Shown here piece after piece: positions 1 to 64,000 of a stretch of 64,000 nt of DNA (position 1 is its first letter; every line of letters starts with the position of its first letter). A model generated the notes under the pieces. It searched no databases. It worked only from the letters and a program-made list of their open reading frames with translations, and was not told the DNA's origin. The DNA comes from a virus: the IMG/VR virus record IMGVR_UViG_3300030061_002247, positions 18,878 through 82,877 of that record; one strand, given 5' to 3'. A program made the position numbers and the translations under genes.

Positions 1-705
1 TGACACCAAAGACTCCGTTCTCAGATTACCCTGTGCTGAATCCACGGAGAAGCAACCGCCTAACCCACCTACAGAGCAGTCAAACTGTCTGATACCTGAG
101 TCATAGGCAGCCTTGATGTATTCTGCACTATCTTCATTCACATGTAGATGTATACTCAGATTATCTGTAATCCTTCTTGCCTTCCTACACAAAGATGTAA
201 TGCTTTTGATAGTTGCATTACTATCTGTATCACATAGCACAATACATTTTGATATGTCTTTTCCCCACTTTACACAGTCTAAAACGGCTTTTCTAGATAC
301 ACCCTGACTAAATGCACAACTAATGTACAACCTATTTATTGGTATATCCTTGCATTTATTTTGATATATACTCATTATATTTTGATATGTATTTTTTTGA
401 TTTGATTTATTGAAATCATCATCGGGGCTTATCACAACATTCACACTCTCAAGACCTAGTTCTATCGCTCTATCGAAGCCCTTCTCATTCACAACCAACA
501 GGTCTCCACCTGTCTTCCTGTAGAGTTTACCACTTTCTCTCATTGGTAGTATAGAGGGGTGTACTAGACTACCTACCTCTATGTCCTCTATACCCGCACT
601 CTTCAGTTTCTTGATTAGTTTGATTTTCTTCCTCAGGGGAATGGCTCTTGGTAGACCCTGCAAACCATCTCTAGGACTCACCTCGTACAGGGATATAGCA
701 TTCAT
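1..705 (-). CDS. HMG-CoA lyase-like DRE-TIM metallolyase, 3' end beyond window
   Basis: Open for 235 codons from an ATG at 705 to the window edge. The N-terminus reads EVSPRDGLQ, the HMG-CoA lyase form of the DRE-TIM signature, with the Arg-Asp pair used in catalysis and metal binding. Later come VLCDTDS (family DT), the metal-binding HxH (SIHLHVNED) and SVGGLGGCFS, which holds the catalytic cysteine loop of HMG-CoA lyases, followed by a GN..TE..V stretch also typical of the family. By family knowledge the enzyme splits HMG-CoA or a related 3-hydroxyacyl-CoA inside a TIM barrel. The metal and cysteine positions look intact, so it may be active. It is shorter between motifs than cellular enzymes, so the substrate is uncertain. 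The start overlaps the upstream gene by ATGA. Confidence 0.72.
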   Translation of the reverse strand, partial: MNAISLYEVSPRDGLQGLPRAIPLRKKIKLIKKLKSAGIEDIEVGSLVHPSILPMRESGKLYRKTGGDLLVVNEKGFDRAIELGLESVNVVISPDDDFNKSNQKNTYQNIMSIYQNKCKDIPINRLYISCAFSQGVSRKAVLDCVKWGKDISKCIVLCDTDSNATIKSITSLCRKARRITDNLSIHLHVNEDSAEYIKAAYDSGIRQFDCSVGGLGGCFSVDSAQGNLRTESLVS

Positions 706-839
706 TCACTATCCCTACTAGACCATACAAAATAGATGAGCAAACTTGTTGTAGCCAGTAAAAGCAAGGGGAATCCTAACGGTATCTCTATTTCCATGTC
801 ATTAACTACGCTGTCTATCACACGTTGGTCAACAATCAT
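702..839 (-). CDS. small single-pass membrane protein
   Basis: 45 codons starting MIVDQRVIDS. One hydrophobic segment (about residues 19-40, containing FPLLLLATTSLLIYFVW) is followed by a short charged tail SSRDSE. The start overlaps the preceding 24-aa gene and the stop overlaps the lyase-like gene, both by ATGA, which supports real translation. No family was recognised. The charge pattern suggests one membrane span; orientation cannot be judged. Confidence 0.5.
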   Translation of the reverse strand: MIVDQRVIDSVVNDMEIEIPLGFPLLLLATTSLLIYFVWSSRDSE

Positions 840-910
840 TCTTCATCCCAATCCTCAAAAATCTCATTCATACATCTGATAAACATTGCAGTCTTACTAT
901 ATCTTTTCAT
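836..910 (-). CDS. 24-residue peptide with strong ribosome binding site
   Basis: Short ORF (MKRYSKTAMF...) ending in an acidic tail FEDWDEE. A clear Shine-Dalgarno sequence GGAGGTG lies about 9 bases before the ATG, and the stop overlaps the next start by ATGA. These signals, not the protein, support the call. The function is unknown. It may be a coupling or leader peptide for the two downstream genes. Confidence 0.4.
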   Translation of the reverse strand: MKRYSKTAMFIRCMNEIFEDWDEE

Positions 911-974
911 ATCAATTCACACCTCCACCAATTAAATCTACTACTTGTCTTAACTTTTCTTAAACTCAAATCCA

Positions 975-1235
975 TCAATATCCCAACTCGAACTTACTCG
1001 GTTTCTTCATCTCACGAATCTGCTGTGCTGCGAATCTTATCTTCTGAGTACTGTGTAGATGCCAGAATGAGTCCTTGTCTACCTTGAACTCTTTTTCTAT
1101 TAGTTGACATAATTCGTATCTTGAGGAGGTTTGGAGGTCTTTGTCTATCTTCAGACCGAGTACTTCTTTGACCTCGTCTTCAGTGTATTTTACCCTCTTG
1201 TCTAACCACACATACACTTGCCCCATTACACTCAT
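975..1235 (-). CDS. uncharacterised protein, about 86 aa
   Basis: Basic and hydrophobic N-terminus (MSVMGQVYVWLDKR) followed by a helical, charged body and C-terminus KKPSKFELGY. The frame stays open upstream to 1331, but that part overlaps the zinc-ribbon gene at 1295-1471. I therefore chose the ATG at 1235; 1226 and 1265 are alternatives, and none has a strong ribosome binding site. The TEDEVKEVLGLKI...LIEKEF pattern suggests a small helical domain. No family was recognised. Confidence 0.5.
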   Translation of the reverse strand: MSVMGQVYVWLDKRVKYTEDEVKEVLGLKIDKDLQTSSRYELCQLIEKEFKVDKDSFWHLHSTQKIRFAAQQIREMKKPSKFELGY

Positions 1236-1294
1236 GAGTTTTCGTGCAAACCATCGCCACAACATACTGGTGTAGATTCTACACCGACAGTAAA

Positions 1295-1471
1295 TTATTG
1301 TTTCGTCTTCCTGTATGCCGAGTCCTGCCAAAAGTTACCACATTGCTTGCATTGCCAAAGGTTGATTCTTCTCTTTTCACCGTCTTGATAGCGAGCGTTG
1401 AGTCTTCTCGGAATATGCTTGTGACCACAAGCACGACAAGTGACGTTCAGTTTGTCCAGTAGTCTTCCCAT
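1295..1471 (-). CDS. zinc-ribbon protein, 58 aa
   Basis: Two CxxC knuckles (CRACGHKH near residue 12 and CKQCGNF near residue 41) form a classic zinc ribbon separated by a basic stretch. The start codon overlaps the thermosome stop by one base (TAATG), so it is probably translated by termination-reinitiation. Such minimal zinc ribbons usually bind nucleic acids or other proteins. The partner is not evident. Confidence 0.6.
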   Translation of the reverse strand: MGRLLDKLNVTCRACGHKHIPRRLNARYQDGEKRRINLWQCKQCGNFWQDSAYRKTKQ

Positions 1472-2976
1472 TATTCCACAGGTCTCCTACCAACGATATC
1501 ATCTATCCTTAGTAGGGCAGTAGTGACTTCTGTCGCACTAAGCACAGCCTGCTTGATTAGTTTGGTAGGCTCGAACACACCAGCATCCTTCATGTTGGTA
1601 ATACCACCATCAGTTACATTAGGACCATAGTACAGGTTACCGCTCTGTATCTCGTGCCTCATTGCTAGCACCACATCCAATGGGTCGTGTCCTGCGTTCT
1701 CCGCTATGGTAGCAGGAATAATCTCTAGAGCGTCTGCAAAGGCTTCTATGGCCATCTGAGGCCTTCCACCCACACTAGCACCGTGATTCCTCAGATAAGA
1801 GGCCATAGCCACGAACGATGAGCCTCCCCCTGCAACCACCTTCCCGTCTTCCTTGACGAGACTGACTACACCTAGTGCGTCATCGAAACCTCTCTCTACC
1901 TCATCCAGAGTAGACTGGGTAGCCCCTCTCAGGACCAGAGTGGATTGGTCGCTCTCAACAATAGACTCCACGAATATGTACTGTACGTCATTGTGCTTCT
2001 GTCTAGATATCTTGACGAAGGCCGAGGCTTCTAGTTCCTCAGGGGTCTGTGCCACGCTGATGCCCAAGCATCCTCTCAGTGCCTTCATCACACTCTCAGG
2101 TACTCTTCTCACCACACCTATGCCGTTCTTTCTCAAATACGCACATACGTGGTCATGTACACCATCTCTGACGAATACTACACCCTTGCCTTCCATCTTC
2201 ATCACGATGTGCTGTGCACGCTCAAGCAGGTTGTCCCTACCTGACTTCTGAAACTGCGAGTAGTCTGCTGCATTCAGTTGAACCTGTACGTTCTCCTTGC
2301 TCTTCTCCTCCTCAAGCCCTGTGTTGAGCAGAAGGATGTTGGTCTCGTCATCCAAGTCGTAGTCTAGAACGAAGTCCTTACTGACGATGACACCGTTGAA
2401 CAGGTAGGATTCCTCGATGCTGCCACCGGGTAGGCTGACGACTCTAACCTTGTCCACATCACCAGCAGCCATGACTGCATCCACACAGAGAGTGCTTACG
2501 ATATCAGTAGCAGCCTCTACGGTCTTACCAGTGATTGCTGTCTTGGCTATATCGTGTAGAACCTCATTGCCTGTGTTCAGTGACACCTCACTGTTCAGGT
2601 AGTCTATTGCCATTTGTGATGCCTCACGATATCCCCTGCATATCACATTGGGATGCAGTCCCTTCTCGAACAGCATCTCACTATTCGACAGTAGTTGACC
2701 TGCTAGCACCACGGTGCTGGTAGTACCGTCGTAGCAGATGGTCTCCTGTGTCTTTGATATCTCTATCATCATCTTACCACCGGGGTGTGCTACGTCTAAC
2801 TCACGTAGAATGGTAGCACCATCGTTGGTCACTATCACGTTCCCAGCACCGTCTACCATCATCTTGTCCATACCCATTGGTCCTAGGGTAGTACGTACAG
2901 TCTCGACAATAGCCTTGGCTGCCCGTATATTCATCACTTGTGCGTTGTTTGTCTTATCATTATCGGTCATTTCCAA
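1471..2976 (-). CDS. group II chaperonin (thermosome) subunit
   Basis: About 500 residues matching archaeal thermosome/CCT from end to end: TLGPMGMDKMMVDGAGN and TNDGATILREL near the N-terminus (ATP-binding loop), DGTTSTVVLAG, the apical domain, VVAGGGS and the C-terminal ALLRIDDIVG. Family members form two-ring ATP-driven folding cages in the cytoplasm. It is somewhat shorter than the usual 540 residues because the C-terminal tail is missing; the usual GDGTT reads YDGTT. Only one subunit gene is present, so it would form a homo-oligomer or mix with host subunits. Chaperonins are a known feature of magroviruses and probably fold virion proteins. The start overlaps the exonuclease gene by 10 bases; ATG at 2970 (MTDNDK) is an alternative. 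Confidence 0.93.
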   Translation of the reverse strand: MEMTDNDKTNNAQVMNIRAAKAIVETVRTTLGPMGMDKMMVDGAGNVIVTNDGATILRELDVAHPGGKMMIEISKTQETICYDGTTSTVVLAGQLLSNSEMLFEKGLHPNVICRGYREASQMAIDYLNSEVSLNTGNEVLHDIAKTAITGKTVEAATDIVSTLCVDAVMAAGDVDKVRVVSLPGGSIEESYLFNGVIVSKDFVLDYDLDDETNILLLNTGLEEEKSKENVQVQLNAADYSQFQKSGRDNLLERAQHIVMKMEGKGVVFVRDGVHDHVCAYLRKNGIGVVRRVPESVMKALRGCLGISVAQTPEELEASAFVKISRQKHNDVQYIFVESIVESDQSTLVLRGATQSTLDEVERGFDDALGVVSLVKEDGKVVAGGGSSFVAMASYLRNHGASVGGRPQMAIEAFADALEIIPATIAENAGHDPLDVVLAMRHEIQSGNLYYGPNVTDGGITNMKDAGVFEPTKLIKQAVLSATEVTTALLRIDDIVGRRPVE

Positions 2977-3584
2977 TTCACCTCTATCTCTATCTCTTTT
3001 CCTGTATCCAAGGAAAGTGACTTTACTACACCATACTCAGTGCCATACTTGTACAACTCGTATGTTAGTTGTGCATCTTTCAAGCAGTACTCCGCTACCT
3101 GATTGTAATTACCCAAAGCCCATTGCTCAGGTGCATCTATACTCTGCATTATCTTACCCTCTTTCAGAGTACATTTTGAAAGTACATCTAATGATGTGAC
3201 TATTCTATCTGATAATATCTTAGATGCTTTTGAAACTAGGTTCTTGGTATCTATTATTGTATCTGAACTCTTGGCCATAACATCACCAGCAGCCCAGCAG
3301 TCTAGCGAATCTCTAATTACAGGTAGGTCGAAACCAATTATGTTGTGACCTAGTACTTTACCACCTTTCTCTATATGTTCCGATATATGATTACCTATAT
3401 CTGATGCATGTAATGGGAGTACATTCACGTTTTCTAATTGTATATTTTTATTACTAAACAAAGTACCTTGAGTACCATCCCAAGTTGCAATCACACTTGT
3501 CTTGAATAGGTTCTTGTTGTCCCATCCACCAATGTCCCAAGAGTAGTTCTCGGTTTCTATATCTAGAGAAAGTATGTCACTCAT
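2967..3584 (-). CDS. DEDD-type 3'-5' exonuclease (RNase H fold)
   Basis: Three exonuclease motifs are visible in order: LSLDIETE at residues 4-11 (Exo I, DxE), GHNIIGFDLPVI (Exo II) and YCLKDAQLTYELY near residue 170 (Exo III, DEDDy type). This is the fold of stand-alone proofreading exonucleases and PolB exonuclease domains. It would degrade or proofread DNA ends in replication or recombination. It sits between an AAA+ ATPase gene and the chaperonin. PolB has its own exonuclease motifs, so this is an additional enzyme. Confidence 0.72.
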   Translation of the reverse strand: MSDILSLDIETENYSWDIGGWDNKNLFKTSVIATWDGTQGTLFSNKNIQLENVNVLPLHASDIGNHISEHIEKGGKVLGHNIIGFDLPVIRDSLDCWAAGDVMAKSSDTIIDTKNLVSKASKILSDRIVTSLDVLSKCTLKEGKIMQSIDAPEQWALGNYNQVAEYCLKDAQLTYELYKYGTEYGVVKSLSLDTGKEIEIEVNWK

Positions 3585-4977
3585 CGTTTGCGCCCTCTTT
3601 CATTCGGAGATACACTACCTTGTTCTCCTTTACGGTGTCGAACATGTCTTTGGCATACTTACCAAAGTGATTCCAACCAGTGCCTCTGGTGACCGAGTTG
3701 AGTTTCATGTAAGTCTGTATCACGTTGTTCTTCCTGTGCCATCCTGCTCCTCTGGAGTCATCGAAGTCTACAGCATCTGTGTTCTGATACGCTATAGCGA
3801 ATCTCTTCTTGTATTCTGATACCTCTGTCTTCTTGTAACCGACCTCGACCTCATCCTCTAGCCATAGAATCAGATTCTTCGTTAAGTCGTATAGGATGTC
3901 CTTAGCCATGTCAACATGCTCACCCGTAACTTCCCATGATTCATCTAGCATTGCCATGTGTGTCGCAAAGATGACTGTGTAGTTCTCAACAGCAGGCATG
4001 AATGAAGCCACCACGTCACCGATACCCGGTCCTAGACCGTCTAGTAGAGAGTAGTAGTCCTCTATGGAGTCATACGCAGCAGCGTAGAAGTCATCTCCTG
4101 CTGTGAACATCTGATGCATGTGAGACTGTAGCAGTTCCTCTTGGTCGTACCTGTTCATGGTATCCCAGTCTGAGAAAGATGTCTCACTGATGTTGAGTAG
4201 TCTGTCTCTCACTCTCTTGGTCAGCCCCTTGAAGTAGTCCACTATGTCATCGTGCTCGACAGACAACTTGGGTATCTTCTTGAATGCCATTTCCATCCTT
4301 TTCATACTCACGCCCATCCTCTTGTCGGTATCCCAGTCTGCCCAGTACAGCAGAACCCTCTGGAAGATACCCTTGGTCAGAACGTACTCCTTGACACCCT
4401 TCGGTGGGAAGGTGGTAATCCACATAGACACCAGAGACTCGGTTTCTATCCTGCCTGCCTTGGTGTGTTTCACGAGTATGTTGTTGTTGCTGCCTACGGG
4501 GTTGCAGGCAGACTGTAGATACAACACGGTCTCCTGACTGTGCTTGTTGGGGTTGAGAATGATTGAACCCTCATCGAAGTTGAGTGCTTTACGCCCATCT
4601 AACAGTCCCTCTTTGAGATGCTTTACAGTTTCACCGTCAACAATCTCCTCTTCCCAACCACCTATGAGTGCAGCGTCAGTCCCTGTGGTGTACATCTCAG
4701 TAGGTATCTCTGCCTCTCTACAGATGTCACCTATGAACTCCCAAGACACAGACTTCCCAGACCTGCTTGGTTGAATCCAGAACACGTGCACACGTGGGTC
4801 TAGGTGTGACGAACCCCAAGGTATCCTCACGAACGGTACAGCAACCTGCCCTTGTAGAAAGAAGAAGGAAAGCATTCCGGGTATATCGTTCTCCATTGAT
4901 GTCTGCCTGAAGTGTTCCAAGTACCCCTTGAACAGAGGGAACTTCTGCACTGCCTGATACTCTGAGTAGTGACGCAT
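3577..4977 (-). CDS. P-loop ATPase, probable replicative helicase (DUF3987/MCM-like)
   Basis: 466 residues with Walker A PSRSGKS (residues 70-76) and Walker B-like ALNFDEGS, followed by a sensor-like MWITTFPP and an arginine-rich GIFQRVLLYW. This order resembles DUF3987-type and MCM-like helicase ATPases, but I cannot place it firmly. It is located among replication genes (primase, ERCC4 nuclease, exonuclease), and no other replicative helicase candidate lies nearby, so it may be the replicative helicase. A hairpin and a TATA-like sequence precede it. Confidence 0.5.
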   Translation of the reverse strand: MRHYSEYQAVQKFPLFKGYLEHFRQTSMENDIPGMLSFFFLQGQVAVPFVRIPWGSSHLDPRVHVFWIQPSRSGKSVSWEFIGDICREAEIPTEMYTTGTDAALIGGWEEEIVDGETVKHLKEGLLDGRKALNFDEGSIILNPNKHSQETVLYLQSACNPVGSNNNILVKHTKAGRIETESLVSMWITTFPPKGVKEYVLTKGIFQRVLLYWADWDTDKRMGVSMKRMEMAFKKIPKLSVEHDDIVDYFKGLTKRVRDRLLNISETSFSDWDTMNRYDQEELLQSHMHQMFTAGDDFYAAAYDSIEDYYSLLDGLGPGIGDVVASFMPAVENYTVIFATHMAMLDESWEVTGEHVDMAKDILYDLTKNLILWLEDEVEVGYKKTEVSEYKKRFAIAYQNTDAVDFDDSRGAGWHRKNNVIQTYMKLNSVTRGTGWNHFGKYAKDMFDTVKENKVVYLRMKEGANDE

Positions 4978-4980
4978 GAG

Positions 4981-4998
4981 TGACCCCAGATGGGGTCA
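4981..4998 (-). other. perfect hairpin in leader of ATPase gene
   Basis: TGACCCC-AGAT-GGGGTCA, a 7-bp perfect stem with a 4-base loop just before the ATG at 4977. It would form in the 5' leader of a transcript from the TATA-like element beside it and could affect translation, or it may mark the end of the upstream unit. Confidence 0.45.
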
Positions 4999-5012
4999 GT
5001 ACTTAATACATA

Positions 5013-5028
5013 CTATGTATATACAAGA
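5013..5028 (-). promoter_or_regulatory. TATA-like promoter for ATPase gene
   Basis: The 60-base gap between the ATPase and ERCC4 genes is AT-rich and contains TTGTATATACATAG on the minus strand. An archaeal start site about 25 bases downstream would fall within the hairpin, roughly 15-20 bases before the ATG. It differs from the common extended promoter found elsewhere in the minus-strand region. Confidence 0.35.
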
Positions 5029-5038
5029 CAGTCGTACA

Positions 5039-5743
5039 TTAGACACGTCTTTTCACCTTTCTCTCTACTACCATCTTCTCCTCGGATGTCAGAGCCTGCA
5101 CTATTCTACCACGCAGTACATCACCTAGACCCTTTATTTTCTTCAGAGATTCAGGGAAGCACATCTCCTCTATGCTTCCGCACTGCTCTAGAATCCTGTC
5201 AGCCATGTCCTTGCCTATACCGGGTATTGCCAATAGCATGTCGGCTCTGATGTCGTTTGATGCCACTCTTCTTATTGTCCTAGCACCATGACTGGATGCT
5301 GGTTTGTGCAACTTATTGTGGAGTTTGGTGATGAAAAGAGCAGCCTCACTTACGTTGGGTGTGTAGAACACCTGACAATCAAAGTCACTCATGATGCGTG
5401 CTATAGTACCAGTCAACTCATTCTGTATTCTAGTGTATGTGACCTTCTTACCAGTCTTCTTGGCTATAGCCACGTACTTGTCTATCCCACCGTGTATCAC
5501 TAGGAAGAATCGTGGGTAGTTGATGTCCATGTTTTCCAGTTGTCTCCATAGATGACCACTGTGACTAGATAGGAAGAGGTCATTGATACTCTTGGCCTCA
5601 ACACAAGCCTCACCTAGTAGATAGTCTCCCACCACTAGCGGTTTTCTTATCACAGACAAACCAGCCTTCTCAGCCTTGCGTAGCACTGAATCGCACAACA
5701 CTCCACGTTCGTTGCTGTCCACAATCATAGCAGGTCTTCTCAT
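5039..5743 (-). CDS. ERCC4/XPF-type nuclease with helix-hairpin-helix
   Basis: 234 residues. The nuclease domain (about 1-140) begins with IVDSNERG and has GDYLLGEACVEAKSINDL, matching the ERCC4 motif GDY...ERKxxxD except that the Arg of ERK is Ala (EAK). The C-terminal part (about 165-225) has two helix-hairpin-helix elements (AIPGIGKDMADRIL and KIKGLGDVLRGRIV), as in XPF/Mus81/Hef. Family enzymes cut branched or flap DNA during repair and recombination. The changed residue may alter activity. It overlaps the small zinc protein by ATGA and stands next to the primase. Confidence 0.8.
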   Translation of the reverse strand: MRRPAMIVDSNERGVLCDSVLRKAEKAGLSVIRKPLVVGDYLLGEACVEAKSINDLFLSSHSGHLWRQLENMDINYPRFFLVIHGGIDKYVAIAKKTGKKVTYTRIQNELTGTIARIMSDFDCQVFYTPNVSEAALFITKLHNKLHKPASSHGARTIRRVASNDIRADMLLAIPGIGKDMADRILEQCGSIEEMCFPESLKKIKGLGDVLRGRIVQALTSEEKMVVERKVKRRV

Positions 5744-5958
5744 TCTCTTTCCCTCCTAGCATGTATCTTACACAGTTTCTTAGATGTACCTGTTATTCTG
5801 AAACAACACCGAGTGCCTGTCTTTGTGATAGCATGACACCTATACTCATTTGGTGGATGTGTGAAACAATGCTGACACAGGTTGGTGAAGGTTTTTCTAT
5901 TACCATTCCTACTAGGTAGTTTCTTCTCACACTCCTTACATATTCTTTTGGTATTCAT
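5740..5958 (-). CDS. small cysteine/histidine-rich zinc protein
   Basis: 72 residues: CKECEKKL, LCQHCF, then RCHAITKTGTRCCF and LCKIHARR, giving two likely zinc sites in a very basic chain. The second half resembles the short CxAxTxxGxxC...CxxH modules seen in many phage proteins. The frame begins at 5958, one base before the end of the primase gene at 5959. It may bind DNA or the neighbouring nuclease. Confidence 0.6.
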   Translation of the reverse strand: MNTKRICKECEKKLPSRNGNRKTFTNLCQHCFTHPPNEYRCHAITKTGTRCCFRITGTSKKLCKIHARRERE

Positions 5959-7065
5959 TCAATCATCCTCCGCTGTCCCATCATAGTATCTACATCTTCC
6001 AGTGCAGATACCGTCGTGTATTAACGTGCGACAGGTGGCTGGAATATATCCGTTGTTACCTCCACTGCCTATCACTATACTCTTTACTTGATGTCTAGTG
6101 ACTGATGGATTGAAGTCAACCCATTCTTGAGCCTCTATGATATTAACAATCTGATTGATGTGAGTTTGCTTCTCCTCCAATGAGGGATACTCAGGTGGGA
6201 AGAACCATCTCAGTCTACCCGCTAGATATGATGCGAAGTGAACCCTAGCCTTGTGTGTGGGGTTACCACCACCCATCGCTGATTGTGCTAGGCATGGTAG
6301 GATAATCATATTGTCAATTGCTAGTTCCGGTAGGTCGATGTTCTTGTACTCCTTCCCCTTGAACTTCTTGCCTCTCTTTCTGATTTGCAGTTTGATAGTA
6401 TCAGTGCCATGCTTGATGAAGCCAGAGCGTGACTCCTGTGACATCTCTATGAGGTCATCATGGTTGCAAGTCATCACCTCATGAGATGTGAGTGGTATTG
6501 TCCAGCAGCCTCTTCTACTGTTGTAGGAGTTAGGTATCCTAATCATACCAGCAGTATCGAAGGCGACAGTAGGGTCGTTGCAGTACAGGTCTAACTTCTT
6601 GTGCCAGTCAGAGAGGAGGACTCTCCCTGCTTCCTTGACCATGGCCACGTCGTACCCTGTGGAGGGTGTGTGGGTTTTGCTAAGTGGTATCCAGAAATGA
6701 AAACCACCACCACTAAACCAAATATAGTGGATTTTGTTGCTGCTTTTTAAATAAGTGTGGAGGTCACGCACTTGCTTTTGCATCTCATCAAACGGTACAT
6801 CCTCTCCTTTCTTCCTGAAGTTCTTGCAATCAAAGTCACATACGAAGTGTCTGATGATTGGTGTGTTGTAATCAACTCTGTGGTTTCGAGGTGGGGTCAG
6901 GCTTCTGTATCCATACGCAGTGAAGTATACATTACCACTCCCGTTCTTTCCTCTCCAATAACTCTCAAGTTCATCGGAGTTCTTCACGAGTCTCCTGAAA
7001 CCCTTGTTTCCATCAGAGTTCAATTCAAGAACTTCTCTTGGGAAGTCCAGTGTGATGAAACTCAT
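5959..7065 (-). CDS. archaeo-eukaryotic primase, small-subunit type
   Basis: 368 residues. The catalytic DxD is FVCDFDC (Asp77, Asp79), followed by the SGGGFHFW motif around residues 118-125 (nucleotide-binding Ser/His) and FDTAGMIRIPNS further on, all characteristic of PriS/AEP primases. The C-terminus ends with a cysteine cluster (CRTLIHDGICTGRC) resembling the iron-sulfur region of PriL-type domains, so priming and regulatory functions may be fused in one chain. It would make primers for the viral PolB. Confidence 0.85.
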   Translation of the reverse strand: MSFITLDFPREVLELNSDGNKGFRRLVKNSDELESYWRGKNGSGNVYFTAYGYRSLTPPRNHRVDYNTPIIRHFVCDFDCKNFRKKGEDVPFDEMQKQVRDLHTYLKSSNKIHYIWFSGGGFHFWIPLSKTHTPSTGYDVAMVKEAGRVLLSDWHKKLDLYCNDPTVAFDTAGMIRIPNSYNSRRGCWTIPLTSHEVMTCNHDDLIEMSQESRSGFIKHGTDTIKLQIRKRGKKFKGKEYKNIDLPELAIDNMIILPCLAQSAMGGGNPTHKARVHFASYLAGRLRWFFPPEYPSLEEKQTHINQIVNIIEAQEWVDFNPSVTRHQVKSIVIGSGGNNGYIPATCRTLIHDGICTGRCRYYDGTAEDD

Positions 7066-7066
7066 C

Positions 7067-7399
7067 CTAATCCTTCTGCCTTAGGTGTTCCATCTTCACT
7101 TCAATATCATCAATCAAATGTCCAACAATCCTCCCAATGTCGGGATTGTTCAGTAGGGTTCTATTGATTGCTATATCTAGATAATCATACTTCTCATCTT
7201 CAGGGGGTTGAATCCCTATGTCACCATACTCATGTAGTGTAGTCTGTCTGCTTAATGATATAGTATAATTATCTCTACCTATCATTTTCACATTCACATT
7301 CACATTCACGTATGGTACTAATCTAGATATTACCCCTGTCAAGACTTTCTCTAGCATTCTCTGGCAGTTTCTCCTCTCTTCGTTATCTTCTCTGTTCAT
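7067..7399 (-). CDS. uncharacterised protein, 110 aa
   Basis: ATG at 7399 is chosen because GGAGGAG lies 8-10 bases upstream and the codon overlaps the nuclease stop by ATGA; an in-frame start at 7420 would be deeper in the upstream gene. The protein has a short VNVNVNV repeat, a beta-rich middle and a helical C-terminus. No family was recognised. It lies between primase and nuclease genes, so a replication role is possible. Confidence 0.55.
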   Translation of the reverse strand: MNREDNEERRNCQRMLEKVLTGVISRLVPYVNVNVNVKMIGRDNYTISLSRQTTLHEYGDIGIQPPEDEKYDYLDIAINRTLLNNPDIGRIVGHLIDDIEVKMEHLRQKD

Positions 7400-8373
7400 T
7401 CTAACTCCTCCAATGTCCACGCAGGGCAGATATCAAGAAAATCGCACCAAGAGCACTTAAACTCGTTTCTGCTTGCGGGGAATGACTTATCCAAGTGGGC
7501 CTTGACTAACTTCTTCAGCCTTCGCTCCACTACTGCTGGGGTATTTCTGGCACTTCTGTCATTGACAGACTGGTAATCCCAGTGCTTACCATCGCCTTGA
7601 TTGATGTCTCCTCCGGGGAACTCCCATCCCCAATGTGTGATGGGGAGGAACTCACCATGTGGGCTGTTCTCTAGCATCATCTTGTAGAACTGCATCTCTG
7701 CTCTCATGTCAGATGACTTCCTAGTCTTCCACTTGCCGGTCTTCAACTCCATCAGAGCGAAACCCCCTTCTCCATCCTCGAATATCCTGTCGATGAAACC
7801 ACGCATGTGTATAGGAATACTCACGGTTTCCCCATCATCTGTCTTTACTTCCACGACTCTTGACCCATGTACCTCTGCCTCATTACCAGCAGGAAACCAA
7901 TTCTCTCCGTCACAGGCTAGCAGTCTATTGAATTGCCAATCGACCCAAGCGATAATCTGCTCAGGCTCACCATACTGATACGGTTCAGGCGGTGTAGGTA
8001 TGACAGAGTGCATCAAGTCCCTAGCCTTCTCTGTCTCTCCCTTACCTAAGAGTTCCATGACATCATCATAGTATTCGTACATCTTCTCAAAGAAGTACTC
8101 GGTGAAGTCGTGTACGTTGTTTCCTCTAACGTGATGGTCCTTCTCTTCCGTGGGTAGTTTCATTATGTTCTGGAACTCATACTGCTTTGCACAGAAACCG
8201 AACGTACCTAGACTGCTCTTAGTCACTCTAAGTATTTGCTCCACACCATCAACCACCATACCGGGTTGCCAAGCATATGTACTCTTACTGTATGACTCAA
8301 GTAGGTCTTCAAAGGGATAGTCGTCCCTCTCAGTCCTGTCTACCTTTATGTCCTCATTGGGATTGTACCTCAT
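7396..8373 (-). CDS. PD-(D/E)xK nuclease of the RecB/Cas4 type
   Basis: 325 residues. The nuclease core shows VHDFTEYF, GFIDRI...ALMELKTGKW (motifs II and III, with ELK) and AEMQFYKMML. A single upstream cysteine (FGFCAKQYEF) and a C-terminal FKCSWCDFLDICP match the four-cysteine iron-sulfur cluster of AddB/Cas4-like enzymes. Likely a 5'-3' or end-processing exonuclease in viral recombination. ATG at 8373 overlaps the upstream zinc protein stop by ATGA. No CRISPR genes are nearby, so a Cas4 immunity role is not supported. Confidence 0.8.
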   Translation of the reverse strand: MRYNPNEDIKVDRTERDDYPFEDLLESYSKSTYAWQPGMVVDGVEQILRVTKSSLGTFGFCAKQYEFQNIMKLPTEEKDHHVRGNNVHDFTEYFFEKMYEYYDDVMELLGKGETEKARDLMHSVIPTPPEPYQYGEPEQIIAWVDWQFNRLLACDGENWFPAGNEAEVHGSRVVEVKTDDGETVSIPIHMRGFIDRIFEDGEGGFALMELKTGKWKTRKSSDMRAEMQFYKMMLENSPHGEFLPITHWGWEFPGGDINQGDGKHWDYQSVNDRSARNTPAVVERRLKKLVKAHLDKSFPASRNEFKCSWCDFLDICPAWTLEELE

Positions 8374-8498
8374 TCTCCACACCCCTCGCATCTAAATTGT
8401 GAGAATGGTCTTTGACAGTTGGGACACATAGGTGTACCTTTCACCATGTGTGTGCTAGTGAGTCCCTGCCACCCGCAGTTGCATTTCGATATCATCAT
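8370..8498 (-). CDS. zinc-ribbon micro-protein, 42 aa
   Basis: Three cysteine pairs (CNC, CPNC, CEGC) in 42 residues. Start and stop overlap both neighbours by ATGA, supporting translation. No catalytic features; probably a nucleic-acid or protein-binding zinc ribbon. Confidence 0.5.
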   Translation of the reverse strand: MMISKCNCGWQGLTSTHMVKGTPMCPNCQRPFSQFRCEGCGE

Positions 8499-8623
8499 AT
8501 CCACCCGAATAGTTTCGCTAACACTAGCACTGAGAGTACGGTGTTCAAAGTAGCCGCTATCGTTCGATAGAGAGCCAACTCACCAAAGTGTTTCTGACTC
8601 CATTTCTCTACTTCATCACTCAT
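8495..8623 (-). CDS. small membrane-associated protein, 42 aa
   Basis: Polar N-terminus (MSDEVEKWSQ) then a hydrophobic helix (LNTVLSVLVLAKLFGWI) reaching the C-terminus, like a tail-anchored protein. The start is coupled to the upstream gene by TGATG and the stop to the zinc micro-protein by ATGA. Function unknown. Confidence 0.5.
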   Translation of the reverse strand: MSDEVEKWSQKHFGELALYRTIAATLNTVLSVLVLAKLFGWI

Positions 8624-8961
8624 CACTCTTCCTCCTGTGAAATATACTCAACTGATGCATTACATGAAGAACAATGCAAATGTGTCACTATACCTTCTTC
8701 ATCCATCAGGTCTTCTTTATCATAGTCTGCCTGCCAGATTAGTTTACCACCGCACCACCAACAGACATCTCTTCTAGGATACTGGTTTCTCTCTATGATT
8801 TTTTGTAAGTAGACACTCAAATCCATGGCCTCTTCCTGTGCGTGAGTCAACCACTCCAACGTGGTGAGAGGAGCGGTCTCCATAGTCACCCCATACTTCT
8901 CCTTGCCTACCGCTGCTCTTCCTTGTATCTTCTCGCAAACCTCATCTTCTATTCTACTCAT
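8623..8961 (-). CDS. MazG-like NTP pyrophosphohydrolase domain plus zinc ribbon
   Basis: 112 residues. The first half (GKEKYGVTM...WLTHAQEEAMDLSVYLQKII) has the RxxxGxxKYG...EExxD pattern of all-alpha NTP pyrophosphatase-like proteins common in phages. The second half has CWWCGGK and HCSSCNA, a zinc ribbon. Such enzymes would hydrolyse unwanted nucleotides. The full MazG metal-binding set is not evident, so activity is uncertain. ATG at 8961 is preferred because it overlaps the previous stop by ATGA; an in-frame start at 8997 lies inside the upstream gene. Confidence 0.5.
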   Translation of the reverse strand: MSRIEDEVCEKIQGRAAVGKEKYGVTMETAPLTTLEWLTHAQEEAMDLSVYLQKIIERNQYPRRDVCWWCGGKLIWQADYDKEDLMDEEGIVTHLHCSSCNASVEYISQEEE

Positions 8962-9089
8962 TTGTATTTCATCTCCCTTATTTCTTTTTGATACCATTTC
9001 TTTGCACAGTAGTCACAGAGTCCAAGTGTCTTGCCAAATGTACCCTCCATCTTTTCACCACACTTTGAACAATACTCATACTCAGCCAT
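8958..9089 (-). CDS. zinc-ribbon micro-protein, 43 aa
   Basis: Two CxxC knuckles (CSKCGEK and CDYCAKK) 17 residues apart and a basic helical tail. GGAGGAG precedes the ATG, which overlaps the PolB stop (TGATG). Directly following the polymerase suggests a co-translated accessory factor. Confidence 0.55.
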   Translation of the reverse strand: MAEYEYCSKCGEKMEGTFGKTLGLCDYCAKKWYQKEIREMKYK

Positions 9090-11470
9090 CACCACTCCTC
9101 CGGTAGACTACCTGATAGAGAGTCCAACTTCCATTCCATAGTGCTGTACACTGACTCTAGTTTCTTGTGTATCATCTTCTCTGTGATTGTCTCGTAGTCG
9201 ATGTCAAACTCATCTATCTCGGATGGGTCTCTGAAAGCAACTACCTCTGCCCACATTGACTTCCTCTTACTGAACTCAATTTGGTTAGGCATTGATTCAG
9301 GAGTTCTGGATATGTATACCCACTGTGCTCCGTCTCCGGGTTTGAATGGTTCATCAGGCTGCATGTTATCATTGTAGTACTTCGCCGCTCTAACAGCCAT
9401 TGGTACTACTGTTGTGTATTGATGGAACGGTTTCTTGACTCTACCGAAGGTAGCCACATCCTCTATGTTCACAGTACCATCCTTAAGAGAATTGACTATC
9501 GGTCTGATTGCTGCGTTTACCTCATCCTCAGAAGCACCTGTCCCTATTAGATTGAACGCTATGTCTTGCACCTTTTTGGTGATAGGAGCAGCGTTGGCTG
9601 CCTTCAACTCGAAACCTGTGACCTTCATCTTACCTTTCTCAGACTCAGGCCAAGTCTTGATACCGAAGTATCTGTTCTTGGTCTTGGTGCTAATCCAATA
9701 GTCGAAGTAAGCCTCCAACTCAACATCAAGATAAGGCATGTCCAACTTCTCCTGAGCAGATTTGGTTAGGTGCTTTGCTAGTGCCTCGGCTTCATCGAAC
9801 GGCACTTGTATGAATGCAGAGTCAGTGTGTCCGTACAGGGCAATGTGTCCCTGCTCCTCACTCTCTGACATTAGGAACTTGATACTCTCCCTACCTCTGT
9901 AGGTGATGGTCTTTCCAATGTCTAGGTCAGACCACATGCCCCCTATCTTTCGCATGGAAACCATACCGTAGAGAGCGTTGACTGCAACCTTGGTAGCAGT
10001 CTGTAACATGTCATATCCCAGTTTCTCATCCGGGTCAGTCGCTTCGTACATCTTCTTCTTGTACTCCTTTCTCAGAGCCAGCATCTCGACAACGACGCTA
10101 GGCAGAAGGCCTTGTTTGGTTTGCTCCCAGTGTGTTCCATTACCCACTGATTTAATCCCCTCACCACCATGTCTCCTCTTGGTCTCCCATGATAGGTTAT
10201 CACTGAGTATGATGTTAGGATAGAGTGACGCATAGTCTACGAGAGCAACACCCTCGTGTCTCCCATACTTGGGGTCTGGAATGAAAGCAGCCTGTAGTTC
10301 CTCTCTTGAGTTGGCCCTACCTGATGGTGCTTTCTTGTCTGTCCTTCGTGCAATCAATCCCCTGAAGTATCTAGTCACCTTGTTGGTGCTTGGGAAAGCC
10401 ACGCCACACAACTGCTGCATGGCTAGGTGGAAGTCGATTGCGTGTAGTTTCTCATCAACGTCTCTGAGTAGAGTGGTGTCCACCAGACAGTAGTCAACGA
10501 ACTCATCGAAGTACTCTCTCCAACCATTGTGCACAGTCATTCCCTCTATCCTGTTAGTGAGTTTCTCACCCAGTTCCAGTCTCTGTGCTACCCAGTCTAG
10601 TTTCCTGCTAGACATCTGTCCTCTACCTGACTTCTGCCAGATGGACTCAAAACCACTACCAGTCATACCACGAGCCGCACTGTCGTATACCAGACGACCC
10701 CTCAGTGGTTGTGCAGTGTCATCATAGAAACCCTGACCACCCTCTCTCAAGGGAGTCATGTAATGCAGAGGGCTTAGTCTGTTCATATCCTCTAGCCTTC
10801 TGACCAAGTGTGGAAGGTCAGCCCAATTACCAGCGTGTGCTACCAGTATGTCTGGGTTGCAGGCATCTAAGTACTGGAGGAAGCCCTCGTGCATGGCTGC
10901 CTCGCTCCCATACAGATGCAACACATAACCACCATGTCTGTCTATCCAATCAGTGGAGAAGTATTGCACTCCCTCCTTCCATGCGAATACCACAGGATGG
11001 TCTTCAAAGGTATCAACCACAGCCATGACTGTGGTGAAGTCTTCTTGGACATCCCACTCCAAGTCATAGTACCATATGCGTGGTATGAACTCAGGTATAC
11101 CGTCTGGGTATCTGTTGATGATGTACTGGTCTCTGTAGTCTAGGTCAGCCTCATAGGTATCTATCCTATCCTTGATGTTCCATAGGTTATCCGGTGAAGT
11201 GGTTGTCATCTTGATGAGTGGCACACCGTCAATACCCTCAGCCTCTTCATCGAAGTGGAACTCAGTGCCTTGGAAGTCTGCACATACCCTTGACTGCAAT
11301 CTCGGATTGATGTCTTTCCTGACCCAGCAGAACGGTTTGATGTAATCATCATCCTCAGATGTAATTATCCTCTCTTTCAATACACCATCCGCACCTCTAG
11401 TGCGTTCGTATATGTGAGGCAACTCGGTCCTGTCGAAGTCAGGATGAAACCAATCCACTATCATGCTCAT
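9089..11470 (-). CDS. family B DNA polymerase
   Basis: 793 residues from ATG at 11470, which overlaps the clamp gene stop by ATGA; an in-frame start at 11587 would lie far inside that gene. The proofreading exonuclease has YYDLEW (about residue 135), ILVAHAGNWADLPHL and YCLVDTTLL. Polymerase motif A is VDYASLYPNII, motif B KVAVNALYGM, motif C YGHTDS (about residue 546). In motif C the first Asp of the usual YGDTDS is His; the second, essential Asp remains. Presumed replicative polymerase working with the neighbouring clamp, clamp loader and primase. Confidence 0.95.
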   Translation of the reverse strand: MSMIVDWFHPDFDRTELPHIYERTRGADGVLKERIITSEDDDYIKPFCWVRKDINPRLQSRVCADFQGTEFHFDEEAEGIDGVPLIKMTTTSPDNLWNIKDRIDTYEADLDYRDQYIINRYPDGIPEFIPRIWYYDLEWDVQEDFTTVMAVVDTFEDHPVVFAWKEGVQYFSTDWIDRHGGYVLHLYGSEAAMHEGFLQYLDACNPDILVAHAGNWADLPHLVRRLEDMNRLSPLHYMTPLREGGQGFYDDTAQPLRGRLVYDSAARGMTGSGFESIWQKSGRGQMSSRKLDWVAQRLELGEKLTNRIEGMTVHNGWREYFDEFVDYCLVDTTLLRDVDEKLHAIDFHLAMQQLCGVAFPSTNKVTRYFRGLIARRTDKKAPSGRANSREELQAAFIPDPKYGRHEGVALVDYASLYPNIILSDNLSWETKRRHGGEGIKSVGNGTHWEQTKQGLLPSVVVEMLALRKEYKKKMYEATDPDEKLGYDMLQTATKVAVNALYGMVSMRKIGGMWSDLDIGKTITYRGRESIKFLMSESEEQGHIALYGHTDSAFIQVPFDEAEALAKHLTKSAQEKLDMPYLDVELEAYFDYWISTKTKNRYFGIKTWPESEKGKMKVTGFELKAANAAPITKKVQDIAFNLIGTGASEDEVNAAIRPIVNSLKDGTVNIEDVATFGRVKKPFHQYTTVVPMAVRAAKYYNDNMQPDEPFKPGDGAQWVYISRTPESMPNQIEFSKRKSMWAEVVAFRDPSEIDEFDIDYETITEKMIHKKLESVYSTMEWKLDSLSGSLPEEW

Positions 11471-12216
11471 GCCTCGTTCTTGATAACGAGGAAACTGTTG
11501 TCTTGTTGAATGAACAAGAAGGTGTTTTCCCCCATATGCAGAACGGCACTCCCCTCGTCTAGAAGAGATGTACAGTCCATCAGCCACTTCCCGAACTTAG
11601 ATTCAAACCTCTGGTTCGGGCCTTCTACATCTGTCAACTCGATGTCGATTGTCAATTGCATAGTGCCTTGTTTGCCTGCCCTGAGGAAGAACTCATTCTC
11701 CTCTGGGTGTAAAGATATCATGAAGTTAGGATATGCGAAGAAGTTCTTGAAACTAGATACCGACTTCAGGTTGGTTATGTCTATCGTTCCATGAGCCTCT
11801 AACTGCTTGTCCTTGTATGTGGTGAACATGCTCTTCTCCGTCTGCTTGAGAATCTTCTCAACGAACGGGACTTTGGAATAACTGTTGATGCTACTCATAG
11901 TGGGTACTTTCAAGGTCATGGAGTCGCACTTGACTGTGAGTTGCTTACCCATGTCCTGTTGGGTGAATACTACCTTAGCACCCTTGGCCTTCTTACAGAA
12001 CTGCACCACCTTCTTCAGGTCGGATATCCCTAGGTTGCCCTCACTCTTGACATCATCATGTGGTACTAACATGTGCCTGCGTAGGTAATGCGTGTCGTAT
12101 GCGATAGTACCAGTCAACCTAGCACCCGCTACCATCACCAGCAGGTCTTCCACATTCTCACCAAACGATGAGAGGAAGGCTAACGCCTTCTTCCTATCAA
12201 GAGTCACGTGTGTCAT
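11467..12216 (-). CDS. PCNA-like sliding clamp
   Basis: About 249 residues, the usual PCNA length. Pattern of two alpha-beta domains with LVMVAGARLTGTIAYDTHYL early and the C-terminal strand ENTFLFIQQDNSFLVI. Similarity is weak by eye, but its position between the RadA-like gene and PolB supports the call. The start at 12216 directly follows the upstream stop; ATG at 12231 is possible. It would tether PolB and the nucleases to DNA. Confidence 0.62.
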   Translation of the reverse strand: MTHVTLDRKKALAFLSSFGENVEDLLVMVAGARLTGTIAYDTHYLRRHMLVPHDDVKSEGNLGISDLKKVVQFCKKAKGAKVVFTQQDMGKQLTVKCDSMTLKVPTMSSINSYSKVPFVEKILKQTEKSMFTTYKDKQLEAHGTIDITNLKSVSSFKNFFAYPNFMISLHPEENEFFLRAGKQGTMQLTIDIELTDVEGPNQRFESKFGKWLMDCTSLLDEGSAVLHMGENTFLFIQQDNSFLVIKNEA

Positions 12217-12217
12217 A

Positions 12218-13234
12218 TCACAGACTTCCATCGTATAGTTCAGGTAGTCCAAGGAAGACAGCGGGCTTACCCACTTCAGTCACTAAGACTGTCCTCTTCT
12301 GTCCCTGTAGTTGTGCGTTGGTCTTACACTTATCGAACGTAGCAGTGTACTCACTCTTGACTAACTTACCTGTCTCGTCATCATAAGAGTCTTCCCTGTT
12401 CATAGTGATAATCTGGAATACGAAGTTGTTGCTTGCCTTCTCCCAATCAGGCCTCCACTTAGCCGCTTCCTCGTTCTTTCCGAAAGAGTAGTTGGTAATC
12501 CTAAGATGGGTTTCCCAGAAGATACGTACACCTTGTTTCACTAACCCTTTACATACAGCAGTTAGTTGATGGAATCTAGTTTTACGGATGGCCCAATCCC
12601 ACTGGTGGCCCACCTTCTTGTTCCAGTCTGCACTGTCGATACCATCCTTAGCCAGATTCAAATCAACGATACGCATGTTGTTTACACACACGCTGTCCCA
12701 CAAATCCACACCAGTGATGTGCACTCCCCATAGTCGAGGCCCATCATAGTCAGGTGCGTTCTGGTCCTTCGCTCTCTGCAAGGCGAACTGCATAATCTTC
12801 ATGACACGGTTGTGAGTCTCTGGATAATCATAAGCAGTCCTATCATTGGTCTGCATGACCCAAGTATCCCAACACCTAATGCGGTCATTGTCTGGATAGA
12901 AGGCACTCGCTGATGCTGAGCCACCTCCATCGAAGTCTAGAATCTCAAGGGTATCTCCCCTCTTGGTTGCTTCCTCGTCTTTGGTGAATGCGTCAAGCAC
13001 GATGGCCGACTTACCAGTGTTCTCGTGTCCAGCAATACCCACGAACATGTGGGTCTTGGGTCTGTTCTGATGCAGGTTAGTCAACTCAGCCCTCAGGTCT
13101 GCGAAGGCATCCATGTGAGCCTTCTTCGGTTGCTGAGTCATGGTTGCCTGTTGCATCGGCTGCGGTGTGTTCTGTAGTTCTAGTGGTGTGTCTTTCGACG
13201 CTTCCATCGCTTTTGCTTTACCGAATCCTGCCAT
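12218..13234 (-). CDS. RecA/RadA-like ATPase
   Basis: 338 residues. Walker A is GHENTGKS (69-76), with a likely Walker B hydrophobic strand WGVHITGVDLWD and downstream strand GVRIFWETHLR. The Gln/Pro-rich N-terminal 40 residues look unstructured. The fold fits the RecA/RadA/Sak4-type single-domain recombinases used by phages. It probably promotes strand annealing or exchange and lies beside the clamp and a possible ssDNA-binding protein. It could also be another P-loop ATPase of the same superfamily. Confidence 0.6.
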   Translation of the reverse strand: MAGFGKAKAMEASKDTPLELQNTPQPMQQATMTQQPKKAHMDAFADLRAELTNLHQNRPKTHMFVGIAGHENTGKSAIVLDAFTKDEEATKRGDTLEILDFDGGGSASASAFYPDNDRIRCWDTWVMQTNDRTAYDYPETHNRVMKIMQFALQRAKDQNAPDYDGPRLWGVHITGVDLWDSVCVNNMRIVDLNLAKDGIDSADWNKKVGHQWDWAIRKTRFHQLTAVCKGLVKQGVRIFWETHLRITNYSFGKNEEAAKWRPDWEKASNNFVFQIITMNREDSYDDETGKLVKSEYTATFDKCKTNAQLQGQKRTVLVTEVGKPAVFLGLPELYDGSL

Positions 13235-13494
13235 CAGTCCTCACTTTCCACTTGTTGTTGAGAAGGACCTTGTATCTCAAGTAAGTCTCTCTGTAGTTGT
13301 TGGAGACTTACATTGACACCGTTCACGAATGTCTCTAGCAGCCTGATAATAATCAGTCTGTTAGCAGATTGTGCTTGTATCTGCTGTGCTGCTTCAGAGA
13401 TTCTCTGTGCTTCGGCTGTCACCTGAGCCAACTGTTCTTTCAGTTCTGCGTTCATCGTTTCTACTTCTTTCTTACTCATTTTCTTTTCAGTCAT
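13234..13494 (-). CDS. small coiled-coil protein
   Basis: 86 residues: a long heptad-rich helix (KEQLAQVTAEAQRISEAAQQ), a short turn near AQSANRL, then a second helix and an acidic tail. It resembles a short prefoldin-like hairpin but is too short to assign. It lies between the RadA-like and putative ssDNA-binding genes, so it may be a recombination accessory or oligomerisation factor. Confidence 0.5.
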   Translation of the reverse strand: MTEKKMSKKEVETMNAELKEQLAQVTAEAQRISEAAQQIQAQSANRLIIIRLLETFVNGVNVSLQQLQRDLLEIQGPSQQQVESED

Positions 13495-13499
13495 TTACA

Positions 13500-14876
13500 T
13501 CACTCCTGTTTGTCTTCTTCGTCTTTCGACTTGGACTCTTCTCCTATGAACTGGGACATGTTGGTGTTACCACCCTGTGTCCTCTTTCGTATTCTTCTTG
13601 GGTCTGCGTAGATACCAAAGACATTCATCTTAGGACTCTCTACACCATCCCTCACACTCATACCTATTCTTCCAATCACGATGATTGATGACTTCTCAGC
13701 CCAAGGTATTTCCTCATCGCCTTTTCTAGCGACGAATGGATTCGAGTTGTCATGGCATGCTCCGCTAATCCAACATGATACCTCTGCCTGTGGTTTCTCA
13801 CCGTATTGGCTTTGCAGGGATATGTTGGTTAGGTTGAGGCTGAAGTTTCTCCCAGACTCATCATACGCACTCTCCCTACCTTCTGTGGATAGTCTGCTCA
13901 CACTGCCCTTTGTGAACACAATAGGGCCTGCTCTTCCAGTCTCACCGTTTATCTCGAAGGTTCTGCTACCTGTTGCATAGGCATCACTCAATGACTCAAG
14001 CGGTACATACAACTGATGGAACAAGTCGGATGCTAGGAACTTGTGTGGGTGAAGGAACTTTACCTCATCCTCATCCACGAAGTCCGTAGTGTACTCGATG
14101 TTCTCATGGAATCCTATACCAGTGCCAAGCACATCCCTGAAAGCCTCTGCTGCCTCTGGGTTAGGTGGCCTTACCTGTATTCTACATGGGTCTCCAACTT
14201 TCACGTGCATATCAGATGAATCTCCTAATGCATCAACTCTCCATAGTTTGATGTCCTTGTCGAACTCATTCTCATGGTTGCCCAAGAAGTAGTAGTTCCT
14301 ACCTAGTAGTGAAGGATACATGGGTCGCCCTGTTGTCCTTCCCATGAGACAGATGTACTTCCCGTCTATCCTGATACCCATTGAAGGCTCATCTTCGATA
14401 GGGTCGTTAGTATCTACAACACCATTGGCAGTTCGTATACCCCAGAAGTTACCCTGATGGAAATACTCACCAACGACACCGTTGTCTACTGCTTCCTTGT
14501 TGTTCATGACGAACTCTCTAGTTGCCCTGCTGACCATACCGCCCCTGCGGTCTGTCTTCTTAGCATCGACACCTACGAAGCATCCGACGAAGGGAACTGT
14601 GTTAGCCCCGCCACCTACTGTGCTTCGCCTCAACTGGATAAAGCACTGCTCTGCCCAGTCAATGAGTAAGTCCTCATCCTCTTCCATCCAGTCTTCACAT
14701 GCATGTTCGCTTTCAATGAAAGATAGGAAGTGCTTGATTACATCAGGCAACTTGTCTCCTGTTCTCTCTGCGTGCTTCTGCATGCGTTCTAGGACTCCCT
14801 CTGGTAGAGCCAGTGGATTGTCACTTGCATTCTCGGTTACTGCGTCATACTCATATTCATTGTTTTCATCATTCAT
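13500..14876 (-). CDS. possible ssDNA-binding protein (OB-fold), 458 aa
   Basis: No clear family motif. Beta-rich central and C-terminal parts (for example FSLNLTNISLQSQY and SSIIVIGRIGMS) and a strongly acidic terminal tail SKSKDEEDKQE, the latter being typical of phage and bacterial SSBs. Together with its position between RFC and RadA-like genes this suggests an RPA/SSB role. This is inference from context; the N-terminal 70 residues look helical and acidic. Confidence 0.35.
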   Translation of the reverse strand: MNDENNEYEYDAVTENASDNPLALPEGVLERMQKHAERTGDKLPDVIKHFLSFIESEHACEDWMEEDEDLLIDWAEQCFIQLRRSTVGGGANTVPFVGCFVGVDAKKTDRRGGMVSRATREFVMNNKEAVDNGVVGEYFHQGNFWGIRTANGVVDTNDPIEDEPSMGIRIDGKYICLMGRTTGRPMYPSLLGRNYYFLGNHENEFDKDIKLWRVDALGDSSDMHVKVGDPCRIQVRPPNPEAAEAFRDVLGTGIGFHENIEYTTDFVDEDEVKFLHPHKFLASDLFHQLYVPLESLSDAYATGSRTFEINGETGRAGPIVFTKGSVSRLSTEGRESAYDESGRNFSLNLTNISLQSQYGEKPQAEVSCWISGACHDNSNPFVARKGDEEIPWAEKSSIIVIGRIGMSVRDGVESPKMNVFGIYADPRRIRKRTQGGNTNMSQFIGEESKSKDEEDKQE

Positions 14877-15006
14877 GTTTCTTCATCTCCTTTATCTCAT
14901 TAAGGACTGCCTTCATCGTTATGTTCAGGTTGTCTATGCTGACTTGTATGCCAAGTAGACCACCTTGTATCGTTCTATCTAGTTCTTCTATTACACCACT
15001 ATTCAT
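14869..15006 (-). CDS. small helical protein, 45 aa
   Basis: MNSGVIEELD... then an amphipathic helix ending EIKEMKKHE. The start overlaps the RFC stop by ATGA and the end overlaps the next gene by 8 bases. Function unknown; length and helicity fit a small coiled-coil accessory. Confidence 0.45.
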   Translation of the reverse strand: MNSGVIEELDRTIQGGLLGIQVSIDNLNITMKAVLNEIKEMKKHE

Positions 15007-15956
15007 TGTTTCACTTCCTTTCTTAATCTCGCTACGAAGTAGTCGAGGAATGCTTGGTCGCTGTCAGGCCATTCGTATATGTGTGTCATCATATCACCGT
15101 ATACAGATAGCACTGTCCAGACTTTATCATCTTCATCCATGTTGAACAGGGATGATAGATTCTGATAGAAGGAACGCATCACGAAGAACCTGTCCCTTCC
15201 ATTGGAAACTGCCTTGTGGAATTGAATACGCATGTCCATCCACTCGTCTGTCAAAGCAGACAGGGCGGCTTGGCTCGGCCCACTGAAGTCACTCACCCTG
15301 TCCTTCAGGGCATGCATGTCATGCATGTGTAGTGATTCCAACACACCTACTGCTGACCTCAAGTCCCCACCCATGTAGGTGACGAGCCTTGGGAAGTAGT
15401 CCTTCCACACATCGAGAACACGCTCAGGCACTCCACACTTCTGACACACGTTGGTCAGATGCTTCGCACCCTCTTCACTGTCAACTGCCTTGAACTTGTA
15501 CACCACACACCTGCTCTTGATGGCAGGTCGTATCTTACTCTCATCATTGGCTGTGAATATGAATAGGCAGTTCTCTGTGCTGTTCTCTATAATCTGCCTC
15601 AATGCGTCCTGTGCGGCAGGAGTCAAACCATCAGCCTCATCAAGAAGGATGACCTTCCTGTCTGCCATGTATGGGCTAGTCTGTGCTGCCTGCTTCAGGA
15701 ACACACGAATGAACTCGATGCCCCTCTCATCACTGGCGTTGCACTCATAGTAATCACAGTCTATCGCTCTGTCTAGCATCTGTCTGGCAATCACACGAGC
15801 CGCTGTGGTCTTACCCACACCACTCTGACCAACGAAGAGCAAGGAGTCTGGATAGGAGTCGTTCGCTTTCCAGTTCAAGGCATCCTTGGTGAATGCCTGC
15901 TGTCCCACTATGTCTTCAAACTCGGTGGGTCTACCAATCTCATTCCACGACTTCAT
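15003..15956 (-). CDS. RFC small subunit-like clamp loader
   Basis: 317 residues. Walker A VGQSGVGKTT (residues 42-51), Walker B VILLDEAD (102-109), the SRC motif (AIKSRCVVYKF) and CNASDERG, all diagnostic for replication factor C small subunits. It loads the PCNA-like clamp using ATP. Only one subunit is seen, so it likely forms a homo-pentamer or uses a host large subunit. A copy of the shared extended TATA promoter lies 15-37 bases upstream, so transcripts would start at or near the ATG. Confidence 0.93.
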   Translation of the reverse strand: MKSWNEIGRPTEFEDIVGQQAFTKDALNWKANDSYPDSLLFVGQSGVGKTTAARVIARQMLDRAIDCDYYECNASDERGIEFIRVFLKQAAQTSPYMADRKVILLDEADGLTPAAQDALRQIIENSTENCLFIFTANDESKIRPAIKSRCVVYKFKAVDSEEGAKHLTNVCQKCGVPERVLDVWKDYFPRLVTYMGGDLRSAVGVLESLHMHDMHALKDRVSDFSGPSQAALSALTDEWMDMRIQFHKAVSNGRDRFFVMRSFYQNLSSLFNMDEDDKVWTVLSVYGDMMTHIYEWPDSDQAFLDYFVARLRKEVKQ

Positions 15957-16387
15957 ACACTATTCCTCTCTTGTTCCTTTATATGAGAAAGCCCCTCATC
16001 CGCTTTTTTGACCCATTCTACGAAGGCCTCGTAGTCTCTTGGTGGTGGGTTGTCAATCACCCACTTCAGAGATAGGTAGCCTTCCTTGTCCACCAGCCTA
16101 TCCTCTAACTTGAAGTGACCTATCATAGTCATCCACTTGTTCACCTCGTCTGCTCTGCTCATCTTCTCACGGTAGGGTAAATCGAATCTCTCCAATACCT
16201 CGTTCAGAAAAAGAAAACGATTTTCAGTTTCACTTTGTTGTTGCTTTATATGTGAACGAAATGAGATGGAACGTAGTACCCTGAATCCATTTGTGGATGA
16301 GGCACTCTTCTGGATGCTGAAGTTGAACTTCAAATCAGCACACAGAAAGCCTAAACCAAACCAGAAATTATCAGGATGTAATGTCAT
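15953..16387 (-). CDS. uncharacterised protein, 144 aa
   Basis: Contains HPDNFWFGLGFLCADLKF, a SFRSHIKQQQ basic patch and LRSISFRS; the C-terminus reads GLSHIKEQERNSV, partly imposed by the embedded promoter. ATG at 16387 (after GAGTTGA) is favoured over 16402. The stop overlaps the RFC start by ATGA. No family recognised; it sits between ligase-like and clamp-loader genes. Confidence 0.5.
   Translation of the reverse strand: MTLHPDNFWFGLGFLCADLKFNFSIQKSASSTNGFRVLRSISFRSHIKQQQSETENRFLFLNEVLERFDLPYREKMSRADEVNKWMTMIGHFKLEDRLVDKEGYLSLKWVIDNPPPRDYEAFVEWVKKADEGLSHIKEQERNSV
15971..15993 (-). promoter_or_regulatory. extended TATA promoter, copy 1 (RFC unit)
   Basis: Minus strand reads CTTTCTCATATAAAGGAAC. 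The TATA centre is 25 bases before the RFC ATG, so a leaderless mRNA is expected. It lies inside the coding end of the upstream gene, where it encodes LSHIKEQ. Confidence 0.75.
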
Positions 16388-16391
16388 TGTA

Positions 16392-17801
16392 TCAACTCGC
16401 ATGTATGAAATCGACGTATTGAGTAACGTCACTCATACCCAAGTCGTCTCTTGTTGAGACGACAAGGGCATCTGGGATTGACAGTGGGTCTTTCAATATA
16501 CTGGGTACAACCACCTCTATCGGTATGATAATCTCGTCTGGTATGTCTTCCCAATCCTTGCTGGGAATGATAGTGCATAGTCTGTCCACCATACCTCGTA
16601 TCGAGTTCTTCACATCACTGACGACATCAACATCGCCCACCACGATGAAGTCATCATAACCATCAACACACGAGAGTCTTACAGACAAGGTGTCCTGTAT
16701 ATTTCTTACAGAGTGAAGTCTGAGAATCATCTTGGATAAGGATGACATCATAACGTAGCCACCAAACTCCAGTGGTTTGTATTCACCTATTTCTGGGAAT
16801 CTTATAGCCTCATCATCTTTGAGACTGCTAATTAGGTCAGCCATACTATCTATACGTGTTGGCTGGTGTACAACTACAGGTGTGTCTTTCGTATGCTCCT
16901 GTAGTTTAGCCAGTCTCTCTTCAAGAGTGAGCGTGTGGTATCTTGGGAAGATGGCATCGAACACGTGTATGTTGTTGCCGTCAGTCACTGTCTCCAATAT
17001 CATAGGGGTGTCTGGAAGCCACGACGAGTCAGGTGCTTGTCCGTTGGATACAATCTTTCCACTCCTGTCTCTCCAGATGAAGCGAACTCCATCCTGTTCT
17101 CTAATCACATACAACATCTTAGTCGAACCCTTGTTGGGTATTCTTTGGTATTGAGAGTTATTAAACTCAACAAGTTTGTCTATGGAATCATGTGGGTGAA
17201 AGGGTAGATACCTTCTAGGTGATAGAGCCAGATTAGGTTCTTCATACCATCTGTCTGGTATGTCTAGACCCTGAGGGTCTTGGAATATCAAATGAATAAG
17301 TTCTGTGGCATCCTTCAGAGACGCATGTCTCTTCATCACATCAGCGTGGATGCCCTTGCTGATGCCTAGGTGTATCACGAACGCTCGTGATGTGATTGGT
17401 GGTTTGTTGGCTAAGACATGAGACCAGAACAGTCTGGCCTCAATCTCATCCATCTTGTGTGCTGTGTCTAGCACCTTGACTGCATTCATGGATAGGCTCT
17501 CCATCATCCTAAACGCATCCTTGACTGACCAGCCTTGTGACGTGCTGGCGTTGCTCTCCTGTGCGAGTGTGAGTGCTAGGTCGTTCTCACCTAACACATC
17601 CATGACCACATCAATGAACACGCCTACCTCTTCAGCGAAAAGCGATGCTAGTCCGTTCTTCGTCAGTAGTGCCTTCTGTGGATAAAGTAGTCTGTAAAAA
17701 TCTTGGGCCGAGTTTTCATTCTCTATCTTCGAGAGCACATCTCTCTTGTTGCTTCCCTGCCTAAGTGACTCGTATAGTCTAGAGGCCTTCAGGAAGTTCA
17801 T
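16392..17801 (-). CDS. divergent ATP-dependent DNA ligase-like protein
   Basis: 469 residues from ATG at 17801, coupled by ATGA. The N-terminal half (FLKASRLYESLRQGSNK... and SVKDAFRMMESLS...EARLFWSHVLA) resembles the helical DNA-binding domain of archaeal and eukaryotic DNA ligase I. The second half has KGSTKMLYVIREQDGVRF, MILETVTDG...IHVFDAIFP and LTLEERLAKLQ, which line up with ligase motifs I, III and IIIa, but the K-x-DG nucleophile motif and motif IV/V lysines are not clearly preserved. It may be a true but divergent ligase or an inactive relative. Position between TFB-like and RFC genes fits replication. Confidence 0.42.
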   Translation of the reverse strand: MNFLKASRLYESLRQGSNKRDVLSKIENENSAQDFYRLLYPQKALLTKNGLASLFAEEVGVFIDVVMDVLGENDLALTLAQESNASTSQGWSVKDAFRMMESLSMNAVKVLDTAHKMDEIEARLFWSHVLANKPPITSRAFVIHLGISKGIHADVMKRHASLKDATELIHLIFQDPQGLDIPDRWYEEPNLALSPRRYLPFHPHDSIDKLVEFNNSQYQRIPNKGSTKMLYVIREQDGVRFIWRDRSGKIVSNGQAPDSSWLPDTPMILETVTDGNNIHVFDAIFPRYHTLTLEERLAKLQEHTKDTPVVVHQPTRIDSMADLISSLKDDEAIRFPEIGEYKPLEFGGYVMMSSLSKMILRLHSVRNIQDTLSVRLSCVDGYDDFIVVGDVDVVSDVKNSIRGMVDRLCTIIPSKDWEDIPDEIIIPIEVVVPSILKDPLSIPDALVVSTRDDLGMSDVTQYVDFIHAS

Positions 17802-18172
17802 CCCAACACCTTGGTTATCAACTCTTGAAACTGCGATGACCATTCTCTGGGCCTCGGTTGAGTGCCTATCCCCAATGCCTCTTTGGTCTTGGTGGCTATC
17901 CCTCTGGAAGTCACCTTAACTCCAATCTTCTTGGACACGATGTATATGCAATCAACGAACAACGCATGTGGTGTTCTCCTGCAATCCCAGTGGGGATGCT
18001 TCTGCACCTCGTTCTGCAATAGTTCAGCGAGCACAATTACCTTCAGTGGTAGTTCAAGCGAAGCGGCAATCTTTCTCTTGCCATCATCGACGTGTGTCTC
18101 GTATGTCTGCTTGACTATCTGAGACTTACCGATTACCTGTTCTGGTTTCCCACCCTCGTTTGCCATCTCCAT
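17798..18172 (-). CDS. TFB/TFIIB-like single cyclin repeat protein
   Basis: 124 residues. RRTPHALFVDCIYIVSKKIG followed by KVTSRGIATKTKEALGI follows the second cyclin repeat of archaeal TFB (small residues, IYIASK, then an HTH). The N-terminal zinc ribbon and B-finger of TFB are absent. It may bind promoter DNA or TBP and redirect host RNA polymerase to viral promoters. The match is by eye and moderate. ATG at 18172 follows the upstream stop as TGATG; 18166 is an alternative with better ribosome site spacing. Confidence 0.4.
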   Translation of the reverse strand: MEMANEGGKPEQVIGKSQIVKQTYETHVDDGKRKIAASLELPLKVIVLAELLQNEVQKHPHWDCRRTPHALFVDCIYIVSKKIGVKVTSRGIATKTKEALGIGTQPRPREWSSQFQELITKVLG

Positions 18173-18504
18173 CACTCCTGTTCATCATCCTCACTCCTCA
18201 GTAGTTCACTCACCTTGTTGCCCATGGCGTAGTACACATCTGCCCCATCACCATCCTTCATCACGACTCTCGCTCCGCAGTTGGTGCAATACAGTGGTAT
18301 CTCGAACACATCGGATATGTTTCCCTGCACCCCACCATTCGGTGACATGTCACTCACATTACCCATACCTAACTGCCAACTGTGACCGGCTTCCATGCAT
18401 TGCTCCAACTTCTGGAGTGTGTCTTTCAGGTTAGCCAGTTTCTGACCTTCCTCAATCATCTTCCTTGCCTGTTCCTCAATCTGCCTTATTCTGTCCTCAA
18501 TCAT
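18172..18504 (-). CDS. coiled-coil plus zinc-site protein
   Basis: 110 residues: an N-terminal charged coiled coil (RIRQIEEQARKMIEEGQK), a Cys/His pair (CMEAGHSW), a CTNCGA knuckle and an acidic tail. Coupled by ATGA to the 70-aa gene upstream. Function unknown; possible DNA- or polymerase-binding adaptor. Confidence 0.5.
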   Translation of the reverse strand: MIEDRIRQIEEQARKMIEEGQKLANLKDTLQKLEQCMEAGHSWQLGMGNVSDMSPNGGVQGNISDVFEIPLYCTNCGARVVMKDGDGADVYYAMGNKVSELLRSEDDEQE

Positions 18505-18713
18505 CTTTCACAACTCCATACCTGATTCTGAAAGACAATAGCGTCTTCTGCTTTCATAGGCTTGGATGTGAATATCGTTCCATTAGACATGTGAATGTCC
18601 AGTATGGTATGCTTCTTCAGATACTTCGACTCTACTGTGTGTGTCACTGCTGACACGTCAGCCAATCTAATACTCGTATTACCCGATGTGGTTTCTATAC
18701 TCAAGTGATTCAT
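18501..18713 (-). CDS. small beta-rich protein, 70 aa
   Basis: Sequence pattern SIETTSGNTSIRLADVSAV...THTILDIHMSNGTIFTSKP suggests alternating strands. No known motif. Overlaps both neighbours by ATGA. Confidence 0.5.
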   Translation of the reverse strand: MNHLSIETTSGNTSIRLADVSAVTHTVESKYLKKHTILDIHMSNGTIFTSKPMKAEDAIVFQNQVWSCER

Positions 18714-18847
18714 TCCTCATCCTCCAATAACATCTCAGCCACAGAAAAGGCCGTCAGTATTTTCAGGTGTGCTTCCAACAGTTGTATGATGCGGTCGAGT
18801 TTCCGCTCTACTGCTGTCTCGTGTCTGTCGAACTTTCCTGCTCTCAT
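18710..18847 (-). CDS. small helical protein, 45 aa
   Basis: Basic N-terminus and one amphipathic helix (ERKLDRIIQLLEAHLKIL) with an acidic end LLEDEE. Both ends overlap neighbouring genes by ATGA, which supports translation despite the small size. Function unknown. Confidence 0.45.
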   Translation of the reverse strand: MRAGKFDRHETAVERKLDRIIQLLEAHLKILTAFSVAEMLLEDEE

Positions 18848-19101
18848 TCTTCAGCAACTCCTACCTTGTGTGGGTGATGGTTGGTGACTACGTAGTGTAG
18901 TATGTCGATGATTGCATTCATCTCTGCTATGTCCACGTCATCATCGTAGTTAGCAGTACCATCGTGGTACTTGTCATCCTCCTCATCGGGGTACTGAGTA
19001 TACTTCTCGATGTACTCCTCGTAGAAGTCCTCATCATGCTCCGCTATCGCCTTGATTATGGTCTGACCTATTTTCAGTCTGCTCTGCTCTTTACTTAACA
19101 T
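18844..19101 (-). CDS. acidic protein, 85 aa
   Basis: Highly acidic middle (PDEEDDKYHDGTANYDDDVD) between two helices, ending in a His-rich NHHPHK. Could mimic DNA or bind basic partners, but there is no direct evidence. Overlaps both neighbours. Confidence 0.5.
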   Translation of the reverse strand: MLSKEQSRLKIGQTIIKAIAEHDEDFYEEYIEKYTQYPDEEDDKYHDGTANYDDDVDIAEMNAIIDILHYVVTNHHPHKVGVAEE

Positions 19102-19406
19102 TCAGACCACCCATCCTCATCTATACCATCATCACTCCAGTTCACTCCTCTCAGGAGTTCTAGGATTCTGCTGTAAGGTACTCTCAGGTAGTTGGTTCTA
19201 CCACAGTCATCACACTCTACTTCGATGCACGCTATTGGCTCATCCAACTTCTTACCGTTCTTCCAACCCTCGACATCTACGATACCCTCGTCTGTAATAG
19301 ACCAGTTCTCATGCTCGCAGTTCCAGTACCTCTCTTCCTGTGCGGCTTCCCACGCAGCGTCTGCCCTGTATTCATCTCTTTCATCTTGTTCTCTTTCACT
19401 CATCAT
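19095..19406 (-). CDS. acidic zinc-site protein, 103 aa
   Basis: N-terminal charged region (SEREQDERDEYRAD), then WNCEHENW and ECDDCGRTN, one probable zinc site. Starts just downstream of extended TATA promoter copy 2 with GGAGAGG upstream of the ATG, so it heads a transcription unit. Function unknown. Confidence 0.55.
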   Translation of the reverse strand: MMSEREQDERDEYRADAAWEAAQEERYWNCEHENWSITDEGIVDVEGWKNGKKLDEPIACIEVECDDCGRTNYLRVPYSRILELLRGVNWSDDGIDEDGWSEC

Positions 19407-19705
19407 ACTGATTTCACACCTCTCCTATGTTGTTCCTTTATATGAGGAAGCCTATAATCGGCTAAAAAAAGACCATTCCCTCTAGTCGTTATTTCCTCTA
19501 TCTCATGCTCCTCTACAGGCTCTGCTTTCGGTTTGCTCTTGCTGGCCTTCCTGACATATGGAGTGAGTGTGTTTCGCCTGTATTGCTCTCTCCACATCAC
19601 CTGTATGCACTCATCACACAACCTACCATCCTTCGCTGCTTTCTCACTAGGCTCTTTGTAGATAGCACCACAGAGAGTCTTGTCTAAGATTCGGAAGTGA
19701 ATCAT
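19403..19705 (-). CDS. zinc-site protein with basic linker, 100 aa
   Basis: LCGAIYKEP...LCDECIQVMW gives one likely zinc site, followed by a Lys/Pro linker (ASKSKPKAEPVEEHEIEE). The C-terminus RLPHIKEQHRRGVKSV is partly dictated by the promoter embedded there. Function unknown. Confidence 0.55.
   Translation of the reverse strand: MIHFRILDKTLCGAIYKEPSEKAAKDGRLCDECIQVMWREQYRRNTLTPYVRKASKSKPKAEPVEEHEIEEITTRGNGLFLADYRLPHIKEQHRRGVKSV
19430..19452 (-). promoter_or_regulatory. extended TATA promoter, copy 2
   Basis: Minus strand reads CTTCCTCATATAAAGGAAC. The TATA centre is 35 bases before ATG 19406, leaving about 10 bases of leader with GGAGAGG. It lies inside the 3' end of the upstream gene and encodes LPHIKEQ. 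Confidence 0.75.
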
Positions 19706-19941
19706 TTCTCTTTCTCCTTGTATTCAGGATGTTCTGGCTTCAACCTATGTCGTCTTCTATCTTTCATGTTCTCAAGCAACAGGAGCACGTTCTTCGCACC
19801 TGAATCCCAACGCTTGCCTGTCACCTTGTCGTCAACCATAATCTGCTTCAAAGACTCTAGGTCTACGGTCTCAATTAATTCATTCAATATCTCAAACTCA
19901 ACATGAGATACACTTGTCGCTCTTTCTTCTTTCACTTTCAC
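19702..19941 (-). CDS. small helical basic protein, about 79 aa
   Basis: Two helices (EFEILNELIETVDLESLKQ and SGAKNVLLLLENMKD) and a very basic C-terminus HRLKPEHPEYKEKEK. The frame begins with GTG; either GTG 19941 or GTG 19935 (GGAGAGG about 6 bases upstream) may be used. A TATA-like element sits 25-30 bases upstream. No family recognised. Confidence 0.5.
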   Translation of the reverse strand: MKVKEERATSVSHVEFEILNELIETVDLESLKQIMVDDKVTGKRWDSGAKNVLLLLENMKDRRRHRLKPEHPEYKEKEK

Positions 19942-19960
19942 CTCTCCTTTTCATTTTGTT

Positions 19961-19977
19961 GTTGCCTTATAACTGTA
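19961..19977 (-). promoter_or_regulatory. TATA-like promoter, divergent copy
   Basis: Minus strand CAGTTATAAGGCAACAAC in the 90-base gap upstream of the gene at 19941. It shares the TATAA-AGG-AACAA layout of the extended promoter but lacks the CTTCCT flank. The predicted start site falls at about 19944. Confidence 0.4.
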
Positions 19978-20032
19978 GTTTGGGTAGTTCATATACTCTC
20001 GATGTTTTTCACTTTCATAAAATCAGGAAAAC

Positions 20033-20317
20033 CTAAGCCACATTTTTTTCGGGCTGTCTTTCCTTCTGTTCCTGCTCATCATCATACTCGCTGATGAAGT
20101 CAACAAGTCTGGGTATGAGTTCCCTCACTTGCTCTGCTGTTAGTCTGACTCCGTGTCGTGTGTGTTGGTTCTTTCCATCTTGGACATTCATGATTCTGAA
20201 GTCCAACCAAACCTTGTCGTAATAGTCAACACGCCTAACGGCAACGTCTCCTTTGCCGTCTTTCCATTTTCCTTCCATGCTCACTGAACGCCAGACGTGC
20301 TCTTCGCCCATCTTCAC
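20033..20317 (-). CDS. PC4/Sub1-like ssDNA-binding coactivator
   Basis: 94 residues. DKVWLDFRIMNV...TRHGVRLTAEQVRELIPRLVDFI follows the PC4 pattern: a beta sheet with VDIR, then KGIxLtxEQW and a terminal helix. PC4-like proteins bind single-stranded DNA and act in transcription or replication; phage homologues exist. Acidic and polar C-terminal tail. With the TFB-like gene it suggests viral control of transcription, or it may serve as ssDNA-binding protein. Confidence 0.5.
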   Translation of the reverse strand: MKMGEEHVWRSVSMEGKWKDGKGDVAVRRVDYYDKVWLDFRIMNVQDGKNQHTRHGVRLTAEQVRELIPRLVDFISEYDDEQEQKERQPEKNVA

Positions 20318-21036
20318 TCCTCCTCGTCAGCGAGACCCCATCTCTCAACACTCATGCAGTACGTACCCCACATCCATGAGGGAACACGCTCGCCTGTGTC
20401 TGGGTCTTTGCTTCCAAGCACTACCCCTAACTCAGGGTTATCGGCATCAGCCATCTCGACCATCTGCTTTCTTGTCATGCATTGTCTCAATGTTCCGTCG
20501 CTGTTGACGAATCTCATGAATAGGTAATCACCAGCAAGAAGATGGAAATCATCTGGGTCTATCTTAGTGACATGCCCACACGAGCATGGTAGGTCGTAAG
20601 CCCATACCTCAACCTCGTGTGTGTTGCCATCCTCAAGTAGAATCTCCTGCTCTCCCTCGAAACTAGGGCGAGCCTTCTCCAATTCCAGTTCGGCTAGTTT
20701 GTGCCCACATTCAACACACGCCCAAGACTTCGCTATCTCCATCCTGTGTGCAGTCTCCTGTGCGTAGGCCTCCTCGGATGACGCAGGTGGGTCGTATTCC
20801 ACCTCATCACCCATGACCATGTTTATTCCAACACTCATCATGATTGTTGCAAACCTCATGTGGTTCTCCTGAACTGTGGGATGATTCATCATGCGAATCA
20901 CCTTCCAACTGTCGTCAGTTACCTTCTGGTATGTCAGTCCCGTTCCCTCTGGACTCCACACACCACCGATACCCATGTTATCGAAGTGCTCCTTAGCCCA
21001 TGTCTTCATCTCTTCATTTATCTCAAACTCACTCAT
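20314..21036 (-). CDS. uncharacterised protein with zinc-ribbon insert, 240 aa
   Basis: A helical N-terminus, CVECGH near residue 108 and PCSCGH near residue 150 forming a probable zinc ribbon around a charged stretch, then DPDTGERVPSWMWGTYCMS at the C-terminus. No known family. Coupled to the PC4-like gene by ATGA. Confidence 0.55.
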   Translation of the reverse strand: MSEFEINEEMKTWAKEHFDNMGIGGVWSPEGTGLTYQKVTDDSWKVIRMMNHPTVQENHMRFATIMMSVGINMVMGDEVEYDPPASSEEAYAQETAHRMEIAKSWACVECGHKLAELELEKARPSFEGEQEILLEDGNTHEVEVWAYDLPCSCGHVTKIDPDDFHLLAGDYLFMRFVNSDGTLRQCMTRKQMVEMADADNPELGVVLGSKDPDTGERVPSWMWGTYCMSVERWGLADEEE

Positions 21037-21337
21037 CTCTTACATCTCCTGTGTTTTCCTGTTCCACCAACTGCTCGCATTCCCAGCAAGGAAATAAACT
21101 GTGCGTGTCGGTAATTACAACCACACTTCCGTCTTGTATATCACTCTTACACAAGGGACAACATCCCAATACCTGTTTGGCAGGCATGGCCGCAAGTACC
21201 TCACGTTCCTTGTCCTTGTAGGTGATGTACATCACTTCCTCACACAGTTCGGCTATCTCTCCCATGCCATTCACAAACTTCCCATAAGGAAGAAAGGACT
21301 TCGTGGTCAGAGTGGATTCAACGTACCTCTCAGTCAT
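21029..21337 (-). CDS. zinc-site protein, 102 aa
   Basis: Helical first half with AELCEEVMYITYKD, then CCPLCKSD and FPCWECEQL forming a zinc ribbon, and an acidic tail. A TATA-like sequence lies about 45 bases upstream. Function unknown. Confidence 0.55.
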   Translation of the reverse strand: MTERYVESTLTTKSFLPYGKFVNGMGEIAELCEEVMYITYKDKEREVLAAMPAKQVLGCCPLCKSDIQDGSVVVITDTHSLFPCWECEQLVEQENTGDVRDE

Positions 21338-21460
21338 TGTGCATCACATCCATGTGTTTTGTGTGGTGACGGTAGGGATGTATAAACAAACGAACGATTT
21401 CCGATGACTGCTTGGTGTAGTCCCCGCCACCACGAGACTACAGCAATCATAGAATGTGAA
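21338..21460. promoter_or_regulatory. intergenic gap with TATA-like element and 6-bp stem
   Basis: The minus strand carries TTGTTTATACATC (around 21375-21387), a weak TATA box for the gene at 21337. Further right, GTAGTC and GACTAC form a 6-bp stem with a 13-base loop at about 21416-21440. I see no gene or tRNA in it. Confidence 0.3.
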
Positions 21461-22036
21461 TTAGAACAGGTAAACATCGTCACCGCCCTCTGGTATATCT
21501 GTGTCAACAAGGTCTTCTACAACATGCCCGCCCATCAATTCTGAGAGTGTCTTTATCCACTCGTCCTTATCGAAGTACGGTATGTCTGGGCACTTCTTGT
21601 CTGCGAAAGCCTTCGCATCATCCAACTCCCAGAATCCCTTCTTGACACCATCGAATACTATGCCAATCAGAATCCTCTGATTGTTCTCTATCTCTTCCTC
21701 CTCAACCTTACAGTATATCTTCTTGACCATAGGGTCAGGGTTCAGATTGTAGGAAAGGCCACGTGCAAATGACAGGGGTATGTTCTCCCTCTCACTCACG
21801 TTGCTGTAGAGAATCTCCCAACCTATGTCATCCATGGTATCGACTTGGCTCAACATGGCCGAGTCCATGACGTACATGGAATGCATGTGAGCAGTGTCGT
21901 GTGCCTCATTGTGTATGCGTTCCTTGGCCTTGTTCCTCATCCTTGTATACTCTACGGCCTCTTCAGGTATTGGTGTGTCGTTCACCTTTTCTGCAACACC
22001 TTGGAGTATGTCGTATATGTTCTGAGTCGTAATCAT
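21461..22036 (-). CDS. uncharacterised protein, 191 aa
   Basis: Mixed helical/beta protein with a His-rich stretch (NEAHDTAHMHSMYVMD), an acidic segment (KVEEEEIENNQ) and IGIVFDGVKKGFWELDD. No catalytic signature recognised. Overlaps the upstream gene by ATGA and is followed by a gap, so it ends the unit started at promoter copy 3. Confidence 0.5.
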   Translation of the reverse strand: MITTQNIYDILQGVAEKVNDTPIPEEAVEYTRMRNKAKERIHNEAHDTAHMHSMYVMDSAMLSQVDTMDDIGWEILYSNVSERENIPLSFARGLSYNLNPDPMVKKIYCKVEEEEIENNQRILIGIVFDGVKKGFWELDDAKAFADKKCPDIPYFDKDEWIKTLSELMGGHVVEDLVDTDIPEGGDDVYLF

Positions 22037-22656
22037 TCGACCACTACCTCTGCTTCCTGTGTCACAATGCTCTCCCCTATGAGTTCGGGGTTAAGAATTG
22101 CATTGGTCACAGGTACGGCTTCAACACGTATCTGTTGCCTACCGGACATCTTGGTCATAGTCAAATCATTGATTTGTGATGATATCTCATCCACCAGTTT
22201 AGCATGCTTCGCATACTTGTCCTTCCAGTGCTTGGCTAGGTCTTTGTCTGTGCTGATAGACATCTCAAGTCCTTCCTTCAGTGCTTCAGCAATACGTGTG
22301 TATGCCGCTTTACCCAGTGGGCCTGCTGTGTCTGAATCCGCAGGTACTAGCATACCCACGAGCATGTCCAACAGGATGTTCCTCTGAAGGCTCAGAGGCA
22401 CTTTCATCGGTATCCTCTGCTCCCATCCGGCTTCCTTCCTGTACCCATGTCCCTGTGTCCTACCACCTGTGTGTGGCTCTGTCTGCACCATGACGGTCGA
22501 ACCTGTCATCATGTCCATGACCATTATCTCAGGGTCACTGAAGTACTCCTCACTATCATCATAGCGAGCCTTCTCCGCTTTCGTTATTATCGCTCCCAGT
22601 GATGCGAGTGCCTTACCCACACCATCTGTCCATTCCATCTGCTCTGCTTGTTTCAT
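22033..22656 (-). CDS. uncharacterised protein, 207 aa
   Basis: Helical N-terminus (GVGKALASLGAIITKAEKARYDD), a Gly/His-rich GGRTQGHGYRKEAGW loop and hydrophobic LLDMLVGMLVP. No family recognised. First gene after promoter copy 3, whose TATA centre is 25 bases before this ATG (leaderless). Confidence 0.5.
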   Translation of the reverse strand: MKQAEQMEWTDGVGKALASLGAIITKAEKARYDDSEEYFSDPEIMVMDMMTGSTVMVQTEPHTGGRTQGHGYRKEAGWEQRIPMKVPLSLQRNILLDMLVGMLVPADSDTAGPLGKAAYTRIAEALKEGLEMSISTDKDLAKHWKDKYAKHAKLVDEISSQINDLTMTKMSGRQQIRVEAVPVTNAILNPELIGESIVTQEAEVVVE

Positions 22657-22775
22657 ACATCTCTCCTCTCTTGTTCCTTTATATGAGGAAGCCTACAACT
22701 ATCGCACTTCCCCCTTCGGTCGTGCCCCCAGTGCACCTTAGCCCCACACCATCTGCATGAGAGCCTATTCCTCAC
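22653..22775 (-). CDS. zinc-ribbon micro-protein, 40 aa, with promoter-encoded tail
   Basis: GTG start inside the end of the upstream gene, CRWCGAKVHWGH and CDSCRLPHIKEQERRDV. The CxxC pairs form a zinc ribbon, and the tail is read through promoter copy 3. The stop overlaps the next ATG by ATGA. The identical tail in other genes supports this being translated. Confidence 0.5.
   Translation of the reverse strand: MRNRLSCRWCGAKVHWGHDRRGKCDSCRLPHIKEQERRDV
22671..22693 (-). promoter_or_regulatory. extended TATA promoter, copy 3
   Basis: Minus strand CTTCCTCATATAAAGGAAC with the TATA centre 25 bases before ATG 22656. It is embedded in the 3' end of the 40-aa zinc gene, encoding LPHIKEQ. Confidence 0.75.
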
Positions 22776-23142
22776 CTTGCATCATCTCCTTCATCTTCTC
22801 GTTGTAGAAGGGGTTGTCCACAATCCTGATATCATCAAACACAATCTGCTTGAAGTTCACTGTCTCACCATAGACATACGACGCACCCTCGTCGGGAACG
22901 CCTAGCATCTCGGTCATCTTAGGCGAGTGGTCTACACCCAGACTCATGTCATCGGGGTTAGCCGTGAATGGAATCAGGACAACCTTTTCTGCATCTCGTC
23001 TGGTAAAGCAAATCCACCTCGCACATGCTTCTAGGTTAGTCGAGCAATACACCTCACCGAAGCGTGGTTGTATGCCGTTGCCTAGTATGCTTGTCAGGTT
23101 CTCATACGGACTAGCGTGCCAATACACCTGTGTCTTACTCAT
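22765..23142 (-). CDS. possible ADP-ribosyltransferase-fold protein
   Basis: 125 residues beginning VYWHASPYENLTSILGNGIQPRFGEVYCSTNLEACARW. The (Y/W)HxS/T...IL..GI.P...vY.s....A pattern is typical of ART-like and RNA 2'-phosphotransferase-like folds. The catalytic residues are not certain. It could modify a host protein or RNA early in infection. ATG at 23142 is coupled by ATGA. Confidence 0.42.
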   Translation of the reverse strand: MSKTQVYWHASPYENLTSILGNGIQPRFGEVYCSTNLEACARWICFTRRDAEKVVLIPFTANPDDMSLGVDHSPKMTEMLGVPDEGASYVYGETVNFKQIVFDDIRIVDNPFYNEKMKEMMQGEE

Positions 23143-23294
23143 GATATCACACATCCATCTCTAGGCGGGCTTCTGTGTTGACCACCACTCATGTGTCCAC
23201 CACATTTACTACATCTCCACATCGCTCCGACCACATATCTTTTACCTCTCAGGTATCGAATAGTGTCACCTTTTCTCCAGTCACACTTACTCAT
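23139..23294 (-). CDS. small zinc-site protein, 51 aa
   Basis: Basic chain with WRCSKCGGHMSGGQHR, a single CxxC and nearby His residues. ATG at 23294 overlaps the upstream stop by ATGA; an in-frame start at 23333 lies inside that gene. Function unknown. Confidence 0.5.
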   Translation of the reverse strand: MSKCDWRKGDTIRYLRGKRYVVGAMWRCSKCGGHMSGGQHRSPPRDGCVIS

Positions 23295-23413
23295 GATACC
23301 TGCTCCTTGATTCGCTCCCAAGCATCGCTCCAATCACCAATGTTGCTACCTTCTTTTTCTTCAAATCGCTTGATGATATTTCTGATACGCCTTATCCTGT
23401 ACTCATGATTCAT
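23291..23413 (-). CDS. small basic helical protein, 40 aa
   Basis: MNHEYRIRRIRNIIKRFEEK followed by a Trp-rich SDAWERIKEQVS. Coupled at both ends by ATGA. No function recognised; possible nucleic-acid-binding helix. Confidence 0.45.
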   Translation of the reverse strand: MNHEYRIRRIRNIIKRFEEKEGSNIGDWSDAWERIKEQVS

Positions 23414-23916
23414 ACTGTCACCCCCATCCACCAGTCAGGCGGGCTTGTGTGTCTGTAATGCACACCGCCTGCACTGTGTATCTTGCTGTGGTAATAGGCA
23501 CGGTACGCCTGTACTGCATCCTCGTGTTTGAACTCGTCAGGCATGGCCTGAGCGAACGGTGTCATCTCCTCTCCAACATATGGCATCATATGCGACATCT
23601 GATGGATTGGGCTTTGACACGCATGAACCTTACCGAACCTTTTCTTGTACTCTCGACACAATGAGATGGCATGATTGGCTAACCAAAGGAAGTTAGTATC
23701 GCTATCTCCTGCCCAGAGGGTACATGGATGCCGAGCGTAGCCACCCTTGTACGGGCTGCCACTCTTAGTCAATGGCATTTGCTCATCGGTAGCACCCCAC
23801 CTACGTAGGGCTGATGCCATCATCTGTGCTGACTCAGTGACCATCTTCGGTACTCGCACACAATCCATCGCCTGTGCTGCCTTCTCTGGGTCTGCATCCA
23901 ACACGAATATGTTCAT
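23410..23916 (-). CDS. conserved phage protein, MNIFVLDxDP family
   Basis: 168 residues. NIFVLDADPEKAAQAMDCVRVPKMVTESAQMM, YARHPCTLWAGDSDTNFLWLANHA, and LTPFAQAMPDEF-like segments occur in a family common in cyanophages, which I recall being annotated as a pyrimidine-dimer glycosylase, without strong proof. The conserved His/Asp and Cys residues suggest an enzyme. The name is uncertain. Confidence 0.5.
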   Translation of the reverse strand: MNIFVLDADPEKAAQAMDCVRVPKMVTESAQMMASALRRWGATDEQMPLTKSGSPYKGGYARHPCTLWAGDSDTNFLWLANHAISLCREYKKRFGKVHACQSPIHQMSHMMPYVGEEMTPFAQAMPDEFKHEDAVQAYRAYYHSKIHSAGGVHYRHTSPPDWWMGVTV

Positions 23917-24137
23917 GCTGTCACCTCGTCTATGGCCTCAGAGATGTCTGTGTCCTCACGCATGTATGTCAGGATAGTCGCTTTCAGGTTTAGGTTTTCT
24001 AGAATCCTCCACATGGTAGCATACTCCTTAGCCATCTTACGCCAGTCCTCAATGTCCTCACGTAGTGTCTCCAGTTCTGCTTCCAGTTCTCTAGCACGCT
24101 TCTTGGCTATGGCTAAGGCTATGTGTGTCCCACTCAT
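23913..24137 (-). CDS. coiled-coil protein, 74 aa
   Basis: A long heptad helix (KKRARELEAELETLREDIED) then a second helix and an acidic end. Likely oligomerises; function unknown. Coupled both sides by ATGA. Confidence 0.5.
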   Translation of the reverse strand: MSGTHIALAIAKKRARELEAELETLREDIEDWRKMAKEYATMWRILENLNLKATILTYMREDTDISEAIDEVTA

Positions 24138-24328
24138 TCCTCCTCACCTCGTATCTCATCGATAACCTCCTGTTGCTCTCGGATGGCTTGTAGCACATGC
24201 TTAGGAACAATAGGGTCTGTTAGTTTCGTATGATAGATGAGTCTACGCAAGTCCTGCATCCCCTGAAGCCTGCCTTCCTCGTATGTCAGGAACTCGTCTG
24301 CCTCTGTCAGGCTATCTGCATAACTCAT
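24134..24328 (-). CDS. small helical protein, 64 aa
   Basis: ATG at 24328 (MSYADSLTEADEF) overlaps the previous stop by ATGA; the longer in-frame extension to 24433 lies inside the neighbouring gene. Contains YEEGRLQGMQDLRRLI and a final acidic DEIRGEEE. Function unknown. Confidence 0.5.
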   Translation of the reverse strand: MSYADSLTEADEFLTYEEGRLQGMQDLRRLIYHTKLTDPIVPKHVLQAIREQQEVIDEIRGEEE

Positions 24329-24510
24329 TCTACCACCTTCTCTTTGCCTATCTCTTGGCCACAAGCGGAGCAGTAAGACATACCATCTTTCGCACCTATG
24401 TGTCCATGAGGCCCAAAGCCAGCGTTGCACCACTCCTTACCCTTGTGTGTATCAAACACAGGAGAGCACCGCATGCCGTCAGGCTTGTACTGGTATCTCG
24501 CTACCTTCAT
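24325..24510 (-). CDS. small zinc-site protein, 61 aa
   Basis: Cysteines at RCSPVFD, WCNAGFGPHGH and YCSACGQEI could hold one zinc ion. Overlaps both neighbours by ATGA. Function unknown. Confidence 0.5.
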   Translation of the reverse strand: MKVARYQYKPDGMRCSPVFDTHKGKEWCNAGFGPHGHIGAKDGMSYCSACGQEIGKEKVVE

Positions 24511-24935
24511 TCGTCATCACTCCCGAACAGTTGCACATCGTATGTCCCATCGGCATCGACCGTGGTCATTGATGCGAAGGGAGCATCGAACATGCTCATC
24601 TGCATGACTCGCTCACGGATGTGTGTCGGGCAGTCTGTGGTAGCACCCTCATCATCGTGGCCTAGCAACAGGAAGTCACCGTGCATTGACAACACACTCC
24701 CAAGGGGCATGTTGCACATCTCTGCGATGAACTCACGAGCGATTGGATTGAGGGGCAGTTCACGTAGCCTGCCTTCCTCGTTCCCAATCAAGTCCCATGT
24801 CTGCTTGACACCGTTGAGGGTGATGTCATCACCCCCAGTCAATGCGTATTCGATGTTCCCGCCTACGGCTGACTGCATGTCGCTTAGGCCGTCTACAGAA
24901 ATCGGTTCGACTTTCCCGTTGGTGCGAATCAACAC
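24507..24935 (-). CDS. DUF3846-like protein
   Basis: 142 residues starting LIRTNGKVEPISVDGLSDMQSAVGGNIEY, the conserved beginning of DUF3846 proteins common on phages and plasmids, followed by LNPIAREF and LLGHDDEG. The function of the family is not established. It is next to a DUF932-like gene, a frequent partner of accessory phage genes. Confidence 0.6.
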   Translation of the reverse strand: MLIRTNGKVEPISVDGLSDMQSAVGGNIEYALTGGDDITLNGVKQTWDLIGNEEGRLRELPLNPIAREFIAEMCNMPLGSVLSMHGDFLLLGHDDEGATTDCPTHIRERVMQMSMFDAPFASMTTVDADGTYDVQLFGSDDE

Positions 24936-24946
24936 GCCTGAGTTGC

Positions 24947-26164
24947 TCAGAGTGTCACCCCCATTGCTTCCATAGGGGTGACGTACTCGTTCAAATCCAC
25001 AACACCGGATACAACATCCGACATGAGTTTGTGGACTGCATGTAGTCGTGTGTCAAGAGCACCGATTGCTAGGGCACTTCCTGTAAGGACAGCGTTGCCC
25101 TTACCGCTCAGTGTATTAGCACCGCTCCATGTAGGCTTGTGTGTTAGAACACCAGTGAGTACGTTGTAGGCATGGTATGCCGTACCGATTGCCTCACCCT
25201 CTACCTTCACGAAGTCAGCCTCAGGTCTGTTCCAACCCATGAGTGCCGCACGGAATCCATAGCCTCTGGATATGGAGTAGTCCACGACGGTATCAGTCTG
25301 CTTGTTTATCATGGGCGTTGCTTGAGGCAGGGAGAGAATCTTTCTCTCTCGTGCCGCAACTAGAAGTTTGCCGAACAGGTCGTTGTCCATCCCGAAGGAA
25401 GTCATCGACTCAACAAGTTCGAGTTGCTCCACAACGTCTTCAATCATACCCGCAATCGAGTTGCTGAACTTGGCGAAGTCAATTGAGCCGACACCGTTCT
25501 TCGTGTGTCTCAAACTCGCTAGGTTCTTGGTCGATGTAGCAACCATACCATTGGTACAGGCAAGTCTCTCTGCAACTCCGTTGATTTTCAGAGAACCGCT
25601 ACCGTCAAGGCTGTTGTGAATAGACACACCATACCTGTACAAGTCTCCAACGTGTGTGAGTTCCGACTTCTCGTTAGCAACTACGTTGATGTCCATTCGT
25701 GCTTTCTTACCGAAGTCATAGGCTGTTATCTTGAAGTCCCATCCCTTCTCATTGCAGTGCATTGCCAATGGAGCAAACACTTCTGGGTAAGACACACCTG
25801 CGTATCTCTTGGAGACCGCACCTAGTATAGCACCAACAGGTTGCTTCTCTGTCCTGACCTTGGGGTTCATTATTATGAACAGGTTGTTCTCACCGTTGTA
25901 CGCATCTGTTACTGTGTACAGTCCGTCATCCACACCTGAGTCCTCAGGATGTTGGTCAACGTTCACCACAGCAGGCAACACGTAGGGTTTGAAGTCCCAG
26001 TCACAGACTGTCTTAGTCCTACCACCTTTGGTCAAGAAGGCAAAGCCTTCTCCTTCGTGAACTTGCATAGCACCACTAGCAATAGTGTGCGTATCCCAGT
26101 TCGGGCTTTCGTCATCGTTCGTCATATCGTTTGTATCAATGTTCATATCCATATCAATCACCAT
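24947..26164 (-). CDS. DUF932-like phage/plasmid protein
   Basis: 405 residues resembling DUF932 proteins: VSKRYAGVSYPEVF, WDFKITAYDFGKKARMDINV, VSIHNSLDGSGSLKINGVAERLACTNGM and SLRHTKN in the usual order. These occur on plasmids and phages and may bind DNA, but their role is not established. First gene after promoter copy 4; ATG 26164 or 26152 could be used, the latter matching a leaderless start better. Confidence 0.62.
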   Translation of the reverse strand: MVIDMDMNIDTNDMTNDDESPNWDTHTIASGAMQVHEGEGFAFLTKGGRTKTVCDWDFKPYVLPAVVNVDQHPEDSGVDDGLYTVTDAYNGENNLFIIMNPKVRTEKQPVGAILGAVSKRYAGVSYPEVFAPLAMHCNEKGWDFKITAYDFGKKARMDINVVANEKSELTHVGDLYRYGVSIHNSLDGSGSLKINGVAERLACTNGMVATSTKNLASLRHTKNGVGSIDFAKFSNSIAGMIEDVVEQLELVESMTSFGMDNDLFGKLLVAARERKILSLPQATPMINKQTDTVVDYSISRGYGFRAALMGWNRPEADFVKVEGEAIGTAYHAYNVLTGVLTHKPTWSGANTLSGKGNAVLTGSALAIGALDTRLHAVHKLMSDVVSGVVDLNEYVTPMEAMGVTL

Positions 26165-28227
26165 TCCTCTGTTGTTCCTTTATATGAGGAAGCCCCTTTC
26201 CCACCGATGAAATCGGTTAGCATGCTCGCAGGAATCTCACCTGCATCCACCATGCTCGTTAGCAACTCTGTTGCCAAGGCCTTCCTCTGTTCCTTCTCTC
26301 CACCATCCAGTATCCCTTTGACCACATCTCTCTTCTGAGAGACGATGCGAGAGAACCTCTCGTCAATCGTGTTGGAGACGCATAGGTAGACTGCGTGAAC
26401 AACACTCGCATCCTGACCTATCCTATTCACTCTGTCCTCCGCCTGTTCCTCTACGGCAGGAGTCCACTCACGTTCCACGAACACAACCGTGTCTGCTTTG
26501 GTGAGTGTTATTCCCATGTTGGCCGACAGTATGTTAGCAACCAACACGTCTACGTTCCCTGCTTGGAAGTCCTCGATTATGGCCTGCCTCTTCTGTGCAT
26601 TGACACCACCTTCGATGACTGCAACACGCAGGAACTCAGGGTTGAACGTGTCCACTACTCGTTTCAACACATCTCTGTGATGAGTGTAAACGATGACGGG
26701 CTTGCCTGTCTGCTCGTGGTACTGAGCCACCCACTCACAGGCCGATTTCACCTTGAGCATCCCACAGTGATGCCTCAGACTCGTGAGCATGTTCAACACG
26801 AATCCCGCAGGGAGTGTGTTGTTCTGCTTGTGTTGCCTGTACTCATCCAACCAACCAGACTGCAAGGTCTGGTATGACTTGACCCCAGATGCCGAAGGCT
26901 CGACTGCGAAGTCCTGCCTTATCTTGTCAGGCAGTTCCTCCATGACCTCCTTCTTCAGTCTGCGAAGCACGAAGTCCCTACTCACAGTGTGTAGTTCTTT
27001 CTCGTTGGAAGAGCCACGTGTGTCCCAACCGAACCCGTTGTGATATGCATCGCAGTACCTCTGAACATACTTGAGCCATGACGGGAAGTCAACTGGTCTG
27101 AGCAGGTTCAGCGTGGTGAAGTACTCCTCAGGCCGACTGGTTATGGCAGTGCCACTGAGACAGAGTACACTCTGTGTCTGCTTCCCTATGTTGAGACAGG
27201 CCTGTGTCCTCTTGGCTGTCTTGTTCTTCAGGAAGTGAGACTCGTCGAACACACACAGGTTGAATCCCCTGTCCATGAGTTGCTCCTCTCTCTTGCCCAT
27301 CAAGTCATAGTTCACTATGGTGAAGTCAGCATCTGCTATCTCACCCTTGAAGCCGTTGACCACCTCGACACTCACGTCTTTGAGCCACGTGTCAATCTCC
27401 TTAGCCCAGTTGTACTTGACACTGGAGGGACAGACCACAAGCACAGGCCATAGTTCCCTGTGAAGGGATGCGTATGCTATCGCTTGGATGGTCTTGCCTA
27501 TCCCCATGTCGTCCCCGATGAGGCATCTCCCACCTGCAAGTTCAGCGAAGCGAACACCCACGTATTGGAAGGGGTACAACTCGCAACCATCGTTGAAGGT
27601 TTCAGACAACCTCTTCTGCATCTCGTCAACCGTATGTGCGTTTGTCAACTCGACTGCACTGCTGATTGCTACACGCTCCGCATGTTTGGTGATGTACATC
27701 TGAACATCCTCAAGTTCGCTCACTACTGTGGCCAGTGGCTCGTAGACATCCTCTAGTCTCTTGACTAGGAATCCTGCTTGCTTTATCGGTATCATCCAAC
27801 GCTTGTTGTCTTTGTCCCACTTCCTGTTAGGGATGCCCTTGACAATCTCCTTGACCTCATCCCTCAGGGATGCATCCCTGATGAAAGGCCACTCCAATGC
27901 CAACGCACCATCCACGATGTATGCTGAACACTTGCTCGCAGTACTCGTGTTTGAAGGGGCGGATGCTATGTGCTCGGTGATGGGTGAACTATCGTAGCCG
28001 AACCTCTCAAAGATGGAAGCAGTGACCTGCAACACATCCCTGTCGAAACGCACGCTCCATGTGTTGTTGCTCCACTTGACGTTGTAGAATCCCTCAAGGG
28101 ACTTCAACTCATTCTTCATGGCGTTGTTTATCTCAGGGTTGTATGGGAAGGACAGTGCAACACGCTTCGCCTGTCTTGGATACCTACGCTGTGTGTCGTT
28201 CTTCGTGTAGTACGTCTCTGTGTACAT
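26158..28227 (-). CDS. SNF2-family DNA helicase/translocase
   Basis: 689 residues. Motif I is GDDMGIGKTIQAI (about residue 237), motif II DESH (about 327), then LSGTAI, and in the C-terminal lobe a VYTHHRDVL...EGGVNAQKR...VANILSANMGITLTKA region and QAEDRVNRIGQD (motif VI). This is the SMARCAL1/HepA-like SNF2 group. It could remodel forks or displace host proteins from viral DNA. The N-terminal 200 residues contain two HARP-like copies (for example NTWSVRFDRD and NKRWMIPI). ATG at 28227 follows the phosphatase stop. Confidence 0.85.
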   Translation of the reverse strand: MYTETYYTKNDTQRRYPRQAKRVALSFPYNPEINNAMKNELKSLEGFYNVKWSNNTWSVRFDRDVLQVTASIFERFGYDSSPITEHIASAPSNTSTASKCSAYIVDGALALEWPFIRDASLRDEVKEIVKGIPNRKWDKDNKRWMIPIKQAGFLVKRLEDVYEPLATVVSELEDVQMYITKHAERVAISSAVELTNAHTVDEMQKRLSETFNDGCELYPFQYVGVRFAELAGGRCLIGDDMGIGKTIQAIAYASLHRELWPVLVVCPSSVKYNWAKEIDTWLKDVSVEVVNGFKGEIADADFTIVNYDLMGKREEQLMDRGFNLCVFDESHFLKNKTAKRTQACLNIGKQTQSVLCLSGTAITSRPEEYFTTLNLLRPVDFPSWLKYVQRYCDAYHNGFGWDTRGSSNEKELHTVSRDFVLRRLKKEVMEELPDKIRQDFAVEPSASGVKSYQTLQSGWLDEYRQHKQNNTLPAGFVLNMLTSLRHHCGMLKVKSACEWVAQYHEQTGKPVIVYTHHRDVLKRVVDTFNPEFLRVAVIEGGVNAQKRQAIIEDFQAGNVDVLVANILSANMGITLTKADTVVFVEREWTPAVEEQAEDRVNRIGQDASVVHAVYLCVSNTIDERFSRIVSQKRDVVKGILDGGEKEQRKALATELLTSMVDAGEIPASMLTDFIGGKGASSYKGTTEEW
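26172..26194 (-). promoter_or_regulatory. extended TATA promoter, copy 4
   Basis: Minus strand CTTCCTCATATAAAGGAAC, TATA centre 18 bases before ATG 26164 and 30 before ATG 26152. It lies in the coding end of the SNF2 gene but in a different frame from the other embedded copies (encoding ASSYKGTTEEW), which shows that the DNA, not the peptide, is conserved. Confidence 0.75.
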
Positions 28228-28234
28228 GTCTGCC

Positions 28235-28708
28235 TTAAGAGTCAAGTTCCCACCTCTCGTGTACATTCTCTCCATCCTCAACACGCATGATTAGAACGTC
28301 ATCCTCACGCATGCCTGTTGGAACACGCTTGGGGTCAAGCATGCGTTTGATGGCATCCCTGACGAAGCCCGTCCTATCCTTGCCATGCAAGCAGTGGAAG
28401 AACACTGGTGCGTCTTGTGCCAGTGTCAGTATCAACTGAGCAGTGTCACGAATGTAGTCCTCATCCCTGACGTAGTTCTTCTTCCCGTAGGGATTCTCGA
28501 TGTGTCTGACAATCCTGCTGACATACACTGTACGTGAGTTGTTGTCAATCCATTTACCTGCTCTCCTGTCAAGGGACACGACTGTATCTATCCGCTCCGT
28601 GTTCAACATGCGATGTGTGTCATCACCCTCGATGAACTTCTTTCCATCAGCACAGAAAACGTTGTGTGTAATTTTCATGTATCCAAGACCTATGTATCTG
28701 TGTGTCAT
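28235..28708 (-). CDS. CX5R tyrosine/dual-specificity phosphatase, first
   Basis: 157 residues with HCLHGKDRTG (Cys106, Arg112), the complete CX5R loop plus the following TG. An aspartate-rich RDEDYIRDTAQLI helix and VVSLDRR precede it, as in dual-specificity phosphatases. It probably removes phosphate from proteins, nucleotides or RNA 5' ends in the host. Coupled by ATGA to the 193-aa gene. Confidence 0.78.
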   Translation of the reverse strand: MTHRYIGLGYMKITHNVFCADGKKFIEGDDTHRMLNTERIDTVVSLDRRAGKWIDNNSRTVYVSRIVRHIENPYGKKNYVRDEDYIRDTAQLILTLAQDAPVFFHCLHGKDRTGFVRDAIKRMLDPKRVPTGMREDDVLIMRVEDGENVHERWELDS

Positions 28709-29286
28709 TCTTCCTCACTCTCCTCTTCTTCGTAGCATCCCCAACATACCATAACACCGTAGTACTCACAGTACTCAAGGTTGAAGTCGTGACACTCACA
28801 ATTCCCACACAAGTTGTCTGCGTACTGCCTGTCTTTGACTCCGTTGAGTTCGACCCAACCACAACTGTGATTGGTTGTCTCCAGAGTTGGCTCTGTGTTG
28901 AACACCGCACCTAGGCTAGTGATGCTACCATAACCTGACATCTGTTCAGGACACACGCACTCCACAGGCACGATTGCCAACATACCTGCGTCAACAGGCA
29001 AGGACACCTTAGTGCCTGAGTCATCTTCCAAGTGGAAGTCCCACGTGTTATCACCACCGGGTGATGCGTGACACTCGATGTCGTATGTTCGACCGTTCAC
29101 TTCCCACTTGAGTGTGCCGTAGTAGTCCTTGTGCTTCTTGTATCCGTCTAGTTTGAACACCTTGTCACAGAACTCGCTCCATCTCCTGTCGGCAATCACG
29201 TAGCATGGGTCTCCCACGTAGAACTCGTAGTCCTTGTAATCCACGTGTGTCTCTCTGTCTGCGTATGATGGGATACTCATGTTCAT
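28705..29286 (-). CDS. uncharacterised cysteine-containing protein, 193 aa
   Basis: Beta-rich (FYVGDPCYVIADRRWSEF, GTLKWEVNGRTYDIECHAS) with a C-terminal cysteine cluster LCGNCECHDFNLEYCEYYG and an acidic tail EEEESEEE. ATG 29286 overlaps the upstream stop by ATGA. The first part resembles phage proteins starting YVGDPCY, function unknown. Confidence 0.55.
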   Translation of the reverse strand: MNMSIPSYADRETHVDYKDYEFYVGDPCYVIADRRWSEFCDKVFKLDGYKKHKDYYGTLKWEVNGRTYDIECHASPGGDNTWDFHLEDDSGTKVSLPVDAGMLAIVPVECVCPEQMSGYGSITSLGAVFNTEPTLETTNHSCGWVELNGVKDRQYADNLCGNCECHDFNLEYCEYYGVMVCWGCYEEEESEEE

Positions 29287-29756
29287 TCCTCCTCCTGTGT
29301 ATCCAATGCGGATATGTTGTCGTCTGTCTCTTGATGCTGTGCCGTAGCCATCGCATCTCCCTTGTTCATGGTTACAACACACTCGCCTTGCTTGGCGTAG
29401 TCAAACACCTGTGTCACTGTGGGACTTGGGTTCACACCCAAGAGGCAACCCTTCTCGTGATTCAAAGGCTCGCCGTGTATCAGCAACGCATTCGTGTTGT
29501 CATCGAACTCGACCGCATCCATCTGTATGTAGAAGTGGCTTCCCTTACTCGCTCCGCTCTCCAATATCGGCTCTTGCTCACGTAGCCAGTCAATCACAAC
29601 TTGCGGTGCTCTCAACTCGTTCGCATATCCATACTCACGGTTCACGTTGATGCTCCCCAGTATCTGAATATGCATCGCATACTCACTGTTGTACTCCGTT
29701 CTCACTTGCATTCTCTTCATTATTCCATTTCCATTCGTTTGTTCATTCATGTTCAT
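29283..29756 (-). CDS. uncharacterised protein, 157 aa
   Basis: Acidic protein with IQILGSINVNREYG and HFYIQMDAVEFDDNTNALLIHGEP, suggesting a beta-rich core. No known family. First gene after promoter copy 5; GGAG sequences in the preceding gap may act as ribosome sites. Confidence 0.5.
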   Translation of the reverse strand: MNMNEQTNGNGIMKRMQVRTEYNSEYAMHIQILGSINVNREYGYANELRAPQVVIDWLREQEPILESGASKGSHFYIQMDAVEFDDNTNALLIHGEPLNHEKGCLLGVNPSPTVTQVFDYAKQGECVVTMNKGDAMATAQHQETDDNISALDTQEEE

Positions 29757-30835
29757 TCACTCTCCTGTTTCTTGTCTTGTTCCTTTATATGAGGAAGGTC
29801 AACCTTACCCACACCTACGTCTGTTACATCTATCATGTTGGAACTCCCACATGTGATGCACGGTATCTCACCGTTGCTGTCTCTCTCTATATTCGACCCT
29901 ACGACTTCCTGAGCATCGCAATTGAGACACTCGAATATCCTATCGTCCACGTCTGTTAGTTCACTATCATCTTTCCTTGACCACCCAGTCTCGGTATACT
30001 CCCAGTCATCGAACTCGTCGTCATCCTCAAGGGAATCGTTCACCTGTTTGTATATGCTCTGCGTGTTGATACTCGCATAGTGGTTGCCCCACCCTCCTGA
30101 GTATCCACTCCACTTGTTGGATGACACACGTGAGTCTCCAACAGGCAAGCCACACACATCAGCGATGTACTGTTGCTGACTCGATGCCTCGACCTCATGG
30201 ACACACATGTGTTCCCTGACCCAATCAATCAACTGACCTGCATCCTTCCATGTGTGTTGGGACTCAGGCAGTAGGTAGTGAGCAAGGATAGCCAACTGCA
30301 CACCAGTCCTACCATGTCCACCCATGCACTGGCAAGAGACAGTCTTGACACCCTTGGTGTAGATGTCCTCAACAAGTGCGAGCCAGAACTCACGACCCAA
30401 TCCCGTAGGGATGGAGTAGTCCGGCCAGTCGATGCTGAACACAGCAGTCATGCTGTCAGACACCTGCGTGTTGGATGCCTTCCAACCCTCAGGGAAATCA
30501 TGGTCACCACTCTTGAGATACCTGTGTCCCTTAGACACAATCTCACTTGGGCCAATTGCAACATCCGGTAGTGGGTTCATCAACCACCAACCACCTTGAC
30601 GGCTTGAGCCACCACCGTAGACCTCGATACCCTCAGGTGTTGTGAACACAAGCACGTTGCCTGTATGACATCCGTTCTTGGATACATACGTGTGTCCCTT
30701 GGACTTGGGCTTGTGCTTGCCACAGTAGTCACCGACCTTCGGTGCGTCATTCTGGCATGTCTCGTGTTTGCATATCTTTCTCTGTTTCATCTTCTCATCT
30801 CCGTTCTTACCTGTAAGGTACTTCTTCCATTTCAT
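29753..30835 (-). CDS. CX5R phosphatase with zinc-finger ends, second
   Basis: 360 residues. An N-terminal Cys/His module (CKHETCQNDAPKVGDYCGKH), a phosphatase core with QCMGGHGRTG (Cys170 to Arg176, CX5R), and a C-terminal zinc ribbon (ECLNCDAQE...CITCGS). The C-terminus KVDLPHIKEQDKK is read through promoter copy 5. The active-site loop is intact, suggesting a functional phosphatase with nucleic-acid or protein-binding ends. Confidence 0.68.
   Translation of the reverse strand: MKWKKYLTGKNGDEKMKQRKICKHETCQNDAPKVGDYCGKHKPKSKGHTYVSKNGCHTGNVLVFTTPEGIEVYGGGSSRQGGWWLMNPLPDVAIGPSEIVSKGHRYLKSGDHDFPEGWKASNTQVSDSMTAVFSIDWPDYSIPTGLGREFWLALVEDIYTKGVKTVSCQCMGGHGRTGVQLAILAHYLLPESQHTWKDAGQLIDWVREHMCVHEVEASSQQQYIADVCGLPVGDSRVSSNKWSGYSGGWGNHYASINTQSIYKQVNDSLEDDDEFDDWEYTETGWSRKDDSELTDVDDRIFECLNCDAQEVVGSNIERDSNGEIPCITCGSSNMIDVTDVGVGKVDLPHIKEQDKKQESE
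29777..29799 (-). promoter_or_regulatory. extended TATA promoter, copy 5
   Basis: Minus strand CTTCCTCATATAAAGGAAC, TATA centre 31 bases before ATG 29756. Embedded in the 3' end of the upstream phosphatase gene, encoding LPHIKEQ. Confidence 0.75.
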
Positions 30836-33189
30836 TGTTTCATCTCCTGTGCCAGTTTCAATGCGTTCATGTATGTCACGAACTCATTCGTTTCTAATTC
30901 GTACACGAGTTTGGCATACACGTGTTCGACTTCTTCCCATGTCCCTGCTTCTACGTGGTGACACATGTCAGCAATCAACACAGGTAGTTCCCAGTCAGTG
31001 TTAGCGACTGCCTCCTTAGCCTTCTTGACCACATCTGATTCGACCTTGACAACCTGTGTCTGTTGCTTCCCAAGTAGGAACACGTCGTATGTGTTGGAAG
31101 GCACAGACGTGTTGGTCTGCACACTCAACTTCTTGATGTGGCTGGCATCGTAGTGGTCTGACCCATGTCCCGTAGGGATGTAAGACTCATGGCCAGTCTT
31201 GTTGTACTGGTGGTTCGAGTCACCATGGAACATGTGTGTCAAGTCACCGTTCTCGTTCCACTTGTCAAGGACAACCTGAACATCCTCAGGTGCATCCGTG
31301 TGTTTGAACACGTGATTCTTCCTGAAGTACGAAGGACTCTTGCCGAAGAAGCCAAGCACATCCCCCCAGAGGATGTTGCATTCCTGTGCGTTTGTCTCAA
31401 CACGGTCGTTCACTATGTCCATTGCAATCATGTATGAGTGAAGGGCATGTCTCATCTCACCCTCTTGGTAGCCGAGTGTTCCAGCAGTGAAGTGAATCAT
31501 CGTGTCACTACCGAACTTGTTCAGCAACCCACCGTTGTTATGCTGTGCATTCTCCAAGGCATTGACTGCTTCGACCAGTTCCTTACCCACGTCTTCCAAC
31601 TCGTCAGCGGATGCTTGCATGAGTTGGTGTATGAGTGTTGCAACACGAGCACCTTTCTCCGCTCCGTCGCCCCACTTCGGCCCACCGTAGGCTGATGACC
31701 AACCGGTCTTGTACTCGTCATGCATGTATGTCAGAAGGTACGATGCCTGTTCCCAATCCACGATTACGTCTCTCATCCATCGGTGGTATGGCCTTCGACT
31801 GTTCGGCATCCCAACCCCATTGGGCATGTCCCAATCGGACATGGGTTCAACACCCATGAACGAGTTGACTGCCAGTGGTATGGTGACTCGGTAGTTCTTC
31901 TTCTGTGACCTAGCATGTCTCATCTCTCCAACAGTCGCACCGATTGTTGCTTTGACAATCCATGCACAGAACACACCACCAAGGAACGCACTGAGTTCAG
32001 GGTCGTTGCAAGGCTGACCCATCCACTGATGGAAGAACGTAGACAGGGCTGACTGCTTCCTGTTCCAATGTGCATTGCCGTATGTTACCCCATCCCTGAA
32101 CGCACTGACGTGTTGCCAAGGGTTGTATGGATTGGCAACGAAGTCACCGTCGTTGTTCTGAATGACCCATCCTGAGGCAACCTCAGTCCATGTGTCTCCA
32201 ACACACACCTCGTCTGTTATGACATACGGGATACCATGTGTCCGACAGTGTGCGTTGATGTGACTCAGTAGTGAGCCGTTAGGCTCTACTACAACGAAGC
32301 CATCAGGACAAAGTTCCTTTGTGATGTTCTCCTCAAGCCACTGGACTTGTTCAAGTCCAGTCATGACCACAGTCTCAGTCACCACTACATCCCCATCGGG
32401 GATAGAGCCGTTGATGCTGACTCCTTCCGGTGGTGTTCCAATCTGTATGTGTTCGTCACACCCACGTATCTGTGTGAGTATTGACTTGACCGAGTTGATG
32501 TACTCGTCATCCCACTGCCTGTTGTGATGCTCAACATCGTTGAACACCATCTCAATCTCATGCTTGTTGGTATCGTATATGTGTCCACTTCCAGTGCTCA
32601 TCTTGACGAGTGCTTGTTCAAACACACGATGCTTCTCTGATAGCGGGAACATCAGAGATGTACCTGCGTCAGAGTAGTTAGTCCCGGCAGTCACTCCGTC
32701 GTGACCCTCACCGAATACAACATACATGTTCGGAGCAAGGACACACGAGGCAATCGCTGGTTGGTAAGGCTGAACAATCAAGCATCCCTCAGGGTCGTGT
32801 TCCAACATGACTGCCTGTAGGTGCTGAATCGTCTTGACGATAGCATTCTTGTGGTTGACACACCTAGTGCTTTCCAACACACCGTGTCTTGGATTGAGAG
32901 GACAAGTCCTCACGAAGATATCAGTGTCCACTGATATGCTAGACTCACACCACTTGACAACTTCCCAAGGGTCATCGTCAACCAACACGTAGAGCGTCTT
33001 GGGAACACGGTAGCCTGCGTAAGACTTGCCGAAGTCCACGTAGTGGTCAAGGGCTATCGCTTTCTGCGATTTGACCAATGGCATCCTGTGTGTGTTCCAT
33101 GTATCCATGTCCGTGTATGTCTTATGTTCGTCGTTCATCTCAATCACCTGTGTGTTCTTTTCCATGTTCATCATCTTCTCAATACTCAT
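30832..33189 (-). CDS. large protein with PEP-utilising-enzyme-like domains
   Basis: 785 residues. CLIVQPYQPAIASCVLAPN...VFGEGHDGVTAGT resembles the ATP-binding part of PEP synthases, and VVVEPNGSLLSHINAHCRTHGIPYV (about residues 300-323) resembles the swivelling phosphohistidine domain, with His after LLS. The last 400 residues (including GGPKWGDGAEKGARV and HNNGGLLNKFG) match no family I know. It could be a phosphotransferase, but catalytic completeness is unproven. N-terminal Met codons are many, so the exact start is uncertain. Confidence 0.4.
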   Translation of the reverse strand: MSIEKMMNMEKNTQVIEMNDEHKTYTDMDTWNTHRMPLVKSQKAIALDHYVDFGKSYAGYRVPKTLYVLVDDDPWEVVKWCESSISVDTDIFVRTCPLNPRHGVLESTRCVNHKNAIVKTIQHLQAVMLEHDPEGCLIVQPYQPAIASCVLAPNMYVVFGEGHDGVTAGTNYSDAGTSLMFPLSEKHRVFEQALVKMSTGSGHIYDTNKHEIEMVFNDVEHHNRQWDDEYINSVKSILTQIRGCDEHIQIGTPPEGVSINGSIPDGDVVVTETVVMTGLEQVQWLEENITKELCPDGFVVVEPNGSLLSHINAHCRTHGIPYVITDEVCVGDTWTEVASGWVIQNNDGDFVANPYNPWQHVSAFRDGVTYGNAHWNRKQSALSTFFHQWMGQPCNDPELSAFLGGVFCAWIVKATIGATVGEMRHARSQKKNYRVTIPLAVNSFMGVEPMSDWDMPNGVGMPNSRRPYHRWMRDVIVDWEQASYLLTYMHDEYKTGWSSAYGGPKWGDGAEKGARVATLIHQLMQASADELEDVGKELVEAVNALENAQHNNGGLLNKFGSDTMIHFTAGTLGYQEGEMRHALHSYMIAMDIVNDRVETNAQECNILWGDVLGFFGKSPSYFRKNHVFKHTDAPEDVQVVLDKWNENGDLTHMFHGDSNHQYNKTGHESYIPTGHGSDHYDASHIKKLSVQTNTSVPSNTYDVFLLGKQQTQVVKVESDVVKKAKEAVANTDWELPVLIADMCHHVEAGTWEEVEHVYAKLVYELETNEFVTYMNALKLAQEMKQ

Positions 33190-34073
33190 TCCTCTTCACT
33201 CTCCTGTGTTGGAACTGCGAGACCGGCTATGCCAGCCAGTGCCCTTTCCTTGGCTGTCTCAATCGCAAGTATGTTGGTAAACACACTCGCTCCGAATTGC
33301 TTCACCTGTGTGTTGCCAACCTTGACCTTCTCAATCTGCTCATCGAAGGACATGCCCTGAGTGTCAATCAAGTAGTCACTCTTGAGTGTAGCAACGAAGT
33401 CATCGGCCTTAGCCAACGGGTGTGTGTCCCATTGCATGTAAAGCATCTCCTCGAAGTGGCTCTCAATGGTCTTCCTCAGCAACGCATGTATGTCAAGCCC
33501 TGCGAGTCTCTCAGTCAGTTTCGTGTTGTAACTCTCAAGGTCATGCTTGTTGTCGTTCATCTCAGCAACTTTGTTGTTGTCTTCCGCTGACAACTTGTCC
33601 ATCTTTGCCTTAGGCAAAGCAGTCAACACGTGGTTGTACCAATCCGTGAGTGTTGCATTGTCCATGTTGACAGCACCACCACCGAACAAGTCCGAGTTCA
33701 CATAGAACTGGTTGTCTTGGATTGTCGAAGCCAATCCCTTTGCGTAGTAGTTGTAACTCTTGTGTGTGAATTGCTTCTTCGACATTCTCCATCTCCTACC
33801 GAACGGATGCTTGTTCTGGTAGTAAAACGTGAAGCAGTGACCACTGTGGTCAACGAACCACTTCAAACATGCATCTATGTCAGACACAGACATGTTGTGC
33901 TCCGCCATCTTGTTGGCTAGCGAAGCAGGTCTGAAGTAAATCCCAACATGAGTAAGGAACTCACCTATGTGTGTTGGGACATCAATCCACTTCATCTTTT
34001 CCACTTCAGTGGAGAACTCCACTCCAACCCACGAGTGTTTGGATGAAGTCAACATGCGTTCGTTGTTACTCAT
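33186..34073 (-). CDS. uncharacterised protein, 295 aa
   Basis: Mixed helical protein with FTFYYQNKHPFGRRWRMSKK, an AEDNNKVAEMNDNKHDLESYN coiled stretch and an Ala/Gly-rich C-terminus. No recognised domain. Part of the early unit coupled to the PEP-like gene by ATGA. The gene contains at least one strong perfect hairpin (CTTTGCC-TTA-GGCAAAG at 33603-33619). Confidence 0.5.
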   Translation of the reverse strand: MSNNERMLTSSKHSWVGVEFSTEVEKMKWIDVPTHIGEFLTHVGIYFRPASLANKMAEHNMSVSDIDACLKWFVDHSGHCFTFYYQNKHPFGRRWRMSKKQFTHKSYNYYAKGLASTIQDNQFYVNSDLFGGGAVNMDNATLTDWYNHVLTALPKAKMDKLSAEDNNKVAEMNDNKHDLESYNTKLTERLAGLDIHALLRKTIESHFEEMLYMQWDTHPLAKADDFVATLKSDYLIDTQGMSFDEQIEKVKVGNTQVKQFGASVFTNILAIETAKERALAGIAGLAVPTQESEEE

Positions 34074-34366
34074 TGAACCACCTCTTCATCATCGACTACA
34101 ACATAGTCGTGTTTGTCAAGTAGGAATCCCAAGGGATTCTCCGGGTTGTCTCCTTCGGCATCCAAGACAAACACGAGTCCTCTGGACTCCCAGTTCGGTT
34201 GATTGATTGCATCAATCGCCGTGTATGTTTTGGTCTCCGACAGAGACAATCGACTTCCCAACAGACGGAAGTCAGACCTCGGTCTAACAACAAACGTGTT
34301 GGGATATCTAGGGCTTTCGCTGGTTGGGCTTCTTTCGTTTTTGTTTACACTGATTACCATCGGCAT
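34070..34366 (-). CDS. uncharacterised protein, 98 aa
   Basis: Starts MPMVISVNKNERSP; a GLVFVLDAEGDNPENPLGFLLDKHD segment ends in an acidic tail. Unknown family. Preceded by promoter copy 6 with the TATA centre 24 bases before the ATG (leaderless). Its coding sequence contains four perfect hairpins. Confidence 0.55.
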   Translation of the reverse strand: MPMVISVNKNERSPTSESPRYPNTFVVRPRSDFRLLGSRLSLSETKTYTAIDAINQPNWESRGLVFVLDAEGDNPENPLGFLLDKHDYVVVDDEEVVQ

Positions 34367-34379
34367 CGTGACTTCTATT

Positions 34380-34402
34380 ATGTTCCTTTATATGAGAAAG
34401 CC
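34380..34402 (-). promoter_or_regulatory. extended TATA promoter, copy 6
   Basis: Minus strand CTTTCTCATATAAAGGAAC, TATA centre 24 bases before ATG 34366. Here it is intergenic, not embedded in a gene. Confidence 0.75.
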
Positions 34403-34429
34403 ACGAAGTTGATTCTATTGCATGAGTGT

Positions 34430-34929
34430 TAAACGATTCCAATCATACGTGTTGGCAATTCCCTTCCTGCGTGCGAGTTGATGTGTCTCGTGTTCAACAG
34501 TCCGATGATTCATTCATACAATATACATGTGTCTAAGAATACAACTTTCATTGTAGTCTCTACATATATGTATGTACAGTCTATTGTATAGACAATACAG
34601 TTAGACAGTTAGACAGTTATACCAAAGGTATCCAACACACAGGAAAGGCAACACGTATTCACGTATACGTATATGTACAGATGGATACCAACATGTGTTC
34701 AACACACGTATGTGTTAGGGAAGAAGCCTAAGCCGAAGGCTAGGCCTTGATAAGCCAAACAACTGGGAGGCTATGCCTCTCGGAAGTTTGACGTTTTTTT
34801 TGGGGGGTAACCTGTGTGTGTTCTGACACGTGGGAGCACAGGTTGGTTGACATGCTGAGGAGCGAGTCGTTAGACTCACTCCCCAACACTTACGTATGTT
34901 CCGAACACTTGCATGTTGGAATCTTTGAT
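34430..34929. other. 500-base noncoding region with tandem repeat and hairpins
   Basis: No convincing gene. The AT-rich part contains three tandem 8-mers (ACAGTTAG, ACAGTTAG, ACAGTTAT at 34597-34620), a hairpin ATACC-AAA-GGTAT at 34619-34631 and alternating CACGTAT/CGTATACG. From 34731 many short inverted repeats follow: AGCC-GAA-GGCT, GAGGC-TAT-GCCTC, AACCTGTG...CACAGGTT and an interrupted stem at 34859-34882. A T8G6 run lies near 34795-34808. Possible origin of replication or regulatory RNA region. Confidence 0.45.
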
Positions 34930-35727
34930 TCAAGCGAAGATGGAGTCATGGACTCCAACGAGCACTGCAAGTTCTTTCTTGCTCCTACCTTTGGTAGGGA
35001 TGTCTCTGGAATCAGCCTTGAACTCCCATTGGGAGTGGTTGCTTCCTTCCCAGTCTGCTTTTAGCAGTGTGGCTTCTCTCTTCTTGCCGTTGATAACGGC
35101 AGTCAAGGTGACAGTACCTTTGGGTACTGCTTTCTTGACCTTGGAAGCCTTCGGCTCTGCTTTGGAAGCCTTTGGCTTAGGGTCAAGTTTGCCGTTCTCA
35201 TCGAAGAGTTCCTCTTCCTTAGGTGTGAGTTTAGCCTTCGGCTTTGCTTTCTTGGAAGCCTTAGGCTTCCTAGCCTTCTTGGTTGTCTTCTTCTGAGGCT
35301 TTGCCTCAGGTTCAGCCTCAGCCTCAATAGCCTCTTCGAGGATATTGTCGTAAGCCATCTTCCTTAGGGAAGAGTAGTACTTACTAACCCCGTTAGGGTT
35401 AGTAGCAGAAAGCAACTCAGAGAGTTGGCTATCTTTCAGAGACTTGATGTTTACATCCTTCAGGATGTAGAGACCAGTGGTAGTACCACTGGTAACCTTG
35501 CCAGTCTTAGGACAAGTACTTGTCCAGTCTCTTGGCTTCTGTCGATACGTTAGTATCGCTTTAGCAAAAGCCCTAAGGCTTTTTCTGCTGTACTGAACAC
35601 CTTTGGTGTTCCTTGACAGAGTAGACAATGAGTCTACTCTGAGAGTACAGACCGAAGGTCTGTCTGAGTTCCCTAGGAACTCGGCGGTCGTCTTTATGCA
35701 TTTCAGGATGTCAGATTTCTTGGCCAT
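34930..35727 (-). CDS. Lys/Ala-rich DNA-binding-like protein, 265 aa, hairpin-coded
   Basis: N-terminal domain (about 1-125) with MAKKSDILKCIKTTAEF and SLRAFAKAILTYRQ, possibly a small DNA-binding fold; a K/A/P-rich linker (KKTTKKARKPKASKKAKPKA) like histone H1 or HU tails; and a C-terminal domain (about 205-265) with GTVTLTAVINGKKREATLL. Likely binds DNA. It is the first minus-strand gene after promoter copy 7 (TATA 24 bases from the ATG). Its coding sequence contains about twenty perfect short inverted repeats, which is unlike its neighbours except just upstream. Confidence 0.6.
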   Translation of the reverse strand: MAKKSDILKCIKTTAEFLGNSDRPSVCTLRVDSLSTLSRNTKGVQYSRKSLRAFAKAILTYRQKPRDWTSTCPKTGKVTSGTTTGLYILKDVNIKSLKDSQLSELLSATNPNGVSKYYSSLRKMAYDNILEEAIEAEAEPEAKPQKKTTKKARKPKASKKAKPKAKLTPKEEELFDENGKLDPKPKASKAEPKASKVKKAVPKGTVTLTAVINGKKREATLLKADWEGSNHSQWEFKADSRDIPTKGRSKKELAVLVGVHDSIFA

Positions 35728-35740
35728 CGACTCTCATGTG

Positions 35741-35763
35741 TTGAGCCTTTATATGAGGAAGAC
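35741..35763 (-). promoter_or_regulatory. extended TATA promoter, copy 7 (variant)
   Basis: Minus strand CTTCCTCATATAAAGGCTC; the 3' flank differs (GGCTCAACA instead of GGAACAA). TATA centre 24 bases before ATG 35727. It would start the leftmost-running early transcript. Confidence 0.7.
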
Positions 35764-35847
35764 CAAGGCCAAACGTTCCGTTCCTTGGAACGGTACGTTC
35801 GTGTATGTACATACATGTGTTGGCTAACTTGTTAGCCCAGTGGCCTA

Positions 35848-35934
35848 GTTAATTGCACCCCGAAAACAGTTAATCGCAGGGTTAATCGCAGGGTTAATCG
35901 CCGGAGGCGATGTTAATCGCAACGGTTAATCGCA
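35848..35934. repeat. six GTTAATCGCA iterons
   Basis: Copies start at 35848 (GTTAATTGCA), 35869, 35881, 35893 (last base C), 35912 and 35925, spaced 12-21 bases apart in the same orientation. An inner inverted repeat ATCGCC-GGA-GGCGAT overlaps the fourth and fifth. Such iterons are typical of initiator or repressor binding at an origin or operator. They lie between the leftward and rightward gene sets. Confidence 0.7.
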
Positions 35935-35962
35935 TCTTTTAGTCCCACACAGCGCTGCACCA

Positions 35963-35994
35963 TTTTTTCGGTGGGAGGCCCTTTCCCGAAAAAA
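35963..35994. other. TTTTTTCGG/CCGAAAAAA inverted repeat, possible bidirectional terminator
   Basis: A 9-bp perfect stem with a 14-base loop rich in G and C. It puts a T-run on either strand, so it could end transcription in both directions or form a structural element beside the iterons. From here to 36068 I see only A-rich and C-rich runs, no gene. Confidence 0.5.
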
Positions 35995-36068
35995 AATTAC
36001 AGAAAAAAATCAATAATCCAGCCCCCCTCCCCTCTACCGTGTTGGCAGGAGGCGTTGTCCATAATAGC

Positions 36069-36131
36069 ATGGCTGCACGCATTGGCAAGTCGTCTGTCAG
36101 CACGCCCCTCGACCAAGCGTGGACTGTGTAG
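36069..36131 (+). CDS. 20-residue peptide ending in a tag-like LDQAW
   Basis: MAARIGKSSVSTPLDQAWTV. The end resembles the AFDxAW tag of the following genes. Its TAG stop is part of the ribosome site (TAGGAGG) of the next small gene. Very small, so only the context supports it; may be a leader peptide. Confidence 0.3.
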   Translation: MAARIGKSSVSTPLDQAWTV

Positions 36132-36142
36132 GAGGCGTACTC

Positions 36143-36223
36143 ATGAAGATGCCCAAGATGCATTACAACCAAGGCGGTATGTACTGGCCAGAGAGTAAGA
36201 ACATACAAGTAGAATGCGAGTAA
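36143..36223 (+). CDS. 26-residue peptide
   Basis: MKMPKMHYNQGGMYWPESKN... preceded by GGAGGCG about 6 bases upstream of the ATG. Ends in VECE. No family; the ribosome site is the main evidence. The gap after it (36224-36370) holds a 5-bp hairpin at 36309-36322 and the promoter below. Confidence 0.35.
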   Translation: MKMPKMHYNQGGMYWPESKNIQVECE

Positions 36224-36337
36224 TCCTTTATCGTGGCCGGTGTCATCTGTTTGTCATCTCTCTACCTGTTCCAAAATTGACAAAACTCTTTCATGTTTCA
36301 TAAAGCAGGTGGCATTGGCCACACCTAAAAGCCAGCA

Positions 36338-36350
36338 ACGGTTTTATCCT
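36338..36350 (+). promoter_or_regulatory. TATA-like promoter of the first tagged gene
   Basis: ACGGTTTTATCCTG, centre 36345, 26 bases before ATG 36371, consistent with a leaderless mRNA. Its sequence differs from the extended minus-strand promoter. Confidence 0.4.
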
Positions 36351-36370
36351 GACCCCCCTTGCGCTTGGGC

Positions 36371-36925
36371 ATGGGTGCATTCGACTCCGCATGGTCACTT
36401 CTCAAAAACTTCGATGAGGAGATGGACGAATATCGAAGGGTGATGGATGCTCCACCACCAAGGAGAACACCACAGATGGATGATGACCCATTCAGGATGA
36501 AACAGCCTGATATGAGTGCCCAGATAGAACAGATTCTTGCCGAGATTCAGCGTAGAGAAGGTAGGAAAAACCCTGATTTTCATCACCAAGACTACGATTC
36601 GGTCTTTTATAGAAACAAATATGACCGAGAAAATCCACAGGATAATCAACTCCTGAACACCACAAGACCTCAGATGAAAGACAGAATGGGGGCTCTACGA
36701 GCAGAAATGGAAAGAAGAGCCAGAAAAAGAGGGTCTCCTGTAGTAGGTGATTCTGCCCCACCAGAAGCAAAAGGTCCTCAACCAATGGGAGCACCGGAGT
36801 CTTTCAGTGCTCCAGAGGGCATGACTAACGAGGAATATGGTATTATCGACCAGCCGGACAGTAAGTACACCAAAGAACTACAGGGGCAAGCGCTTCAAGA
36901 CTACATTAAACAAAGGTTTGGTTGA
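36371..36925 (+). CDS. tagged protein 1, 184 aa
   Basis: Begins MGAFDSAWSLLKN, the clearest copy of the shared tag. The rest is charged, Pro-rich and probably disordered (APPPRRTPQMDDDPFRMK...), ending in a helix KELQGQALQDYIKQRFG. The internal segment MSAQIEQILAEIQRREGRK is helical. No known fold. Start at ATG 36371 fits the promoter. Probable virion-associated or internal protein; this is inference from the tag. Confidence 0.62.
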   Translation: MGAFDSAWSLLKNFDEEMDEYRRVMDAPPPRRTPQMDDDPFRMKQPDMSAQIEQILAEIQRREGRKNPDFHHQDYDSVFYRNKYDRENPQDNQLLNTTRPQMKDRMGALRAEMERRARKRGSPVVGDSAPPEAKGPQPMGAPESFSAPEGMTNEEYGIIDQPDSKYTKELQGQALQDYIKQRFG

Positions 36926-36927
36926 AT

Positions 36928-37257
36928 ATGAGTGTTTTTGACTCTGCATGGTCCTTACTCAAGATGGGTAGGCGTAGTGGAAACAACAGGAGAGGTCAAC
37001 AAGTCTCCAATCAGAGGCGTTTCAGAAGACCAATGCAGTTACCACCAGAAGTCATGGAGGTACTAAGTCCTGAGACAAAGGCTAATCTTGAGAGCATGAA
37101 ACAAAGTGACCCAGAGGCATATAACAAGTATCTGATTGAATTGTCTATGGGCTTTAGAGCAAGCCCTCCTCGTAACAGCATGATGCCAGACCCCGGTCAG
37201 AGTCAGGTTCGCATACCATACGACCCACAAAATGAATCAGGGGTTGAAGGGCAATGA
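36928..37257 (+). CDS. tagged protein 2, 109 aa, basic
   Basis: Begins MSVFDSAWSLLKM, then a strongly basic GRRSGNNRRGQQVSNQRRFRR segment and a helix PPEVMEVLSPETKANLESMK. The C-terminal part is Pro-rich. Two bases after the upstream stop. The basic patch next to the tag suits a DNA-bound internal protein. Confidence 0.6.
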   Translation: MSVFDSAWSLLKMGRRSGNNRRGQQVSNQRRFRRPMQLPPEVMEVLSPETKANLESMKQSDPEAYNKYLIELSMGFRASPPRNSMMPDPGQSQVRIPYDPQNESGVEGQ

Positions 37258-37751
37258 GTGCTTTCGACAAGGCTTGGTCCTCTCTTCTCATTAAGGGTAC
37301 GGTTGATGCCATCATGGATGCTGCATCGTCTCCCGCTTTAGTAACACACGAAGACCACAAAAGAAGAAGTCAAGAAATACACCAGATTCTTGAGGATATA
37401 GCGAATCAGCACGGCATTACTACGGCTGATATCCATAGACATATAGACCTGTCAGGTCATCCTGATGACCCTAGCGATGCAGTGTATGATGATGTGGCTA
37501 GACGAAGGGAAGAGTGGGAGCAGCAGAATGGAAAGACAAACTGGCCGGGGTACTACGTGACCCATGAGGGCATAGGACCAGACCCCGAACTCAGGCGTGC
37601 TGCTGATGAGTGGGAACAAAACTTCGACCATCCCGGTGGAGACGACCACTTGGAATCGCTTGGTATACGAGAACAGATAAGAAATGCGATGTATGAAATA
37701 TCAGGACCTGAGTATGATGCTAATTACCAACAGAGGATGGGTCAGCAATGA
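37254..37751 (+). CDS. tagged protein 3, 165 aa
   Basis: Begins MSAFDKAWSSLLIKG. A helical acidic body (RSQEIHQILEDIANQHGITT, then WEQQNGKTNWPGYYVTHEGIG) has no known fold. Start overlaps the upstream stop by ATGA. Only the tag links it to its neighbours. Confidence 0.6.
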   Translation: MSAFDKAWSSLLIKGTVDAIMDAASSPALVTHEDHKRRSQEIHQILEDIANQHGITTADIHRHIDLSGHPDDPSDAVYDDVARRREEWEQQNGKTNWPGYYVTHEGIGPDPELRRAADEWEQNFDHPGGDDHLESLGIREQIRNAMYEISGPEYDANYQQRMGQQ

Positions 37752-38026
37752 GCGCTTTCGACAAGTCTTGGTCGGTTCTGAAGAACCTAGCGCCCACTTC
37801 ACCCTCTGACCCGATGGGCACACGAGCGATAGACTCGATGTTCTGCCAGAGTTGCAAGCAGGGCCTCAATCCGGGCAGTCCACAGTGCGAAAACTGCGGT
37901 GCACCTACTGGAAACAGCATGAGAAACGTCATGGGAGACGGAAATATGCACTCACCGGGGCAGCAGTCCATGATTGAGAGAGCGAGACAGGCCATGGAAG
38001 CGCAGAAAAGGTCAGAGGGACAGTAA
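37748..38026 (+). CDS. tagged protein 4 with zinc ribbon, 92 aa
   Basis: Begins MSAFDKSWSVLKN, followed by a zinc ribbon FCQSCKQGL...QCENCGAPTG and a C-terminal helix ERARQAMEAQKRSEGQ. ATGA-coupled to tagged protein 3. Confidence 0.6.
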   Translation: MSAFDKSWSVLKNLAPTSPSDPMGTRAIDSMFCQSCKQGLNPGSPQCENCGAPTGNSMRNVMGDGNMHSPGQQSMIERARQAMEAQKRSEGQ

Positions 38027-38131
38027 CCAACTGATACCGAACAGCAAAACCATCGTTGCTAGCCCCATCTTGATTACCAAATCAATCACTACCATTCTAA
38101 AACTGTTAAAAATCGCTTCGCTAATGCCCAT
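38012..38131 (-). CDS. small membrane protein on the minus strand, 39 aa
   Basis: MGISEAIFNSFRMVV then a hydrophobic helix (LVIKMGLATMVLLFGISWLLSL) to the C-terminus. It overlaps the 3' end of tagged protein 4 on the other strand by 15 bases. AT-rich sequence upstream (TTTAATAAGGG, AGTTAAAAG) could be its promoter. With the gene at 38396-38746 it forms a leftward island in a rightward region. Tentative. Confidence 0.4.
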   Translation of the reverse strand: MGISEAIFNSFRMVVIDLVIKMGLATMVLLFGISWLLSL

Positions 38132-38173
38132 AACTTACGATTCATCGAGCAAAAGACGGTCTTTTAACTAAAC

Positions 38174-38186
38174 CCTTATTAAAGCA
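38174..38186 (+). promoter_or_regulatory. TATA-like promoter
   Basis: CCCTTATTAAAGC, centre about 38180, 28 bases before ATG 38208, consistent with a leaderless or very short leader. The rest of the 38132-38207 gap shows nothing else clear. Confidence 0.4.
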
Positions 38187-38207
38187 GCACCATACATAGT
38201 ATTCCCG

Positions 38208-38399
38208 ATGACAGTATCCGAGAGCGCCTTCGCTGCGGCGTGGCTTCTACTCAAGCATCAGGAGAATGGTGTCGATTTTTCCTCGAAAGAGGACCAATTC
38301 ATCACTGGGACTATCCTCAAGATGATGAACTCCGACGATTTGAGGCTTCAAGAGGAAGCAGGCATGCTTTACGCACGCTATAAGGTCATGAAATCCTAA
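38208..38399 (+). CDS. tagged protein 5, 63 aa
   Basis: Begins MTVSESAFAAAWLLLKH, a diverged tag. The body is one helical acidic stretch (EDQFITGTILKMMNSDDLRL) ending YKVMKS. The stop overlaps the 3' end of the minus-strand gene by 4 bases. Confidence 0.55.
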   Translation: MTVSESAFAAAWLLLKHQENGVDFSSKEDQFITGTILKMMNSDDLRLQEEAGMLYARYKVMKS

Positions 38400-38746
38400 G
38401 AACGAGTGGTTGTGCTTCCAGTGGAAGCCCCTGACATCATTCTTTGACGTGCTTCTTGCTCCATTCTGGCTGTATCCTGCTGATTTCGGGCTGCGGCCTC
38501 TTGTAGGCTACCCATTGCCTGTCCCATCGGACTTTCCTTCGCCGCATCCAAAGTTTCCTTCATTTCCTTGCCTTTATCGGCTAAATTAGCCATATTTTGC
38601 CCAATTTTCGAGTTTTTGGCCGCTACACCGACTTTTTTAGCGGATTGTAGGCCTTTTGAGCCTAATTTCGCTGCTGCCGGGCCTACTCTGGCCAATCCAG
38701 CGACTAGAGCCGGGAGAAACTTCTCAATGTCGTAATCCGACTCCAT
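38396..38746 (-). CDS. Ala/Lys-rich helical protein on the minus strand, 116 aa
   Basis: MESDYDIEKFLPALVAGLARVGPAAAKLGSK... with helical repeats rich in Ala, Lys and Met, ending in Ser/Thr repeats. It is the longest open frame in this stretch and runs against the surrounding genes. A minus-strand TATA (GCGTATAAGGCG, near 38786) lies 40 bases before the ATG. The composition resembles membrane-active or scaffold-like phage proteins, but no family is assigned. Confidence 0.5.
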   Translation of the reverse strand: MESDYDIEKFLPALVAGLARVGPAAAKLGSKGLQSAKKVGVAAKNSKIGQNMANLADKGKEMKETLDAAKESPMGQAMGSLQEAAARNQQDTARMEQEARQRMMSGASTGSTTTRS

Positions 38747-38768
38747 AACACGTCGGAGAAGCAGAAAC

Positions 38769-38792
38769 TAATTATGGTGTCGCCTTATACGC
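38769..38792. promoter_or_regulatory. back-to-back TATA-like elements
   Basis: CTAATTATGG (plus, centre about 38774, 26 bases before ATG 38800) and GCGTATAAGG (minus, centre about 38786, 40 bases before ATG 38746) lie side by side in the divergent gap. Confidence 0.35.
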
Positions 38793-38799
38793 CGCTAGC

Positions 38800-39039
38800 A
38801 TGGGGTTTGAGTTCGATTTGGCGTTCGAGTCACTCAAGAAGGGTCAATTCGGGATGAAAGGCTCTCAATATATCTCAAATCGACCAAAAGCGAAGGCGAA
38901 AGCCAAGGTTCAGCGTCTAGCGAGAAAGACGAAGAACCGAAAGACGAAGGCTCGCTACAAACGCAACCTAGATAGGGGTAACACACGTCCGAGGATGCGT
39001 AGGCAGACAGGCCTAGTCAGAATATCCAGAAGGAGATAG
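38800..39039 (+). CDS. tagged very basic protein, 79 aa
   Basis: Begins MGFEFDLAFESLKKGQF, a tag variant, then an extremely Arg/Lys-rich chain (KAKAKAKVQRLARKTKNRKT, RISRRR). Composition is protamine- or histone-tail-like, so it probably condenses DNA and may be packaged with the genome. No zinc or catalytic motif. Confidence 0.62.
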   Translation: MGFEFDLAFESLKKGQFGMKGSQYISNRPKAKAKAKVQRLARKTKNRKTKARYKRNLDRGNTRPRMRRQTGLVRISRRR

Positions 39040-39044
39040 ATAAA

Positions 39045-39590
39045 ATGAATGCATTCGACACAGCATGGACACTACTCAAAGCAGACAAAGAGAAGTGCCC
39101 TTCATGCAATATGTCGAAATCAGAGTGCATGACTCATAAAATGGGCTGCGGCGGTGAGATGAAGAAGGCATATGTGATGAGAAAAGCCGCTTTCAGACTA
39201 AAATACGACTACAACACACTCAGGAAATCGTACAGAGATGAGTACGAGGACTACTCGGATGGCCCTCCAATGGGTGAGTTCGATATGGCTCAGGCCGTAT
39301 CCGACCACAATGACGGGATGATTTTCGATGACCACATGCCTAGGAACGAGAAAGAGAAACAGATACTACACCACTACATGAACAAACTGAATGTTATTCC
39401 GGGTTTGACAGCAGAGGAGCAGGGATTGGATGATGATGACCACCAAATGGCCAGCGATGTGGCTCAAGAGTACTTCGTAGAGCACATGAGGGAAATGGAA
39501 GCCATGAACTCAGGCGTTACCGGTAGAGACAGCGCACCGTCGAAAGTAGGAGTCTCCTCCCCTCAGATACCAGAGCAGCGTAATCAGTGA
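39045..39590 (+). CDS. tagged protein with cysteine module, 181 aa
   Basis: Begins MNAFDTAWTLLKADKEK, then CPSCNMSKSECMTHKMGCGG, a Cys-rich module, and a long acidic helical body (KYDYNTLRKSYRDEYEDYSD...). AGGAGA lies about 7 bases before the ATG. Unknown fold. Confidence 0.62.
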   Translation: MNAFDTAWTLLKADKEKCPSCNMSKSECMTHKMGCGGEMKKAYVMRKAAFRLKYDYNTLRKSYRDEYEDYSDGPPMGEFDMAQAVSDHNDGMIFDDHMPRNEKEKQILHHYMNKLNVIPGLTAEEQGLDDDDHQMASDVAQEYFVEHMREMEAMNSGVTGRDSAPSKVGVSSPQIPEQRNQ

Positions 39591-40234
39591 TGTGTATGAA
39601 GGACAAGGGCAAGAAAGCAGGGATGACACTGGTTATCGCTGTCGGCCCTAAGATGCCCAAGAAACCCACTGAGACCTCGAAACCAGACGAGAAGGCCATG
39701 AAGAAGGCTTTTGATGTTGCTTGGGGTGTAGTTAAGGCTATTCCAGAGGCAAATAGTAGGTTTTCTCAACAAAATTTGGGAGAACTACCTCATACAATGG
39801 GTACATCTTCGGCAGAACCTCTTCAATCATTCAATGTGGATGATAAATTGGACTTAGAAAACGATTTGAATGAAGGAAGGGCACAATATATGGATGAAGA
39901 TATGGGTGACCGGAATTTTAGAGGAAACATTGCCGCAGATTACAGACCTCAAGGTGCAAATGAAGGTAACGAAGAGTATTACAGAGGACTTTTAGAGGAA
40001 ATGCTACGAGGAAAAATCTCAGGAAGAAAGGATATGGCCCATGACCCTGAGATGTTACGAGATTACGACCAAAGACAGGGTGAGTTAATGGATAACGAAA
40101 GAACATCAGTACTTGCAGAGGGTATGGAACCACCAATGCCTCAATCTCAACCTCAATCTGGTGAAATAGGTATAATGTCACCAAGAAATGTTAGAAGATT
40201 TAACCGAGGTATGGGTCCTTCAACCCCGTTTTAG
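39590..40234 (+). CDS. protein with internal tag, 214 aa
   Basis: A 37-residue basic/hydrophobic lead (GMTLVIAVGPKMPKKPTE) precedes KKAFDVAWGVVKA at residues 38-50. The remainder is Gln/Met/Glu-rich and probably disordered. ATG 39590 overlaps the upstream stop by one base; ATG 39596 is an alternative. The tag inside rather than at the end suggests the front part may be removed or that the tag works internally. Confidence 0.55.
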   Translation: MCMKDKGKKAGMTLVIAVGPKMPKKPTETSKPDEKAMKKAFDVAWGVVKAIPEANSRFSQQNLGELPHTMGTSSAEPLQSFNVDDKLDLENDLNEGRAQYMDEDMGDRNFRGNIAADYRPQGANEGNEEYYRGLLEEMLRGKISGRKDMAHDPEMLRDYDQRQGELMDNERTSVLAEGMEPPMPQSQPQSGEIGIMSPRNVRRFNRGMGPSTPF

Positions 40235-40242
40235 GGGATTTT

Positions 40243-41019
40243 ATGACTAGACAGACCGAATTAGGTGAATATCACCCTGATTTTCCCAGTAGCCTCGGTC
40301 CAGTCAATGAGTATCACGGCACAATCGACATGCAGGGCGTTCTCGACCAAGGTATCAGGGGTGGAAACCCGAAAACACGCTCGAAACACTACGTTCCACC
40401 CAGCCTAAGGAATGAGGATAGGGTGTCCTACACCACTGACAATCCAGACCTCGCACGCCAGTTCGCATTGGAAAGGGCCAAAAAGTTCGGCCTGCCTGAG
40501 AGCAGCGTGGGTGTAGTAGGCGTGAGGGGCGGAGGACTGGCTAACCCAGTCCTACAACCAGAGCCTAGCGGTGGTATTTTCAGTGGTACTGAAAGTAATG
40601 TCAGGAGTGGAGGCATTCCTAGGGCCAATCTAGCCCCTATGACGATGAAATCAGACGCTTACGTGCAAGTCACAGCGACTTGTGACTGCTGTTCACCCTC
40701 CACACAGGCGTTCGGCACTCTAGTTGAGGACTATTTCGAGAAGGCCAAGAAGAAATCCAAGCCTTTCCACGGCTACAATCCCAATAGACACCACAAGAAG
40801 GGAGGTCTGAATGCGAAAGGTCGAGCCAAAGCGAAGAGAGAAACAGGTGCAAACCTCAAACCTCCTGTCACTACCAAGCCATCCAAACTCAAACCCGGAA
40901 GCAAGAAGGCGAAAAGAAGGAAATCCTTCTGCGCTCGCATGGGTGGCAGTAAAGGACCTACGAGCAAGGATGGTAAACTAACCCCGAAAGGTGCAGCATT
41001 GAAGAGGTGGAATTGTTGA
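40243..41019 (+). CDS. ART-like domain fused to DUF6321-like C-terminus
   Basis: 258 residues. EYHGTIDMQGVLDQGI and RVSYTTDNPDLARQFALERAK (about 23-90) resemble the front of ADP-ribosyltransferase-like folds (YHGT...IL..GI, then a YxTxxxxxA helix). TCDCCSPSTQAFG is a Cys cluster. The C-terminus KKGGLNAKGRAKAKRE...KRRKSFCARMGGSKGP...GAALKRWNC matches DUF6321 proteins of marine phages. Probable late virion or DNA-associated protein; activity unknown. Confidence 0.6.
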   Translation: MTRQTELGEYHPDFPSSLGPVNEYHGTIDMQGVLDQGIRGGNPKTRSKHYVPPSLRNEDRVSYTTDNPDLARQFALERAKKFGLPESSVGVVGVRGGGLANPVLQPEPSGGIFSGTESNVRSGGIPRANLAPMTMKSDAYVQVTATCDCCSPSTQAFGTLVEDYFEKAKKKSKPFHGYNPNRHHKKGGLNAKGRAKAKRETGANLKPPVTTKPSKLKPGSKKAKRRKSFCARMGGSKGPTSKDGKLTPKGAALKRWNC

Positions 41020-41183
41020 AAAAGGACAAATGTTGTTGTGGTGCTACTAAGAATAATCCATGTAAATGCATGGAGTTAGGCAAACAATGCTCCATGACTC
41101 CACCTCGCTGCCCATGTTACAAATTGCTGTATGCACAGAAAAAAGCCGCTGACAAACTAACCAAAATGGTGGGTGTCATATGA
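41016..41183 (+). CDS. cysteine-rich protein, 55 aa
   Basis: TTG start overlapping the upstream stop (TTGA); KDKCCCGATKNNPCKCMELGKQCSM...CPCYKLL, ten cysteines in 55 residues, then a basic helix. Likely binds zinc or another metal; coupled to the next gene by ATGA. Confidence 0.5.
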   Translation: MKKDKCCCGATKNNPCKCMELGKQCSMTPPRCPCYKLLYAQKKAADKLTKMVGVI

Positions 41184-41371
41184 TAGATTCTTGTGGTTGT
41201 GGTCACTGCGTCGGCATGGATGGTGCATGGGACACACTCGAAAAGAAACTCTGTCCAGCAGGTAAAGCCGCTGCAAAGAGGAAGTTCAAGGTCTATCCGT
41301 CTGCCTATGCTAATGGATGGGCTGTACAGTATTGCCGGGGAAAGTTTCGAGGGAAAGGTAAGAAGAAATGA
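41180..41371 (+). CDS. small basic protein with tag-like segment, 63 aa
   Basis: MIDSCGCGHCVGMDGAWDTLEKKL contains a GAWDTLEK variant of the tag after a Cys-rich start. Then AAAKRKFKVYPSAYANGWAVQYCRGK, a segment I recall from phage proteins with KVYPSAYAN. Basic end GKGKKK. Unknown role. Confidence 0.55.
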   Translation: MIDSCGCGHCVGMDGAWDTLEKKLCPAGKAAAKRKFKVYPSAYANGWAVQYCRGKFRGKGKKK

Positions 41372-41934
41372 GTACCGATTCAAACTCCCGCTGCACTTGC
41401 CACAATACGTTGGTGGTAAAGAACCTGAACCGATGGTTCAAGGAGAAGTGGGTAGACGTATCGAGAAAGGACAAGGATGGGAAACACCCACCATGCGGAA
41501 GGGGGAAAGCAAAATTGTCTGGAAAAGGATACCCGAAGTGCAGGCCGTCGGTGAAAGTTTCAGGCGAAACTCCAAAGACTTCTGGTTCGATGTCAAGTGG
41601 ACAAAAAAGAGCAGCCACAAAGCGAAAAAGAGCCAAGAAACAGGGGATTGGTGGGAAGCCGACGATTGTTAAGGGTGTAGCAGTCCTCAAAGCGAGAGAG
41701 TTGTCCCCAGAAGCCCAACGTCATAAGAAGGAATATGACACAAAGTACGAGTCTAGCCCTGAGCGTGTGAAGTACCGTGAAGAACTCAATAGGGAAAGAA
41801 GACGACGAGGCATCTACGGGTCTCACAACCGTAAGGATGTCAGTCACACACAAGGTGGGAGGCTCACGTTAGAGGGGGAGCATGCGAACAGGGCTAGACA
41901 CTTCAAAAATAGAGGCACTTTACGGGTAGTTTAG
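41368..41934 (+). CDS. DUF5872-like basic protein, 188 aa
   Basis: RWFKEKWVDVSRKDKDGKHPPCGRGKAK...YPKCRPSVKVSGETPKT matches the conserved front of DUF5872 proteins in marine phages. The second half (SPERVKYREELNRERRRRGIYG and KDVSHTQGG) is basic with a possible nuclease-like or zinc HxxN pattern. The gene overlaps the upstream stop by ATGA. Probable DNA-associated late protein. Confidence 0.6.
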   Translation: MSTDSNSRCTCHNTLVVKNLNRWFKEKWVDVSRKDKDGKHPPCGRGKAKLSGKGYPKCRPSVKVSGETPKTSGSMSSGQKRAATKRKRAKKQGIGGKPTIVKGVAVLKARELSPEAQRHKKEYDTKYESSPERVKYREELNRERRRRGIYGSHNRKDVSHTQGGRLTLEGEHANRARHFKNRGTLRVV

Positions 41935-41950
41935 TACAGAAGGCTTATGA

Positions 41951-41973
41951 TAGCCACCCTCGTGGGGTCTTTC
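41951..41973 (+). terminator. possible terminator hairpin
   Basis: CCAC-CCTC-GTGG followed by GGTCTTTCT in the 53-base gap after the DUF5872-like gene. The stem is short, so this is weak. Confidence 0.3.
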
Positions 41974-41987
41974 TAGAGGTCACTAAG

Positions 41988-42626
41988 ATGAGCAGACAAG
42001 ACCCCAGCGATAAATCAGAAATGAGACTGACAGGATTGATACTAACTCAGTCGGCTCTAGTGGGAGTTGCAATAGGCATCTACGATGCTGGATTGTGGCT
42101 ACCCGGAGGAACAGGAGCGAGCGAATACGTCAACGGAATGACATATGCTATGGGGGCATTGGCAATTCAGATTCTAGCATATTACTTGTTCAAGATGTTC
42201 TTTGAGGAGCAAATGCAAGAGAGAGTCAGAATGTCGGAAATGCAAAGACAGAGAGACTACCGCTTCAGAGAGCAGCAATTCAGTTACGACCAGCGTAGAG
42301 CAGACATGGAACTACGTATGCAGGAGATGACATTAGAGAAAGAACTGCTTTGGATGCAACAAAATCCCGGTAAGATGCCACCTTCAATGATGTCAAACAG
42401 CCAGTCTGGTATTTCAGGTCTAGGTGTTGACCTATTCAACACATCAAAACCACCACAACACACAGCAAATGTTACTGCTCCTCAGAGTTTTGGCTTAGAC
42501 TCCCTCGCAGACGAGATGCTACAAGAAACTGTTATTCCACCTAGAGACATTTCTAGTCAAACTATACGTTTGAAGAAGGATGGAACGCCAGACCTTAGAT
42601 ATACGAAGGGTAGTGGCAAGGTCTGA
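41988..42626 (+). CDS. membrane protein with long coiled coil, 212 aa
   Basis: Two hydrophobic segments (TGLILTQSALVGVAIGIYDA and MTYAMGALAIQILAYYLFKM, about residues 16-65), then a long Gln/Arg/Glu-rich coiled coil (about 70-130) and a disordered tail. Topology suggests both ends in the cytoplasm. Next to a second membrane protein and a GTPase. Confidence 0.6.
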   Translation: MSRQDPSDKSEMRLTGLILTQSALVGVAIGIYDAGLWLPGGTGASEYVNGMTYAMGALAIQILAYYLFKMFFEEQMQERVRMSEMQRQRDYRFREQQFSYDQRRADMELRMQEMTLEKELLWMQQNPGKMPPSMMSNSQSGISGLGVDLFNTSKPPQHTANVTAPQSFGLDSLADEMLQETVIPPRDISSQTIRLKKDGTPDLRYTKGSGKV

Positions 42627-42886
42627 TGGGTAGAATATTCAAGACACCTAAAGACGACTCGGTGGAGGAAACTCTACGGGCAATGCACCTCGCAAACACG
42701 GTTGACAACACATACGAATGGGGGGTTGGTTGGCTCAGGACAATTCTTGCATCTTTCGGTGCTGCTTTAGCAGTCAGTGCAATGGAGTCTTACACAGATT
42801 TCACTCTATGGGGTTGGACAGTCGAATGGTCATATCAACAAATTGAGGGCTTTGCTGATTGGCTATACTCTAAACTCCCTAATTAG
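42626..42886 (+). CDS. small membrane protein, 86 aa
   Basis: Central hydrophobic stretch (WLRTILASFGAALAVSAM, about residues 36-53) with aromatic-rich flanks and a C-terminal amphipathic helix. The gene starts at the last base of the upstream stop. May associate with the GTPase that follows. Confidence 0.55.
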   Translation: MGRIFKTPKDDSVEETLRAMHLANTVDNTYEWGVGWLRTILASFGAALAVSAMESYTDFTLWGWTVEWSYQQIEGFADWLYSKLPN

Positions 42887-42895
42887 GTGAGATGA

Positions 42896-43609
42896 ATGGT
42901 AGGTGGAGGAAGCGTACTCGTCGGTGTAGCCATATACGGACAACACCTCTACAATGCATGGAAACCGAGAAAAGTCGGTATTTACGGCACAAGCATGGTT
43001 GGGAAGACCACATTAGACCGCTACATGACCACACCCGGTGAGATGGAAGAGATATCAGAGGATGATAGAACAGAACACTTCAAACTAATCACTAGATACA
43101 TGTTGCCCAAACCGACTAGGAAGAGAATATCTTGGCAGGGCGAAAAGAGAGTGGTATACTCCGCAGACATAGGCGGGCAAGAGAGGTTCTGGAATCTGTG
43201 GATTGACGATATGGTGTCCAGACAGGTGGAGTGCGTCATGTACGTGTTCGATGACAGGGCTTTTGCTGGTGGACCTGAGGGTGCAGAGCAAGTTGCCGGT
43301 TTCAAGTACCTTGTAGATAGGCTCATCCAGAGAGATTACAGATACAGAACCCTCAGAAGCAGATGGAAGGGAAAGAAGTACACACCTAGGATGCTAATGT
43401 TGGTGGCTAATAAAGCGGATAGGTTCTTTGACAAGAAGGCTGCTGAACTCTGGCAGCAGAACAGAATAGGCGAACACAAGATATTCGACCCGTTCCGAGA
43501 TGACCTGATTAGATTGCAGAAAGCGAGGCTTCCCACAAAGCGTGCTTTCATGGCTACTCGTGTGGGTTGGAACGTCGAACCAACCCTAGTAGAACTCTTG
43601 ACCTCTTGA
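42896..43609 (+). CDS. Arf/Ras-like small GTPase
   Basis: 237 residues. G1 is GTSMVGKTT (31-39), G3 is DIGGQER (about 90), and G4 is ANKAD (about 171-175), all intact. The G3 form DxGGQE resembles Arf and the archaeal/eukaryotic small GTPases. The front is short and hydrophobic (GSVLVGVAIYGQHLYNAW), perhaps a membrane anchor. It follows two membrane-protein genes. It may organise assembly, tail or membrane steps, but its effector is unknown. Confidence 0.72.
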   Translation: MVGGGSVLVGVAIYGQHLYNAWKPRKVGIYGTSMVGKTTLDRYMTTPGEMEEISEDDRTEHFKLITRYMLPKPTRKRISWQGEKRVVYSADIGGQERFWNLWIDDMVSRQVECVMYVFDDRAFAGGPEGAEQVAGFKYLVDRLIQRDYRYRTLRSRWKGKKYTPRMLMLVANKADRFFDKKAAELWQQNRIGEHKIFDPFRDDLIRLQKARLPTKRAFMATRVGWNVEPTLVELLTS

Positions 43610-43644
43610 GTGACCTTTTTGATGTAGTAGGGTGTGCGACCTCT

Positions 43645-43830
43645 ATGGCTAAGGGTAAGACCACCACCACTCTCGTTCCAACAGGAGGGGGTAGTAATTC
43701 ACTTAGGACTACCATTCCCATGTGGATTGTGCAGCAATTTGGTATGACTGCTGGTAGCAAGGTAGAATGGCGATTATCTGCCGAAAATGGGCAAATGTCT
43801 ATTCATGTGACTCCTGCGGAGGGTGAGTGA
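43645..43830 (+). CDS. AbrB/SpoVT-like DNA-binding protein, 61 aa
   Basis: LRTTIPMWIVQQFGMTAGSKVEWRLSAENGQMSIHVTP is a typical swapped-hairpin AbrB sequence: the TIP turn, the GxxxGxK loop and the final beta strand. ATG 43645 is preferred; a frame extension from 43567 lies inside the GTPase gene. Probably a transcriptional regulator of late genes or an antitoxin-like factor. Confidence 0.65.
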   Translation: MAKGKTTTTLVPTGGGSNSLRTTIPMWIVQQFGMTAGSKVEWRLSAENGQMSIHVTPAEGE

Positions 43831-44861
43831 TGGTAGGCGGCCTTTTAGACGTACCCGACAATATGTATCGCACAATAACGAGAACTCCGGTGCAAAACCA
43901 GAGTCTAAGCAACTTAAATGACGCAGCGATGCAGATGATGGCTCAACAAGGCAACCCACAATTCAATCAAGCGGCTATAATGGAACAGGCCATTGCACAG
44001 CAGCAGATGCAGCAGATAGCGGTTCAGAAGAATCTCGAAGTCCCGAAAGTAAACTTCTATCCTTCTAATCACCCAGACCCAAGAAAGGCTAGAAGAAAGG
44101 ACATCAAACAAGCATACAGACTACTCAAACCCACAAAGAGGACTCTTGTAGACCCAAGAAGGTGGTTAGGTAGTCCATACAGATACACCAAAGACAGCGG
44201 TGTTTGTGTGGTAGACGGCTGCAACGTCAAAGAACTAATCGAGCATGACAACCTATATTCGAGAATCACAGACGAAGAGACAGGAAGAAGCCTTTGGGAG
44301 ATGTACTGGCAGAACCCAATCTCAGGACAGACCGAGGCATTCTTAGCAAGAAGCGGTGTGACTAGCGGTAAGACTCTCAAGGGAACATACTGCCCTGAGC
44401 ATCTCCATCTCTACCACCTACTCTGCAAATGGGAGTCTGCTGAGGAGAAGGAGAATGAAATGAGACCAAGCAGATTCAGAGACAAAATGAAGAAAGGAGT
44501 CAGTCTAGTCACTATTCCAGTTTCCTCATTGCAATCGACCGAGCAGAAAGCACCAGACCTAGTTCAGAAGTACGAGCCTTTCTTCCAAGAGATAGAGAAG
44601 GACTCCAATAGAACAAGAGGTATCAACGTCTGGCACATTCCTAACCCAGAGACCGGTAGCAACGACATCACCATGGTGCAATTCGACATGAGAATGTTCC
44701 ATAAAGAGGCTCAAGAGCAGCAATTGGCTGCACAACAGGCATTCAACACCGTTCTCAACCAACAGGCTCAAACCTTGAACCCCGCTCCGACTATGCAAGC
44801 ACCGCCCCCGATAGTGCCTACGATAGCAACAACAGCAAATCCAGCAGAGGTGATACAGTGA
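43830..44861 (+). CDS. uncharacterised structural-like protein, 343 aa
   Basis: Gln/Met-rich front (QMMAQQGNPQFNQAAIMEQA), a middle with GVCVVDGCNV and YCPEHLHLYHLLC (Cys/His pairs that may bind metal), and a Gln/Pro-rich end. Starts ATG 43830 overlapping the AbrB-like stop. A virion or assembly role is likely from position only. Confidence 0.5.
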   Translation: MVGGLLDVPDNMYRTITRTPVQNQSLSNLNDAAMQMMAQQGNPQFNQAAIMEQAIAQQQMQQIAVQKNLEVPKVNFYPSNHPDPRKARRKDIKQAYRLLKPTKRTLVDPRRWLGSPYRYTKDSGVCVVDGCNVKELIEHDNLYSRITDEETGRSLWEMYWQNPISGQTEAFLARSGVTSGKTLKGTYCPEHLHLYHLLCKWESAEEKENEMRPSRFRDKMKKGVSLVTIPVSSLQSTEQKAPDLVQKYEPFFQEIEKDSNRTRGINVWHIPNPETGSNDITMVQFDMRMFHKEAQEQQLAAQQAFNTVLNQQAQTLNPAPTMQAPPPIVPTIATTANPAEVIQ

Positions 44862-45499
44862 CATTAGGATTATCTAATCTAGGAGGTCAACAATCGTCAT
44901 CCACTCTCAGTTTAGGCGCTAGCCAGTCTAATGCTTTCGGCCAACAGCCTATGCAAAACGGGTATGCTCCTAATGCATACGGTACTTCTCCCTTGATGGG
45001 TGGCATTCTAGGGGGTGCAGGCATATCCCCCCAACAATACAACGCTCCAGTAGCCCCTCCTTCGGAGACTCAGATTCTAGCCTCGATGCTTGGCACAATC
45101 CAACCGATTGACAAGTTCATCGTCAGCCAGAACATGCCTGTCTTCATCGAGATGCTATCGAACATCACCACATTCTCCCTTCTCAATGTCTTGAAGAATG
45201 CATCTTTCACCATGGACGAGGAGACTGGTAGTCTCTCACTCGATGTGACTTCAATGCCAAGCGACCTACAGACTCTAAGTGCCGAGAACATCATAGCACA
45301 ACTCAATAGTCTACAGAACACTTCCATGCAGATAATTCAACAGGCAGAGCAAGAGAGACAGCAGATACTACAGATGGCCGACCAATCACTGATGCAGGGC
45401 ATGTTGAACACAGCACTGGCTGACCCCGGCATGATGGAGTCAGTAGGGCAAGCCACTGGTGGCTTCATCAACAGAGCACTATTCGGGGGCAGAGTATGA
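44858..45499 (+). CDS. Gln/Met/Ser-rich protein, 213 aa
   Basis: GTG start after GAGGTG. Front is Gly/Gln/Ser/Asn-rich; the middle QPIDKFIVSQNMPVFIEML and the coiled coil QQAEQERQQILQMADQS may oligomerise. Ends RALFGGRV. Unknown function. Confidence 0.5.
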   Translation: MTLGLSNLGGQQSSSTLSLGASQSNAFGQQPMQNGYAPNAYGTSPLMGGILGGAGISPQQYNAPVAPPSETQILASMLGTIQPIDKFIVSQNMPVFIEMLSNITTFSLLNVLKNASFTMDEETGSLSLDVTSMPSDLQTLSAENIIAQLNSLQNTSMQIIQQAEQERQQILQMADQSLMQGMLNTALADPGMMESVGQATGGFINRALFGGRV

Positions 45500-45765
45500 T
45501 GTCAGGACCAAGTAGCAGAGGTTCACTTCCTCTGGGAGTGCCGAACCAAGTGGCCAACTTGTCGTTAAACATGTTCTCGCACAAGAGAAGCGTGATTATC
45601 GACATGGTGATGATTCAACTCATCAGTGCGATACTCGTTATGCTCTTCGTCTTGGTGTTCAAGGCTGCTGATATCAGTCAGACAGACGCTTCGATGGCCA
45701 TGATTGCCATCTTTATATCAATGATGGGCCTCGGTACGATATACACCAGAATAAGTCGGATGTAA
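45496..45765 (+). CDS. membrane protein with two spans, 89 aa
   Basis: Two hydrophobic helices (MIQLISAILVMLFVLVF and MAMIAIFISMMGLGTIY) joined by a short loop KAADISQTDAS. Small size and two spans fit a holin-like or assembly membrane protein; neither is proven. Confidence 0.5.
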   Translation: MMSGPSSRGSLPLGVPNQVANLSLNMFSHKRSVIIDMVMIQLISAILVMLFVLVFKAADISQTDASMAMIAIFISMMGLGTIYTRISRM

Positions 45766-45813
45766 ACGTATAAATCAACAACGTTCATTTGGTGATTATA
45801 CCTCCGGTCACTC
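45766..45813 (+). promoter_or_regulatory. TATA promoter and start-codon hairpin
   Basis: CGTATAAATC (centre about 45773) with an expected start site near 45798. A perfect hairpin CGGTCAC-TC-GTGACCG at 45805-45820 covers the GTG start codon at 45814 and may control translation. Confidence 0.45.
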
Positions 45814-46491
45814 GTGACCGAGCGAGAGCGAGTGGTCAAGAGGTCCTGTGCCTTTTGTCAAACTGATGATAGAGAGCAATTGGAAGAGGCACTCTTGAAC
45901 GGTGAAATCAGTTGTAAACAACTGGACAAGGACATGGCTTGGAGAGCCAACACAGCAGACCGTCATTTCAAGAATCACATGGGAGAGTACCACATGGATT
46001 CAAATCCATCTTGCCCTATTTGCTCTCACGATAGAAGGGGAGAGTTCGAGACAGGATACTTCGAGGGCATACTACCCAGCGAGGACATAGCGGAAGTCAT
46101 AGGTTGTTCTGAGAACTCGGTCTACCATCACATGAAACATCACTTCCAACCCCTCGTCAAGAAAGCAGCAGCATTCGAGGTTGCCATCGCTCTAGGGCAG
46201 GAAGTCAATGTTCTTCGTACCAATGTCGAGAAACTCAATGACAAGTTCAATGAGTTGTTGGACTACGGCAGCGTTCACGAAGACGGCTTCGTGGGTGATG
46301 CGGTGAAACTACACAAGGAAGTCAGAGAGAGCATCAAAGACCTAGTGAAGTTGAATGACACTTGGGGAGCAGAGAGCGATGGTGCACAAATCAACCAGAC
46401 GTTCAACATACTAAAGGTCGAATTAGCCAAGGAAAGTCCTGATAGTTGGAAGAGGATTAAAGAGCAGTTATTGGAACAGCAAGGCGAGTGA
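45814..46491 (+). CDS. duplicated zinc-HTH protein, possible small terminase
   Basis: 225 residues with two similar units: CAFCQTDDREQLEEALLNGE...ADRHFKNHMGEYH and CPICSHDRRGEFETGYFEGI...SVYHHMKHHFQPL, each a CxxC followed by a helix-turn-helix and Hx3-4H. Phage proteins of this type often act as small terminase or DNA recognition factors. The C-terminus is a long coiled coil. It precedes the large terminase by several genes, which fits but does not prove the role. Confidence 0.5.
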   Translation: MTERERVVKRSCAFCQTDDREQLEEALLNGEISCKQLDKDMAWRANTADRHFKNHMGEYHMDSNPSCPICSHDRRGEFETGYFEGILPSEDIAEVIGCSENSVYHHMKHHFQPLVKKAAAFEVAIALGQEVNVLRTNVEKLNDKFNELLDYGSVHEDGFVGDAVKLHKEVRESIKDLVKLNDTWGAESDGAQINQTFNILKVELAKESPDSWKRIKEQLLEQQGE

Positions 46492-46501
46492 GGTGGGGAG
46501 C

Positions 46502-46921
46502 ATGGAGCAAAGAATAGTAATTACTGATTTACTACAGATGTCTCATCCGGGCTACAGGCTAATCAAGAATGGTAGAATAATCAAAGAAAACGAACTTCCT
46601 CTTCTTCTGGACTACGCTACTCTGGTATACAAGAGATTCAAGTTCTACGTCAATCGAGACTCGTATGGCAACCTTGAGTACTCATCTTTCCTCAATGACA
46701 TAGTGGATTCGATGAAGACCCTATCCGAGGATGACGACCCAGTGACTGTCTGGCCAGTACGAGACAATCTCAAAGCACTACTACCACTCTTCGAGGACGA
46801 ATGCAGGAGAATGGGGAAGTGCTTCACCAATCCACCTTTCGTCAAATCATTCTACATCGAACTATCAGATGCTATATCACAGGCCGCCAACTCGATGATG
46901 GGGGAGAATGAAGTAATATGA
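46502..46921 (+). CDS. uncharacterised helical protein, 139 aa
   Basis: MEQRIVITDLLQMSHPGYR... with ELPLLLDYATLVYKRFKF and a helical end SFYIELSDAISQAANSMMG. ATG 46502 lies about 8 bases after GAGGTG; a GTG at 46493 is possible. No family recognised. Confidence 0.5.
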   Translation: MEQRIVITDLLQMSHPGYRLIKNGRIIKENELPLLLDYATLVYKRFKFYVNRDSYGNLEYSSFLNDIVDSMKTLSEDDDPVTVWPVRDNLKALLPLFEDECRRMGKCFTNPPFVKSFYIELSDAISQAANSMMGENEVI

Positions 46922-48216
46922 CCGGGGGTATGATGGGTCGTGGTAGCGATACCAGACTGTACAACTCAAGAAGCGAATCCTCTACCATGTTCAGGTATAA
47001 CGACGGGTATGAGAGTCGCTACAACCCCGGTGACCCTGAATATCTAGACGCTGAGAAGGAGAAGAAGCAGAAAGAGCAGGACAAGCAGGAGCAGAAACTC
47101 AAGAACAGGAAGCACGTCAAGGTCACACCTGCTCTACTTCAGCAATTCAAGGACGAGCCTTCAGTAGGACCTGAAGATGACTCCGAGAAGATTGACGCAG
47201 ACCGTGAGTTGTCTGCTATTACAGGACCACCCGGCAACGGTGGTTTCCTGACCAGTCTCGCCACACAAGCCAAAGGACCGGGAGCAGCAGGCGGTCATGC
47301 TATATTCACCAGTGAGCCTATGGATAATGCTTGGTCATCACTCCTCAAGTCATTCGGTGAGAGTACTGATACCGCCATGCTCAGACCACTCAGAGAGTCT
47401 GGTAGAGCAGACGACAAGGAAGCGGTGCGAGAGAGGAGAAAGAAGTTCAAACCCAGCACAGGCCAGTTCAAGACAGGGCCGGGAGGTATGAGCGGAGGCA
47501 TCAACGCCACCGAGCGTTCCTACAAGGCCAAGAGGAGAGGTGTCACTAGAGGCAAGAAAAGAGGAATGATGCAAGCACCCCTATCTGTCGAGATGGAGCA
47601 TCGTGCAATTGCAACCAAGCAGCCGATGAGCAAAGACCCCGGTGCATACAGGAGTTACATGGGTGCTCAAGGCGGCAGGAAGAGAACAGGCAACGTCAGA
47701 GTCACAGAGTCAACACCCAACCCGAAGAATCCTAGGTCGTACAAGGCAGGTGAGACTGGCGCAGGTACAATTCAATCCAAACTACCGAGTGAGATGAAGC
47801 CGAAAGTCCCAAGGCCTAGACTGAAACCACACCGTGCACCACCCATAGTACCACCTAGAATCAGTGGTATGCCACATCTCAACATGGGTGGCTCTACACA
47901 ATCCTTCTCCCCTAGAATGTCTAATCAATCAATGTCGATGATAGGCAAGAGTCGAAAGATGACATGGGGAGACAAGCAGGAACTGAGGATACTCGCTCAA
48001 AAGGTGGCAAGGCTACTTGACAAGAAGGAGAACAAGAAGAAAGGGAAGGGAGACAAGGACACTTCAGGTGGTGGCTCTAATCTACCAAAACACCCCTCTA
48101 ACTCAAGAGACCAGACCAGCAAACCCAACGGACCAACAGAGAACATAGAGGAAGAGGAGATGCATGGTGCTGACCCTGTTGGTATCTACACCAGCAGGGC
48201 GGGTCGAACAGCATGA
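46918..48216 (+). CDS. large basic protein with internal tag, 432 aa
   Basis: Charged Lys/Glu-rich front (EKEKKQKEQDKQEQKLKNRK), then Gly/Pro-rich sequence. EPMDNAWSSLLKSF at about 134-147 matches the shared tag internally. The rest is basic and Pro-rich (PKVPRPRLKPHRAPPIVPPR) with a Lys-rich end. Probably disordered and virion-associated. Unknown function. Confidence 0.5.
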   Translation: MTGGMMGRGSDTRLYNSRSESSTMFRYNDGYESRYNPGDPEYLDAEKEKKQKEQDKQEQKLKNRKHVKVTPALLQQFKDEPSVGPEDDSEKIDADRELSAITGPPGNGGFLTSLATQAKGPGAAGGHAIFTSEPMDNAWSSLLKSFGESTDTAMLRPLRESGRADDKEAVRERRKKFKPSTGQFKTGPGGMSGGINATERSYKAKRRGVTRGKKRGMMQAPLSVEMEHRAIATKQPMSKDPGAYRSYMGAQGGRKRTGNVRVTESTPNPKNPRSYKAGETGAGTIQSKLPSEMKPKVPRPRLKPHRAPPIVPPRISGMPHLNMGGSTQSFSPRMSNQSMSMIGKSRKMTWGDKQELRILAQKVARLLDKKENKKKGKGDKDTSGGGSNLPKHPSNSRDQTSKPNGPTENIEEEEMHGADPVGIYTSRAGRTA

Positions 48217-50453
48217 CCCTCCTCTTCAAATCAGTCACACATGCCTTACTAGCAAGTGGCATGCTCAGAAAGGGAGAGGGGACGTACACCGTTGACCCCC
48301 TCACTGGTGAGTTGGTGTTCCTAGGAGACACTCACCCGGACCAGTACCACGACCTCAACCCCACCAACGACATGGGATACGACCTACCCAAGAACGCCAG
48401 ATATGGCGACAGGGCAGCAGAGGGAGATTGGGGCATGGGCGCTGATGGCGAGCATGTCTACACTGACATACACGGCAACGAGCATCGACACGGAATAGAC
48501 GCACTGATAGCGAAGGTGTCCAAGATAACCGGTAACGGTGAACTCGCTAGGCAGATAATCAGCGATGCGATAGGCGATTACAACGACGACCATCAGGATG
48601 CGAAGAACCAGAGTCTCCCTGAGGACATCATGTCACCAGAATGGAGGAGACTGACCAAGGGTGATTTCTCCAGCCCGAAAACCACAGAGCAGGCGAACCA
48701 GTTCTCCGCTCGTGGCAAGGGTGGTACTTTCATCAACCTCAACATGAGCAGTGATGCTCGCCTCAAGCACTCCAAGCAGGGCCTAGCAGCGCACCCTGAG
48801 TCGTATAGGATACCATTCGCACCTTACCTGCACGACATTCTCAGGGAGGACTTCAACTACAAATCAAACTTCGATGAGGGAATCACGCATGGCTACATCT
48901 CAGGCAGGCACATATCTCCTAACACTAGGAGACTGAGGGGTAGGGTAGGTGAGAACCTAGCAGATGACATGACACTACCACCTGAGTTCAGGGAGATGCT
49001 CGGCCACTCATCCGTAGGTGACGTGGTGCACAACGACGTTCACAACTGGGAGATGGTTCAACACATGCCTCTTGACATTTTCAATCCTCTTCCCGAATAT
49101 GGAAAGGGAGTAAAAAATCCGGGCGGCACTAACATAAAGAAAGAAAACTATCGTGAATACATGTTAAAATTGCTACCAGCGATTGTCTCTAATCTCAATG
49201 AGAACAACACCGAGATGCTAGACGTTCCCCTATTTACGAGACAAGACCCATCAGGCCCTGTTGAAGGTCCTACAGTCAGGGAGATATATGATGAGACTAG
49301 ATTTGGGAAGAAGTTTCCTAAACTTGACGAAATAATAGACCAGATGGCCATGAGTCCTGATGCTCTTCAATTCATGCTCGGCAACCCTGCTCAGAAGACA
49401 TCACGTGTCAATAAGTTGGTGAACACTCTCAAGAATGAACTGATAGCACACCCCGATTTGAAGGGGCAGGGACAGCAGATGTTCGACAATGCCATGGAGA
49501 GGGTCACTGCCGGTAACACTTTGGGGACTCACGGCAAGAAGGGCAAGGCAGTGCACATGCCAGCAGCCGAGTTCCTCGCACTCTCAGGTGTCATAGGAAG
49601 TCTAGACGCTCTCACTAACTTCGCTCAAGAAGAGCCTGCTCATGAGACCTCTCAAAGTCAGAAAGACATGTTCTCCCTCTTAGGGTCTCTCGTCACATTG
49701 GGTCACGGTGGCACGGTGCGTGAGTTCGCACCTGTGTCAGGAGAGGCCGCTCCCGGTCTAGTCCCCAAGTATCTAGATGGTCACCTCGATGTCAACAGAC
49801 CATTGCCTGAGCACATGCAGAACTACTTCGTGCCGAGCGCAATGACAGAGGCATACTACTCCCCGCTAGCGACAGATGACTCAGAGCCGATGGCGAAACC
49901 AGAAGCACAACCCGAAGCACCACCACCTGATTTCGCTAGTATGGATGACGAATACCGGAAGAAAGTAGGAGAGGCTATATCCAGAAGAATGCAAAAAGAG
50001 CCGATGTTCGGTCTTCCATCGTATTTCCAACAGACTGGTAAGCAACCAGTAGACCCTCTTTCTCTTGACGAGCAGCAAAGGCAAAAACTCATGGAAGCAG
50101 TCAAAACTTTTGGTGCTTCACAAAGCCCTTATCAAACAAAGTTGACTGACTCCTTCCCAGTGGCAACCAGTTTCGATACACTATCCATCGAAGACAGACT
50201 GGTGAAAGCAATGGAAAGAGTCCAGATGCTTGAGGCCAAAAGGGACGTGGCTGTGCTCAAGCAGATGCCCAAGGAGAACCTTAGTGCTAACAAGGAGGAC
50301 GACGTGTCATTCCTCGCCATGAAACTCGGTATCACCAAGCAGGATGTCAGAACCATATCCAACAGCAAAGGCGATTGGGACAGGATTGCCAAGGCATACA
50401 AAATCAAACCATCAGTAGTCAAGGTGGTCAAGGTCACACTGGGGGGAGAGTGA
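48213..50453 (+). CDS. uncharacterised large virion-type protein, 746 aa
   Basis: Long protein with no recognised catalytic domain. Begins TLLFKSVTHALLASGMLRKGE, then a His/Asp-rich segment (GDGEHVYTDIHGNEHRHGID region), many acidic/aromatic patches and a C-terminal helix TKQDVRTISNSKGDWDRIAK resembling a small DNA- or RNA-binding helix-turn-helix. Position among assembly genes suggests a structural or tail protein. Overlaps both neighbours. Confidence 0.5.
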   Translation: MTLLFKSVTHALLASGMLRKGEGTYTVDPLTGELVFLGDTHPDQYHDLNPTNDMGYDLPKNARYGDRAAEGDWGMGADGEHVYTDIHGNEHRHGIDALIAKVSKITGNGELARQIISDAIGDYNDDHQDAKNQSLPEDIMSPEWRRLTKGDFSSPKTTEQANQFSARGKGGTFINLNMSSDARLKHSKQGLAAHPESYRIPFAPYLHDILREDFNYKSNFDEGITHGYISGRHISPNTRRLRGRVGENLADDMTLPPEFREMLGHSSVGDVVHNDVHNWEMVQHMPLDIFNPLPEYGKGVKNPGGTNIKKENYREYMLKLLPAIVSNLNENNTEMLDVPLFTRQDPSGPVEGPTVREIYDETRFGKKFPKLDEIIDQMAMSPDALQFMLGNPAQKTSRVNKLVNTLKNELIAHPDLKGQGQQMFDNAMERVTAGNTLGTHGKKGKAVHMPAAEFLALSGVIGSLDALTNFAQEEPAHETSQSQKDMFSLLGSLVTLGHGGTVREFAPVSGEAAPGLVPKYLDGHLDVNRPLPEHMQNYFVPSAMTEAYYSPLATDDSEPMAKPEAQPEAPPPDFASMDDEYRKKVGEAISRRMQKEPMFGLPSYFQQTGKQPVDPLSLDEQQRQKLMEAVKTFGASQSPYQTKLTDSFPVATSFDTLSIEDRLVKAMERVQMLEAKRDVAVLKQMPKENLSANKEDDVSFLAMKLGITKQDVRTISNSKGDWDRIAKAYKIKPSVVKVVKVTLGGE

Positions 50454-51373
50454 TGGGTAAGATTCTCGTCAAGTCACCAGCCATTGCTGCACCCTTGTCT
50501 GCTGCTCTAGGCAACACAGTTCAAGATGCCTTCAGGGTAAAGACACCATTTGGGAGAGGAGTCGGTGGTGCTCTCGGTGGACTTTCAGCACTGACATCCC
50601 TAGCAGATGCAAGCGAGAACCAGCAAGACCTACTCAGTGGGGCACAGATGGCCGCCGGTCGTGGCGTAGGTGCTTACATCGGTGCAGGTAAGGTAGCAGA
50701 CTCTGCTCAACCAATGGTCAGTCAGGCTTATGACAAGACTCATCGGGGATTCAACAAACTCAGAGGTGTAGCCCCGCCTGAACACAGAGACCAACAAATA
50801 GCAGTGCGTAGGGAAAGAGCAGCACAACCTGCCGCCTCGCCGGACTTCAACGTACCAGAAAACTTCCAACTGGGGATATACGGCACACCCATGCCCGGAG
50901 GTAATCAAGTGGTATCAGGTCAAAAGGGTATACAGAGAAATATGTTCAACCCAGCAGCACCAGCAGCGCCTACCGGTCTTGAAGCAGCAGGACTAGGCAA
51001 CGTAGACCCATCAGTGCTGCAAAATGTCGCTCCTAATCCTGATGTTAGAGCAGGACAGTCATATGCTGACCAAGTTTACCAGACACCAACTGGCTCTGCC
51101 GGAGTGCCCACAATGAGCATGGAGCAGATGGGTCAGATGCTACCGGGGGTCGAACAACCCTCTCTTCAAACACAGAATGCCAAAGTAGGCTCTACTGAAG
51201 TTGGTGTTCCTGCAAAACAAGCGGTAGACCCGAATCAAGTAAACCCTGAAGACCTTGTTGCTGAGATGAATCCACAGGGCGCTGCTGGTTATTTTGGTTA
51301 TCAGAATAATATGAAAAACGCAGGAGAACCGATGGAACTGGCTTTTATGTTATTGAAGTCGGTGATGCGATGA
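50453..51373 (+). CDS. protein with C-terminal tag, 306 aa
   Basis: Gly/Ala-rich front (AAPLSAALGNTVQDAFR, RGVGGALGGLSALT) looks membrane- or assembly-like; the middle is Pro/Gln-rich. The end EPMELAFMLLKSVMR resembles the shared tag but at the C-terminus. ATG 50453 overlaps the previous stop by TGATG; its own stop overlaps the terminase start by ATGA. Confidence 0.5.
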   Translation: MGKILVKSPAIAAPLSAALGNTVQDAFRVKTPFGRGVGGALGGLSALTSLADASENQQDLLSGAQMAAGRGVGAYIGAGKVADSAQPMVSQAYDKTHRGFNKLRGVAPPEHRDQQIAVRRERAAQPAASPDFNVPENFQLGIYGTPMPGGNQVVSGQKGIQRNMFNPAAPAAPTGLEAAGLGNVDPSVLQNVAPNPDVRAGQSYADQVYQTPTGSAGVPTMSMEQMGQMLPGVEQPSLQTQNAKVGSTEVGVPAKQAVDPNQVNPEDLVAEMNPQGAAGYFGYQNNMKNAGEPMELAFMLLKSVMR

Positions 51374-52851
51374 GCGACGAGTCGATGGATGACTTCATCA
51401 TCCAGATGGACAGGGAGATGTGCAGGAAGTCATTCGAGTACTTCTTCGTGGACATACTCGGTTTCCTGTTCAGCGACCATCACCAATCTTGGAAGGACGG
51501 GCTTGAGGAATCGCAGTACTACTGCGTGAAAGCATCTCGTGACCACGGCAAATCCGTGTTCTTCATGTCCTATGCATTGTGGCTCGCTGCATTCAATCCC
51601 AACAAGCACATCATGATTTTCTCACACTCCCTTGAGCAGACGCTTGAGCACATGCGATTCATAAAAAGCAACATCGACAGGACCGATTGCCTTCGTGGTC
51701 TGATACCAGAGGGCAGACCTTGGGCCAAATCGTACTTCGAGTTCTCCAACGGCTCTCGTATCATGGCCAAGTCGGTCGGTGGTGCTACTCGTGGTTTCCA
51801 CCCCGACGTGGTTGTCTGTGACGATATCCTGTGGGGCACTAGCGGTACTGAACTACAGAGAACCGCAGATTGGTTCTACGGTGTACTTCTTCCTGTACTT
51901 CACCACAGCAGCAAACTCATGATGGTAGGAACTCCATTCAGTTACAACGACCTGTATGCGGAGTTGGAGCAGAAGGAGACGTTCCGTGTGGAGACCTTCC
52001 CTGCGATAAACAACGAGGGAATCGCACTCTGGCCTGAGCGTTGGAACATAGAGGCATTGGAGCAGAGGCGACTCTCCATGCCAGCAATACAATTCAGCCG
52101 TGAGTATCTGTGTGAGCCTATCCACGATGTGGCCAGTATGTTCCCGATGGACATACTAGAGGGCGCTAGAGACACTGAACTCACCCTGATAGACAGGGCT
52201 GAGACCAACTACAACGAGGAGGGAGAGCCTGACGGTGTGTTCGGCCAGCACTTCATAGGGCACGACCCGGCCATATCCTCCGACAAGAATGCTGACTTCA
52301 CAGCAATGACTGTCATGAGGCAGATTCCAGATGAGGAGTTCAAGCAGATAGTGCATGTCGTCCACGAGCGTGGTATGTCCTCGATGGCGCAGAAGAGGAT
52401 GATGGTCATGCTCAACAACAAGTTCAGTCCCGAACTGATAGAACTTGAGGGCAACAACTTCCAGAGGATGCTTGAGCAGGAGATGAGGGAGATGGCGGCA
52501 GACATGCCAATCCGTGTCTTCATGACAACCAGAGCGAAGAAGGAGTCACTATTCATGTCACTATTGCTGGCATTCGAGCAGGGGCACATCAAACTACCAT
52601 ACGGAGACGAGAGGAGCAGGAAGTACACACACGAGGTTGAGAGCCAGTTGAACAGGTTCGGCATGCAGAAGAACGGCAGGCTAGAGAGCGTGGGCGTTCA
52701 CGACGACTTGGCGATGAGTCTCGCTCTCGCTAATTGGGCATCAAAGGAGTTCAAGGGGACGGTTGTTCTCCTAGATGATTATATGCCGGGCTTCGACAGC
52801 ATGTTCGGCGGCGGGAAGGAACAGTCCGGCGGAGGGTGGCTAATACCCTGA
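51370..52851 (+). CDS. terminase large subunit (DNA packaging ATPase/nuclease)
   Basis: 493 residues. Walker A is the deviant KASRDHGKS (54-62) usual in large terminases, Walker B DVVVCDDIL (about 144-152), then a GTPF coupling motif. The nuclease domain begins FIGHDPAISSDKNADFTAM with Asp residues of the RNase H fold and later GVHDDLAMSLALA. It cuts the DNA concatemer and pumps it into the procapsid through the portal. Confidence 0.93.
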   Translation: MSDESMDDFIIQMDREMCRKSFEYFFVDILGFLFSDHHQSWKDGLEESQYYCVKASRDHGKSVFFMSYALWLAAFNPNKHIMIFSHSLEQTLEHMRFIKSNIDRTDCLRGLIPEGRPWAKSYFEFSNGSRIMAKSVGGATRGFHPDVVVCDDILWGTSGTELQRTADWFYGVLLPVLHHSSKLMMVGTPFSYNDLYAELEQKETFRVETFPAINNEGIALWPERWNIEALEQRRLSMPAIQFSREYLCEPIHDVASMFPMDILEGARDTELTLIDRAETNYNEEGEPDGVFGQHFIGHDPAISSDKNADFTAMTVMRQIPDEEFKQIVHVVHERGMSSMAQKRMMVMLNNKFSPELIELEGNNFQRMLEQEMREMAADMPIRVFMTTRAKKESLFMSLLLAFEQGHIKLPYGDERSRKYTHEVESQLNRFGMQKNGRLESVGVHDDLAMSLALANWASKEFKGTVVLLDDYMPGFDSMFGGGKEQSGGGWLIP

Positions 52852-52861
52852 GGTGAGAGAG

Positions 52862-52954
52862 ATGGCGAGATACGATAATAACAGCAGTACAAACATGACA
52901 GACAATTCAACAGGCGTTTTCTACACATACTGGGGTGATGACAATCTGGTATAG
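52862..52954 (+). CDS. 30-residue peptide
   Basis: MARYDNNSSTNMTDNSTGVF... preceded by GAGGTGAGAG about 5 bases upstream. Overlaps the start of the next gene. Only the ribosome site and position support it. Confidence 0.35.
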   Translation: MARYDNNSSTNMTDNSTGVFYTYWGDDNLV

Positions 52955-54083
52955 CGCCGTACTGAAGGAAGACGTAGACTTCCAGATTGAATCTATACAG
53001 AAGGAAGAGGAGAAGTTCACACCCTCATACGCATTCTCCAACACAGGCAGTGGTTGGTTCGAGACTCATCTTGGTTGCAGTGCATCCGACTTCGTATCCA
53101 GACTCAGGAAGATGAGAAGGAACAACAAGGAAATCAAGAGCGACATCGACCTCCTTATTGAGGATGTTAGGACACTCAAGGCGCTGGAGGTGAAGACCAC
53201 GCTCAAGGGTATATCTTGGGCTAACGGCAAGGAGAGCACGATAAAGCAACTGGGTGCTAGTGATAGAGACCTCAAGAGTCTCAGGAGATTCGGTGAGAGT
53301 CGAAGAGTAGGACTCATGCAGGCCTGCAACCTGTGGGACAGTGCTGACTCGTCACTCAAAATGCTAGACCAATACACAGATGTTTGGGGTGAGCAGGAGT
53401 CACAGGCATGGGCTACGGCCATGCAGAGCAAGACGGATGCCAAGAAGATGTGGAGAAGCACTCTGCACCAATCCGAGCGCCTGACTCAGAAGGAGCAGGA
53501 CACATTGACCAAGGCATCATACATACTACAACTAGAGGGTGCACTCTCCAGTAGGAGACTACAGGAGAGAATGCTGGACCAATCCATACTACACAAGAGC
53601 ATGACAACAGGCAAGTTGTCCAAGTTGCTCTCGATGTACGGTGAGGAGTATGATATCATCAACGGTCCTAAGAAGGGTACATTCGTCAAGATGGACGATG
53701 ATGGAATCATCATCAAGAACCCTTGGTCATACGCCGCTGATTTCCTAGAGTCAGATGGTTTCATCAAAGTGTCAGAGAGAGGTGAGACCTCACTCGGATT
53801 CGTATCAACAGGGAAGAGAGGCAAGGTACATTGCGAGCAACTACACAAGATGATAGAAGGTGGTACTCTCCAATTGAACAGAAAAATATCCAAGGAACAC
53901 ACGACTCAACACCGTCTTGTCTTCAACATGGACAATGAGATATCTAACATTCTCAAGAACATGTTGCCTTACCTATCGACAAAAAAAGAACAAGCGGTAT
54001 ACATATTGGATAAAATGGAAACACTCAAGCACGACGCACCCCACGGCGTTGACAAACAGGAGGGTGATGTAGATGGCAGATGA
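52938..54083 (+). CDS. uncharacterised protein between terminase and portal, 381 aa
   Basis: Long helical protein (EEEKFTPSYAFSNTGSGWFETHLG, then RKMRRNNKEIKSDIDLLIED). The second half has a winged-helix-like EEYDIINGPKKGTFVKMDDD and RGETSLGFVSTGKRGKVH. Position suggests a packaging or portal-associated assembly factor. GTG 52935 or ATG 52938 may start it. Confidence 0.5.
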   Translation: MTIWYSAVLKEDVDFQIESIQKEEEKFTPSYAFSNTGSGWFETHLGCSASDFVSRLRKMRRNNKEIKSDIDLLIEDVRTLKALEVKTTLKGISWANGKESTIKQLGASDRDLKSLRRFGESRRVGLMQACNLWDSADSSLKMLDQYTDVWGEQESQAWATAMQSKTDAKKMWRSTLHQSERLTQKEQDTLTKASYILQLEGALSSRRLQERMLDQSILHKSMTTGKLSKLLSMYGEEYDIINGPKKGTFVKMDDDGIIIKNPWSYAADFLESDGFIKVSERGETSLGFVSTGKRGKVHCEQLHKMIEGGTLQLNRKISKEHTTQHRLVFNMDNEISNILKNMLPYLSTKKEQAVYILDKMETLKHDAPHGVDKQEGDVDGR

Positions 54084-55809
54084 AAGTCCTGTAAGGAGAT
54101 TTCTGGATTCTCTGAACCCATTCAAGAGACGTACTACCCCTCAACCTCAGATGCCTCTGTACACCACTGGAATACAAGAGCCTGTGTTGGCACAGGGTAT
54201 CACTATACCCGCTCTATACGCTGTATCACATGAGAATCTCATTCTCAGAACAGTCTTATCCAAACTACAGCAGGAGATATTCAGGAGGGGGTACTTCTGG
54301 GAGAAGAAGTTCAGATTCAAGTGCGACACTTGTGGTGAGGAATACCATCACGATGTGGATATGTGCAATGTCTGCGACTCACCGGTCAGACCACCAAGTG
54401 CTGATGAGATTGTCTACCCAAGATGGCTTCTCAGAGAGCAGAACTCCATGGAGCAGGACTTCATGCATGTGCTGTATGAGATAGAGAAGGACCTCAATGT
54501 AGTTGACGATGCCTTCCTCATTATCGTCAAAGAGTACTACGTAGACCCAGAAGACGGTGAGATTCAGTTCTTCAGGGTCAAGGAACTCATTCGTGGTGAC
54601 CCTATATTCATGCGAATAGTATCTGATAAGAGAGGAGTCAGAGGTGGTAGGTACAAGGTCTGCCCTTTGCACAGGACAGAGGTATCCTATCCCGGTCAAG
54701 AGGGCGACTGCCAAGTCTGTGGTGGGCAGATGGAAGACGTGCACTACATCAATATGGCTGGTAGTGGCAAGAGCCAGTACTACCTCAAGGGTGAGGTACT
54801 CCACGTCAGCAAGTACAACCCATCGAAACTCTATGGAAGAAGCCCTGTCAATACCATGTGGAGACAGGCCATGACACTCACAGCGATGGACAACTACATG
54901 TACACATCATACCAGAAGAGGAGAGCACCCAAGGGAATCATATCAGTTACTACTGACAATCTGGAGTCGATGAAGTCCTTTTGGAAGACAGTCGATGAGA
55001 AGATGGAGAGAGACCCTCACTACATACCGAAAGTCGGTATCGAGAGTTCCAGTGGAAGAGGGGGTGTCAATTGGATTAAGTTCATGGATACCCTTGAGGA
55101 GATGCAGTACATCGCAGTTCGTGATGAGATGAGAAACAGGATAGCAGCATTCTACGGTGTGTCAGCAGTGTTCATGATTGACAACGGCAAGAGTGGTGGC
55201 CTCAACAACGAGGGTATGCAGATTCTCGTCACCAACCGTGCCGTAGAGTACGGGCAGAAGGTGTACACTGATGTTCTCTTCCCACGTATGCTCAAGGAGA
55301 TGGGGGTAGAAGATTGGAAACTGACACTCTATCCGAACGAGGAGGAAGACGAGATAACCAGACTCAGGAGAGACGAGATGGAAGCGAACCTAGCACAGAG
55401 GATGATGATGCTAGGATACAAACCCGAACTGCTCGAAGAAGGAGAGAGGGACATTCGATTCGTATACAAGAAGATAGACCCGATGGAGGGACAAGGTATG
55501 CCACCCGGAGGTGGCGGTATGCCAATGATGCCACCGGGAATGCCACCGGGAATGCCACCGGGAATGCCACCGGGAGGAGCAATGCCGCCCGGAGTCATGC
55601 AGAGAGTACCCGGAATGCCACCGGGAGTAGCCAACCCCGGAGGGGAGGGTATGGGTATCAGGAACGCACCTCCAGCACGGCCTGAGCAAAGAGCATCAGC
55701 AGGTGCAGGCTCACCATTCTCCAATGTTCAACAGAGAGGACCACAACAATCACCTGTTCAGAGAGCACAACGTGGCATTTCAGACGCAAAACGCCCTCGT
55801 GGTGCATAA
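54073..55809 (+). CDS. portal protein with zinc modules
   Basis: 578 residues. The body (MTLTAMDNYMYTSYQKRRAP, then AVRDEMRNRIAAFYGVSAVFM) follows HK97-type portals. Two zinc-like modules are inserted: CDTCGEEYHHDVDMCNVC (about residues 86-103) and CPLHRTEV...CQVCGG (about 197-217), uncommon in portals. The C-terminus is a proline-methionine-glycine repeat (PPGMPPG). It forms the dodecameric channel for DNA entry. Confidence 0.85.
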   Translation: MADESPVRRFLDSLNPFKRRTTPQPQMPLYTTGIQEPVLAQGITIPALYAVSHENLILRTVLSKLQQEIFRRGYFWEKKFRFKCDTCGEEYHHDVDMCNVCDSPVRPPSADEIVYPRWLLREQNSMEQDFMHVLYEIEKDLNVVDDAFLIIVKEYYVDPEDGEIQFFRVKELIRGDPIFMRIVSDKRGVRGGRYKVCPLHRTEVSYPGQEGDCQVCGGQMEDVHYINMAGSGKSQYYLKGEVLHVSKYNPSKLYGRSPVNTMWRQAMTLTAMDNYMYTSYQKRRAPKGIISVTTDNLESMKSFWKTVDEKMERDPHYIPKVGIESSSGRGGVNWIKFMDTLEEMQYIAVRDEMRNRIAAFYGVSAVFMIDNGKSGGLNNEGMQILVTNRAVEYGQKVYTDVLFPRMLKEMGVEDWKLTLYPNEEEDEITRLRRDEMEANLAQRMMMLGYKPELLEEGERDIRFVYKKIDPMEGQGMPPGGGGMPMMPPGMPPGMPPGMPPGGAMPPGVMQRVPGMPPGVANPGGEGMGIRNAPPARPEQRASAGAGSPFSNVQQRGPQQSPVQRAQRGISDAKRPRGA

Positions 55810-55810
55810 G

Positions 55811-55828
55811 GATAATTAAAGGAACAAC
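55811..55828 (+). promoter_or_regulatory. TATA-like promoter
   Basis: GATAATTAAAGGAACAACAC in the 35-base gap after the portal, centre about 55817, 28 bases before GTG 55845. It shares AAAGGAACAA with the extended minus-strand promoter. Confidence 0.5.
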
Positions 55829-55844
55829 ACTTCGGAGGGCACGA

Positions 55845-56201
55845 GTGAGTATGGACCTATTGAAGTTAGACCCGATGGCTAGGAAGTTAAACGTGCATGC
55901 AGAAGCCTTCACCAAGGCTTTTGAGAATGGTAATGCAGATGATGCAAAACAACATCTAGAGGAGATGTTGAAGTTCGGAGGATACCTACATGAGGACCTA
56001 TCTGTCAAACTAACAAAGGCGGATAATCCGCTATCTGAATATGTAAACGGTGTAGCACCTATGAAGTTCAATGAGAGAGGCACTAATTTCGATGTCAATC
56101 AAAGAGACAGTCAGTTGCCGGGCACAATCATTTCTGCACGAAGCAACAGCAGGATGAGACCCCACACTGGTACTTTCGGAAGAGCATACAGACCAGAGTG
56201 A
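55845..56201 (+). CDS. small assembly-region protein, 118 aa
   Basis: GTG 55845 or ATG 55851. Helical front with HAEAFTKAFENGNADDAKQH and a basic, flexible end RSNSRMRPHTGTFGRAYRPE. No family recognised. Lies between portal and the protease-scaffold gene. Confidence 0.5.
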   Translation: MSMDLLKLDPMARKLNVHAEAFTKAFENGNADDAKQHLEEMLKFGGYLHEDLSVKLTKADNPLSEYVNGVAPMKFNERGTNFDVNQRDSQLPGTIISARSNSRMRPHTGTFGRAYRPE

Positions 56202-56210
56202 GGATTCAAC

Positions 56211-56561
56211 GTGACAACAGAAGAGAGTGGAACAGAGCGGTTAATGAATGCTCTAATCAACAAGATGGAGTCCATGGACCGTTCTCTCGACAGTTTGAAG
56301 CAAGAGAACATAGAACTCAAGAAGATGATTCAAAGACCCGGAAACCTACTCAAGAGAGCAGGTTTCGTATCAGTCAACACCCCGTTGTCAGAAGACGTAG
56401 AGACTGATAACTTCAGAGCAGACCTAGACATGGGAGAGGCTACTCTATTGAAAGGCAAAAGAGTAGACATCGGTGTGATGAGCAACGAAGACGTACATCA
56501 GATGTCTTGGGATGACATTCACGATTTGGCAGATAGCACCAAGAACGTGGAGGTATTATGA
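56211..56561 (+). CDS. coiled-coil protein ending in MSWDDIHDLADST
   Basis: GTG start. Residues 10-45 form a coiled coil (ALINKMESMDRSLDSLKQEN). The C-terminus VHQMSWDDIHDLADSTKNVEVL closely matches the end of the protease-scaffold protein (MSWDEVHNLANSTFRSD). It may be a scaffold partner or decoy. Confidence 0.6.
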   Translation: MTTEESGTERLMNALINKMESMDRSLDSLKQENIELKKMIQRPGNLLKRAGFVSVNTPLSEDVETDNFRADLDMGEATLLKGKRVDIGVMSNEDVHQMSWDDIHDLADSTKNVEVL

Positions 56562-56911
56562 TGAGACCGAGATATGAAGAAGTTTCCAATGAGGCAGAAG
56601 CACTATTGAAGAAAGCACAAAATCTAGCAAAGAGAGCAGAGAAACTTGAGAAATCCGCTCAACCTCACTACGAGCAGACCTTCTCCACAAAACCAGAGGG
56701 CATGCATTTCGTATCAGAGACTGGTGGGCAGACCAAGAGCGCAGGGTACTCGACCAACGGACATCTACTAGATGTGGAGGACGTAGCCAACAAAGGTGCT
56801 ATGTCTAGTTCCTTCAATATAGATGAACTCGCAAACAGGATGAACGCTCATCAAAACGGTGTACAAGACCGTGATGTTTCCACAGACAACAAACAACCAG
56901 ATAGAGACTAG
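56558..56911 (+). CDS. helical protein, 117 aa
   Basis: Basic coiled-coil front (LLKKAQNLAKRAEKLEKSAQ) and a flexible acidic end (HQNGVQDRDVSTDNKQ). No family recognised. ATG-coupled to the upstream gene. Confidence 0.5.
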   Translation: MMRPRYEEVSNEAEALLKKAQNLAKRAEKLEKSAQPHYEQTFSTKPEGMHFVSETGGQTKSAGYSTNGHLLDVEDVANKGAMSSSFNIDELANRMNAHQNGVQDRDVSTDNKQPDRD

Positions 56912-56921
56912 GTGGTAACGT

Positions 56922-59900
56922 GTGTATGAAGATTCAGTATCCACGTTCGTGAAAGCACGAGAACAACTCCTGCTCAGTATACTAGACGGACTAGACGTAG
57001 ATGAGAGCATAGATGAGTACGTCATCGCCAAAGCGGTGATGGAGCAGGATGGCTTCACCAACGACACCACTTGGAAGGAGAACATATGCGACTCCTTCGT
57101 CAGGAAGATGTCCTACAGTGGTAAGGGGTACATACCTAAGCAGCAGTTCCTAGCCATACAAGCCGAGCAGAACCAGCAGCATCTCTCCAAGAATCAACCT
57201 TGGAGAGGCAGGGTCAAGAGGAGAGGGGCTTCGCACCATCACGACCTAGATGTCGCAGACGTGGGTCTAGCACCCTACGGTGACTCGAAGTCCAATCCCT
57301 TCAGCAGTTTCTACGACCCATCGAAGAGAATGCTACCCTCAGGTCGCTCAATCAGAGACGACTTGATGGTTAGGCAGATGCTACCGACACACACCAACCA
57401 CAAGACCCACGGAAAGATGTCAGCGGCGGTGGAGCATGCAGAAGACAGGATGCTCAGGAAGAAGGGCAGCCCGCACCACAAGGGCATGGAGAAGATTGAC
57501 CTAGAAGGTAACACGGTCAGGAACTTCCACGGTCTCGGCCCTCTCGGTGGTCTGAAAGACGTATCACTCAAAACCATGCAAGACGTGTATGAGAGGGACT
57601 ACCAGCGCTGGCTCAGTGGTGACGAGGAGTGGAAGAGCATCCACTCTGAGACCGGTGAGGTGGACCATGACGGCTCTTGGAGGACAGGCGCTATCGCAGA
57701 TGCCAGAGCAGAGGGGCTGTCAGACGAGTCTCCAGACGGTCACTTCCACTCGCAGGAGGAACTGGCTCTCAGGAGACTACACGCAGACGACAGGGCTAGG
57801 AGTTGGAATCACAAGCACATAGACACCGAGGTCAAGGAGCAGCCCTTCGACTATGCACTCGCAGACAAAGAGGGTAGGATGCCACCAGCGGAGACCATCG
57901 ACCACGGATACCAATTGGGTCTTGGTGGTTTCATGCACCAACTACAGTGGTTCTCCCCCAGAGAGAGGACAGGGATAATGAGCAAGATACAGGACGGGCT
58001 GGACAAGGTGGGAAACCAAGACATCAAACTACCAGACGGCACAACCGTATCCGCTGGTAGGATAAAGAGGTCAACTCATCACATACTCAACTCGATGTCC
58101 AACTGGGGTGGTAGACAGCACGGATTTACGCACGAGAACATCATACCCCATAGAGAGAGTAACGAGGAGCAACTTTCTGACAATCAGAAAGACGAGTTCT
58201 TCTCAGCACTTCACGACATAGTGCATGATGATGATTTCGAGCACAGGGACACCATACACAACAACCTCAGAGAGGCTCTGGGTCTGGAGTTAGTCAAAGC
58301 CAATGATGATAACGGCCTTGACAAGGATGGTCATTTTCACAAGGAGACAGGCAAGGCACACAAGGACTTCAACCACCTACCCAAGTTGTCGAAGCACACT
58401 GACAGGTCAATCAAGGGATACCAGAAGAACAACGAGGGTGCATCCGAGGAGGATGCCATATCCGCTCATTATGACAAGTCCCTGAACGACATAATCAGAA
58501 CAGGACACGGAGATAGGCTATCCAAGAAGGAGATTCTCTACGCATTGGGGTACAACGAGGACATGACCGAGATGACCGAGGATGATGACCACCACTATCC
58601 CAACTTCTCAGGCCCTCTGCTCGACAGGGACACCCTCATGTCGGTGCTCGCCAAAGCCAAGTCCCAAGGAGACCTAGGCAAGGATGCCAAGGGGATACGC
58701 AACGACATGCTTCTGCATGGTGGTCTGTACTTCGATGAGTCTGAGATTGACCCGGAGATGGCTGAATCCATGCAGGACTTCAGGATTCCCGGTAGCACAG
58801 GTCACTACGGTCTCGGTGCATTCTTCGCTCCGGCCTTCGCTGCCGGTGGTCTCGGAAGAAACCCACACACTCTGATGGAGATGATATTCAGACACTTCTC
58901 CAATGCAGAGGGTGAGAGTCATCTAGGTATGGTAGACGGAGAGCGAATAACACCTAACGAGTTCAACATAGGTATGATTGCACCCTACCTCAATCACAAG
59001 CGTGGTGTCTTCAACACCCCAGCCAACATACTATCCAAGTACGGACAAACCAAGGTACACGGAATAAAGGGCACAACCCCGAAGAACCAGATACTCGCAA
59101 ACCTATCGCACCTATCACCCGGTCTGGTGAATGTCATATCCAGACTGTCAGATGAGGAATTAGTGGAGAAGTACGGCAAGAACTACAGAATCAACAAACC
59201 ACAATACTCCTCAGGTGCTACCAACTCAAGGATACCACATGGCAAGGGATACAAGAGGTCAGTGAAGAAGCAGACGGACATAGGCGGCACGAACCTAGCA
59301 GCAACCGTAGGAGTGGGTGAGGAGTTATCGACAGGGGACAACGTGCAGGATAGTTACGAGGAGAAGATAGACCCAGACCAAGTTTCCAAGTTCCAACACC
59401 TATGGTCGCACTCCATAGCGACCATGATGGGGAGAGGTAGTAGTGGGAGACCTGTCGGTATGCTCGGACTGTCACCATCGAGTCTCAAGTTGAACCTCCC
59501 TTCATTCGGTGCTAGGGTTGGTGACGATGGGTCAGTTGAAGATTTCCTACAACACTTCGGTCTGAATGATAGGATGGGAGGCACGTTGATGAGGCAGCAC
59601 ATGGACAGGATACATTCTCATCACAAGGCAATCGAACAGATGGCGATGGTCCTCAGGAAACTGAAGCCGGAGGGCACGTTCAGCCCAGACAACCCCAACT
59701 TGCATGCGGAGATTGACGGCCTGTTCAGGGATGCCAACATGGTCCTGATGCACCTACCGAGGGGAGCAGAGATAGAACTACCCAACGGTGAGACTTGGAC
59801 AAACGAACTCAAGGTGATGGAGCACGGTATAGACCAGAAGCAAACGCCATTGCAGAGGACTGGACTTCACAGACTACCAGAGCACATGCGAGAGCACGGT

Positions 59901-62417
59901 TTCAGAATAGACTCGAAAACCACCCTAGACGACCTAGTGAAGCACCTAGGTATGGGTGATGATGGCACTCACTCAGCGCACTACGGAAACGTGCTGGACT
60001 CGATAAAGGCATCACTCGACCCGAACAACGAGGATGACCACAGGGTGCTGATGTCTCTCAATTCCATGACAACAAACCCCCCTGAGTTGTACGCAGGAAA
60101 GGGGCAAAGGATGTTCTTGGGGTATGATGACATAGAACACATGCACGACCATGCCGGGAAGATATTCGCATCCACTAGAGACTCTTCCGTCTCCGACGAG
60201 GAGTTCGAGGAGAAGTACGGGTACTCCAAAAATGACGTGCTTGGGTACACAAAACGCATAGAGTCCCAGATGAGGGGACTCAGGGGTCAGGTCAACAGCC
60301 TTCCCAAGGAGGTTCAAGACAGTCTAGGTCTGACATACTTCGCAGCGCCTGAGATAGGCAAAGGGAGAAACATGCGCTCTGCTCTTACTAACAAGGTAAT
60401 TAGAGTACCGAAGGGCATTGGGCCAGCACGTGGTGGTGGTATAACCAAGAGAGCAGACTACATCCAACATGCGAGCAAGGACCTCTTCGTACATGACCCC
60501 AACTTCGACCTGTCATCGTCACCTGCCATGATTGATAGCGAGACCATAGGCTTCGGAGCAAGGGAACTGCACCCGATGGGAGTACAAGGCTCACCCATCA
60601 TGGACCTCTATGGATACTCAGGACTCATGGACCACGGCAACCACAGACTCAGGAAACCAGCCGAGTCCTTCGATGCCACATTCGGTGAACTCACTTCAGG
60701 ACCGACAAGTGCTCCCCAACCGATGCACGCAGTACCCATGTCAGTCATCCAACAGCATTTCGGGGGAGAAGTGGCAGCAGCAGTCCAGAACCTCGATGAC
60801 CAGAACGTCTCTATGACGGGTGCTAACCAGTACATGGTCTACCCAGACGGCACTGTACCAGCAGAACAACCCTACTCAATAACGACCAGCGAGCCATCGG
60901 ACTACGCAGCGTTCCTGCTCAACCCAGACTCACTGATGCTGAAAGGAGACGACACACCGAACTTCGTGCCACCGATACGACCCATGCACAGGATATTCAA
61001 TTTCAAGGACATGGAGCAACTCAGGGGGTTCACCGGCTCTTGGGTGGTTTCCAAGTGGTACGAGGGCGAGAGGGTCGTGGTCATGAAGTTGAACGACAAG
61101 GTATCAGCCTACAACGAGCACAACTCAAGGATGAGCATACCTGATTGGGTCAAGGATGGTGTCAAGAACCTAGGTAAGAAGGACTGCACTTTGGATGGTA
61201 TACTCTCAGACGACGAGTTGCACATCATCGACATCACCTATTACGATGACACTGATATTACTGACATGACCATACAAGAGAGACTGAAGATACTCAGGGG
61301 GCAATTCGACGGATACGATAATGTCACCGTGCCCGGACCTCATGACACACGCATGACTGACGATGAGGGTCTGGAGGATACGGTCAAGACATTGCTTGAA
61401 GAGCATGACTGTCTACTCATCAGAGATGGTAAGAGCACATACATGAAGGGAGAGAAGAGACACCCGAAATGGGTTCTACTGAGACCGAACAAGAGTGTCA
61501 ACCTGAGGATTCTCGATAAGAGAGGCAAGAAGAGCATTACATACCGGCTAGGTGCAGGACCTCTGATTGACGATGAGGGTATAGAGAATGCAACAGTGGA
61601 CTACGAAGGGGAGGTGTATCTCGACGTAGGTACGGTATCTAGCCCAAAATCGTTTGACGAAGGGGAAATTGTAGAAGTCGAAGTCACCGGTATCAAGAGG
61701 AAGAAAATCAACGGTAGGGAAGTGTACGACCTGAACCCAGTCAAGATAGTGGGTGATGGGGAGGGCGAGTCCAGCGTCAGCATGGAGACACTCAACATAC
61801 TAGCCAAGTCCGTACCAAACCTGCACTTCCCGCATGATGTGGATATAGAGGACAACACCTTGATTGTCAAGACATGCATTGACAACGACGTATTCTACAC
61901 ACTGGAGAAGTCTGATTTGGGATACTGGGTGCATTCACCACGTACACTCTTGTCAGAGTTCGGTGAATCCGATTATTCAATCAGATTATCTGAGAGCCTC
62001 AAACCATACTGGTCTCAGGTTGCCAGCATGATGCTCAAGGGCAAGGTCGAGAAGAGACCCATACCTGAGAAGAAGGTTCAGGACAAGGCTAAGACTCTAG
62101 CAGAGAAGAATCAGATACTCAAACCACAGATGGAGAAAGCACTCGGTGTCATGGTCAGGGTTCTGGATGTATTAGAGAAAGGACAATTCCCCATGAGTGG
62201 GGGCAAAGGTCTCGGTATAGAACTAGGTGGTAGTGTAGAAAGCCCTAGAGGTCCTACTACACTCGACGGTGAGCAGACGCTCCCCGACTACGATATGAGA
62301 GCGAGACCCACGGAAGATGCCGAAAAACCATATCCACATATGAAGCGGCAACAAAAGAAGGGTAAGGGTATCAAAAACGAAGATTCAGGGCCAGATAAAG
62401 AAGCAACAACAGTTTAG
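56922..62417 (+). CDS. giant protein with C-terminal eroded DNA-ligase-like domain, 1831 aa
   Basis: GTG start after GGTGG. The first 1300 residues contain His/Asp-rich segments with no recognised fold. The segment from about 1350 to 1620 follows ATP-dependent DNA ligase order: motif I SKWYEGERVV (about 1377, K-W-Y-E-G instead of K-x-D-G, one residue longer), LDGILSDDELHIIDITYY (motif III), ERLKILRGQ, HDCLLIRDG (motif IV, D-C for E-G), KWVLLRPNK (motif V, L for K), then an OB-fold strand EGEIVEVEVTGIKRKK. The changes suggest loss of ligation but retention of nucleic-acid binding. Probably virion or packaging related from its position. Confidence 0.7.
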   Translation: MYEDSVSTFVKAREQLLLSILDGLDVDESIDEYVIAKAVMEQDGFTNDTTWKENICDSFVRKMSYSGKGYIPKQQFLAIQAEQNQQHLSKNQPWRGRVKRRGASHHHDLDVADVGLAPYGDSKSNPFSSFYDPSKRMLPSGRSIRDDLMVRQMLPTHTNHKTHGKMSAAVEHAEDRMLRKKGSPHHKGMEKIDLEGNTVRNFHGLGPLGGLKDVSLKTMQDVYERDYQRWLSGDEEWKSIHSETGEVDHDGSWRTGAIADARAEGLSDESPDGHFHSQEELALRRLHADDRARSWNHKHIDTEVKEQPFDYALADKEGRMPPAETIDHGYQLGLGGFMHQLQWFSPRERTGIMSKIQDGLDKVGNQDIKLPDGTTVSAGRIKRSTHHILNSMSNWGGRQHGFTHENIIPHRESNEEQLSDNQKDEFFSALHDIVHDDDFEHRDTIHNNLREALGLELVKANDDNGLDKDGHFHKETGKAHKDFNHLPKLSKHTDRSIKGYQKNNEGASEEDAISAHYDKSLNDIIRTGHGDRLSKKEILYALGYNEDMTEMTEDDDHHYPNFSGPLLDRDTLMSVLAKAKSQGDLGKDAKGIRNDMLLHGGLYFDESEIDPEMAESMQDFRIPGSTGHYGLGAFFAPAFAAGGLGRNPHTLMEMIFRHFSNAEGESHLGMVDGERITPNEFNIGMIAPYLNHKRGVFNTPANILSKYGQTKVHGIKGTTPKNQILANLSHLSPGLVNVISRLSDEELVEKYGKNYRINKPQYSSGATNSRIPHGKGYKRSVKKQTDIGGTNLAATVGVGEELSTGDNVQDSYEEKIDPDQVSKFQHLWSHSIATMMGRGSSGRPVGMLGLSPSSLKLNLPSFGARVGDDGSVEDFLQHFGLNDRMGGTLMRQHMDRIHSHHKAIEQMAMVLRKLKPEGTFSPDNPNLHAEIDGLFRDANMVLMHLPRGAEIELPNGETWTNELKVMEHGIDQKQTPLQRTGLHRLPEHMREHGFRIDSKTTLDDLVKHLGMGDDGTHSAHYGNVLDSIKASLDPNNEDDHRVLMSLNSMTTNPPELYAGKGQRMFLGYDDIEHMHDHAGKIFASTRDSSVSDEEFEEKYGYSKNDVLGYTKRIESQMRGLRGQVNSLPKEVQDSLGLTYFAAPEIGKGRNMRSALTNKVIRVPKGIGPARGGGITKRADYIQHASKDLFVHDPNFDLSSSPAMIDSETIGFGARELHPMGVQGSPIMDLYGYSGLMDHGNHRLRKPAESFDATFGELTSGPTSAPQPMHAVPMSVIQQHFGGEVAAAVQNLDDQNVSMTGANQYMVYPDGTVPAEQPYSITTSEPSDYAAFLLNPDSLMLKGDDTPNFVPPIRPMHRIFNFKDMEQLRGFTGSWVVSKWYEGERVVVMKLNDKVSAYNEHNSRMSIPDWVKDGVKNLGKKDCTLDGILSDDELHIIDITYYDDTDITDMTIQERLKILRGQFDGYDNVTVPGPHDTRMTDDEGLEDTVKTLLEEHDCLLIRDGKSTYMKGEKRHPKWVLLRPNKSVNLRILDKRGKKSITYRLGAGPLIDDEGIENATVDYEGEVYLDVGTVSSPKSFDEGEIVEVEVTGIKRKKINGREVYDLNPVKIVGDGEGESSVSMETLNILAKSVPNLHFPHDVDIEDNTLIVKTCIDNDVFYTLEKSDLGYWVHSPRTLLSEFGESDYSIRLSESLKPYWSQVASMMLKGKVEKRPIPEKKVQDKAKTLAEKNQILKPQMEKALGVMVRVLDVLEKGQFPMSGGKGLGIELGGSVESPRGPTTLDGEQTLPDYDMRARPTEDAEKPYPHMKRQQKKGKGIKNEDSGPDKEATTV

Positions 62418-62435
62418 ATTGTTGCCGCTTCATAT
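62338..62435. repeat. 17-bp perfect inverted repeat around gene end and promoter
   Basis: ATATGAAGCGGCAACAA at 62338-62354 and its exact complement TTGTTGCCGCTTCATAT at 62419-62435, 64 bases apart. The right arm contains the TATA box of the protease gene, the left arm is in the 3' end of the giant gene. Confidence 0.85.
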
Positions 62436-62441
62436 AAGTAG
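62425..62441 (+). promoter_or_regulatory. TATA promoter of the head-assembly unit
   Basis: CCGCTTCATATAAGTAG, centre about 62434, 33 bases before GTG 62467. Similar core (CATATAA) to the minus-strand promoters. Confidence 0.6.
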
Positions 62442-62466
62442 TATGACACAGTAACTCTGGGTCAGT

Positions 62467-63870
62467 GTGCTATCCCCATTGCGACAACCTCAGTCTGGAA
62501 TTACACTCATCAAGGGTGGAGACCTCGTTGTTGCCGGGTATGCTAGCGTAGAAGTAGTTGACAAGCAAGGAGACAAAATTACGAAAGAAGCATTGAAAGG
62601 CGCATTCAAGAAATATATGGAGGACCACAGATACAGAAACGTGCAATTAGCGCATTCTAACATTCAAGTGGGTGAAGTAATTCCTAATTATACAGATAGC
62701 GAAGGGAGGTTGTGGAAAAGCGAAGTTGACGATGTCGGAATGTTTGTAGTTGTAGAATTACGAGACGACATCGAAAAAGCAAAGGAAGTCGCTGCCGAGA
62801 TACGAAAAGGCTCATTGAGAGGTTTTAGTATTGGAGGGCAGGCATTCAAACGAGTCAGAAAATCAGACCCGGTACATGGAGACTACCAAGAAATCAGCAA
62901 ACTTGAACTACACGAAATCACAATTTGTGAGAAAGGAATAAATCCAGAAGCAACATTTAGGATATTAAAAGAAGATAAAAAAAAGGTGAAAAAAATGACA
63001 GAAGCAGAAAATGATGTAATGACGCAAATGACAGATGTCCTGTCACGTCTGGAAGGCCGTCTCGACTCCATGGAGAAAGGGGAAATGCCACCGGGCTTGA
63101 AAGAGCATATGCAAGGCAAGAAGAACGACGACGACGGCGATGAGAAAGACGACGAAGAGAAAATGTATGGTGACAAGAAAGAAGCCATGAAAGATGAAGA
63201 AGACAAAGATGTCGAAAAATCACAATACTCTGACGTTATCTCCTCTGAGTACCTAAATTGGATGGAAGACACTCTGAAGAGTGCAGGTGTGGACACAATT
63301 TCCGCACGTGCTCACTTTGATGATGTCAACAAGGCAAACCTTGGTTCTACCCCAGAAGAAATTGGAGACGGAGCAACAAGGTTTGGTGGACAAGCACCAA
63401 AGAGGGAATCCGTAGACGGAAAGCCAGAAGTCCCCAAGGCCAACTTTGGCTCTGGTGGAAAAGGCAAGAAATCCACACTAGAGAAGTCCGACTTCCTAAC
63501 AGCAGACAGAGTATCTGACTCAGACATCGAGGCAGCATACGAGGTCTACAAAGCAGCAGCACTGGAGCAAGAGTTCAAGGGAAGCCTAGAAAACCACTTC
63601 TCCAGCAGATTCGCATCAGAGAGGCAACACGAAATAGCAAAAGCAGAAGCAGCAGCATTCGACGCTCGCAGCCCACTAGCCGCTATCGAGAAGTCTCTAG
63701 CCGCTCTTACAGAGCGCATCGACAGCATCGGCTCAACAGAGTCCGGTTCTACAATCGCAAAATCAGCAGCATCCCTTCCAACCGTTGAAATCCCTTCAAC
63801 TGAGGAACTCGCAACAATGAGTTGGGACGAGGTACATAACCTCGCAAACAGCACCTTCAGGAGTGATTAA
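62467..63870 (+). CDS. prohead protease fused to scaffold
   Basis: 467 residues. Residues 1-170 match HK97-type (S78/XkdF-like) prohead proteases: VAGYASVEVVDKQGD, LAHSNIQVGEV (His63) and RKGSLRGFSIGGQAF (Ser116 or Ser121). The rest is Lys/Glu-rich, like scaffold proteins (EKDDEEKMYGDKKEAM), and ends MSWDEVHNLANSTFRSD. An internal ATG at 62995 with AAGGTGA 6 bases upstream could produce a separate scaffold. The protease would cleave scaffold and capsid proteins during maturation. Confidence 0.85.
   Translation: MLSPLRQPQSGITLIKGGDLVVAGYASVEVVDKQGDKITKEALKGAFKKYMEDHRYRNVQLAHSNIQVGEVIPNYTDSEGRLWKSEVDDVGMFVVVELRDDIEKAKEVAAEIRKGSLRGFSIGGQAFKRVRKSDPVHGDYQEISKLELHEITICEKGINPEATFRILKEDKKKVKKMTEAENDVMTQMTDVLSRLEGRLDSMEKGEMPPGLKEHMQGKKNDDDGDEKDDEEKMYGDKKEAMKDEEDKDVEKSQYSDVISSEYLNWMEDTLKSAGVDTISARAHFDDVNKANLGSTPEEIGDGATRFGGQAPKRESVDGKPEVPKANFGSGGKGKKSTLEKSDFLTADRVSDSDIEAAYEVYKAAALEQEFKGSLENHFSSRFASERQHEIAKAEAAAFDARSPLAAIEKSLAALTERIDSIGSTESGSTIAKSAASLPTVEIPSTEELATMSWDEVHNLANSTFRSD
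62995..63870 (+). other. possible internal start for separate scaffold protein
   Basis: In-frame ATG at codon 177 of the protease-scaffold gene, preceded by AAGGTGA, gives MTEAENDVMTQ.... Lambda Nu3 and similar scaffolds are made this way. Confidence 0.45.
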
Positions 63871-63872
63871 GA

Positions 63873-64000
63873 ATGGCAAGAAACTACGTACGCACAATAA
63901 CAGACATGGAAAGATACTACTACGGAGCAGGTAACTCAATGGGTTACTCCTACTCCGGTAGTGAACTATTGAAAGCAGATGCACCAATGCTCTCTTCAAC
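63873..64000 (+). CDS. putative major capsid protein, 5' end only
   Basis: Starts MARNYVRTITDMERYYYG... directly after the protease-scaffold gene and runs off the window. In HK97-type clusters the capsid gene follows the protease. Only 42 codons are visible, with no diagnostic motif, so this call rests on order. Confidence 0.5.
   Translation, partial: MARNYVRTITDMERYYYGAGNSMGYSYSGSELLKADAPMLSS

Follow-up and report, generated by a model that had tools for sequence, protein, structure and literature searches.

A short tag shared by unrelated late proteins of magrovirus-type viruses is a probable capsid-targeting propeptide

Late proteins of a magrovirus-type virus that otherwise have nothing in common carry a tag of about 13 residues. 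We consider it probable that this tag is an interchangeable capsid-targeting propeptide, which would load proteins into the magrovirus-type head, probably for delivery to the host together with the DNA. The evidence is the modularity of the tag, its restriction to viruses and to their late strand, its conserved residues, the swapping of cargo behind it, its use in polyproteins and the occurrence of similar [LIVM]xK sites in head proteins.

A tag on unrelated late proteins

The window (the whole 64-kb stretch of DNA that was analysed) belongs to an 82.9-kb record of magrovirus type, which encodes a thermosome, PolB and a clamp loader as well as terminase, portal and prohead protease. Its replication genes are of archaeal type and, with thermosome and PolB, occupy the other strand from the morphogenetic module; magroviruses have two modules that run in opposite directions (PMC12999244). 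The identified capsid module consists of phage-type genes only (terminase, portal, protease, capsid protein). To our knowledge, viruses of this type have neither an isolate nor a virion proteome and have been found by metagenomics only.

The first-pass annotation had picked out a pattern of the AFDxAWSLLK type, and the tags it listed are indeed present in the window:

36069..36131, + strand: remnant of a tagged gene, the 20-aa ORF MAARIGKSSVSTPLDQAWTV (then stop); homology to relatives spans the tag and ends there
36371..36409, + strand: tag MGAFDSAWSLLKN, N-terminus of the 36371-36925 protein; profile score 32.7
36928..36966, + strand: tag MSVFDSAWSLLKM, N-terminus of the 36928-37257 protein; score 29.9
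37254..37295, + strand: tag MSAFDKAWSSLLIK, with one residue inserted, N-terminus of the 37254-37751 protein; score 17.0
37748..37786, + strand: tag MSAFDKSWSVLKN, N-terminus of the 37748-38026 zinc-ribbon-like protein; score 29.3
38223..38258, + strand: tag variant SAFAAAWLLLKH, within the 38208-38399 protein
38809..38841, + strand: weak tag variant EFDLAFESLKK, in the 38800-39039 arginine/lysine-rich protein
39045..39083, + strand: tag MNAFDTAWTLLKA, N-terminus of the 39045-39590 cysteine-containing protein; score 37.0
39704..39739, + strand: tag KAFDVAWGVVKA, about 40 residues into the 39587-40234 protein; score 24.9
40243..41019, + strand: untagged homologue of tagged cargo, beginning MTRQTELGEYHPDFP, with a C-terminal DUF6321
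41216..41248, + strand: degenerate, doubtful tag MDGAWDTLEKK, in the 41180-41371 protein
47317..47352, + strand: internal tag PMDNAWSSLLKS, in the 46918-48216 basic protein
51326..51358, + strand: C-terminal tag EPMELAFMLLK, in the 50375-51373 protein

Two entries needed qualification. MDGAWDTLEKK, listed earlier as a tag, is present but weak, and its homologues read MDSAFDFLEKK or AMDTAFQILKG there; the C-terminal tag exists, at the position given here and not at 50453, which is the end of the preceding gene. The suspected LDQAW tag in the 20-aa ORF turned out to be what is left of a tagged gene: the 420 nt upstream are 92% identical to two related records (G021 and L172), the downstream DNA is unrelated, and an intact tagged gene occupies the place in two close relatives. 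At the tag place, homologues of the 38208-38399 protein read MTAFNEAWLLLKT or RAFDDAWLMLKS and those of the 38800-39039 protein DPFEAAWDSISKG or EAFDRAWEIIRS, while the G002 homologue of the 46918-48216 protein has two internal tags, GEPMEIAFQLLKA and GNPIEIAFQLLKS. The N-terminal module of the untagged 40243..41019 protein is preceded by a tag in G001 and L047 (NPFDRAWALLKQDTRQSTLGEYHPDFP). DUF6321 also occurs in cyanophages and pelagiphages, and the 36371-36925 protein is charged and disordered-looking.

The tag is almost confined to the late strand of viral genomes

In the six frames of the window [AVF]FDxxW has six matches, all on the late strand between 36.3 and 39.7 kb. Among 14 related records picked by terminase only (G001-G014), FDxAW has 34 matches against 3 for the reversed pattern, and in 30 records 127 against 4; a tag profile at a score of at least 8 selects 161 ORFs from 1,540, and 4 from 3,080 controls that were reversed or shuffled. 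These controls, together with the unrelated clusters described below, refute chance or a mis-read conserved domain as the origin of the tag, even though look-alikes exist in thermosome (ERAFDDAAGVVKV), PolB (PFDEAEALAKHL) and a bacterial phage tape-measure protein (SAFDKAWSRLK), which we treated as false positives.

Seventeen related records hold 136 tagged proteins, about 2-16 per record. Equal occurrence in early or host proteins would have spoken against a packaging signal; instead, tags were found on 135 of 910 late-strand ORFs and on one of the 630 other, early-strand ORFs (Fisher p 1.5e-31), FDx[AG]W alone had all 99 of its matches on the late strand, and a start-anchored pattern of the tag had no match in 84,980 cellular genomes (GTDB). 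The expected enrichment at the N-termini of late genes was also borne out, with 116 tags N-terminal, 17 internal and 3 C-terminal. At the DNA level the start-anchored pattern occurs in at least 119 IMG/VR stretches. A terminase of this lineage (E <= 2.5e-93) is present in 35 of 50 tag-bearing records, with none detected in the other 15. A 24-aa tag query had no match among annotated phage records, a weak test with so short a query, and one tagged protein of G018 had no match in known phages.

Cargo is swapped and fused behind the tag

The remainder of each protein had been described as unrelated, and clustering agrees: with the tag masked, 138 tagged proteins fall into 89 BLAST clusters or, once two thermosome false positives that form one cluster are removed, 136 proteins into about 88, which rules out the tag being part of one conserved domain. 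A wider set of 612 tagged ORFs gives 261 clusters, and includes chance matches such as the bacterial phage tape-measure family.

Three near-identical viruses, close relatives of one another, have 420 nt and the tag in common: their DNA agrees to 92-95% as far as the tag and differs completely directly after it. Cargo has thus been swapped behind a fixed tag, a natural exchange that hints, suggestively only, that the tag might suffice for head entry of a foreign protein. Tags also separate modules in polyproteins, in up to five copies, as in a 960-aa protein of G001. A signal that is self-contained in this way would leave the cargo genes behind it free to be exchanged, fused or lost.

A helix-like half and a lysine end

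With FDx[AG]W as the sole anchor, 93 of 99 sequences have K at position +9 and 90 of 99 have L, V or I at position +7, and conservation stops at about position 11; W and D are near-invariant. The hydrophobic moment at 100 degrees (0.43, against 0.27 when shuffled) fits the amphipathic helix that the first-pass annotation had envisaged. The sequence pattern suggests that T/S/N-A/P-F-D-x-A-W forms an N-capped amphipathic docking helix, followed by [LIV]-x-K. One-residue insertions occur between the two halves (AWSSLLK), and most tags of G030 have a different residue before the K (VAK, VSK, IAK, LTK).

In a more distant group of these viruses, tags that sit on unrelated proteins resemble each other more when they come from one genome than when they come from different ones (0.581 versus 0.532; 0 of 500 permutations), which points to a common docking partner. 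Some of this likeness could come from copying, given that the synonymous codon identity of tags within genomes is 0.51 against 0.40 expected. A secretion signal peptide was rejected: the tag has no hydrophobic core of about 7-15 residues, has D, K and polar positions that vary inside a span of 11 residues, and is also found internally and C-terminally.

A candidate site for the prohead protease

Three further features of the window bear on the end of the tag:

48213..48272, + strand: N-terminal 20 residues of a conserved 746-aa protein, ending in an [LI]xK-G site conserved in 15 records
62467..63870, + strand: prohead protease with a scaffold-like C-terminal half; residues 16 and 168, two of its conserved [LIVM]xK sites, flank the protease domain
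63873..64000, + strand: beginning of the major capsid protein, truncated where the record ends; its N-arm includes GSELLKADAP

In both groups of viruses [LIVM]xK is conserved at capsid residue 34, at protease residues 16, 168, 289, 392 and 432, and at residue 20 of the 746-aa protein, and also in an 1831-aa protein. Of the lysines conserved in these four proteins, 17 of 27 fall within the motif, compared with 6 of 39 for conserved lysines elsewhere among conserved proteins (p 1.5e-4); the four 'matured' proteins of this comparison were chosen after the alignments had been seen. The motif is short, with a background of 26% of all lysines, and a number of the conserved sites may serve other purposes. 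From the resemblance to the capsid and protease-scaffold sites we propose that the [LIV]-x-K end of the tag is a prohead-protease cleavage site, that the capsid N-arm GSELLKADAP holds a putative site of the same type, and that the 746-aa protein may be cut at [LI]xK-G after residue 20. The prohead protease would then be the processor of the tag as well as a candidate receptor for it. Cleavage next to lysine has a precedent in HK97, which cuts at K103/S104 (PMC10275583).

What the tag carries

The cargo comprises basic DNA-binding-like proteins, zinc ribbons and candidate enzymes with mostly weak GNAT, PARP/ART, HD_4 and ASCH matches (PARP E 0.013; ART-PolyVal 0.093; GNAT 0.004-0.1; HD_4 8.5e-5), which lie below curated cut-offs where checked. 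Cargo probably includes ADP-ribosyltransferases, acetyltransferases and HD-domain enzymes. AlphaFold models of two cargo families were of low confidence (mean pLDDT 58 and 45), and a fold search with them returned nothing significant (Tse6 first, E 1.2). A protein-kinase reading of one family was dropped, as it rested on motif impressions without Pfam support.

Discussion

From these patterns we infer docking to a receptor, cleavage, presence in the virion and ejection, in a sequence that might run as follows. T/S/N-A/P-F-D would cap a short amphipathic helix whose F-A-W-L face docks on a common prohead partner, for which the protease-scaffold protein or some other core protein is the likeliest candidate. 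Once activated, the prohead protease would cut after [LIV]-x-K, freeing the cargo inside the head; the capsid N-arm, the borders of the protease's own domains and its scaffold tail would be cut at similar sites. The freed basic proteins, zinc ribbons and probable enzymes would be ejected with the genome. For the wider proposal, that docking helix and protease site form a two-part code serving as a universal loading label for an exchangeable injected arsenal, swapped by recombination and including protease-cut polyproteins, we see the chances as about even.

Encapsulins and microcompartments load unrelated cargo through short peptides, helical or linear, that sit at one of its two ends. The tag might likewise be a non-cleaved loading peptide that docks to the inner shell and stays on, LLK being part of the helix. 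Its helix-like character and its occurrence at N-termini, at C-termini and internally would suit such a peptide, and the internal and C-terminal copies are easier to explain by docking than as propeptides. However, K at +9 is kept while its neighbours vary, [LIV]xK recurs at conserved places in capsid and protease, and one-residue insertions part the two halves, so that we regard this reading as unlikely. The known peptides, moreover, belong to cellular compartments, not to virus heads, and are not coupled to a maturation protease.

Alternatively, the tag could bind another viral late factor that folds or holds the proteins, not the head; the thermosome, a chaperonin that the virus encodes, and a Ras/Roc-like GTPase that adjoins the tag island are examples. 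Chaperonins are known to have an affinity for amphipathic helices, and the GTPase is conserved near tagged genes in all 17 records. But four genomes with many tags (G015, G022, G029 and G030, whose records may be incomplete) have no detected thermosome, and the cleavage-like end of the tag would be left without apparent reason; we find this improbable. Least plausible of the remaining readings, and very improbable, is a DNA recombination cassette for gene shuffling, conserved as DNA and not as protein. Gene content does switch exactly at the tag in close relatives, and synonymous codons match somewhat above expectation within genomes, but F, D, A, W and K are kept between unrelated proteins although roughly half of their synonymous codons are different, other residues preserve the protein pattern in the internal variant PMDIAFQLLK, and early genes lack the tag.

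The capsid-targeting reading is closest to the capsid-targeting sequence (CTS) of phage T4, and the earlier suggestion of an encapsidation signal of this type, which the sequence evidence partly supports, remains the best reading; all of the earlier predictions that sequence could check came out in its favour. Like the CTS found in the internal proteins IPI-III and in the propeptide of Alt, the tag is a short segment, N-terminal and common to several unrelated late proteins. The T4 CTS has targeting positions 4 and 7, processing positions 8 and 10 and a protease site L/I-x-E at its end; its cargo consists of small basic proteins and an ADP-ribosyltransferase, and Alt is also processed at its C-terminus (PMC9026906). 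The tag differs in sequence and in its archaeal virus, it also occurs internally and in multi-tag polyproteins, and its packaging is a prediction from sequence. At its end the gp21 motif L/I-x-E is replaced by [LIV]-x-K (93/99); since the proposed cleavage residue is K and not E, we class the tag as CTS-like in its working, not as a CTS member. The likeness gains weight because [LIV]xK sites are conserved in capsid and protease proteins.

Other systems share less. In phage P1 the N-terminal 30 residues of DarB direct this injected protein into the head (PMC9024508), a signal described there for one protein, without a shared family-wide tag. Polyvalent proteins of phages and conjugative elements are multi-domain effectors that combine ART, kinase and ParB-like domains and for which packaging and injection are predicted (PMC5512222), whereas magrovirus-type modules are mostly separate tagged genes or separated by tags and have no common header domain. 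The giant phages SPN3US and phiKZ process internal or ejected head proteins with the prohead protease at A-x-E (PMC10052503), but most of their propeptides are long (111-254 residues), two have 20 and 24 residues, and they do not form a single 13-residue tag common to all.

The exact motif strings had no match in the open-access literature, and an earlier mention in magrovirus papers outside it is possible; with that proviso, the tag would be the first such code found in an archaeal virus. With a loading tag that can be read from sequence, a search yields a list of candidate proteins carried in the virion and directed at the host (136 in the 17 records), in viruses that infect abundant ocean archaea. 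If the wider proposal holds, the label alone would list the injected proteome of uncultured archaeal viruses. The tag would also offer a protease site of head maturation that can be put to the test, and a natural peptide with which proteins could be brought into capsids.

Shared tag on late proteins of the window

That a tag of about 13 residues, with a putative docking half FDxAW and a [LIV]xK half, recurs on late proteins is certain. The pattern [AVF]FDxxW has six matches in the window's six frames, every one on the plus strand between 36.3 and 39.7 kb, and a start codon directly precedes five of them. These are the clear copies among the roughly dozen listed in the first-pass annotation; its remaining items are weaker, most being backed by relatives, and that at 41216 is doubtful as a tag. 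Homologues of the 38208 and 38800 proteins bear clear tags (MTAFNEAWLLLK, EAFDRAWEIIRS). A second form, PMDIAFQLLK, includes an internal copy at 47317 and a C-terminal copy at 51326; a pattern spanning PMDIAFQLLK-type and NPFDQAW forms gave 37 matches in 17 records versus 0 in reversed proteins.

Spread among related viruses

AFDxAWxxLK occurs in at least 120 IMG/VR stretches and a stricter start-anchored pattern in at least 119, the latter with 0 matches in 84,980 cellular genomes. FDxAW was present in 13 of 14 records selected by terminase similarity only (34 matches versus 3 for the reversed pattern); across all 30 records it had 127 matches versus 4 reversed, on one strand per record without exception. 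A terminase of the same lineage was found in 35 of 50 tag-bearing records, and none was seen in the other 15. The tag is common to two groups, with terminases 76-98% versus 43-46% identical to the window's.

Gene plan and tag-bearing genes

The window covers bases 18,878-82,877 of the 82,877-base virus record. Its minus strand carries a thermosome, family B DNA polymerase, clamp-loader-like ATPase and SNF2 helicase; its plus strand carries the terminase, portal and prohead protease, with the start of the capsid protein at the window's end. This layout matches the opposed-module plan given for magroviruses, tailed viruses of marine Poseidoniales (PMC12999244). Other features are:

40243-41019, untagged protein that combines DUF6321, present also in cyanophages and pelagiphages, with an N-terminal module of the tag-associated kind
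42896-43609, small GTPase of Ras/Roc-like type whose N-terminus is hydrophobic, close to the tag island and kept in 17 of 17 records, both groups; to our knowledge, unusual within a tailed-virus late module
56922-62417, a conserved and very large protein whose gene separates those of portal and protease; its length is ~1830 aa or ~1150 aa depending on the group, it has three conserved [LIVM]xK sites, and a Pfam search gave no match
62467-63870, plus strand, prohead protease with a long, charged, scaffold-like C-terminal half; the N-arm of the capsid protein is just a short one

Sixteen more records were examined at full length, bringing the set to 17, and the ORFs of the whole set were scanned with a 12-column tag profile. 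Tagged ORFs made up 135 of 910 on the terminase strand versus 1 of 630 on the opposite strand (p 1.5e-31), a count that leaves out two thermosome ORFs whose tag-like matches we regard as look-alikes. With the tag masked, 138 tagged ORFs fell into 89 clusters, one being the thermosome pair. Neighbouring tagged genes form runs in the records with the most tags. Among Pfam matches of tagged proteins, those to GP88, DUF6321 and DUF5872 were the stronger ones; those to acetyltransferases, PARP/ART, HD, ASCH and zinc ribbons were weak. One two-tag protein (3097-4251, plus strand, in tag-bearing record L252) has an HD_4-like domain, of RelA/SpoT-hydrolase type, directly behind its second tag.

Modularity and cargo exchange

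Of the tagged proteins, 116 have the tag at the N-terminus, 17 inside the chain and 3 at the C-terminus, and some consist of several tagged modules in a row. A 960-aa protein of G001, a record picked by terminase only, has tags near residues 2, 278, 494, 666 and 868 with a different stretch behind each; its last module recurs elsewhere. The window's short ORF at 36069-36131, listed in the first-pass annotation as perhaps tagged, is the remnant of a tagged gene that has lost its cargo. In G021 and L172, close relatives with an almost identical terminase, 420 upstream bases and the tag are 92-95% identical to the window's, whereas the sequence immediately behind the tag differs in all three viruses, the relatives bearing two different cargoes at the place of the remnant. 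Cargo has been swapped behind a constant tag.

Tag anatomy, proposed partner and probable function

Ahead of F-D, tags mostly have T/N/S at position -1 and A/P at position 0; such an arrangement is typical of a helix N-cap. As a helix, the tag would bring F1, A4, W5 and L8 together on the same side; at the helical angle its hydrophobic moment is 0.43, versus 0.27 for shuffled tags. The [LIV]-x-K half can be shifted by one residue (AWSSLLK), and in one related record (G030) the residue preceding K varies in most tags. Our profile, trained on a DNA pattern, is biased towards a final K; anchoring on FDx[AG]W alone, which is free of that bias, gave K in 93 of 99 copies.

Within the second group, two tags of unrelated proteins were more alike when they came from one genome than from different genomes (0 of 500 permutations); the same test in the first group was not significant (44 of 500). 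Such likeness would agree with co-evolution with a single receptor. Copying of tag DNA may explain part of it; synonymous identity of tags was 0.51 versus an expected 0.40.

Both groups also conserve [LIVM]-x-K elsewhere: the capsid N-arm has it (S/T-E/D-LLKAD), as do the two borders of the protease domain (LLKG/S/A; ILKE/M), the scaffold tail, the N-terminal region of a 746-aa protein and the 1831-aa protein. This context surrounds 17 of 27 conserved lysines in the capsid, protease-scaffold, 746-aa and 1831-aa proteins; among the other conserved proteins the figure is 6 of 39 (p 1.5e-4). Since the grouping was chosen after the alignments were inspected, we take this as a lead and not as proof. 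HK97 protease cleaves at K103/S104 (PMC10275583).

The closest working parallel is the capsid targeting sequence of T4 internal proteins, which has targeting and processing positions and terminates in L/I-x-E, the site of the prohead protease gp21 (PMC9026906), unlike the [LIV]-x-K end of the tag. We liken the two in mode of action only and claim no kinship. Removal of the tag by the head protease is plausible, an evenly balanced proposition; capsid targeting is the likeliest function of the tag, and one we consider probable.
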